Shown: positions 1 through 33,367 of the stretch, piece by piece | How positions within the stretch are numbered: position 1 is the stretch's first letter | Layout: the number at the start of each line of letters is the position of its first letter | Assembly: GCF_001421165.1 (NCBI RefSeq) | Contig: NZ_LMKB01000007.1 | Coordinates: forward strand, 21,470 to 54,836 | Direction: 5' to 3' | Origin: Frigoribacterium sp. Leaf8 | Lineage (GTDB): Bacteria; Actinomycetota; Actinomycetes; Actinomycetales; Microbacteriaceae | Length of the DNA stretch: 33,367 bases | Position numbers and translations under genes: made by a program | The notes under the pieces: generated by a model | What the model was told of the DNA's origin: nothing | The model's database searches: none | The model's input: the letters and a program-made list of their open reading frames with translations, nothing else

Positions 1-928
1 GGTCGGACTGCTCGGGGTCGAGGGCGTAGTCCTTGACGCCGCGACCGCGGGCGTCCTCGCGGAACGGCTCGGCCTCGGCCACGTCCTCGAAGTAGCGGGC
101 CCCGACGCCCTCGGCGAGGGGGTGGACGGCCACGAAGACCGACGTCGCGGCCCCCTGCTGCGTCGACTTGAACGCCGGGTTGGGGGTGCCGTCCTCGTCG
201 ATCCAGCCGCGGTCGAGCATCTCCTGCTTGGGCAGGTGGCGCTGCAGCGGCGTCATGATGCCGCCCGGGTGCACGGCGTTGGCGAGCACGCCGTCGTCGG
301 CCCAGCGCTGCGTGACGCCGACCGCGAAGAGCGAGTTCGCGGTCTTCGACTGGCCGTAGGCCGACCACGGGTCGTACTCGCGACGCTCGAACATCACGTC
401 GTCGAACACGACGGGCGAGAAGTGGTGGCCGGTCGAGCTGAGCGACACGAGTCGCGACGGGGTGCCCGAGGCCTGGGCGCCCTCGACCAGGGCTCCTCGG
501 AGCGCGTTCGCGAGGGCGAAGTGACCGAGGTGGTTGTTGCTGAACTGGAGTTCCCACCCCTCGGGGGTGCGGGTCTCGGGCGTGGCCATGATGCCGGCGT
601 TGTCGATGAGCACGTCGAGCGGGCCCTGCCACGCGTCGGCGAAGGCCTGCAGGGTGTCGCGCTTCTCGAGGTCGAGGATCGCGGCACGGACGGTGCCGCC
701 GCCGTCGCCGGTACTCTCGCGGATGTCGGCGACGGCCTGGTCTCCCTGTTCGGGGCGGCGCACGGCGAGGGTCACGTCGGCGCCGGCGGCGACGAGGGAG
801 CGGGCGGTCTCGATGCCGATGCCGGACGCGGCGCCGGTCACGACGATGCGCCTGCCGGTCAGGTCGAGGCCGTCGACGACCTCGTCCGCGGTGGTGGCGG
901 CGCTGAAGGGGGTGGTGATGCGAGTCAT
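1..928 (-). CDS. Short-chain dehydrogenase/reductase (SDR), 3' end beyond window
   Basis: A classical SDR oxidoreductase, expected to move hydride between NAD(P)H and a carbonyl or alcohol substrate that cannot be read from sequence. The ATG is at 928 and about 309 codons lie inside the window; the C-terminus runs off the left edge. The Rossmann TGAASGIG cofactor motif sits near residues 33-40, an NAG motif follows in the middle, the catalytic serine lies in RLVSLSSTG and the catalytic pair in YGQSK. The long N-terminus before the Rossmann motif and the STGHH and NAVHPGG patterns resemble the retinol-dehydrogenase/WW-oxidoreductase-like SDR branch. It lies 69 bp downstream of the phosphatidyltransferase gene on the same strand, so co-transcription is possible. 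The family is clear; the substrate is unknown. Confidence 0.88.
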   Translation of the reverse strand, partial: MTRITTPFSAATTADEVVDGLDLTGRRIVVTGAASGIGIETARSLVAAGADVTLAVRRPEQGDQAVADIRESTGDGGGTVRAAILDLEKRDTLQAFADAWQGPLDVLIDNAGIMATPETRTPEGWELQFSNNHLGHFALANALRGALVEGAQASGTPSRLVSLSSTGHHFSPVVFDDVMFERREYDPWSAYGQSKTANSLFAVGVTQRWADDGVLANAVHPGGIMTPLQRHLPKQEMLDRGWIDEDGTPNPAFKSTQQGAATSVFVAVHPLAEGVGARYFEDVAEAEPFREDARGRGVKDYALDPEQSD

Positions 929-997
929 GGGGTCGACGCTACGCCCGGGCCCCGGGCGGGCGGTCAGTCCCTGGACGGGCGGTCGGACCCCGGACCG

Positions 998-1624
998 TCA
1001 GGCGGTACGGCGGGCGCGACGGGTGCGGACGAGTGCCGCGGCGTAGAGGACGGCGGCGACCCAGTGACCGACGAGTCCGGCCCAGAGCACCACGAGGCCG
1101 ATCGTGCGGGCGACGGCACCGGCGTCGGCGAGCGGGGCCGACGACGCGCCTCCCGATCCGCCGAACTGGTCCACGACCGCGGCCGCGACCAGCACGAGCA
1201 GCAGCCCGACGAAGATGAGAGCGGTGCGGATCTTGCCGACCCACGTCACCGGGAACGAGGCCCCGGCCAGCACGAACAGGGCGTAGGCGCTCAGCAGCAG
1301 ATCGGGCACGAGCAGCAGCGGCAACACCGGCCACGGCACGAGACCGCCCGCGACGAACGCGATGACGACCACGATCACGGTGATGCGGTCCGCCACCGGG
1401 TCGAGCCACCGGCCGAGCTCGGAGGTGGTGTTCGTCCGGCGGGCGATGAACCCGTCGAGGAAGTCGGTCACGAAGACGACCGCGATGACGACCATCGCCG
1501 ACCAGTAGTGCTCACCCACGATCAACACGAGGAACACCGGCAGCAGCAACAGCCGGGCCGCCGAGATGGCGTTGGGCACGGTGCGCCATTCGTCCTGTCG
1601 GAACAGCTTGTCGACGAGCGTCAC
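998..1624 (-). CDS. CDP-alcohol phosphatidyltransferase (PgsA/cardiolipin synthase type)
   Basis: An integral membrane enzyme of phospholipid synthesis that displaces CMP from a CDP-alcohol, usually CDP-diacylglycerol, using a second alcohol. The complete family signature D-x2-D-G-x2-A-R-x8-G-x3-D-x3-D is visible at residues 54-79 (D54, D57, G58, A61, R62, G71, D75, D79). The 208-aa product is hydrophobic with about five or six membrane segments, the usual family size. The start is GTG at 1624, preceded by GAGGGGG at a short spacing. Actinobacteria use such enzymes as phosphatidylglycerophosphate, cardiolipin or phosphatidylinositol-phosphate synthases; the sequence alone does not decide which, so no gene symbol is given. 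Confidence 0.88.
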   Translation of the reverse strand: MTLVDKLFRQDEWRTVPNAISAARLLLLPVFLVLIVGEHYWSAMVVIAVVFVTDFLDGFIARRTNTTSELGRWLDPVADRITVIVVVIAFVAGGLVPWPVLPLLLVPDLLLSAYALFVLAGASFPVTWVGKIRTALIFVGLLLVLVAAAVVDQFGGSGGASSAPLADAGAVARTIGLVVLWAGLVGHWVAAVLYAAALVRTRRARRTA

Positions 1625-1758
1625 GGGGCCCCCTCTGCACGATCGCGCGGACCGTCGGTGCCGGTCGCACCGATCACACCCGAGGAGGCGCGGGTCGCGC
1701 CCCCGAGATCGCCTCGAGTCTACGGGTGCCCCGCTCCCGACCCGAGGACGCCTCCGCC

Positions 1759-1836
1759 GTCCGGCGGTGCCGTCACGCGGTGCCGTCAGGCGGTGCCGCC
1801 AGACGGTGCCGTCAGGCGGTGCCGTCAGGCGGTGCC
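1759..1836. repeat. Six tandem 13-bp units
   Basis: Six consecutive 13-bp units, consensus GTCAGGCGGTGCC, run from 1759 to 1836; three are identical and the others differ at one to three positions. The array fills the gap downstream of the small HhH gene, and the last unit overlaps its final codons and stop (1825-1827). Because 13 is not a multiple of three, and each intact unit carries TCA (TGA on the minus strand), changes in copy number would leave the protein unchanged. Confidence 0.9.
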
Positions 1837-2259
1837 GTAGAGGGCGGCGGGCAGCTCCCGCGTGAAGATCTCGGCCGTCTTCGGGCCGACGCCCTTGAGG
1901 TCGGTGAGGCGGCGGGTCAGCTCGGCACGGTCGGCCGACGACCGCACGAGGTGGTTCACCGACCCCCAGTCGGAGTCGATGCGCCCCATGACCTCGTGCA
2001 GCTCGTCGCTCATCACGTGGTCGATGCGGGCGTAGCCGGCCTCGTCGAGCAGACGGCGCAGCCCCTCGTGGTCGTGCTCGGCGAAGCGTGCGGGGCTCGT
2101 CAGCCCGTGGTCGACGAGCACCTGGTAGGTCTCGGCGGCCACGCTCTGCTGCACGGGCCGGCCGAACAACACGCTCGCGAGCAGCCAGCGGTACAGCTGC
2201 TGCGGCGAGCCCTCGCTCACGTCGATCCCGAGGTCGGACGGGTGCTTCACGTCGGTCAT
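1825..2259 (-). CDS. Small helix-hairpin-helix protein, endonuclease III-like fragment
   Basis: A 144-aa protein with a helix-hairpin-helix motif, LKGVGPKTAE, at residues 121-130, the DNA-backbone-binding element of HhH-GPD base-excision glycosylases. The preceding helical region (PQQLYRWLLASVLFGRPV and onward) resembles the start of endonuclease III-type folds. The lysine in GPKTA matches the position of the EndoIII catalytic lysine, but the protein ends 14 residues later, so the catalytic aspartate that normally follows and the iron-sulfur cluster cysteines are absent. The ATG at 2259 is chosen because AGGA precedes it; a longer open frame upstream consists only of arginine/proline-rich shadow sequence. 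It may bind DNA structures or be a lysine-only glycosylase/lyase; its function is unknown. Confidence 0.7.
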   Translation of the reverse strand: MTDVKHPSDLGIDVSEGSPQQLYRWLLASVLFGRPVQQSVAAETYQVLVDHGLTSPARFAEHDHEGLRRLLDEAGYARIDHVMSDELHEVMGRIDSDWGSVNHLVRSSADRAELTRRLTDLKGVGPKTAEIFTRELPAALYGTA

Positions 2260-2371
2260 GCCGTCCTGTCTACGCCGGGTGCGCGGCGCGGGTGACGCGA
2301 CCCGCGCCTCCTCGGCTCGCCGTGCGCCGGCGGCCGCGCGGGTCGGCCGCACGGGCCGGCCGAACGACGAC

Positions 2372-2431
2372 GGACCCCGCCCCGGGCGACCGACCACGGG
2401 AGGACGTGGTGGGTCGCCCGGGACGGGGTCC
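2372..2431 (-). terminator. Long GC hairpin downstream of the ene-reductase gene
   Basis: Two 20-bp arms (2372-2391 and 2412-2431) pair with one mismatch, and the loop contains a further ACCAC/GTGGT stem. It begins 17 bp past the stop of the ene-reductase on the minus strand. No U-tract follows, as is common for GC-rich actinobacterial terminators. Termination is inferred from position and stability. Confidence 0.6.
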
Positions 2432-2448
2432 GCGGTGCGGGCGCCGGA

Positions 2449-3534
2449 CTAGCGCGCGGCGCGCTCCAGCGTCGGGTAGTCCGTGTAGCCCTCGGCACCC
2501 TCGGCGTAGAACGTGGCGGGGTTCGGCTCGTTGACCTCGTGGTCACCCTGCCACCGCTCGACCAGGTCGGGGTTGGCGATGGCGAAACGGCCCACGGCCA
2601 CGGCGTCGGCCTGGCCGTCGGCGACCTCGGCGATGGCCTCGTCGCGCGTGGTGATCTGACCGAAGCCGCTGTTGACGATGAAGGCACCACCGAAGCGCGT
2701 GCGGAGGTCCTGGACGAGCTCGCCGCGCAGGTCGGCCTGCAGCACGCTGAGGTAGGCGAGGCCGAGCGGCGTGAGGCCCTCGACGAGCGCACGGTAGACG
2801 GCCGTCACGTCGGCGACGTCGGTCTCGACGACGTCCTGGATGTTGTGCATGGGCGACAGGCGGATGCCGACGCGGCCGGCACCGATCGCCTCGGCCACGG
2901 CGGTCGCGGTCTCGATCGCGAGGCGGGCGCGGTTCTCGGGGGTTCCGCCGTACTCGTCGGTGCGGACGTTCGAGACGGGCGAGAGGAACTCGTGCAGCAG
3001 GTAGCCGTTGGCGCTGTGGATCTCGACGCCGTCGAGCCCGGCCTCGAGCACGGCGCGCTTCGACGCGGCGACGATGTCGGCCGTGACCTGGTGGACCTCG
3101 TCGGTCGTGAGGGCGTGCGGCACGGGGAAGTCGACCTTGCCGGTGGCGGTGTGCACCTGGCCGTCGATGGCGATCGCGCTGGGGGCGACGATGCGGTCGG
3201 TGCGCGTGATGTCGGTGTGCGAGACACGACCACCGTGCATGACCTGCATGACGATCTGGCCGCCCTCGGCGTGGACGGCGTCGGCGACGCGCTTCCAGCC
3301 GGCGACCTGCTCGTCGGTGACGATGCCGGGCTGACCGTCGTAGGCCTTGGACTCCTGCGAGGGCCAGGTGCCCTCGGTCGTGATCAGACCGAAGGAGGCG
3401 CGCTGACGGTAGTGCTCCACCACGACGTCGCCCGGAACGCCGTCGTCACCGGAGCGGAGACGGGTGAGGGGCGCCATGACGAGGCGGTTGCGCAGCTCGA
3501 GCTGGCCGAAGGTGGCGGGAGAAAAGAGGTCCAA
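2449..3534 (-). CDS. Old Yellow Enzyme family ene-reductase (alkene reductase)
   Basis: An FMN flavoprotein that reduces activated C=C bonds with NAD(P)H; the NemA-like branch also reduces nitrate esters and nitro compounds. From the TTG at 3534 it is 361 aa, the usual length. Visible are the N-terminal APLTRLRS FMN region (21-28), the substrate-binding pair H173/N176 in EIHSANGY, the proton-donor tyrosine in TDEYGG (Y195), VNSGFG, and the phosphate-binding AVGRFAIANPDL segment. The TTG is preceded by a strong GGAAGGA six bases upstream, which argues for independent initiation. However, the same frame continues upstream without a stop through a complete MFS transporter. A divergent TetR gene next to the transporter suggests electrophile or drug inducibility, by analogy with NemR/NemA. 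Confidence 0.9.
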   Translation of the reverse strand: MDLFSPATFGQLELRNRLVMAPLTRLRSGDDGVPGDVVVEHYRQRASFGLITTEGTWPSQESKAYDGQPGIVTDEQVAGWKRVADAVHAEGGQIVMQVMHGGRVSHTDITRTDRIVAPSAIAIDGQVHTATGKVDFPVPHALTTDEVHQVTADIVAASKRAVLEAGLDGVEIHSANGYLLHEFLSPVSNVRTDEYGGTPENRARLAIETATAVAEAIGAGRVGIRLSPMHNIQDVVETDVADVTAVYRALVEGLTPLGLAYLSVLQADLRGELVQDLRTRFGGAFIVNSGFGQITTRDEAIAEVADGQADAVAVGRFAIANPDLVERWQGDHEVNEPNPATFYAEGAEGYTDYPTLERAAR

Positions 3535-4779
3535 GGGTGGTCCTTCCGAACGGTGACGCGCCCTCGGGCGGGGGCGCTCGTGAGGCAACGCCCCCGCTGC
3601 ACGATGCATTCCCCGGCCTGCGAGGCCCGGGAGGGCGGCGAGGAGGGCGCCGAGGGCTGCCACGGCGAGGGCCGCGCCGTAGCCGCCGGTCCCGACGAGC
3701 GCGCCCAGGACGACGGCCCCCACGGCCTGGCCCAGCACCAGCAGCACGAAGAGCAGGGCCGTCCCGCTCGCGGCCCGCTCGGCGTCGATCTCGGCCGTCC
3801 AGGCGATCAGCGCACCCGTCGCCGCCGTGTAGGCCCAGCCGAAGGCCGCGCAGGCCACGAACGCCACCGGCACGACGCCCGGCAGGGTCGCCAGCCCGGC
3901 CGTGCCCGCCGCCATCACGGCCAGCGTGAGCGTCCAGACCGCCCCGGGGGCCAGGCGCGCCAGCGGTCGGGCGGTGGCGATGACGGCGGTGCCGCCCGCG
4001 CCGAGGCAGACCCAGGCCCCGACCGACAGCTCGGCCGCCACCCCGGCGTCGACCAGCAACGTGCGCCCGAAGTTCCAGACCCCGGCCGAGGCGGCACCGG
4101 CGAGCAGCGCCGCGACCAGCACCCACCGGTGGTCGACGAACCACGACGGCGGAGGCAGGAGGTCGCGCCCGACCGAGGTCGTGGCACCCGTCGCGTCGCT
4201 CGGTCGAGCCACGGAGCCGCGGTGGTCGAGCACGAGGACGGCCCCGGCCGCGACGATCGCTCCCCCGACGGCCGCCCACCACGCGAGTCGCCAGTCGGGC
4301 AGCACGGCGGACGCCAGGAGTCCCGCCGCCACGAGGCCCGGGCCCGTCCCGGCGTTGACGACCGTCTGGCCGCGCGCCTGCCGTCCGTGCTCGAGACCGC
4401 GCTGCAGGAGGCGCACCAGGGCCGGCGACGCGAGGCCGGCCCCGGCCGAGCTCAGCACGGCCGCGAGCGCGAACGGCACCACGTCGGGCGCGAGGGCCAT
4501 GCCCGCGGCACCGATCGAGGCCGCCGCACCCGCCGTGACGACGAGGCCTCGTGGGTGCCGGGCGGACGCCGCGAACCCCGCCACCGCGCCGGCGACGTAG
4601 GCGAGCGATCCGCCCGACGAGATCAACCCGGCGACGCCGGCGTCGAACCCGAGGTCGGCCTGCGTCTCGGGCAGGTAGAGCCCGTAGGCGAGGCGGACCA
4701 GGCCGTAGGTCACGGCGATCAGGGCCGTGCCGGCCGCGACGAGCCCGGAGCCATTCGAAAACGTACGTTTCATTTTCAC
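2449..4779 (-). CDS. MFS transporter, open in frame into the ene-reductase (apparent fusion)
   Basis: Residues 1-415 (4779 to 3535) form a complete MFS-type carrier: about 12 alternating hydrophobic segments starting at LVAAGTALIAVTYGLV, with YLPETQADLGF after the first segment as in CynX/YbfB-like exporters. It should end near LPGLAGRGMH, but no stop occurs. The frame runs through a 35-residue Pro/Arg-rich linker into the ene-reductase, giving 776 aa. The linker DNA contains a perfect GC hairpin (3568-3597) and the ene-reductase's own ribosome site. Either the transporter is made as a fusion, with free enzyme also produced from the internal TTG, or a stop was lost by mutation or sequencing error. 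The start is GTG 4779 or ATG 4773; neither has a clear ribosome site, consistent with leaderless initiation. The transported substrate is unknown. Confidence 0.72.
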   Translation of the reverse strand: MKMKRTFSNGSGLVAAGTALIAVTYGLVRLAYGLYLPETQADLGFDAGVAGLISSGGSLAYVAGAVAGFAASARHPRGLVVTAGAAASIGAAGMALAPDVVPFALAAVLSSAGAGLASPALVRLLQRGLEHGRQARGQTVVNAGTGPGLVAAGLLASAVLPDWRLAWWAAVGGAIVAAGAVLVLDHRGSVARPSDATGATTSVGRDLLPPPSWFVDHRWVLVAALLAGAASAGVWNFGRTLLVDAGVAAELSVGAWVCLGAGGTAVIATARPLARLAPGAVWTLTLAVMAAGTAGLATLPGVVPVAFVACAAFGWAYTAATGALIAWTAEIDAERAASGTALLFVLLVLGQAVGAVVLGALVGTGGYGAALAVAALGALLAALPGLAGRGMHRAAGALPHERPRPRARHRSEGPPLDLFSPATFGQLELRNRLVMAPLTRLRSGDDGVPGDVVVEHYRQRASFGLITTEGTWPSQESKAYDGQPGIVTDEQVAGWKRVADAVHAEGGQIVMQVMHGGRVSHTDITRTDRIVAPSAIAIDGQVHTATGKVDFPVPHALTTDEVHQVTADIVAASKRAVLEAGLDGVEIHSANGYLLHEFLSPVSNVRTDEYGGTPENRARLAIETATAVAEAIGAGRVGIRLSPMHNIQDVVETDVADVTAVYRALVEGLTPLGLAYLSVLQADLRGELVQDLRTRFGGAFIVNSGFGQITTRDEAIAEVADGQADAVAVGRFAIANPDLVERWQGDHEVNEPNPATFYAEGAEGYTDYPTLERAAR
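3568..3597 (-). terminator. Perfect 9-bp GC hairpin inside the MFS/ene-reductase linker
   Basis: GCGGGGGCG (3568-3576) and CGCCCCCGC (3589-3597) pair perfectly around a 12-nt loop. The hairpin lies after the last transporter membrane segment and about 34 bp before the ene-reductase TTG. This is where an intergenic attenuator or terminator would sit if the two were separate genes, yet no stop codon precedes it. Confidence 0.5.
4759..4770. promoter_or_regulatory. Probable TetR operator, AAACGTACGTTT
   Basis: A perfect 12-bp palindrome lies between the divergent transporter and TetR starts, overlapping the first transporter codons. Only 16 bp separate the two start codons. TAAGCT seven bases before the TetR ATG and TAGGCT just before the transporter GTG could be back-to-back -10 boxes of leaderless promoters, with the palindrome close to both. 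TetR regulators usually bind such symmetric sites; binding here is inferred from position and symmetry. Confidence 0.6.
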
Positions 4780-4795
4780 AGCCTAAGCTGTCCGC

Positions 4796-5386
4796 ATGCC
4801 CCTGCGCCCGGCCAGCGAGAAGAAGATCCTCGACGCCGCCGACGACCTGTTCTTCACGAACGGCATCGCCGCGACGCCCGTCGACGCCGTCCTCGCCCGC
4901 GCCGGCGTCTCGGCCGCGACGATGTACCGCGGCTACCGCAGCAAGGAGGCGCTGGTCGCCGCAGCGCTGACCCGTCGCCACCACGACTGGCTCGCCACCT
5001 GGGACGCCGCCGTCGCCCGGTGCGACGAGGCCGGCCCGCGCCTCCTCGCGGTCTTCGACGCGTTGGACGACTTCCGGTCCCGCCCGACGGGGGCACGCTG
5101 GTGTGCGTTCCTGGCCTCGGCGGCCGAGTACGTCGATCCGCCCGCCGACGTCGCCGAGGCCGTGCGGCTCGACACCGAGACGCTGCGGACGCGACTCACC
5201 GACCTGGCACGCCCGCTCGTCGGCCCCGAGGCCGAGGGGCTCGCCGAACGCCTGCTGCTGGTGGTCACCGGCGACCTCGCCATGCGACTCCGCGAGCCCG
5301 ACCGCGACACGACGACGGGCCGGGCCGTCGCGGCGTCGCTCATCTACGCCGCCGGCGCCACCGGCGCCCCGAGCCCCGGCCGCTGA
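4796..5386 (+). CDS. TetR/AcrR family transcriptional regulator
   Basis: A 196-aa one-component repressor of typical size. The N-terminal helix-turn-helix occupies about residues 8-54 (KKILDAADDLFFTNGIAATPVDAVLARAGVSAATMYRGYRSKEAL in outline, with the recognition helix at SAATMYRGY). The C-terminal all-helical part, which binds the inducer and dimerises, is divergent; its ligand cannot be predicted. The ATG at 4796 follows a -10-like TAAGCT by only seven bases and has no ribosome site, suggesting a leaderless mRNA. It is divergent from the MFS/ene-reductase unit with a palindromic operator between them, so it probably represses that unit and itself. Confidence 0.88.
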   Translation: MPLRPASEKKILDAADDLFFTNGIAATPVDAVLARAGVSAATMYRGYRSKEALVAAALTRRHHDWLATWDAAVARCDEAGPRLLAVFDALDDFRSRPTGARWCAFLASAAEYVDPPADVAEAVRLDTETLRTRLTDLARPLVGPEAEGLAERLLLVVTGDLAMRLREPDRDTTTGRAVAASLIYAAGATGAPSPGR

Positions 5387-5412
5387 GACCCTCCTGCGCG
5401 CACGAGGGTCTC
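5385..5412. terminator. Bidirectional terminator hairpin
   Basis: GAGACCCTC (5385-5393) and GAGGGTCTC (5404-5412) form a perfect 9-bp stem with a 10-nt loop. It starts inside the TetR stop codon and ends eight bases before the stop of the convergent dehydrogenase, so it can serve both genes. Confidence 0.7.
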
Positions 5413-5419
5413 GGCGGTC

Positions 5420-6295
5420 CTAGCGGGTCTCGGCGGAACCGTCCCGGTCGAAGCCGGTGCGGACCGCGGCGATGTCGTCGCCGCCGTGCCCCCGGTCGGC
5501 CGCCGTCGCGTAGACGCCGGACAGCGCCTCGAGCAGACCGGTGTCGAAGCCGGTGCCCTGGGCGGCCTCCTGCATGAGGTCGAGGTCCTTGCGGATGCCG
5601 TCGAGCGCGAACTGGGCCGGGTAGTCGCCGGCGATCATCGTCGCGCCCTTGAGGTGCGCGTACGGGGTGTCCGACTGGCCCCCGTCGATGGCGTCGAGGA
5701 AGAGCTGCGGGTCGAGGCCCAGGGCCTCCGTGAGTGCGAGCGACTGGGCCGTGGCGGCGGTGATCGTGGCGATCCACGCGTTGGCGGCGAGCTTCAGCGC
5801 CGTGCCCTGTCCGACCGTGTCGCCCGCGACGATCGTCTTGGAGCCCATGGCGTCGAGGACCGGACGCACGGCGTCGAGCAGGGCGTCGTCGCCGGCGGCC
5901 AGCATGACGAGCTTCCCCGTCGCGGCCGGCTTCTTCGTGCCGAGCATCATCGCCTCGACGAGCCGGAGCCCGTGCCCGTCGGCCGTCCGGACGACGCGGG
6001 CCGTGTCGGCCTCGCCGATGGTGCTGGCCTGCACCCACACGGTGTCGGCACCGCTCGCGTCGGCGGCCTCGTCGAGGACCTCGAGCACGGCGTCGCCGTC
6101 GAACAGCACGGTGACGACCACGTCGGCGCCCTCGACCGCCTGCCACGCCGTGTCGGCGACCGCGGCACCGTCGGCGGCGAGCGGCTCGGCCTTCGACCTC
6201 GTGCGGTTCCAGACCGTGACGTCGAACCCCTCGCGCAGCAGTGTCCCCGCCACGCCCTGACCCATGATGCCCGTCCCGAGCACTGCGACCTTCAT
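5420..6295 (-). CDS. NAD(P)-dependent oxidoreductase, 3-hydroxyisobutyrate dehydrogenase family
   Basis: A 291-aa beta-hydroxyacid dehydrogenase. The Rossmann motif GTGIMGQGVA lies at residues 7-16, with NRTRSKAEPL after the second strand; the arginines following N30 favour NADP. The conserved substrate-binding patch appears as STIG (91-94), the second conserved glycine/threonine region as MMLGTKKPAATGKL, and the catalytic lysine is K168 in ALKLAANAW. The length is normal for 3-hydroxyisobutyrate, tartronate-semialdehyde and glyoxylate reductases. The substrate is not predictable, and neither neighbour (TetR, acyltransferase) suggests a pathway. The ATG at 6295 is the first Met of the Rossmann strand, leaving no room for an extension. 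Confidence 0.85.
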   Translation of the reverse strand: MKVAVLGTGIMGQGVAGTLLREGFDVTVWNRTRSKAEPLAADGAAVADTAWQAVEGADVVVTVLFDGDAVLEVLDEAADASGADTVWVQASTIGEADTARVVRTADGHGLRLVEAMMLGTKKPAATGKLVMLAAGDDALLDAVRPVLDAMGSKTIVAGDTVGQGTALKLAANAWIATITAATAQSLALTEALGLDPQLFLDAIDGGQSDTPYAHLKGATMIAGDYPAQFALDGIRKDLDLMQEAAQGTGFDTGLLEALSGVYATAADRGHGGDDIAAVRTGFDRDGSAETR

Positions 6296-6334
6296 GGCTC
6301 AGACGCTACGCCCGGGACGCGCGAGCAGCGCGGC

Positions 6335-7084
6335 TCAGTCGAGCGGATCGGGCCCGACGGGGTCGGGCCGCATCGCACGCCGCACCCGCGCGACGACCGA
6401 CGGCGCGGGCGGATCGTTGTACGCGCCCGCCTCGACCTGGCCGCTGAGACGCTGGACGGCCGCCATCACCTCGTCGGTGGCGTGGCGACGAGCCCGACCC
6501 GACTTCGCCTCCCCGTGGTGCGAGAGGTCGATGGGCTCGCCGAACTCGACGGTGACCTTCCGGAGGCGCGGGAGGCGCGTGCCCACCGGCTGCAGTTCCT
6601 GCGTCCCCGTCAGGGCGACCGGCACGACCGGGGCCCCGCTCGTGAGCGCGAGCCAGGCGACGCCCGTCCGGCCGCGGTAGAGCCGCCCGTCGAGGGAGCG
6701 CGTCCCTTCGGGGTAGATCGCGAACGCGTCACCGTCCGTCAGCTTGCCGAGGCCCAGGTCGAGGGCGTGCTGCGCGGCGGACCCGGCCCCTCGCTCGACG
6801 CCGATCGCACCGATGCCGGTGAAGAAGGCCCGCGACGCCCGACCTTTGAGACCCGAGCCGGTGAAGTAGGCGTTCTTCGCGAGGAACGAGACCTGACGGG
6901 GTGCCATGAGGGTGATCACGACGCTGTCCATGAACGAGAGATGGTTGCTGGCCAGGATGACGGCGCCGCGCCGCGGGACGTTGCGGCGCCCGATCACCCG
7001 GGGGCGCCAGACCGCGCGCACCAGGGGTGACAGGACCGAACGGCTGAGGGTTGTGAGCACGCTCCACTGTGCCCGACGCCACAT
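6335..7084 (-). CDS. 1-acyl-glycerol-3-phosphate acyltransferase (PlsC family)
   Basis: A 249-aa membrane-associated acyltransferase that would esterify lysophosphatidate or a related lysolipid. The catalytic HX4D motif is NHLSFMD (47-53; H48, D53), the substrate-binding motif is EGTRS (126-130), and the GAPVVPVAL motif IV follows. The C-terminal 40 residues are Pro/Arg-rich and variable. The start used is ATG 7084, with GGGGA immediately before it; an internal GTG a few codons later is possible. It is transcribed toward the dehydrogenase with a 39-bp gap, so the two may share a transcript. Whether it is the housekeeping PlsC or a paralogue cannot be told here. Confidence 0.87.
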   Translation of the reverse strand: MWRRAQWSVLTTLSRSVLSPLVRAVWRPRVIGRRNVPRRGAVILASNHLSFMDSVVITLMAPRQVSFLAKNAYFTGSGLKGRASRAFFTGIGAIGVERGAGSAAQHALDLGLGKLTDGDAFAIYPEGTRSLDGRLYRGRTGVAWLALTSGAPVVPVALTGTQELQPVGTRLPRLRKVTVEFGEPIDLSHHGEAKSGRARRHATDEVMAAVQRLSGQVEAGAYNDPPAPSVVARVRRAMRPDPVGPDPLD

Positions 7085-7473
7085 TCCCCGAGGCGCATGG
7101 CTCGCCTGTGCGCCTCACCCGGGGGCCCTCGGCACCCACCCGCACCACCCGATTCGGGGAACAACGGGTGTCCCCCTCAGGGAGGATTGCCGCCGCCGGA
7201 GCCGCGGCCTATCGTCGGAGACCGACCGAAACGGGACGCTCGTCCGGTTCACGACCCTCCGACGAGTCCTCGTCGGGGGATCGACCCGAGACCCGGGGCG
7301 AGCGCCGCGACGCACCGCCCGTCCCCGTGGGCCGTGGTCCGGCCGGGCGGACGGCCCCCCGCGCTCCGGCTCCGACAGCCGGGGACGACCCCGGACGGCC
7401 CGAGGCGCCCCGAGTCCCCCGAGCGCCCCGCCGCATCCCCCGACGACAGCCCCGACGACCCGAGAGGACCGCC
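7085..7473 (+). promoter_or_regulatory. 389-bp gap: promoter and long leader, no gene supported
   Basis: The divergent region between plsC-like and the small membrane protein gene. On the plus strand TTGCCG (7187-7192), a 17-bp spacer and TATCGT (7210-7215) make a good sigma-A-like promoter, predicting a start near 7222 and an untranslated leader of about 250 nt before the TTG at 7474. The leader is very GC-rich, full of CGA/CCG runs, and contains a small CGACGAG/CTCGTCG stem near 7260. The membrane-protein frame stays open through it but encodes only low-complexity Arg/Pro/Ser sequence with no ribosome site at any in-frame start. I see no RNA gene. Confidence 0.45.
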
Positions 7474-7907
7474 TTGGACGACGAGACCATGACCACCCGC
7501 CCTTCGCGCCTGCCGGTCGTCTTCGGCGCCACCGCGCTGATCTCCACCTACTTCGCCGTCGCCAGCATCGTCGGCGCGGGCACCTCGGTCGGCGTCGGTC
7601 TCACCGCGACGGTCGTGGCGACCGGGCTCTACGTGCTGTCGGCGGTCGTCTGGCTCGCGCTCGTCGTCGTGGCGGTCTCGTCGGTCCGCCGGACGCGACG
7701 GGGCGCTGCGCTCGACCGGACGAGCATGCGCTTCATCGGGTTGGCACCCCCGGCGGGCGGGGCCGTGCTGCTCGCGGCGGCCTACGTCGCCCGCATGAAC
7801 GGACAGCCCTTCTTGGGCGGGTTCTCGGCCATGGTGATCACGACGGTCGCGCTGGTCGTCCTGTCGCAGGCGTTCCCGCTGCTCGGCTTCGGCCCGTCGA
7901 CCCCGGG

Positions 7908-10016
<2,109 letters not shown>

Positions 10017-10047
10017 GCGTCGAGTCTACGAGCGGCCGCCGACGCGG

Positions 10048-11043
10048 TCAGTCGACCCGCGCCTCCTGGGGACGGTCGTCGGTCGGACGGGCACCGGGGA
10101 CGAGGGGTTCGCCCGGCGCGGGAGCGCCGGGCACGAGAGGAGCGCTGCGGACCGTCACGAGCCCGGCGCGTCGGGCCGCCCGCAGCACGAGCCACACGTA
10201 GAGCGGCGTCGAGACCAGCGTCACCGCCAGGGCGAGGGGGCTGCCGTCGCTCGACTCGACGCCCGCGAAGGGGGCCGACAACAGGAAGAGCACGGTGTTG
10301 TTGAGCACGTGCGCGACGATCGCCGCCTCGAGCCCGCCGGTGCGCCAGGTCAGGTAGGCCGCGGCCACGCCGAACACGGCGACGTCGAGCATGCCCCACG
10401 CGTTGTAGTCGTGGCCGAACGCGAACCCGACCGTGGGCAGGACGATCGCCGCGATCGGGTACCTCGACCACGAGCCGATCGTCTGCAGGGCGAGCCCGCG
10501 GAACGCGTACTCCTCGGCCGTCGCCTGGAGCGGCGTGACCACGAGGATGACCACGACCGCCCAGACGAGGGTGTCGGCCGGCGTGGTGACCGGGCCGGTG
10601 CCGATCGGTTCGCCCGACAGCGGGGGCACCACGACGTAGCTGAGCCCCACCGTCAGGGCCATGAACGCGAGGGCGGGCACGAGGCATCGCACGAGCCACC
10701 GCCAGCGCAGCCGCCCGGCGACGCTCGAGAGGCTGCCGACCGCGCCGGGGCCGACGATCAGCGTGCCCAGCATGATGGCCGGCAGCATGACCGCGATCGA
10801 GGCGAGCGTCGTGAAGAGCACGAGCGGGTCGGCGGCGGCCAGGGCGTCGCCCTCGATGCCGCGCTGCAGACGTTCGGCGGCGGCGGTGCCGCCCACGGCC
10901 GTGGTCACCCCGAGGACTGCCACGTAGACCACGACCGACGCGAGCAGGTACGTGACGGCCGCCACGACGGCCGCCAGCAGCGGTTTCCACCACCGGTACG
11001 AGGGCAGGGAACGGAAGAGGCGGTGGTACGCGAACGTCGTCAC
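10048..11043 (-). CDS. CPBP (CAAX/Abi) family intramembrane metalloprotease
   Basis: A 331-aa polytopic membrane protein with about eight hydrophobic helices and the glutamic-protease-like CPBP motifs: TAEEYAFRG (E177, E178, R182), FAFGHDYN (H211) and AHVLNNT (H245, N248). Bacterial members process or degrade membrane peptides, protect against self-made bacteriocins or help anchor regulators; the substrate here is unknown and no bacteriocin gene is adjacent. The start is GTG 11043. The C-terminal tail is Pro-rich, and its final residues QEARVD are encoded by a copy of the dispersed decamer (10057-10066). Confidence 0.87.
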   Translation of the reverse strand: MTTFAYHRLFRSLPSYRWWKPLLAAVVAAVTYLLASVVVYVAVLGVTTAVGGTAAAERLQRGIEGDALAAADPLVLFTTLASIAVMLPAIMLGTLIVGPGAVGSLSSVAGRLRWRWLVRCLVPALAFMALTVGLSYVVVPPLSGEPIGTGPVTTPADTLVWAVVVILVVTPLQATAEEYAFRGLALQTIGSWSRYPIAAIVLPTVGFAFGHDYNAWGMLDVAVFGVAAAYLTWRTGGLEAAIVAHVLNNTVLFLLSAPFAGVESSDGSPLALAVTLVSTPLYVWLVLRAARRAGLVTVRSAPLVPGAPAPGEPLVPGARPTDDRPQEARVD

Positions 11044-11111
11044 CCGACGAGCGTACGGGAGGCGCGGTGCCGGTCGGTCGTGCCGCCGTCGCCTCCGCGC
11101 CGCCGCGCGAT

Positions 11112-11181
11112 GGTCGCACCACGAACGGAACGTCGCACCACGGGATTCCGTGGTGCGACGTCCGGTCGGTGGTGCGATGTC
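11112..11181. repeat. 70-bp palindromic element, GTCGCACC family, copy 1
   Basis: The core is two perfect 13-bp arms (11131-11143 and 11148-11160, CGTCGCACCACGG) around the loop GATT. Outer arms (11112-11130, 11161-11181) repeat the TCGCACCAC unit and pair imperfectly, so the whole element folds into one long hairpin. It lies just past the nucleotidase stop and upstream of the CPBP protease start, both on the minus strand. A second copy is at 30681-30746 in the opposite orientation, judged by its loop. Confidence 0.88.
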
Positions 11182-11188
11182 GGGGGCG

Positions 11189-13477
11189 TCAGCCCTCGGT
11201 GGGCGTCACCGTCGCGCGGAGGCGACGGCGGCGGGCGACGACCAGCGCCGAGCCGCCGGCCAGCATCAGGGCGAGCCCGGCGAGGGCCGCGAGACCCAGG
11301 CCGTCCTGGCCGGTGAAGGCCAGCGAGCCGTCGGCGTTGCGGACCGTGCCGGCGGGCGTGGTGCCCGGACCCGAGCCGGGGGTGGTGCCGGGCACGGTGC
11401 CGCCGGGGGTCGTGACCGGAGGCGTGGTGCCGGGGTCGGTCGGCGGGACGACCACGGGAGCGGCCGCCGCGGCGAAGACGACCGGGACGGACGCCGTCGT
11501 GCCGGTGCCGGCGACCGAGAGCACGACCTGACGCGTGACCGGTCCGGCAGCGGGAGCGGTGATGCCCTCGGGGACGACGAAGGTCACCGTGGCACGACCC
11601 TGTTCGTCCGAGTTGTCGAGGATGGTCTCGTCGATCGGGGCCGAGGCGAGCTCGACGCCGTCGAGCGTCGCGGTCACGGTGCCCGACGCGTCCGCGGCGG
11701 CCTGCTGCAGGACGAGCGACGACAGGGTCATCGACACGGTGTCACCGGCGGCGAACCCGCCGACGGGCGCAGCGGTCAGCCCCGAGACGCCGACCGAACG
11801 CGAGGCGAAGTCGGGGTCGGACGGGTCGCCGGCCTGGGCGTCGAAGTACTCGAGCTGGCTCTGCAGGTCGACCTTGCCGCTGTCGGCGTGGGCGCGACCG
11901 TTGGCGAAGGCGGTGAACCCGTCGCCACCCGAGGCGAGGAACGAGTTGACCGTCACCTTGTAGATCGTGGCGTCGTCGACGGCCACGCCGTCGAGCGAGA
12001 CGGCCGCGATGCGCGAGCCCGCCGCCGCGGTGGGGTCGTACGTGTAGGTCAGACCCTCGGACGTGCCGAGCTTCAGGGTGCTGGTACGGCCGGCGGTCGG
12101 CCACTGCTGTTCGAGCACCTGGCGGATCTCGGCGCCGGTCATGTCGACCACGACGAGCGTGTTGGCGAAGGGCTGCACGGCCGCGGCGGCCTTGTACGTC
12201 ACGTCGCCGTCCGGCGCCACGAAGGGCAGGTCGTCCCGCAGGCCGCCCGGGTTCATGAAGGCGAGCTGGGCACCGCTCGCCGTCGTCGACGACAGCTGGA
12301 TGTCGGCGACGAAGTTGCCGAGCGTCGACTCACCGGCCCGGTTCGAGACGGGGAGGCCGTTGGCGTCCGGGTTGGCGTTGTAGGCCCGGTTGAAGGAGTC
12401 GCTGATCGAACCGATGACCTCGGCCCCCCGCTCGGCGGCGACGTCGACGGCCGAGGCGACGATGGCCTGGACGGTGGGGTCGGGCGTGAAGGCACCGTAG
12501 AGCGGCACCAGACGGTGCGAGGCGATGGTCACGCGGTCACGGAAGGCGGTGGCGGCGGGGTCGACCGTCATGGTCACCCGGGCGAGGTTCGTCCCGTAGC
12601 TGCCCGTCTGCACGACGGCACGCTGCGGGCCGCCGTCGGACGGCGAGACGAGGTAGTCGTAGCCCTGGTGGGTGTGTCCCGAGAAGATGGCCGACACGTC
12701 GCCCGAGACGCCGCGGGCGATCTCGCCGAACGCGTTGTCGCCGGTGACGGAGTCGAGGCTGCCGGTCTCGGCGCCCTCGTGCAGCAGCAGGACGATGGCG
12801 TCGGCCGCGTCGGCCGCGACGATGTCGTCCGCGACGGCGTTGACCGACTCGACGACGGGGGCGAAGGTGAGCCCCTCGATGCCGGCCGGGCTGACGAGCG
12901 TCGGCATGGTCTCGGTCAGCGCGCCGATGAACGCGACGCGGACGCCGCCGATCTCCTCGACGACGTAGGGGTCGTAGGCGGGCGTCCCGTCGCTCCGGAG
13001 GATGTTCGCGTTCACGTAGGGGAACTCGCTGTTCGCCCGGACGCGGCCGTTGAAGTCGTCCTGGCCCTTGTCGAACTCGTGGTTGCCCGGCGTGCTGACG
13101 TCGAGGCCCATGGCGTTCAGGGCGTCGAGGGTCGGCTCGTCGTCCTGGATGAACGAGGTGAACGTCGAGGCGCCGATGTTGTCGCCCGCCGAGACGAAGA
13201 GCGTGTTGGGGTTCTGCGCCTCGACCGACTTGACGGCGCCCGCGAGGACGGCCGCGCCGGCGATGGAGGCGCGAGCACCGGGGGCGTCGGCCTCGAGTCG
13301 ACCGTGGAAGTCGTTGATGCCGACGAGGTCGATCGTGACCGGGACGGCCTGGGCCGGTGCCGCGGCGACCAGGCCGAGCAGCAGGGTGCCGGTGGCGACG
13401 GACGCGAGGGCCGCACCGCGGACTCGCCGCCGGCCTCCCGTCGGGACGGACTCGGATGACGGGGGGCTGATGCGCAT
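11189..13477 (-). CDS. Secreted, wall-anchored 5'-nucleotidase / metallophosphatase
   Basis: A 762-aa exported enzyme that would remove phosphate from extracellular nucleotides. It begins with basic residues (GGRRRVRG) and a hydrophobic signal ending AQA near residue 44. The calcineurin-like metal sites follow: INDFHG (54-59), GDNIG, GNHEFDKG, and SGHTHQGY. The 5'-nucleotidase C-terminal domain spans roughly 340-560 (SNRAGESTLGNF, FMNPGGLRDDL, SFLASGGDGF). An added beta-rich domain and a Thr/Pro/Gly spacer precede LAFTG (719-723), a hydrophobic helix and RRRR, a sorting signal of the LAXTG class used by sortase E. ATG 13477 has CAGGAG 11 bases upstream; a longer in-frame start would bury the signal peptide. 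Confidence 0.92.
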   Translation of the reverse strand: MRISPPSSESVPTGGRRRVRGAALASVATGTLLLGLVAAAPAQAVPVTIDLVGINDFHGRLEADAPGARASIAGAAVLAGAVKSVEAQNPNTLFVSAGDNIGASTFTSFIQDDEPTLDALNAMGLDVSTPGNHEFDKGQDDFNGRVRANSEFPYVNANILRSDGTPAYDPYVVEEIGGVRVAFIGALTETMPTLVSPAGIEGLTFAPVVESVNAVADDIVAADAADAIVLLLHEGAETGSLDSVTGDNAFGEIARGVSGDVSAIFSGHTHQGYDYLVSPSDGGPQRAVVQTGSYGTNLARVTMTVDPAATAFRDRVTIASHRLVPLYGAFTPDPTVQAIVASAVDVAAERGAEVIGSISDSFNRAYNANPDANGLPVSNRAGESTLGNFVADIQLSSTTASGAQLAFMNPGGLRDDLPFVAPDGDVTYKAAAAVQPFANTLVVVDMTGAEIRQVLEQQWPTAGRTSTLKLGTSEGLTYTYDPTAAAGSRIAAVSLDGVAVDDATIYKVTVNSFLASGGDGFTAFANGRAHADSGKVDLQSQLEYFDAQAGDPSDPDFASRSVGVSGLTAAPVGGFAAGDTVSMTLSSLVLQQAAADASGTVTATLDGVELASAPIDETILDNSDEQGRATVTFVVPEGITAPAAGPVTRQVVLSVAGTGTTASVPVVFAAAAAPVVVPPTDPGTTPPVTTPGGTVPGTTPGSGPGTTPAGTVRNADGSLAFTGQDGLGLAALAGLALMLAGGSALVVARRRRLRATVTPTEG

Positions 13478-13546
13478 GGGCGTCGGTGCTCCTGGAGAAG
13501 ACGGTTCGGGCGGGACGGCACCCCCCGACAGGGGGCACACCACACG

Positions 13547-13575
13547 ACCCTAAGTTCTCGCTGGGTGCCCGACAA
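13547..13575 (-). promoter_or_regulatory. Probable promoter of the 5'-nucleotidase gene
   Basis: On the minus strand TTGTCG (13575-13570), 17 bp and TAGGGT (13552-13547) form a good sigma-A-type promoter about 70 bp before the start codon. The predicted leader carries a G/C-run hairpin (GTGCCCCC/GGGGGGTGC, around 13518-13537). Just upstream of the -35, at 13591-13612, two adjacent 11-nt blocks read CGTCACATGTT and GTTCATCCGAC on the plus strand, a weak resemblance to PHO-box direct repeats. Confidence 0.55.
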
Positions 13576-13673
13576 GAGTCCGCCGAAGATCGTCACATGT
13601 TGTTCATCCGACGCCGCGAGGCCGAGCGACGGGCCCGCCGAGGGGCTCCACCGGAGCCTCCGGACACCGCGCC

Positions 13674-14093
13674 TCAGTCGGCGATCAGCCGCTTGCCCAT
13701 GCCGAACGCGTCGTCGACCGAGTACCCCAGGTGTTCGTACAACGCCCGTACCCGCTCGTTGCCGGTGCGCACCTGGAAATTGGCCTTCGGGCATCCCAGC
13801 GCCTCGAGCGACCGCTCGACCTCGGCCATGAGCTGCCGGCCGAACCCCTCCCCCTGGCGATCGGGCTCGACCGCGACGTAGTACACCCAGCCGCGATGGC
13901 CGTCGTACCCGGCCATCGCGGTCGCGACCAGCGCCTCCTCGTCGTCGACGCCGACCAGGAACAGCTCGCGCTGCACGGTCAGCTTGCGTTCGATGTCGCG
14001 TCGCGGGTCGTTCCACGGGCGGGTCAGCCCGCAGCGCTCCCAGAGCGCCACGACGGTCTCGGTGTCGGCCTCGTCGAAGGGTCGGATCTGCAT
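13674..14093 (-). CDS. ypeA: GNAT family acetyltransferase, YpeA type
   Basis: A 139-aa single-domain N-acetyltransferase. It follows E. coli YpeA closely in the N-terminal half: LWERCGLTRPWNDP (17-30), DIERKL, and AGYDGHRG (61-68). The acetyl-CoA pyrophosphate loop is VEPDRQGEGFG (75-85), and the C-terminus has the LYEHLGY motif. The acceptor substrate of the YpeA family is not established as far as I know. ATG 14093 gives an alignment-compatible start (MQIRPF); the open frame extends upstream only through arginine-rich shadow sequence. It diverges from aroE across 129 bp that contain a copy of the dispersed 16-mer. Confidence 0.87.
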   Translation of the reverse strand: MQIRPFDEADTETVVALWERCGLTRPWNDPRRDIERKLTVQRELFLVGVDDEEALVATAMAGYDGHRGWVYYVAVEPDRQGEGFGRQLMAEVERSLEALGCPKANFQVRTGNERVRALYEHLGYSVDDAFGMGKRLIAD

Positions 14094-14222
14094 GCACCGA
14101 CCCTGCCAGACCCGACGGGACGAGGAGGCGCGGTGCCGGTCGCCACCACCCCGCACCCCCTCAGGGCCCTCGCGTTAGGGTGGGTCGTCGTCCGAGCCGC
14201 GGGCGCAGGGAGGGGCCCACCC

Positions 14223-15098
14223 GTGACCGATGCTCGCCGACGTCTCGCCGTCCTGGGGTCGCCGATCGAGCACTCGCTGTCACCGGTGCTGCACCGCACG
14301 GCGTACGAGCACCTCGGCCTGCCCTTCGACTACGACCGGGTCGAGGTTGCCTCGGGCGGGCTCGCCGACTTCGTCGGGGGCCTCGACGCGAGCTGGCGCG
14401 GCCTGAGCCTGACGATGCCGCTCAAGCGCGAGGTGCTGCCCCTGCTCGACACCGTCTCTCCGCTCGCCCGACGTCTCGGGGTCGCCAACACCGTCGTCCT
14501 CGACGACCACGGTCGCCGCCACGGGCACAACACCGACGTGGACGGCATCGTCCGCAGCGTCGAGGGATTCCACGACGCCCGGCCCGCCGCGGCCACCATC
14601 CTCGGCGGGGGCGCCACCGCCCTGTCCGCGATGGCCGCCGCGTGGGATCTCGGCGCCCGGTCGTTCTCGATCCACCTGCGCAACCCCATGCGCGCCGGCG
14701 AGCTGACGTCCCTGGCCGCCGAGCTGGGCGCCGACGTCATGGTCGCCCCGCTCACCGAGCTGCCCTCGCTCGGCCCGTTGGACTTCGTCATCAGCACCTT
14801 GCCCGGAGGCGCGGCGGACGACCTCCACCTGCGTCCGGCCGGTGGCTCGTCCGTCCTCTTCGACGTCGCCTACGAGCCCTGGCCGACGCGCCTCGCGTCG
14901 CGCTGGTCGGCCGACGGGGGCATCGTCTTCAACGGCCTCGACATGCTCGTCGAGCAGGCGCTCGGCCAGGTCAGGCTCTTCTCCGGGCGGGCGCAGGACG
15001 AGCCGGTCCCCGACGAGGGCGTCCTGCGCGACGCGATGCGCGCCTCCGTGGGCTCGCCGATCCGCGACCGGTCGACGACCGACAGCGTGGCGCGCTGA
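14223..15098 (+). CDS. aroE: Shikimate dehydrogenase
   Basis: Reduces 3-dehydroshikimate to shikimate with NADPH in aromatic amino-acid synthesis. The 291-aa product shows the substrate loop GSPIEHSLSPVLH (12-24), the catalytic lysine K68 in LTMPLKRE, the catalytic aspartate D105 in NTDVDG, LGVANTV before it, and a dinucleotide loop GGGATA in place of the usual GAGGA. The final helix GLDMLVEQALGQ is typical. GTG 14223 is chosen because GGGAGGGG lies seven bases upstream. A TAGGGT -10 box at 14176-14181 is a likely promoter. aroD starts two bases after its stop, so the pair forms an operon catalysing consecutive steps. Confidence 0.93.
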   Translation: MTDARRRLAVLGSPIEHSLSPVLHRTAYEHLGLPFDYDRVEVASGGLADFVGGLDASWRGLSLTMPLKREVLPLLDTVSPLARRLGVANTVVLDDHGRRHGHNTDVDGIVRSVEGFHDARPAAATILGGGATALSAMAAAWDLGARSFSIHLRNPMRAGELTSLAAELGADVMVAPLTELPSLGPLDFVISTLPGGAADDLHLRPAGGSSVLFDVAYEPWPTRLASRWSADGGIVFNGLDMLVEQALGQVRLFSGRAQDEPVPDEGVLRDAMRASVGSPIRDRSTTDSVAR

Positions 15099-15100
15099 CC

Positions 15101-15940
15101 ATGGCGACCCCTCTTCCGGTCTCGATCGGTCGGGTCGCGCTCGGCACCGGGCGTCCCGCGGTCTGCGTCCCGCTCGTGGCCCGGACCGTCGACGCGCTGG
15201 TCGACGCCGCCTCGGCGCTCGACACCGACACGGCCGAACTGGTCGAGCTGCGCATCGACTTCGTCGACGCCGCGTTCGCCGCGGCACCGGACCCCGACGG
15301 TCCCGTGCGTACGGGAACCGAGGCGACGGGAGCCGCCGACCTCGACCTCGTGGCCGACGTCGTCCGTCGGGTGCGTGGCGCGCTCGACGCCGAGCTGCCC
15401 CTGCTGTTCACCCTGCGGACCGAGCCCGAGGGAGGCGAGCACGACGTCGCCCCCGCGACCTACGACGCCGTGCTGCGCTCGGCGATGGCCACCGGACTGC
15501 TCGACGCCGTGGACGTCGAGATGTACACCGACCCCGACCTGCTCGGCGGGCTCGTCGACGCGGCGCACGACGCCGGGCTCGTCGTGGTGATGTCGTCGCA
15601 CGACTTCAGCGGCACCCCCACGCAGGGCGAGATCGTGTCGCGCCTGCTCGAACAACAAGAGAACGGTGCCGACGTGGCGAAGTTCGCGGCCATGCCGTCG
15701 AACACGGACGACGTGCTGACCCTGATGCGGGCCACGGCCGAGTTCCGGGCGGGTGCCGGCATCGTTCCCGCGATCACCATGTCGATGGGGCCGCTCGGCG
15801 TCGTGTCCCGGCTCTCGGGCGAGACGTTCGGCTCGTGCGTCACGTTCGGATCGGCGGGGGCGACGAGCGCGCCCGGACAGGTCCCGGCGGCGGGGCTGCG
15901 GGCGGCGCTCGAGCTGGTGCACGAGGCGCAGCAGGGCTGA
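15101..15940 (+). CDS. aroD: Type I 3-dehydroquinate dehydratase
   Basis: Dehydrates 3-dehydroquinate to 3-dehydroshikimate, the substrate of the upstream aroE product, via a Schiff base. The 279-aa protein carries the type I residues: E49 in VELRID, H167 in MSSHDFS and the Schiff-base lysine K194 in VAKFAAMP. The C-terminal SCVTFGSAGATSAPGQ closes the active site. It starts two bases after the aroE stop with no good ribosome site of its own, so it is probably translated by coupling. Many actinobacteria use the unrelated type II enzyme, so a type I enzyme paired with aroE may be a second, locally regulated set; no quinate genes are visible nearby. Confidence 0.93.
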   Translation: MATPLPVSIGRVALGTGRPAVCVPLVARTVDALVDAASALDTDTAELVELRIDFVDAAFAAAPDPDGPVRTGTEATGAADLDLVADVVRRVRGALDAELPLLFTLRTEPEGGEHDVAPATYDAVLRSAMATGLLDAVDVEMYTDPDLLGGLVDAAHDAGLVVVMSSHDFSGTPTQGEIVSRLLEQQENGADVAKFAAMPSNTDDVLTLMRATAEFRAGAGIVPAITMSMGPLGVVSRLSGETFGSCVTFGSAGATSAPGQVPAAGLRAALELVHEAQQG

Positions 15941-16238
15941 CGGCGTCGCCTCGGCGTCGGACCGGCTTCGTCCGGGGCCTCGGGCGTCAGGGCTCCGGAG
16001 GCCCGACGCACGCAGAGTCCACCACCGGGAAACGAGCGACGGACGTCGCTCAACGGGACCACCACGGCGGTCGGGCCCACCGGAGTGCGAACAGGTTAGC
16101 GGTCGGTGGTCCGACCCCGTAACCCCCTTGCGCCCACGAGTGCCACGTGGTCCACGACGAGGACCGGCAATGGACCGGGGCTCTCGACGACGCCGTCGCC
16201 GCCGTGTCCGGGCGGGACTCCGGCGCCGTCCGGCCGGG
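15941..16238. other. 298-bp convergent gap with a small hairpin
   Basis: Lies between the convergent aroD and DUF805 genes. A perfect 7-bp stem, GAGCGAC/GTCGCTC with a GGAC loop (16034-16051), is the only clear structure and could terminate both genes. The short open frames here have shadow-like composition and no convincing ribosome sites. I see no RNA gene. Confidence 0.4.
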
Positions 16239-16709
16239 TCAGGCCGGGCCCGGGTACTGCCGCTCGCCACCCGTGTCGAACCGCTCGCCCGAGGCGCGCG
16301 AGGGCAGCAGCGACATGACGAGCAGGGTCAGCCACCCGAGGACCGGCAGCAGGTAGAAGAGCACGTACCAGGCGGTGAAGCCCCCGTCGTGCAGGCGCCG
16401 CGACTGCAGCGCCAGGGTCGGCAGGAAGCTGACCACCGACCACAGCACGACGACGACGCCCTGTGGGTCGATGTAGGTCCAGTCGCCGTTGTCGCCCCCG
16501 GCCCAGGTCGACGTTCCGCCGCTGCCCGTGGCCCAGGCCTGGAGCGCCCCCTGGAACACGAGCGCGATGACGAACCACCACCAGTACTCGCTGCGGCTCG
16601 CCCTCCCGTGGAACGTGGCGTACTTGCGCCAGAACCGGACGACCGCGACCTTCGGCGAGGCGCGGTGGTACGGCTGGTCGAGCGGCACGGGGCCGGCGGG
16701 TCCGGTCAT
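16239..16709 (-). CDS. DUF805 family membrane protein
   Basis: A 156-aa membrane protein of the DUF805 family. The hallmark N-terminal segment FWRKYATFHGRASRSEYWWW (27-45 region) and the conserved SRRLHDGGFTAWY before the last two helices are both present, with about four hydrophobic helices. The family is widespread and its role is not established. ATG 16709 follows AGGAGA by four bases; upstream in-frame sequence is shadow. It diverges from the DUF6458-type gene across 155 bp. Confidence 0.87.
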   Translation of the reverse strand: MTGPAGPVPLDQPYHRASPKVAVVRFWRKYATFHGRASRSEYWWWFVIALVFQGALQAWATGSGGTSTWAGGDNGDWTYIDPQGVVVVLWSVVSFLPTLALQSRRLHDGGFTAWYVLFYLLPVLGWLTLLVMSLLPSRASGERFDTGGERQYPGPA

Positions 16710-16864
16710 GGGATCTCCTGCGGTGGGGTGACGGGCAGGACCATCCTCGCAGCGCCTCCGCCGCGTCGTGGCCGATCGGGGCGGCCCGTCGGTACTGTGG
16801 GGCCCGCCGACCCTCGCGTCGGCGCCGTCGCCCATCCGGGGCGGCGCCAGACGAAGGAGACCCC

Positions 16865-17119
16865 ATGAGCATCGGCGGCGGAATCGCCTTGATCGTGATC
16901 GGCGCGGTCCTCGCGTTCGCTCTCGACTTCCAGGTCGCGGGCATCGACATCAAACTGATCGGCTACATCCTCATCGCGGCCGGCGTGGTCGTGACCATCA
17001 TCGGCATCGCCTTCGCGTCGCGCCGCCGCTCGACGGTCTCCACGACCCGCAGCGCGGTCGACCCGGCCACGGGCGAGCGCGTCGAGCGTCGCTCGACCGA
17101 CAGCGACCCGCTGGTCTGA
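16865..17119 (+). CDS. DUF6458-type small membrane protein
   Basis: An 84-aa protein with two closely spaced membrane helices (GGGIALIVIGAVLAFALDF and KLIGYILIAAGVVVTIIGI) and a short charged tail ending in RRSTDSDPLV. The opening MSIGGGIALIVIGAVLAF and FQVAGIDIKLIG match the small actinobacterial family annotated as DUF6458, whose function is unknown. A strong AAGGAG lies six bases before the ATG. The tail is probably cytosolic by the positive-inside rule. Confidence 0.82.
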   Translation: MSIGGGIALIVIGAVLAFALDFQVAGIDIKLIGYILIAAGVVVTIIGIAFASRRRSTVSTTRSAVDPATGERVERRSTDSDPLV

Positions 17120-17149
17120 CCCGAGGGTCCGACGCGACCCGAGAACGCA

Positions 17150-17181
17150 GGAGGCGCGGTGCCGGCTGGCACCGCGCCTCC
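17150..17181. terminator. Bidirectional terminator made of two opposed copies of the dispersed repeat
   Basis: GGAGGCGCGGTGCC (17150-17163) and its exact reverse complement (17168-17181) flank the loop GGCT: a perfect 14-bp hairpin between the convergent DUF6458-type gene and phoA. Each arm contains the window-wide decamer GGAGGCGCGG, so the repeat has here been assembled into a hairpin. Confidence 0.75.
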
Positions 17182-17203
17182 CGTGTGTCGGGGCGGGGAA
17201 CGC

Positions 17204-19135
17204 CTAGAGCTGCACGCCGTCCTGCACGGACGCCGCGCGGTGGCGGCGACGCAGCACGAGGGCCGCACCGGTGCCGGCCAGCATCAGCGCGAGCAGCAGG
17301 GCGGGCAGGGCGTCGGAGCCGGTGAACGCGAGGGGGCCGCTTCCGTTGCCGGCCGTCCCCGCGCCTCCTGCGCTCGAGCCGTCAGCGGGGACCGCCGCGG
17401 GCGGGGTCGTCGGAGCCGGGGTGACGGCGCCTTCGACGACGGCGACGGTCGTCGCCAGCGTCGTGCCGCTCTGCGTGCCGGTCAGCGTGATCGTGTAGCT
17501 GCCGGGCTCGGTGGGGGCGGTGACCGTGTAGGTCGCGACGCCGTCGATCACGTCGGCGATGCCGAGGTCGGTCACCGTGCCGTCGACGTCGAGCGTGCCC
17601 GTGACCTGGCGGTCGCCGGCGAGGCCGGCGGTGCTGACCGGGAACTCGGCGCCGGGGGCGACCTCGGTCGGAGCCGAGATCGTCGCGTCGGTGCTGAGGC
17701 CGTCGAGGTCGCGGTCGAGCTGCAGGGCGTTGACGATGGTGAAGAAGTTGTCGGTCTGGTCGATCAGGCCGACGACGTTCGCGGCACCGGGGCCGTAACC
17801 CGCGACGCGCAACTGCGTGCCGGTGTGCTGCTGCGACCCGCCCGCCGCGGCGGTGCCGTAGGCGATCTTCATCGTGGTGCCGTCGACCGTCGTCAGCGCG
17901 GTGCTGAGCGTGGCGGGCGGCGTCGAGTCGACGATCTGGCTGGTGTGCGCGTGGTCCGCCGTGACGATGACCATCGTGTTGCCGTCGGCCTTCGCGAAGG
18001 CGAGGGCGGACTGGACGGCCTCGTCGAGGTCGAGGACCTCACCGATCTGACCGCAGGCGTCGGCGCTGTGGTCGCGCTTGTCGATCGAGGCACCCTCGAC
18101 CTGCAGGAAGAAGCCCTGGTCACCGGTGTCGAGCAGGTCGATCGACTTCTCGGTCAGCGACTGCAGCGAGAGGCCGGTGGACAGGCGGGCCGGGTTCGGC
18201 AGGCAGGTCTGCGGGGCCAGGTCGGCCCCGCCGACGGTCGCCGTGGTGGCGGCGTACCGGGTCGGGAAGTTGCCGTCGGTGAAGGTGCCGAGCACGGGCT
18301 GCGCCTGGTCGGCGGTCGTCAGGGCGTCGAGGCCGGCCGCGTCGCGCACGACCTGGTAGCCACGGTCCTGCGCCTGGGCGAACAGGGTGTCGCCCTGCCA
18401 CTGACCGGCACGGGCGGACTGGCCGAACGAGGTCGCGCCTCCGCCGAGGGTCAGGTCGGCACGGGTGCCGATGATCTGCTCGCTGATCGAGCCGAGGCCG
18501 CCCTGGTCGAGCGCGTCGGCGCCGCACTGGGTGACGCTGTCGGGGCCGTAGCAGCTGCGGGCGGCGACGTGCGCGGCCTGCACGGCCGGGGTGGCGTCCT
18601 GCAGCTCGGCGGTCGAGACGTTGCCGGTCTTCTTGCCGTTGGCCTTGGCGATCTCGAGCAGGGTGTCCTGCGGGACGCCGTCGACGTCGACCGAGATGGC
18701 GTTGTCGTAGGTCTTGGTGCCGGTGGCCCAGGCGGAGCCGGTCGCGGCGGAGTCCGGCACGTAGTCGGGCTTGCCCTTGTTCGCGCCGTCCCGGTAGACC
18801 GAGTACGTCGTGTACTGGCCGGTCAGGGGCAGGGCGTCGATGCCGGGCAGCGTTCCGCCGGCGCCGAAGGCGTAGTTGCGCGCCGACGTGATCTCGCTGT
18901 CGCCCATGCCGTCGCCGATCAGCAGGATGACGTTCTTGGCGGGGCCGGCCTCCACCGAGTCGAGCAGCAGCTGCGTGCTGTCGTCGATGCTGCGGGCGGC
19001 ACCACCGTTCTGGGCGACGTTCGCGGGGGTGGCCGCGAACGCGGCGACGGGGCTGAGGGCGAGGGCGGCGGCGGCCGTCGCGACGACCCCCGTCGTCAGG
19101 GCCGCACGCCGGCGGTTCGGGGTGTTCTTCGACAC
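17204..19135 (-). CDS. phoA: Secreted, wall-anchored alkaline phosphatase (PhoA type)
   Basis: A 643-aa exported phosphomonoesterase of the E. coli PhoA class. The signal peptide has NRRRAA followed by a hydrophobic stretch and cleavage near AFA-34; the twin arginines allow Tat export. Metal and catalytic motifs: GDGMGDSEI (74-82), the nucleophile serine S129 in [39 protein letters not shown] and QHTGTQLRV. Unlike PhoA of enterobacteria it continues with an Ig-like beta domain (about 480-575), an Ala/Gly/Ser linker and LAFTG (602-606) with a hydrophobic helix and RRRHR, a sortase E-type anchor. GTG 19135 follows AGGAGCA. Upstream 11-nt GTTCAC repeats suggest PhoP control. Confidence 0.94.
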
Positions 19136-19225
19136 GGTTCTGCTCCTGTGATCGTGATCGTGATCCGGTCGCCACGCGACGGAGTCGCCGCGGGGCGGGG
19201 ACCAGCAGACTCCTGCCGGGTGGCC
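19136..19225 (-). other. phoA leader with tandem GATCAC units
   Basis: Between the PHO-box-like repeats and the phoA start codon. Immediately before the ribosome site AGGAGCA, the minus strand carries three direct GATCAC units. I do not see a clear -10 box in the stretch. Confidence 0.35.
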
Positions 19226-19258
19226 GCCACGTGAACGAGGCCGTGCGCGCGGGTGAAC
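19226..19258 (-). promoter_or_regulatory. PHO-box-like direct repeats upstream of phoA
   Basis: On the minus strand three consecutive 11-nt blocks read GTTCACCCGCG (19258-19248), CGCACGGCCTC (degenerate) and GTTCACGTGGC (19236-19226). The 11-nt period and GTTCACC core are those of PhoP-binding PHO boxes described in Streptomyces. The site lies 91-123 bp before the phoA start codon. Binding is inferred. Confidence 0.6.
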
Positions 19259-19391
19259 ACCCTCGGACGGGGGTCGCCCGCTCGGCTGGCACGCCCCGCC
19301 GCCCCGCCCAGCCGGCCCGCCGCGCTACCCCGCCCCGATGCCCTGCTCAGCCGACCCGTCCCGCTCAGCCGATCCGCGCTGCCCTGCCTGC

Positions 19392-22388
19392 TCAGCCGGC
19401 CGTCGAGCGGAGCACCGACGACCCGTCGGGGCGACGGCGCACCTCGACCCGGTCGGCGATGCGCTGCTTGAGCTCGTCGACGTGGCTGACGATGCCGATC
19501 ACCCGCCCCGAGGCACTCAGGCGACCGAGCTCGCTCATGACGGCGTCGAGGGTCTCGGGGTCGAGCGAGCCGAACCCCTCGTCGACGAACAGGGTGCCGA
19601 GCTCGAGCCCGCCGGCCTCGGCCTGCACGACGTCGGCGAGGCCGAGGGCGAGGCTGAGCGAGGCGTAGAAGGTCTCACCGCCCGAGAAGCTGCCGGGGTC
19701 GCGGGTGGTGTCGGTGGTCGCGTCCCGGATGACGAGCGAGAGCCCCGTCTTGCGCGAGCGCGACCCGACCTCGCGCTCGTCGGACGAGGCGAGCTCGTAC
19801 CGCCCGCTCGACATGACCGACAGCCGGACGTTCGCCGCCGCCACGACCTCGTCGAACCGGCGCAGCAGCACGTAGGTGCCGAGCGTCACGCCCTTGACGT
19901 TCTCGCCGGTCGAGGCGCTGGCGAGGTTCGCCATGCGCACCACCGCCCGGGCGTGCTCGACGGCGGCGTCGGCCGCGGCGGTCACGGCCTCGAGGGCGGC
20001 CAGGGCCTGGCGCGACCGCTCGGCCCGGTCGCCGGTGCGCGTCGCGCGGTCGGTGACCTCGTCGAGCTCGGCCTCGACCCGGTCGAGGGCCTCGACGGCC
20101 GACGGGACGTCCGCCACCTCGTCGCCGGCCAGCACCGCGACCTCGGGCTCGACCAGCCCGGCCGCGACGATCGCCCGTTCGCGTTCGTGGGCCGAGACCC
20201 GCGCCTCGAGCGCGGCGAGGTCGCCTGCCTCGAGGGCGGCGTCGGCGACCTGGTCGACGTCGTCGAACCCGCTGCGCCCGAGCGCGGCGGCGAGCTCGGC
20301 ACGACGACCGGTCGCCGCGTCGGACGCCACCGTCGCGGCGTCGAGGAGGGTCAGGAGGCGCGTGTCGCGTTCGACCCCGTCACCGACCGCTGCGGTGAGC
20401 TCGGCGATGGTCGGGGCCCGACCGTCGAGCAGTCGCGCGATCTCGGCCTCGTCGTCGAGCAGGGCCCGCCGGTCGGCGGCCACGCGCTCCCGGCCGGTGG
20501 CGGCTCGCTCGCGGAGGTCGTCCCGCTCGGCCCGCAGCTCGTCGACCTCGCGGTCGTGGGCCACGAGCGCCGCCTCGGATGCCGCGAGGGCGGTACGGGC
20601 CCGGGTGGCCTCGGCCACGCGCAGGGCGAGCCGGGCCAGGTCGGACTCGACGTCGTCGCGGGTCAGGTCGCCCAGGGCGCGGCGGGCCTCCGCGGCCCGC
20701 CCCTCGGCGGTCGCGTGCCGTGCGGCGGACTCGCGCTGACGGGCCTCGGCCGCTCGGGACGTCCGCGACGCGGCCTCGACCTGGTCGTCGGTGGGGTGCT
20801 CGGTGCCGGGAGCCGCCGGGGCCGGATGCTCTCGCGAGCCGCACACGGGGCACGGGTCGCCGACGACCAGAGCCGCGGCCAGGTGACCCGCCATGCCCTC
20901 GATCTGCCGACGGCGGAGGCCCGCCTCGTCGTCGAGGGCCCGCAGTGCCGCCGCCGAGGCGTCGGCCAGTCGTGCGGACGCCGCGTCGACGGCCCGGCCG
21001 AGGGCGTCGAGGTCGTCGAGGTCACGCAGGCGGAGCCGCGCCTCGGCCGTCGCCTGCTCGGCGGCGACGAGGTCGGTCGAGGCGTCGGCCAGGGCGTCGC
21101 GCTCGACGACGAGCGACGCCCGCACGGCGGGGGCCGCGACGAGGTGCGCGTCGAGCTCCCGGCGCCGCTCGTCGGCATCCACCAGGGACTGCTCGGCCGC
21201 CTCGAGGGCGGTGCGGCGACCGGGCAGGGCCTTCTCGGTCCGGGCCGCCTCGGTCAGGAGGGCGAGTTCCGACAGTCGGGCGTCGCGACGGGCGGCGACG
21301 TCGGCTCGGAGCGGGGCCTCGCCGTTCGCCGCGGTCGTCTCGCCGTCCGCGACGACCCCGGCGGCCTCGGCCAGGCGTGACGCCGCATCACGCTCGGCCT
21401 CGGTCGCCCGCGTGACCGCGGCGAGGGCGTCGGTCACGGTCGCGGCCCGGGTCGCCGCGGCGACACGCGAGCGGACCGTGGCGATCTCGCCGTCGCCCTC
21501 GTCGAGGCGCGTCCGCCGGACGGTCAGGTCGGCTCGTCGGTCGAGTGCCGCCCCCAGCGCCCGCACGCGATCGAGGGACCGTCGTGCCGCGTCTCGGGCC
21601 TCGACCACCCGTGACCGCTGAGCCGACGCGGCGACGGCCTGGGCCTCGAGGTCACCGAGCAGGGCGACCCCGCCGTCGGCGGCCAGCCCCTCGTCGAGGG
21701 CCTCGGCCTCGAGGCCGCTCGCCTCGAGCAGTCTGGCTCGCGCCAGCTCGATGTCGCGGTCGGCGGCGGCCACGGCGGCGTTCGCGACCTTCCGCCGGTC
21801 GACGAGCTCGGCCGTGGTGCGCTCGTAGATCTCGGTGCCGAAGAGCGACTGCAGGACCTCTTTGCGCTTCTCGCCGGTCGAGCGGAGGAAGGCGGCGAAC
21901 TCGCCCTGGGGCAGGACGACGGTCTGCACGAACTGCTGGCGCGTGAGCCCGAGGATGCGCGAGACCTCGGCGCCGGCCTCTTGCGTGCTGATCGAGACGA
22001 TCTCGCCGTCGACGGCGTCGGGCGACGAGAGGCGCCACAGCTTGGCGGTCGCGTTCGCCGGCGTCGTGCCCGTGCCGCGTGCCTTCGGGCGGCGGTACGC
22101 GGGCGTGCGTCGGATGCGGTGCACGCCCGCGCCGTTCTCGAAGACGAGCTCGACGAAGGGCTCGACGTCGGGGGCGGCGTGGTGGCTGCGCAGGCGGTCG
22201 GGCGTCGAGGCCGAACCGGCGAGCCCGCCGTAGAGGGCGAAGACGATCGCGTCGATGATGGTCGACTTGCCCGAACCCGTCGGGCCCTCGAGCAGGAAGG
22301 TGCCCGAGGCGCCGAGCGCGGCGAAGTCGATGCTGTGCTCGCCCGCGTAGGGCCCGATGGCCCTCAGGGTCAGCCGGTGGAGGTTCAT
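19392..22388 (-). CDS. sbcC: Exonuclease subunit SbcC (Rad50-like SMC ATPase)
   Basis: A 998-aa ATPase subunit of the SbcCD nuclease, which cuts hairpins and blocked DNA ends. Walker A is GPTGSGKS (35-42); the VLPQGEFAAFLR segment is typical. Long Ala/Arg/Glu-rich coiled coils flank the zinc hook CPVC (513-516), followed by GSREHP. The ABC signature SFSGGETF (near 900), Walker B LFVDEGFGSLD and the ISHVDEL-like IVSHVDELKQRI close the C-terminal half. Its ATG overlaps the sbcD stop by four bases (22385-22388), so translation is coupled. The frame stays open far upstream on the minus strand, but that part is antisense to sbcD's neighbours and is not coding. Confidence 0.95.
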   Translation of the reverse strand: MNLHRLTLRAIGPYAGEHSIDFAALGASGTFLLEGPTGSGKSTIIDAIVFALYGGLAGSASTPDRLRSHHAAPDVEPFVELVFENGAGVHRIRRTPAYRRPKARGTGTTPANATAKLWRLSSPDAVDGEIVSISTQEAGAEVSRILGLTRQQFVQTVVLPQGEFAAFLRSTGEKRKEVLQSLFGTEIYERTTAELVDRRKVANAAVAAADRDIELARARLLEASGLEAEALDEGLAADGGVALLGDLEAQAVAASAQRSRVVEARDAARRSLDRVRALGAALDRRADLTVRRTRLDEGDGEIATVRSRVAAATRAATVTDALAAVTRATEAERDAASRLAEAAGVVADGETTAANGEAPLRADVAARRDARLSELALLTEAARTEKALPGRRTALEAAEQSLVDADERRRELDAHLVAAPAVRASLVVERDALADASTDLVAAEQATAEARLRLRDLDDLDALGRAVDAASARLADASAAALRALDDEAGLRRRQIEGMAGHLAAALVVGDPCPVCGSREHPAPAAPGTEHPTDDQVEAASRTSRAAEARQRESAARHATAEGRAAEARRALGDLTRDDVESDLARLALRVAEATRARTALAASEAALVAHDREVDELRAERDDLRERAATGRERVAADRRALLDDEAEIARLLDGRAPTIAELTAAVGDGVERDTRLLTLLDAATVASDAATGRRAELAAALGRSGFDDVDQVADAALEAGDLAALEARVSAHERERAIVAAGLVEPEVAVLAGDEVADVPSAVEALDRVEAELDEVTDRATRTGDRAERSRQALAALEAVTAAADAAVEHARAVVRMANLASASTGENVKGVTLGTYVLLRRFDEVVAAANVRLSVMSSGRYELASSDEREVGSRSRKTGLSLVIRDATTDTTRDPGSFSGGETFYASLSLALGLADVVQAEAGGLELGTLFVDEGFGSLDPETLDAVMSELGRLSASGRVIGIVSHVDELKQRIADRVEVRRRPDGSSVLRSTAG

Positions 22389-23581
22389 TCGCCGACCTCG
22401 CTCGCGAGTGCGGCCTCGTAGGCGCCGCGCACCACGGCGAGCTCGGTCTCGCTCGCCGCCCCGCCCGAGGCGAAGGCGACGAACTCGGCCGCCACCTCGA
22501 TCGGGTCGGACTCGGCCGTCACGGCGGCCAGCGCCGAGGCCTCGACCGCTCCGACGGGCGTGTGGTGGATCGCGAGGGCGTGCGGGAAGTGCTCGGCCAC
22601 CCGCGTGTAGAGCCGTTCGGGGTGCACCGGATCGGTGACGAAGACCCGGAGCCAGGCGTCGCGCAGGTCGTCGTGGCGCCCGTCGAGCAGGGCGTCGAGG
22701 GAGTCGGTCACCTCGGCCAGTCGTCGCGGGACGGGAGCCGGGACGAGCTCGACCGAGACCGAGCCGTCGGCGGCCAGCTCGAGGATCGTGGACGACTTGA
22801 CCTGGTTCCGCTCGCCGAACGAGAAGGCCAGGGGCGAACCCGAGTAGCGCAGGCGACCGGACGGGCCGACGCGCTGGGCACCGTGCAGGTGGCCGAGGGC
22901 GACGTAGTCGACGCCCTCGAACGCGGCCGACGGCACGGAGTCGACGCCGCCCACCCGGATGTCGCGCTCGCTCTCGCTGCGCTCGGGCGTCGGGGCGCCG
23001 TCGGGCTCGCGGTCGGCTGCGGGCCCCGCCACGACGAACGCGTGCGCCACCACGACCGACCGGGTGCCGGGTCGCCCGGCGAGGTCGTCGCGCACCCGCT
23101 GCATCGCCGCACCCACGACGGCCGCGTGCGACCGGGGCAACGGCTCGTCGGCTCCCGCCGGTGCCAGGGACCTGCGGACGCTGTCGGGGTCGAGGTAGGG
23201 CAGCCCGTAGAAGGCGACCGGCCCCTCCGGGCCGTCGACGACGACGGGCTCGTCGAGCAGGTCGACCGACGCCCGCAGGTGCAGGCCCGGGCGCATCAGC
23301 TCGGCCGCGAACCCCAGACGCACCGCCGAGTCGTGGTTGCCCGGCGTGACGATCACGGTGGCGTGCTCGGTCAGGCCCGCGAGGGCCCGGCCGAGGAGGC
23401 GCACGCTGGGCACCGCGGGGACGGCCCGGTCGTACACGTCGCCCGCGACCACCACGACGTCGATCGACCGTTCGACCACGAGCCCCACCAGGTGGTCGAC
23501 GAAGGCCTGCTGAGGCTCGTGCAGGTCGACCCCGTGCAGCGTGCGCCCCAGGTGCCAGTCGCTGGTGTGCAGGATGCGCAC
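22385..23581 (-). CDS. sbcD: Exonuclease subunit SbcD (Mre11-like)
   Basis: A 398-aa metallophosphoesterase nuclease subunit that partners SbcC. Phosphoesterase motifs: HTSDWHLG (5-12; D8, H10), VAGDVYDRA, TPGNHDS, a histidine in VVAHAF, and LGHLHGAQ. The C-terminal capping domain is of normal length. GTG 23581 is preceded by GAGGGG; it places the first beta strand directly at the N-terminus as in the family. It overlaps sbcC by four bases. Upstream lie three dispersed-decamer copies rather than an obvious promoter. Confidence 0.95.
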   Translation of the reverse strand: MRILHTSDWHLGRTLHGVDLHEPQQAFVDHLVGLVVERSIDVVVVAGDVYDRAVPAVPSVRLLGRALAGLTEHATVIVTPGNHDSAVRLGFAAELMRPGLHLRASVDLLDEPVVVDGPEGPVAFYGLPYLDPDSVRRSLAPAGADEPLPRSHAAVVGAAMQRVRDDLAGRPGTRSVVVAHAFVVAGPAADREPDGAPTPERSESERDIRVGGVDSVPSAAFEGVDYVALGHLHGAQRVGPSGRLRYSGSPLAFSFGERNQVKSSTILELAADGSVSVELVPAPVPRRLAEVTDSLDALLDGRHDDLRDAWLRVFVTDPVHPERLYTRVAEHFPHALAIHHTPVGAVEASALAAVTAESDPIEVAAEFVAFASGGAASETELAVVRGAYEAALASEVGE

Positions 23582-23671
23582 GGGGCCCCTCTCGTGGATG
23601 TCGCGGTCGGTGCGGCAACGGGTGCCGGAGTCGGTGCCCCCGACTGTATCGGGGGCCTCCGACAGAGCCGA

Positions 23672-23725
23672 CCGCGCCTCCCCGGGTCCGGCACCGCGCC
23701 TCCTCGGGTCCCGCGCCGCGCCTCC
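23672..23725. repeat. Three dispersed-decamer copies, 22 bp apart
   Basis: CCGCGCCTCC occurs at 23672-23681, 23694-23703 and 23716-23725, each exactly 22 bp from the next and in the same orientation. The middle copy belongs to the 16-mer form CCGGCACCGCGCCTCC (23688-23703). The group occupies the divergent gap between sbcD and the M20 peptidase gene. The 22-bp period is two helical turns. Confidence 0.85.
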
Positions 23726-23765
23726 CCACCGGTCGCCGCCTCGCCCACGGGAGTGAGATGGTCAG

Positions 23766-24977
23766 ATGCCCGCACACCGTGGCGGGCCCGACGAGAGCGA
23801 GACCGTGAGCCACGACGCCCTGCAGCCCGACCAGGTCACCGCCCTCCGTCGCGAGGTCGAGGCCCGCCTCGACGCGATGGTGGCCGACCTGACGACCTAC
23901 GCGAGCCTCGAGACGCCGTCCGACGACGTCGACCTGCTCGAGGCGGGGCTCCGCTGGATCGAGACCTGGCTCGGCGAGACCGTCGGCCCGCCGGCCGAGC
24001 GCCGCGTGCACGTCGTCGAGGGCTACGGCGACACGGTGACCCTCGACTACCCGTCGCCGTCGGGCTCGACCGAGTGGGTGTCGGCCCTGTGCCACTACGA
24101 CACGGTCTGGTCCGAGGGGACGCTGGCCGGGTGGCCCGTCACGGTCGAGGGCGACCGCATGACCGGCCCGGGCGTCTTCGACATGAAGTCCGGGCTGATC
24201 CAGCTCGGCAACGCCCTCGCGATCGGCGACCGCCTGGGGCTGCCCCGGCCGAACGTGCGCCTGCTGCTCAACGGCGACGAGGAGGTCGGCAGCATCGCCT
24301 CGCGGGAGGCGATCGAGCGCGAGGTCGGACGAGGAGGCGCGGTGTTCGTCTTCGAGTCGGCCGCCGACGGTGCCGTCAAGACCGCCCGCAAGGGCGTCGG
24401 CATCTTCGAGGTCGAGGCCTTCGGGGTCGAGGTGCACGCCGGCCTGCACCCGCGCTCGGGTGCGAGCGCCGTCGACGAGATCGCCCGCGTCGTCCTGGCC
24501 CTGCACGCGGCCGCCGACGTCGAGGCGGGCACCTCGCTGAACGTGGGAGTGCTGCAGGGCGGCACCCGCACCAACGTCAAGGCCGGCTACGCCCGCGCGA
24601 TGGTCGACGTGCGCGTCACCTCGTCGACCGAGGCCGAGCGCATCGAGCGGGTGTTCGCCGGGCTCGCGGCGCACGATCCGGCCGCGACGCTGAAGGTCAC
24701 CGGCGGCTGGAACCGCCCGCCGATGGAGCGCTCGGTCGCGACCGGCGCGCTGTACGAACGCGCCGCCCGGGTCGCCACCTCGCTCGGCTTCGAGTTGCGC
24801 GAGGTGTCGGTCGGCGGCGCCAGCGACGGCAACTTCGCCGCCGCGCTGGGCCTGGCCGTGCTCGACGGGGTCGGCGGCGTCGGCGGCGGAGCGCACGCCC
24901 GACACGAGTGGATCAGCGTGCACGGCATGGTCGAGCGCACCGAGTTCGTCAGCGCCCTGTTCGCCGACCTCGCCTAG
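23766..24977 (+). CDS. M20 family metallopeptidase (glutamate carboxypeptidase-like)
   Basis: A 403-aa dizinc exopeptidase or amidohydrolase of the M20A group, closest in layout to carboxypeptidase G2 and acetylornithine/succinyl-diaminopimelate enzymes. Metal ligands are seen in LCHYDTVW (H and D), GVFDMKSG (bridging D) and NGDEEVGS (catalytic and metal E). The dimerisation domain starts after FEVEAFGVEVHAG, and SVGGASDGNF and HARHEWI carry the last conserved residues. No signal peptide, so it is cytosolic. The ATG at 23766 has a weak GGAG upstream; GTG 23805, 13 codons later, is equally plausible. GRGGAV is encoded by a copy of the dispersed decamer at 24331-24340. Substrate unknown. Confidence 0.87.
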   Translation: MPAHRGGPDESETVSHDALQPDQVTALRREVEARLDAMVADLTTYASLETPSDDVDLLEAGLRWIETWLGETVGPPAERRVHVVEGYGDTVTLDYPSPSGSTEWVSALCHYDTVWSEGTLAGWPVTVEGDRMTGPGVFDMKSGLIQLGNALAIGDRLGLPRPNVRLLLNGDEEVGSIASREAIEREVGRGGAVFVFESAADGAVKTARKGVGIFEVEAFGVEVHAGLHPRSGASAVDEIARVVLALHAAADVEAGTSLNVGVLQGGTRTNVKAGYARAMVDVRVTSSTEAERIERVFAGLAAHDPAATLKVTGGWNRPPMERSVATGALYERAARVATSLGFELREVSVGGASDGNFAAALGLAVLDGVGGVGGGAHARHEWISVHGMVERTEFVSALFADLA

Positions 24978-25031
24978 TCCGCCCCAACCAACCCCACCGC
25001 ACCGCTTTGCCGTGCTTTGCACCGCTCTGCA

Positions 25032-25085
25032 CCGCCGAGTGGACACGACGCCGCCGCGCGACACGGCGCCTTGTCCACTCGGCGG
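25032..25085. repeat. 54-bp hairpin element, CCGCCGAGTGGACA family, copy 1
   Basis: Two 22-bp arms (25032-25053, 25064-25085) around a 10-nt loop, with two mismatched pairs. The outer 14 bp of each arm, CCGCCGAGTGGACA, are identical to copy 2 at 26259-26312. It lies between the convergent M20 peptidase and AbiEi-like genes, where it could also act as a terminator. Confidence 0.92.
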
Positions 25086-25128
25086 TTCGCTGCCGCGGCG
25101 CCGACGACGCTGTGCGAATAGCGCACCC

Positions 25129-26148
25129 TCACGACCACGACGCCGAGGTGCGGCCCGACCGCAGCGGCACCCCGCCACGGCGCACGATCGCCGCCAGCCG
25201 TCGCGGATCGAGCGCGTCGTCGATGTCACATCTCTCGATGCGTCGGACCCGCCCCGTGCCCAACAATCGAGCCTCGCGCTTCTTCTCACGGCGCACGACC
25301 TCGGCCGGGGACGAGCCCGCGAGCAAGCGAGGGTCCGAGTACTTGCCGAAACCGTCGAACTCGAGCACGAACCCGAACTCTTCGAAGAAGAAGTCGCATC
25401 GTCCGACGAATCCCCGGGCGTCGAAGAACTCCTCTTGCAGGATCGGCTGAGGCGCACCGAGCCGATGCAACGCGACCCGCACGAGCGACTCCCCGCCGTT
25501 CTCGGACAGGGGCGTGGCGAACGAGATCGCTCGCCCGAGTGCCAGCTCACCCCGCCGTCCGACCACGCCGTCGGCCATCGCCCCGAACCGGAGCCGGAAC
25601 TCGTCACGCAGATCGTCGACTCGGGTGCGCATCTCGGCGGCCCTCGGAAGCCGACTCTCGACCAAGAGCCGACGACGCATCACGCCGTCGAGACAGAGGA
25701 CGCCGTCGTCGAACCCGGATGACCTCGCGACGTCGAAGGCGGTGCGCAGCTCACTCGTGACCAGCAGGTCGCCCACCGACTCGATCTCGTCGTCCTCGAG
25801 ACCGGCCCCGTGCTTGACGAGGACCGGCGTGCACTGGGTCGAGGCCCGACGTCGGTCGATCACGTGCACCCGGCGCGGGTCGCCCTGGACGCTCGGCAGC
25901 CCGTGCACGGCGACGGCCGAGCCGTGGGACACGACGCAGTCGGCGGGGAGCGCGGACACGGCGGCCCGCACCCGGACGACGTGGCGACGCCAGGGCCTCA
26001 GTCGGCCCCAGTCCTCCGTCGCCACGTAGACGCCCCGTTGGACGCGCACGAGACGTCCCGCGGCGGCGTCGCGTCGCAGGGCGCGCGCCTCACGGGACTG
26101 CGCACCCGGCGTGGCGGAGAAGATCAGATCGGGGAGGTCGTCGTCCAT
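25129..26148 (-). CDS. AbiEi antitoxin-like protein with C-terminal PD-(D/E)XK (DUF559/Vsr-like) domain
   Basis: A 339-aa protein. The N-terminal 90 residues look like the AbiEi winged-helix region (RLVRVQRGVYVATEDW, then ADCVVSHGSAVAVHGLP), and the C-terminus like a Vsr/DUF559-type nuclease fold: E220, D252 in GRCDFFFEE, E263-F-D265 and K269 in VLEFDGFGKY. Such proteins are common in actinobacteria, often as orphans. No AbiEii nucleotidyltransferase toxin lies next to it, so a toxin-antitoxin role is not supported here. ATG 26148 is chosen; the longer frame upstream reads through a palindrome. Stretches around 25320-25440 are about 57-60% GC, lower than the surrounding genes. Two 54-bp hairpins bracket it. 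Transfer is suspected. Confidence 0.75.
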   Translation of the reverse strand: MDDDLPDLIFSATPGAQSREARALRRDAAAGRLVRVQRGVYVATEDWGRLRPWRRHVVRVRAAVSALPADCVVSHGSAVAVHGLPSVQGDPRRVHVIDRRRASTQCTPVLVKHGAGLEDDEIESVGDLLVTSELRTAFDVARSSGFDDGVLCLDGVMRRRLLVESRLPRAAEMRTRVDDLRDEFRLRFGAMADGVVGRRGELALGRAISFATPLSENGGESLVRVALHRLGAPQPILQEEFFDARGFVGRCDFFFEEFGFVLEFDGFGKYSDPRLLAGSSPAEVVRREKKREARLLGTGRVRRIERCDIDDALDPRRLAAIVRRGGVPLRSGRTSASWS

Positions 26149-26258
26149 CCCTCGATGCTCGCCCGTCGATCGGACCCGGCCGCGCCTCCAGAACTTCGCT
26201 GTGGACGACCGCCCGCCCACCGCGTCATGTCGACGAGACGACCTATGCGCACCGAGAA

Positions 26259-26312
26259 CCGCCGAGTGGACAGCGCGCCGCCGCATGACGCGGCGCGCTG
26301 TCCACTCGGCGG
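26259..26312. repeat. 54-bp hairpin element, CCGCCGAGTGGACA family, copy 2
   Basis: Two perfect 22-bp arms (26259-26280, 26291-26312) around the loop CCGCATGACG. Same length, arm length and loop length as copy 1. It lies 22 bp past the prpB stop and about 110 bp upstream of the AbiEi-like start. Confidence 0.93.
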
Positions 26313-26334
26313 CGTCCAGCACCGGCGCCCGACC

Positions 26335-27234
26335 TCAGCCCTCCAGCGTGAAGTCGTAGACGCCGGCGTCGAAGCGGGCGTAGCCGGGGTAGTCGATCAG
26401 CTCGTAGAGCTCGGCACGGGTCTGCATCGTCGGCACCTGCGAGTCGAGCGACCCGTCGGCCACGAGCGCGTCGAGCGCCCGGGACGCCGCGCCCATCGCG
26501 GCACGCATGAGCGACACCGGGTGGATGACCATGCTCACGCCCACGTCGTGCAGTTGCTGGTGCGTGAAGAGGGCGCTCTTGCCGAACTCGGTCATGTTGG
26601 CGAGCACGGGCACGTCGAGCGCCGAGCAGATCGCCTCGAACTCGCCGAGGTCGGCCATCGCCTCGGCGAAGATCGCGTCGGCCCCCGCGTCGACCAGGGC
26701 CCGGGCCCGGTCGACCGCGGCCTCGAGCCCGTCGAGCGCCCGGACGTCCGTGCGCGCCATGATCACGAGCGACGGGTCGCGGCGCGCGTCGACCGCGGCC
26801 CGGATGCGCCCGGCCGCCGTCGCCGCGTCCACGACCTGCTTGCCGTCGAGGTGGCCGCAGCGCTTGGGGTTGACCTGGTCCTCGACGTGCAGCCCGGCCA
26901 CGCCGGCGGCCTCGAGCGCCTGGACGGTGCGGGCGACGTTCATCGGCTCGCCGAACCCGGTGTCGGCGTCGACGAGCACGGGCAGGTCGGTCATCGACGC
27001 GATCTGCCCGGCCCGTGTGGCGACCTCGGTGAGCGTGGTGAGGCCGATGTCGGGCAGCCCGAGCTCGTTGGCCATCACGGCGCCCGACACGTAGACGCCG
27101 TCGAAGCCCTTCTGCTCGATCAGGCGCGCGGTGAGCGGCGTGAACGCGCCGGGGAAGACCAGGGTGCGCTCGTCGGCCAGCCCGGCCCGGAACGCCGCAC
27201 GCTTGTCGGCCGGCGACACCGTCGAGTACAGCAT
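26335..27234 (-). CDS. prpB: Methylisocitrate lyase
   Basis: Cleaves 2-methylisocitrate to pyruvate and succinate, the last step of the methylcitrate cycle for propionate. The 299-aa product carries the superfamily signature KRCGH (124-128, catalytic C126), the metal-binding VDADTGFGEP (88-97), HVEDQVNPK and the MARTDVRAL strand. These features fit PrpB rather than isocitrate lyase, which is longer. Its ATG overlaps the prpD stop by one base (TGATG), so the genes are translationally coupled. prpC, which often follows in actinobacterial clusters, is not present downstream; a 54-bp hairpin and the AbiEi-like gene occupy that place. Confidence 0.93.
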   Translation of the reverse strand: MLYSTVSPADKRAAFRAGLADERTLVFPGAFTPLTARLIEQKGFDGVYVSGAVMANELGLPDIGLTTLTEVATRAGQIASMTDLPVLVDADTGFGEPMNVARTVQALEAAGVAGLHVEDQVNPKRCGHLDGKQVVDAATAAGRIRAAVDARRDPSLVIMARTDVRALDGLEAAVDRARALVDAGADAIFAEAMADLGEFEAICSALDVPVLANMTEFGKSALFTHQQLHDVGVSMVIHPVSLMRAAMGAASRALDALVADGSLDSQVPTMQTRAELYELIDYPGYARFDAGVYDFTLEG

Positions 27235-28892
27235 CAGAAGAGCCCGCCCGGCTGGGCGGCGGCACCCGCGAGGGCGTCGGGAGCGACGATGCCGAGCTGC
27301 CGCACCTCGGCCGCCGTCAACGAGGGGAGGCGCGTGGCCAAGTCGACGAACCGCTCGACCTCGGCGTCGGGCAGCACGCCCTCGGCCAGCGTCCGGAACT
27401 TGCGCACGTAGTCCTCGCGTCCGAAGGGCCGCGCCCCCAGGGGGTGGGCGTCGGCGACGGCGATCTCGTCGACGAGGGTCGTGCCGTCGACGAACTCGAC
27501 CTCGATGCGGCCGCCGAACGCCTTCTCGGTGGGGTCGGTCGAGTGGTAGCGGGCCGTCCAGGCGGGGTCCTCCGCCGTGGTGATGCGCTGCCACAGCTCG
27601 ACGGTGTCGGGACGCTGCGCCCGGGCCGGGGCGTAGCTGCGCTCGTGGTGCCACTCGCCGTCCTGCAGGGCGACGGCCACGATGTAGGGGATGGAGTGGT
27701 CGAGCGTCTCGCGGCTGGCCGTGGGGTCGTACTTCTGCGGGTCGCCCGCTCCCGAGCCGATCACGACGTGCGTGTGGTGGCTGGTGTGCAGCACGATGCC
27801 GCGCACCTGTGCCGGGTCGCGGAGGGCGAGGTGCGCGCGGCCGAGCCGCCGGGCGAGGTCGATCCAGGCCTGGGCCTGGTACTCGGCCGAGTGCTCCTTC
27901 GTGTACGTGTCGAGGATGCCCCGCTTGGACGCACCCGGCGCCGGCAGGGGCACGTCGTACGACGCCCCGGGTCCGTCGAGCAGCCGGGCGATCACGCCGT
28001 CCTCACCCTCGTAGATCGGGGCGGGACTGCCCTGGCCCCGCATCGCGCGGTCGACGGCCTCCACCGCGGCCTTGCCGGCGTAGGCCGGGGCGTAGGCCTT
28101 CCACGACGAGATCGCCCCCTTGCGGGACTGCCGCGTGGCCGTCGTCGTGTGCAGCGCCTGGCCGATCGCCTGGTGCACCACCTCGGTCGAGAGCCCGAGC
28201 ATCGTGCCGAGGCCGGCCGCGACCGACGGGCCGAGGTGGGCGACGTGGTCGATCTTGTGGGCGTGCAGGCTGATCGCCCGGACGAGGTCGACCTGCACCT
28301 CGTAGCCGGTCACGATGCCGCGCAGCAGGGCCGCACCGTCGAGTCCGCGGTGCTGTGCGACGGCGACCATCGCCGGGATGTTGTCGCCGGGGTGCGAGTA
28401 CTCCGCCGCGAGGAACGTGTCGTGGAAGTCGAGTTCGCGCACGGCGACCCCGTTCGCCCAGGCGGCCCACTCGGGCGAGACGGGGTGCTCGGGCGCGACG
28501 CCCGTGACCTGCGAGCCCGCGCCTCCGGTGGTCGGCGGATGCGCGAGCGCCTGGTCGCGTGCGACGGCGACCGGCGCGCGCAGCAGCGACGCGGCCGAGA
28601 CGGCGGCGTTGTCGATCAGGCGGTTGATCACCATCTCGGTCACGTCGTCGTCGACGGGTGCGTCGTCGGTCGCGAGCACGGCGAGGCGCCACGCGAGCTC
28701 GTCCTCGCGGGCCAACGGCTGGTCGCTGCGGTGCACGCGGACCGTGTGCACGACCAGGTCGGCGGTCGGGGCGCCCGACTCGCCCATGACCCCGGACGAG
28801 GAGGCGCGGGTCGCGTCGCTCCCGCCGCTCTCGTCGGTCGTCGCCCCGGCGTCGTGTGCGTGCTCAGACGCCTGCTCGTGCTGCGTGCCCAT
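27234..28892 (-). CDS. prpD: 2-methylcitrate dehydratase (MmgE/PrpD family)
   Basis: Dehydrates 2-methylcitrate toward 2-methyl-cis-aconitate in propionate degradation. The PrpD domain runs from about residue 36 ([12 protein letters not shown]) to the C-terminus, with conserved [49 protein letters not shown], and [18 protein letters not shown] 28892 has AGAGAGGG seven bases upstream and adds a 35-residue Ser/Thr/His-rich extension. The inner ATG at 28787 would remove the extension but is preceded by CCTCCTCG, the opposite of a ribosome site. Residues TRASSS in the extension are encoded by a copy of the dispersed decamer (28800-28809). It is coupled to prpB. Confidence 0.9.
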
Positions 28893-29099
28893 CGGCCACC
28901 CTCTCTGGTGGGGCGGGCGTCGTGCGGCCCGCCGTGCGCCGTCGTCGGTGACGGCCGTGTCGTTGCCGACCAGTCTCGCACCCGGTCCGGGCGACGCGTC
29001 TCGCCCCCGCCCCGGACGATGCGCCTGGCGTCCCCCGGCCCGCCGACGCGCCCCGTTCGAGGGTGAACCCGTCTGTCCGCCACCTGGCAGGCTGGGAGC
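28893..29099. other. Divergent gap prpD / Ltp-domain gene
   Basis: 207 bp that must hold the promoters of both divergent genes. I see the prpD ribosome site but no convincing -35/-10 pair or operator. No regulator of the prp genes is in the window. Confidence 0.3.
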
Positions 29100-29852
29100 A
29101 TGACGACCGAGAGCCCGCTGGGGGGCGGCTCCGACGAGCGACGCCCCTCCGCCGACCAGCCGACCACCTCCTACCCCGCGACGGGGACGTCGACCCCGCC
29201 GACCCGACCGGGCCGCCCGATCGGGCTCGCGATCGCCGCCCTCGTCGTGGGCATCGTCGCGTTCCTGCTCGGCCTCGTGCCCGTGGTGGGCACGATCGTC
29301 GGACTCGCCGCCGTGGTGCTCGGCATCATCGCGCTGCTGCGGCACCAGTCGAAGGTCATGGCGTGGATCGGCCTCGGCCTGGGAGCCGTCGCCACCATCG
29401 TGTCCATCGTCGTCGCCGTCGGCCTCGGCGCGGCGATCGACAGCGTGCAGCAGGACGACCCGGCCGTGACCGCCACCTCCGAGCCCGCCCCCGTCCGCAC
29501 CTCGTCGACGCCTGCGCCCACCCCGTCGGCCACGCCGTCGTCGGCGGCCGCCGACGTGCCGGCCGACCACTCGGACGCCCTGGCGGACGCCGAGACCATC
29601 GCGAACGGCCTCGGCAGCAGCAAGCTCGAGACCTACGCGAAGCTCGTGGCCGGCGGCGCCTCCGAGGCCGCGGCGCAGTACGCGGTCGACACGGTCGACG
29701 CCGACTGGCAGGCCAACGCCGTCCGCAAGGCCAAGGCCTACGCGGCGGACGGCATGACGGGCGACGTGCTGCGCAACCAGCTCGTCAGCGAGTACGGCGA
29801 ACAGTTCACCGCCGAGGAGGCCGACTACGCCCTGGCGCACCTCGACGACTGA
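29100..29852 (+). CDS. Membrane protein with two Ltp (PF07553-like) repeats
   Basis: A 250-aa protein. Residues 1-40 are Pro/Ser/Thr-rich, three membrane helices follow (about 41-59, 62-80, 88-110), then a Ser/Thr/Pro/Ala linker (120-155) and two tandem helical repeats at 159-202 and 204-250. Both repeats follow the pattern A-x3-A-x2-A ... G ... L ... A-x-YA-(V/L)-x2-(V/L)-D, the form of the host-surface Ltp domain. Repeat 2 ([20 protein letters not shown]) is closer to consensus. Ltp of phage TP-J34 blocks phage DNA injection, but most chromosomal Ltp-domain proteins have no known role. No lipobox is present: anchoring is by helices. A GGGAG lies just before the ATG at 29100. Confidence 0.72.
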
Positions 29853-29879
29853 CGCCTCGTGACGCGATCGTGATCCTGG

Positions 29880-29919
29880 CCGGCCCGACCTCATCCTCTG
29901 GGACGAGTGCTCGGGCCGG
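29880..29919 (+). terminator. Hairpin between the Ltp-domain and lipoprotein genes
   Basis: CCGGCCCGA (29880-29888) and TCGGGCCGG (29911-29919) pair perfectly around a 22-nt loop, 28 bp after the Ltp-domain stop. TAGCGT at 29929-29934 directly follows and may be the -10 box of the next gene, so the two genes are probably separate transcripts. Confidence 0.45.
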
Positions 29920-29980
29920 ACCGGTCTGTAGCGTCGAGAGCGACCACCGGAGGACGACCGGAGGCCAGGAGGGCACGACC

Positions 29981-30661
29981 ATGAGGAGCACGACCACGAT
30001 GCGCACCGCCATCGGCACGGGGGCCACGGCCTGCCTGATCCTGGTGCTGACCGCAGGCTGCACGGGCGGCGCCGGCGACGCGACGCCGAGCCCGTCCGAG
30101 ACGAACTCCGCGTCGCCGTCCTCGGCCACCGGCACGGCCACCGCCACGCCCGCCCCCACGCCCGCGCCCACCGAGACCGCCGGCCCGGTCGCCCTCCCGG
30201 TCGACTGCACCGACATCGTCGACCAGGCCACCTACGCCTCGACCTTCGGCGACATCCCGCTCAACCCGGTCGAGTTCGGCGGCTCGGGCACCAGCTCGGG
30301 CGTGGTCACGCCGACCACCCCGCCCGCCGGGGCCGGCGCTCGTGACGTCGTCGGGGCGGCGACCGAGCTGTCCTGCCTCTGGCGCGATCCGCGGGCCGAC
30401 GTCTCGGGCATCTCGGTCGCGATGGGCCACCTCGAGCCCGCCGCCGGCGCCGCGGCCCTCGACGGTCTCGCCTCGCAGGGCTACACCTGCACCTCGGTCC
30501 ACGAGGGGCGCAGCTGCCAGCTCGTGACGCCCGACCCGCTGTACCCGGTGGACCGCGCGCAGACCTACTGGCTGCGCGACGACGTCGTCATCACCGTCGA
30601 CCAGACGAACGTGCCGACGGACGACCTGATCGGCTCGATCGCGACGCGCCTCTTCGGCTGA
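29981..30661 (+). CDS. Secreted lipoprotein, unknown function
   Basis: A 226-aa lipoprotein: a short basic start, a hydrophobic core and the lipobox LTAGC with the modified cysteine at residue 27. A Ser/Thr/Pro/Ala linker (about 32-68) leads to a folded domain with cysteines in VDCTDIV, LSCLW, YTCTS and RSCQL, enough for two disulfides. The layout resembles the DUF3558-like actinobacterial lipoproteins, but I cannot assign it. AGGAGGG lies eight bases before ATG 29981. The stop is followed immediately by a dispersed-decamer copy and a long palindrome. Confidence 0.8.
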
Positions 30662-30680
30662 ATCCGCGCCTCCTGCACCT

Positions 30681-30746
30681 GTCGCACCGTGGACCGGACG
30701 TCGCACCGCCGAATCCGGCGGTGCGACGTCCGGTCGGCGGTGCGGC
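30681..30746. repeat. 66-bp palindromic element, GTCGCACC family, copy 2
   Basis: Core arms of 13 bp (30699-30711, 30716-30728) pair perfectly around AATC, the reverse complement of the copy 1 loop. Outer arms pair imperfectly, as in copy 1. Compared with copy 1 the inner stem differs at arm positions 10 and 12, and the partner bases differ to match (A-T to G-C, G-C to C-G). It sits between the convergent lipoprotein and acetamidase genes. Confidence 0.88.
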
Positions 30747-30788
30747 GCACGCGCAGCGCACGCGCGGCGCACGCGCAACGCACGCGCG
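30745..30788. repeat. Four tandem 11-bp units
   Basis: Four consecutive copies of GCGCACGCGCR (30745-30755, 30756-30766, 30767-30777, 30778-30788), the last with one change. The array directly abuts the 66-bp palindrome and ends eight bases before the acetamidase stop. Confidence 0.88.
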
Positions 30789-30795
30789 GCGGGCG

Positions 30796-31746
30796 CTACA
30801 ACACGTGCTTCGGGACGCGGTGCAGCGTGACCGCGCCGACGGCGTCGAACGGGTGCAGCGGGTCGGGGGCGACCGAGCCGGTCGGGCCCCCGAGCCTCGA
30901 GTGCCCCACGGCGCTGAGCACGGCGTAGGCGTCTCCGCGCGACCAGCCGTGGTCGTCCACGAGGAACGAGAAGGCGTCCTCGTACCCGCGGCGGATGCTC
31001 TCCTGCACCGGGTCGCCGAGGCCGACGAAGATCCAGTCGTCGGCGGTCTCGATGCGCGGCGCCCGCAGGCCGAGACCGGGCACCAGGTCGATCGAGACGA
31101 CCGCCGTGCCCTCGGCCTCGATGGCCACGAACGATGACTCGCCCTCGGCCATGATCGCGTGCACGTCGCCGATCGACAGGTACGCCCCCTCGACCATGAC
31201 CGGGAGGTAGACCGTCGACCCGACCGTGTTCTCGGTGACGTCCATGTTGCCGCCCTGGGCGTACGCGGGCATGATCGTCGAGTTCTCGCCCTCGGCGGGC
31301 GCCGTGCCCATGCAGCCGATCATCGGCCGGGCCTCGAACACGTGCCGGTCGGTGACGTGCACCCCGTCGGAGTCGATCGGCACGCGGCGGGTGAACATCT
31401 CGTCGCCCATGACGTGCTGCAGGGCCCCGGACCCGGGCAGGCTGACCGACCAGCCGTGCTCGATGAGTCGGATCTCGTGCACCGTGACGGCGAGCGCGTC
31501 GCCGGGCTTCGCGCCCTCGACGTAGACCGGCCCGGTGACCGGGTTGATCGGCACGGACAGCTTCGCGAGGTCGTGGTGTCGGTGCAGCTCGGCGTAGACC
31601 GCGTCGCTCGTCTCGAACCCGATGCGTTCGCCGGTGCCCGGCTCGATGCGCAGGGCCGGTGGCACCGTGGCCGTGAAACCGGGGCGACCGTGCTCCTTGC
31701 CGAGGAAGTGGTCGATCCCTTCGCGGGCGGCGTCCTCGGCGGTCAT
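30796..31746 (-). CDS. Acetamidase/formamidase family hydrolase
   Basis: A 316-aa amidase of the FmdA/AmdA family, which releases ammonia from formamide, acetamide or similar short amides. Family landmarks: LSVPINPVTGPVYVEGAKPGD near residues 63-83, GCMGTAPAEGENSTIMP, GGNMD, and GDVHAIMAEGE with the metal-site histidine and glutamate. No signal peptide; cytosolic. ATG 31746 overlaps the permease stop by four bases (31743-31746), so the two are translationally coupled. The pairing suggests the permease brings in the amidase substrate. The open frame extends upstream only as a shadow of the permease gene. Confidence 0.9.
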   Translation of the reverse strand: MTAEDAAREGIDHFLGKEHGRPGFTATVPPALRIEPGTGERIGFETSDAVYAELHRHHDLAKLSVPINPVTGPVYVEGAKPGDALAVTVHEIRLIEHGWSVSLPGSGALQHVMGDEMFTRRVPIDSDGVHVTDRHVFEARPMIGCMGTAPAEGENSTIMPAYAQGGNMDVTENTVGSTVYLPVMVEGAYLSIGDVHAIMAEGESSFVAIEAEGTAVVSIDLVPGLGLRAPRIETADDWIFVGLGDPVQESIRRGYEDAFSFLVDDHGWSRGDAYAVLSAVGHSRLGGPTGSVAPDPLHPFDAVGAVTLHRVPKHVL

Positions 31747-33197
31747 GCGTCGCGCCGTTCCGAGTCGGCCGCGGGCACCGACGTGACCGCCGGCTCGTCC
31801 GCACCCTGCCCGAGGGACGGCGCCGCGCCTCCTCGGCTGCGGTAGTAGAGGAACACGCCCGCGCCGAGCACCAGCCAGACGAGCCCGCCGATCTTGGCCT
31901 CGGGTGCCGCGTTGACCAGCACGTAGCCGATGATCAGGAACCCGACCACGGGCACGACGAGGTGCAGCAACCAGTTGCGCGACTTCTTCTTCACGACGTA
32001 GTGCACCACGACGGACACGTGCAGCAGCATGAAGCCGAACAGCGCCCCGAAGTTGACCAGCGACGAGATGACGTCGATCTGGCCGACGAAGAACAACACG
32101 AGCACGGCCGAGAGCGCCGACACGACGAGGATCGCGGCCTGCGGCACCTGACGCGTGTTGATCTTCGACAGGAACGCCGGCAGCTGCCCGTCGCGGCTCA
32201 TCGAGAACAGCAGGCGCGACGTCGCGGCCTGGGCGGCCATGGCGTTCGCGATGCCGACGGCCAAGACGTTGACGACGAAGAACGCCGTCGCCCACCCGCT
32301 GTTCGACGCCTCGCGCACGAGGTCGAAGAAGGCGTTCCCGGCCTCGCCCTCGGGGAACGAATCGCGGCCGCCGGCGAGCGCGCTGGCCAGCCAGGTCTGC
32401 AGGATGAAGCAGAACGCCACGATGAAGAGCGCGATGATCATGGCCTTGCCGGCTCCGCCGCGCTTGCCGGTGCTCTCCTCGGCGAGGGTCGAGATGCCGT
32501 CGAAGCCGAGGAAGCTCAGCACGGCGATCGACAGCGCCGAGGCGATCAGGGGGGCGGTGACCTTGCTGGAGTCCCAGATCGGGTCGGTCGTGAACTCGGC
32601 ACCGGGGATCGTGCCGCCGTTGAGCGCGGTCACCGCGATGATGACGAAGATCACGATGAAGACGACCTCGATGGCGAGGAACACCCGGTTCATCAGCTTG
32701 ATCGAGCTGATGCCGAGCAGGTTCACGGCGGTGTTGACGGCGACGAAGATCAGCGCCCACATCCAGCGTGCGGTGCCCGGGAAGATGCCGATCATCGACT
32801 CGGCGGCGAAGACGTAGAGCAGCGTCGGCACGAGCAGGTAGTCGAGCAGGATGGCCCAGCCGGCGAAGAACCCGGCCACGGGGTGGATGCCCCGCCCGAC
32901 GTACGAGAAGACCGACCCGGCGAGCGGGATCGACTTCGCCATCTGCGCGTAGGCGAGCGCGGTGAAGATCATCGCGACGAGGCCCACCAGGTAGACCAGC
33001 GGCACCATGCCCGAGGAGGCGTTGTAGACGGTGCCGAAGATCGCCCAGGGCGCGATCGGCACCATGAAGATCAAGCCGTAGATGAGCAGGTCGACGGTCG
33101 AGACCGACCGCTTGAGTTCTTGCTTGTAGCCGTACTGCTCGAGCTGCTGCTGGTTGCTCAGCTCACCGCCGGAGGCGGCCTTCGTGGGCAGGGACAT
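31743..33197 (-). CDS. APC family amino-acid/amine permease
   Basis: A 484-aa secondary transporter with 12 predicted membrane helices. The N-terminal LKRSVSTVDLLIYGLIFMVP, then PLAGSVFSYVGRG and the conserved LGFDGISTLAEE around helix 6 are typical of the amino acid-polyamine-organocation family. Both ends are cytosolic and polar; RGGAA in the C-terminal tail is encoded by a dispersed-decamer copy (31823-31832). ATG 33197 follows GAGAGAG by seven bases. It is the first gene of an operon with the acetamidase, so amides or an amidated amino acid are likely substrates; the family alone does not decide. A GGTGCG-rich array lies immediately upstream. Confidence 0.9.
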   Translation of the reverse strand: MSLPTKAASGGELSNQQQLEQYGYKQELKRSVSTVDLLIYGLIFMVPIAPWAIFGTVYNASSGMVPLVYLVGLVAMIFTALAYAQMAKSIPLAGSVFSYVGRGIHPVAGFFAGWAILLDYLLVPTLLYVFAAESMIGIFPGTARWMWALIFVAVNTAVNLLGISSIKLMNRVFLAIEVVFIVIFVIIAVTALNGGTIPGAEFTTDPIWDSSKVTAPLIASALSIAVLSFLGFDGISTLAEESTGKRGGAGKAMIIALFIVAFCFILQTWLASALAGGRDSFPEGEAGNAFFDLVREASNSGWATAFFVVNVLAVGIANAMAAQAATSRLLFSMSRDGQLPAFLSKINTRQVPQAAILVVSALSAVLVLFFVGQIDVISSLVNFGALFGFMLLHVSVVVHYVVKKKSRNWLLHLVVPVVGFLIIGYVLVNAAPEAKIGGLVWLVLGAGVFLYYRSRGGAAPSLGQGADEPAVTSVPAADSERRDA

Positions 33198-33230
33198 GGT
33201 GTGCTCTCTCGCTCGGGTGGGGATCGGGTC

Positions 33231-33330
33231 GGTGCGGATGCGGATGCGGGTGCGGGTGCGGGTCGGGTCGCGGGTGCGGGTGCGGGGGTGCGGGTGCGGT
33301 CGGGGTGCGGGTGCGGTCGGGGTGCGGGGC
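33231..33330. repeat. GGTGCG hexamer array upstream of the permease gene
   Basis: About 100 bp made almost entirely of GGTGCG/GATGCG hexamers, with a higher-order unit of roughly 17-18 bp (GTGCGGGTGCGGTCGGG) repeated near 33290-33325. Four GGG runs at 33248-33267 with 2-3 nt loops fit a G-quadruplex on the plus strand, the permease template strand. It begins 34 bp before the start codon, where the promoter should be. Confidence 0.8.
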
Positions 33331-33331
33331 G

Positions 33332-33365
33332 GGAGGCGCGGGCCGCGTCGGTTCAGGAGGCGCGG
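33332..33365. repeat. Two dispersed-decamer copies at the right edge
   Basis: GGAGGCGCGG occurs at 33332-33341 and 33356-33365, same orientation, 24 bp apart, directly after the hexamer array. The window ends two bases later, so what follows is unknown. Confidence 0.85.
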
Positions 33366-33367
33366 CC

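What the first reader, a model, noticed from the sequence alone, without database searches (positions are those of the whole stretch)
1684..33365. A decamer, GGAGGCGCGG, is scattered through the window and enriched between genes
By hand count there are 22 exact copies on the two strands. Non-coding: 1684, 2302, 11058, 14124, 17150, 17172, 23672, 23694, 23716, 26180, 30664, 33332, 33356. Coding: 5036, 6562, 10057, 14805, 17359, 24331, 28517, 28800, 31823. A simple composition estimate at 72% GC predicts about one. The roughly 3.4 kb of non-coding DNA holds 13, more than tenfold the coding density. Both orientations occur and copies are not at ribosome-site distance. This looks like a genome-wide signature (as HIP1 is in cyanobacteria), a protein-binding site or a remnant of a mobile repeat. 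I know of no named element with this sequence.
Basis: seen in the sequence. Interest (0 to 1): 0.78.

Follow-up and report, generated by a model that had tools for sequence, protein, structure and literature searches.

The report
Genome-wide DNA watermark in Frigoribacterium
A ten-letter DNA word occurs far more often than chance along the chromosome of Frigoribacterium and, less densely, Curtobacterium, in a pattern very like the watermarks by which some bacteria recognise DNA of their own kind, although its function is not proven.

Summary
Confirmed and extended. The window holds 22 copies of GGAGGCGCGG (1.1 expected); the genome holds 1,578, the reversed word 68. Of 299 family genomes it is strongly enriched in 7 of 7 Frigoribacterium, 6 of 6 of genus g32 (probably Curtobacterium) and one other. 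The core is AGGAGGCGCGG. Copies are strand-symmetric, occur in all six coding frames, are about 4 times denser between genes, and over 400 kb favour gene ends. Head-to-head pairs form hairpins, mostly just after stop codons. 47 of 54 aligned copies are intact in a relative with 91% identical DNA, against 37% of flanking decamers. 200 kb of a Curtobacterium plasmid holds 2 copies against about 30 expected. The genome has a type IV pilus operon and ComEC, and no REP-type transposase. This resembles DNA uptake sequences, described in print for only two proteobacterial families. Many related genera over-use GGATGCC instead, possibly a dialect. Uptake is untested, near-copies are rarer than in known uptake systems, and a chromosome-binding or methylation signal remains possible. 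My paper searches found nothing on the word.

The parts
1684..1693 (+). decamer copy, between genes; conserved in G302
2302..2311 (-). decamer copy, between genes; conserved in G302
5036..5045 (-). decamer copy, coding; no aligned counterpart in G302
6562..6571 (+). decamer copy, coding; conserved in G302 and G218
10057..10066 (-). decamer copy near the 3' end of a coding region; conserved in G302 and G218
11058..11067 (+). decamer copy, between genes; two differences in G302
14124..14133 (+). decamer copy, between genes; conserved in G302, mostly gapped in the G218 alignment
14805..14814 (+). decamer copy, coding; three differences in G302, four in G218
17145..17186 (.). head-to-head pair of copies (17150 + and 17172 -) forming an inverted repeat with 19-nt arms (89% complementary) and a 4-nt gap, between genes; both copies conserved in G302
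17359..17368 (-). decamer copy, coding; conserved in G302
23672..23725 (-). three direct copies at 22-bp spacing (23672, 23694, 23716), between genes; two of three conserved in G302
24333..24342 (+). decamer copy, coding (reader gave 24331); conserved in G302 and G218
26180..26189 (-). decamer copy, between genes; conserved in G302
28517..28526 (-). decamer copy, coding; conserved in G302
28800..28809 (+). decamer copy, coding; conserved in G302
30664..30673 (-). decamer copy just after the end of the gene called at 29999-30661; no aligned counterpart in G302, four differences in G218
31823..31832 (-). decamer copy, coding; conserved in G302, one difference in G218
33332..33341 (+). decamer copy, between genes if the last gene starts at 33197
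33356..33365 (+). decamer copy, between genes if the last gene starts at 33197

Best explanation
The word is the core of a chromosome-wide, strand-symmetric recognition signal, AGGAGGCGCGG, in Frigoribacterium, with the same decamer less densely in Curtobacterium. The most likely function is a DNA uptake sequence. In this model a type IV pilus tip protein or ComEA binds the word on DNA from lysed kin, the pilus and ComEA/ComEC import it, and recombination spreads word-bearing alleles, so copies accumulate and are kept wherever they are harmless (gene ends, spacers, tolerant codons). Shown here: over-representation, restriction to a few genera, strand symmetry, presence in all reading frames, placement, hairpin-forming pairs, conservation, strictness of the core, scarcity on the part read of one large plasmid, and presence of pilus genes and ComEC in the genome and of ComEA/ComEC in a congener. 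Inferred: that the organism is naturally competent, that the word is what is recognised, and which protein reads it.
For: 1,578 copies against 68 for the reversed word; 230 against 5.6 (order-4 Markov) in 433 kb. 104 copies on each strand over 400 kb, with no swing along that stretch. Coding copies exceed codon-usage expectation 12.6- to 147-fold in all six frames (one frame rests on a single copy), and 133 stand against 14.5 (maximum 22 of 50 trials) after shuffling synonymous codons within genes. Density per kb over 400 kb: convergent 3.25, tandem 1.51, divergent 0.43, coding 0.36; in a second Frigoribacterium, G302: 3.62, 1.12, 0.38, 0.35. Neighbouring 8-mer cores GGAGGCGC 14-45 bp apart: 17 head-to-head, 12 direct, 6 tail-to-tail; 13 of the 17 lie between genes, 12 of these within 46 bp of a stop codon; 7 of the 15 decamer pairs were folded, at -35 to -49 kcal/mol. 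47 of 54 aligned copies intact in G302 against 36.5% of flanking decamers (binomial P 2e-14, which ignores dependence between neighbouring sites); counted from G302, 47 of 57 against 41.2%. The excess of the 11-mer falls from 100x at 0 mismatches to 3.7x at 1 and 0.66x at 2; a steep drop is also published for known uptake sequences (PMC1939737, passages). 2 copies in 200 kb of plasmid pCPAA3 against 29.7 expected. Pilus genes in G000 (PilB, a second T2SSE ATPase, PilC, a pilin, PilD, PilM, PilO); ComEC in 11 of 11 Frigoribacterium; ComEA directly before ComEC in congener G218. Weak family-wide support for a pilus link, if GGATGCC is a dialect: genomes of 2.5 Mb or more with PilM have a median of 320 CGGATGCC per Mb (69 genomes), those without 185 (47 genomes), P 0.026, and 0.05 on genus means.
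Against: No uptake or transformation data; my searches for competence in this family gave one off-topic paper each. ComEC is present in 148 of 150 family genomes whatever their motif, so it does not discriminate. The PilM link is loose: 18 of 47 larger genomes without PilM still have at least 300 CGGATGCC per Mb, including the densest of all (G057), and the test ignores phylogeny. Near-copies with a change inside the core are at expectation (30 against 27; the one exception is C to T at the seventh base, 9 against 1.1), and for the decamer the one-mismatch class is not in excess (1.05x), whereas published uptake sequences keep a significant excess at one mismatch (PMC1939737, passages). Avoidance of divergent gaps is not seen everywhere: in the window itself divergent gaps hold 4 copies in 1.7 kb (2.36 per kb, convergent 2.10), and small samples of two other Frigoribacterium (8-mer core, G110 and G218) show no clear convergent preference. 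Plasmid scarcity rests on 200 of 567 kb of one plasmid of a related genus with lower GC (about 67%).
Confidence: 0.48

Rival explanations
1. A chromosome-architecture or segregation site: a nucleoid-associated protein binds the word across the chromosome, and purifying selection keeps the copies.
For: Strong conservation in place, strictness of the core with few near-copies, scarcity on the plasmid part read, no dependence on coding frame.
Against: Known segregation or recombination words (KOPS, Chi; recalled) are strand-biased along replichores, and this is not (in C. flaccumfaciens the first 100 of 251 forward copies reach 1.66 of 3.84 Mb). It does not by itself explain hairpin-forming pairs at gene ends. 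No candidate protein was searched for.
Confidence: 0.25
2. A HIP1-like word kept by DNA modification or repair: a genus-specific methyltransferase or mismatch process keeps the word frequent.
For: HIP1 shows that a methylation-linked word can be this frequent (PMC4390886, passages seen). The decamer contains GCGC and CGCG.
Against: HIP1 and most of the cyanobacterial words in those passages are palindromic; this one is not. The preference for gene ends and for head-to-head pairs is not explained. No methyltransferase search was made.
Confidence: 0.13
3. Transcription terminator or mRNA 3'-end element that spread because it forms hairpins.
For: Inverted pairs fold strongly and mostly lie just after stop codons; low density in divergent gaps over 400 kb.
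Against: Of 208 copies in 400 kb, 122 are coding; only 15 head-to-head pairs within 80 bp occur among the 208, so most copies cannot form such a hairpin; tandem-gap copies occur in both orientations (32 opposite, 20 same).
Confidence: 0.07
4. REP/BIME-type mobile repeat moved by a RAYT transposase.
For: Starts with GGAG like some REPs (recalled); inverted pairs and 22-bp direct copies exist.
Against: No PF01797 match in the genome, while the same search rings in 5 of 14 control genomes; flanks show only weak preferences a few bases out; inner near-copies are not in excess; copies occur in all coding frames.
Confidence: 0.03
5. Composition or codon-usage artefact.
For: The word is GC-rich and, in one frame, reads Glu-Ala-Arg.
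Against: Order-4 Markov, codon-usage, synonymous-shuffle, reversed-word and shuffled-word controls do not produce it, and other high-GC genera of the family do not show it.
Confidence: 0.01

Closest known systems
DNA uptake sequence (DUS) of Neisseriaceae
   Same: 10-12-mer in thousands of copies, in permissive coding places and between genes, inverted pairs forming terminator-like stem-loops, dialects around a constant core, type IV pilus and ComEC machinery (PMC3630211 and PMC12616744, passages seen)
   Different: Unrelated GC-rich sequence in another phylum; no demonstrated uptake; no receptor identified; inner near-copies not in excess
Uptake signal sequence (USS) of Pasteurellaceae
   Same: About 9-mer core, steep loss of excess with one mismatch (PMC1939737, passages seen)
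   Different: Unrelated sequence; USS is experimentally tied to uptake and its one-mismatch forms are over-represented
HIP1 of cyanobacteria
   Same: Clade-wide over-used short word of debated function (PMC4390886, passages seen)
   Different: HIP1 is a palindrome linked to methyltransferases; this word is not palindromic and favours gene ends
REP/BIME elements
   Same: Short, intergenic preference, hairpins (recalled)
   Different: No Y1 transposase match here, many coding copies, no excess of inner near-copies

Membership tests
DNA uptake sequence (DUS/USS) | short word hugely over-represented across one clade's chromosomes | tested here: met
DNA uptake sequence (DUS/USS) | no strand or replichore bias | tested here: met
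   104/104 in 400 kb; forward and reverse totals balanced in the enriched genomes, the most unequal being G295 with 92 and 124
DNA uptake sequence (DUS/USS) | inverted pairs forming hairpins near gene ends | tested here: met
DNA uptake sequence (DUS/USS) | accumulation in tolerated places, including coding DNA | tested here: met
   divergent-gap avoidance not seen in the window itself
DNA uptake sequence (DUS/USS) | single-mismatch forms also over-represented | tested here: inconclusive
   11-mer 100x, 3.7x, 0.66x and decamer 19x, 1.05x, 0.66x at 0, 1, 2 mismatches; the one-mismatch excess is almost all at end positions
DNA uptake sequence (DUS/USS) | scarce in mobile DNA | tested here: inconclusive
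   200 of 567 kb of one plasmid of C. pusillum, 2 against 29.7; no phage of the host genus tested
DNA uptake sequence (DUS/USS) | competence machinery present | tested here: met
   type IV pilus operon and ComEC in the genome, ComEA beside ComEC in a congener; presence does not show that it works
DNA uptake sequence (DUS/USS) | related dialects in related genera | tested here: inconclusive
   GGATGCC, TGGAGGCG and CTGGAGGCGC words in other genera; common function not shown, and GGATGCC is spread evenly in G057 and G106
DNA uptake sequence (DUS/USS) | word-dependent DNA uptake | not testable with these tools
   needs an experiment
HIP1-type word | palindromic word | tested here: not met
   AGGAGGCGCGG is not its own reverse complement (sequence itself; core)
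HIP1-type word | cognate methyltransferase | not tested
   no methylation data; no methyltransferase search made
REP/RAYT | Y1 transposase in the genome | tested here: not met
   0 matches
KOPS/Chi | strand bias along replichores | tested here: not met

The most novel reading that the evidence does not exclude
Microbacteriaceae carry a family-wide DNA uptake-sequence system, the first outside two proteobacterial families, with genus dialects (GGATGCC in many genera, TGGAGGCG/CTGGAGGCGC in others, AGGAGGCGCGG in Frigoribacterium) read by a pilus or ComEA variant; Frigoribacterium has switched dialect and lost the GGATGCC signal.
Probability: 0.3. Interest if true: 0.88.

Novelty: new variant of a known kind. 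Interest (0 to 1): 0.74.

Why it matters
Self-recognition of DNA at uptake is, according to a 2025 paper whose passages I saw (PMC12616744), known from only two bacterial families. An independent case in Actinomycetota would test whether such watermarks evolve repeatedly by molecular drive. If it is not uptake, the word still marks a chromosome-wide signal in common plant-associated bacteria that my searches did not find described, and it is easy to assay.

Tried and rejected
REP/RAYT: PF01797 search of the own genome, no match. Codon or composition artefact: rejected. Strand-biased words (KOPS, Chi): rejected. Ribosome-binding sites: the core contains AGGAGG, but orientation is symmetric. ComEC presence: uninformative, 148 of 150. 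Two gene callings of other genera were too poor to use and were replaced; even there only 61% of the C. flaccumfaciens sample (G300) and 65% of G001 were called coding, so their placement figures are weak. In one search GGATGCC in G057 and G106 is spread evenly (about 2 per kb, coding and non-coding alike), unlike the Frigoribacterium word, which speaks against treating the two as one system; pooled over ten genera with GGATGC-type words tandem gaps were denser (1.66 per kb, convergent 1.28, coding 0.67, divergent 0.50). The reversed control for CGGATGCC contains TAG and is therefore too low; order-4 Markov gives only a 2-fold excess of GGATGCC in G057 and G106, synonymous-codon shuffles 3.5- to 6.3-fold. 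TGGAGGCG in C. flaccumfaciens is no more frequent than its reversed form (27 and 25); the word there is CTGGAGGC (46 against 10.4). Phage Min1 was fetched as a phage comparison, but its host is another genus, so its counts were not used. Paper searches: the decamer occurs in 25 papers, 20 listed, none by its title about a bacterial genome word; none holds DNA uptake sequence with overrepresented and Actinobacteria; listings (10 of 81 shown; 1; 1; 1; 8 of 19 shown) showed nothing on the word by title or abstract start. Four papers were seen as passages; none was read whole.
Full report
All 22 copies are in the window, one listed coordinate being two bases off. The genome around the window (3.33 Mb, 12 contigs) contains 787 forward and 791 reverse copies, against 39 and 29 for the word read backwards.

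The organism is a Frigoribacterium by inference: two named Frigoribacterium genomes reached through loci (PhB116 and F. endophyticum) give exactly the same four counts as two genomes listed as the same genus as the window. In 299 family genomes all 7 of genus g1 have 842 to 1,578 copies and all 6 of genus g32 have 216 to 688, each at least twice its reversed control; 1 of 5 of g55 has 399 (control 142). None of the other 281 combines more than 100 copies with twice its control. The four named Frigoribacterium genomes counted have 903 to 1,494 copies and the four named Curtobacterium 232 to 928; g32 is probably Curtobacterium, by inference only. The family name rests on these genera and on the taxonomy line.

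The core. In 433 kb (400 kb of contig C1 plus the window) the decamer occurs 230 times; an order-4 Markov model predicts 5.6. The best single word is AGGAGGCGCGG (170 against 1.5). Changes at the first A and the last two G are tolerated (145 against 11); changes at the eight inner positions are at expectation (30 against 27), except C to T at the seventh base (9 against 1.1). Two flank types follow the core, GTCG and TGCC; the second is frequent in head-to-head pairs. By mismatch number, on base composition, the excess of the 11-mer is 100-, 3.7- and 0.66-fold for 0, 1 and 2, that of the decamer 19-, 1.05- and 0.66-fold; among 30 shuffled decamers the largest ratio at 0 mismatches was 2.2.

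Placement. In 400 kb there are 122 coding, 85 non-coding and 1 straddling copies, 104 on each strand. Densities per kb are 3.25 in convergent, 1.51 in tandem, 0.43 in divergent gaps and 0.36 in coding DNA; a second Frigoribacterium, G302, gives 3.62, 1.12, 0.38 and 0.35. The pattern is not uniform: the window has 2.10 in convergent, 2.71 in tandem and 2.36 in divergent gaps (11 copies), and small samples of G110 (40 kb) and G218 (76 kb), counted with the 8-mer core, favour tandem gaps (3.73 and 2.87) with only 1 copy each in convergent and 3 and 2 in divergent gaps. Coding copies are in excess in all six frames, most in the rare-codon frames though one of these rests on a single copy, and stand at 133 against 14.5 after synonymous shuffling.

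Pairs. Neighbouring 8-mer cores 14-45 bp apart are head-to-head in 17 cases, direct in 12 and tail-to-tail in 6; 13 of the 17 lie between genes, 12 of those within 46 bp of a stop codon. Among decamers within 80 bp the numbers are 15, 10 and 4, with 8 of the 15 at exactly 27 bp. Seven of the 15 were folded: -35 to -49 kcal/mol. The window has one such pair (17145-17186) and a triple direct array at 22-bp spacing (23672-23725).

Conservation. Against G302, whose DNA is 91% identical over 78 kb, 47 of 54 aligned copies are intact (69 in the query contig), while 36.5% of decamers in the flanks are; counted from G302 it is 47 of 57 (113 in its stretch) against 41.2%. In the window 15 of 18 aligned copies are intact, against 45% of all aligned decamers; in the more distant G218 3 of 7 copies with any aligned base are, against 18%. 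Copies therefore stay in place and are maintained. A few other frequent decamers reach similar conservation, mostly with 8 to 17 copies; the median of 570 was 0.5.

Replicon. Plasmid pCPAA3 of C. pusillum AA3 (567 kb) has 2 copies in the 200 kb read, where 29.7 are expected at the density of the rest of that genome, which I estimate from 597 copies in all less about 6 on the plasmid.

Machinery. The genome has a type IV pilus operon on C1 from about 314 to 328 kb: PilB with MshEN domain, a second T2SSE ATPase, PilC, a pilin, further pilin-like N termini recognised by eye, PilD, PilM and PilO (the presumed PilN gave no Pfam match). ComEC is present in 11 of 11 genomes of the genus, the own one included, and in congener G218 ComEA (SLBB plus HHH) directly precedes ComEC. 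No Y1 transposase was found.

Wider family. Samples of 20 to 200 kb from other genera show other over-used words: GGATGCC-type words in many genera, TGGAGGCG in g55, CTGGAGGCGC in C. flaccumfaciens, CGGATCCG in g35; several sampled genera show no clear word. CGGATGCC reaches 4,093 copies in one genome but is low in Frigoribacterium (232 to 307 in three genomes) and in most genomes under 2 Mb. Of 119 genomes of the order, 111 belong to other families and stay below about 150 per Mb, against up to about 1,000 per Mb in this family, many of whose members are lower. In G057 and G106 GGATGCC is in excess in all coding frames, 4.1- and 3.5-fold over synonymous shuffles, and in Frigoribacterium only 1.3-fold, but it is evenly spread. 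PilM presence goes with somewhat higher CGGATGCC density (medians 320 and 185 per Mb in genomes of 2.5 Mb or more), with many exceptions and no correction for relatedness. The common GGA[T/G]GC core suggests dialects; this is not shown. I do not know the names of most genus numbers, nor whether g1, g32 and g55 are sisters.

Reading. The anatomy matches DNA uptake sequences in most points: published DUS also sit in permissive regions and between genes as inverted stem-loop pairs and have dialects (PMC3630211, passages), and show a steep mismatch drop (PMC1939737, passages), though with a one-mismatch excess that the inner core lacks here. [quoted passage not shown] What is missing is any evidence of uptake. 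I therefore give uptake about even odds, a chromosome-binding role a quarter, and the rest to modification, termination or other causes.

Noticed in passing
L283, L285, L286, L287 (plasmid CP018784): The plasmid pCPAA3 has its own over-used word, CTATGCGCGG (39 copies in 200 kb against 0.2 expected). By eye it often lies just upstream of, and reversed relative to, an ATG, so CCGCGCATAG may be the -10 box of a plasmid-specific promoter.
   Followed up: partly
G164 against G106, G215, G258, G296 (genus g85): One genome of genus g85 has 313 copies of CGGATGCC while the four congeners counted have 2,309 to 3,329: a within-genus loss or switch.
   Followed up: no
L195-L196 (g49), L193-L194 (g77), L199-L200 (g35): Palindromic over-used words GATCGCGATC, CGCGATCGCG and CGGATCCG in these genera look HIP1-like.
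   Followed up: no
window 2449-4779: One ORF carries an MFS transporter domain followed by an FMN oxidoreductase domain, an unusual fusion.
   Followed up: no
L171-L180 (C. flaccumfaciens): A further over-used word, GGTGCCGAGACAGG (12-mer pieces with 9-10 copies against about 0.05 expected in 200 kb), possibly a separate dispersed repeat.
   Followed up: no
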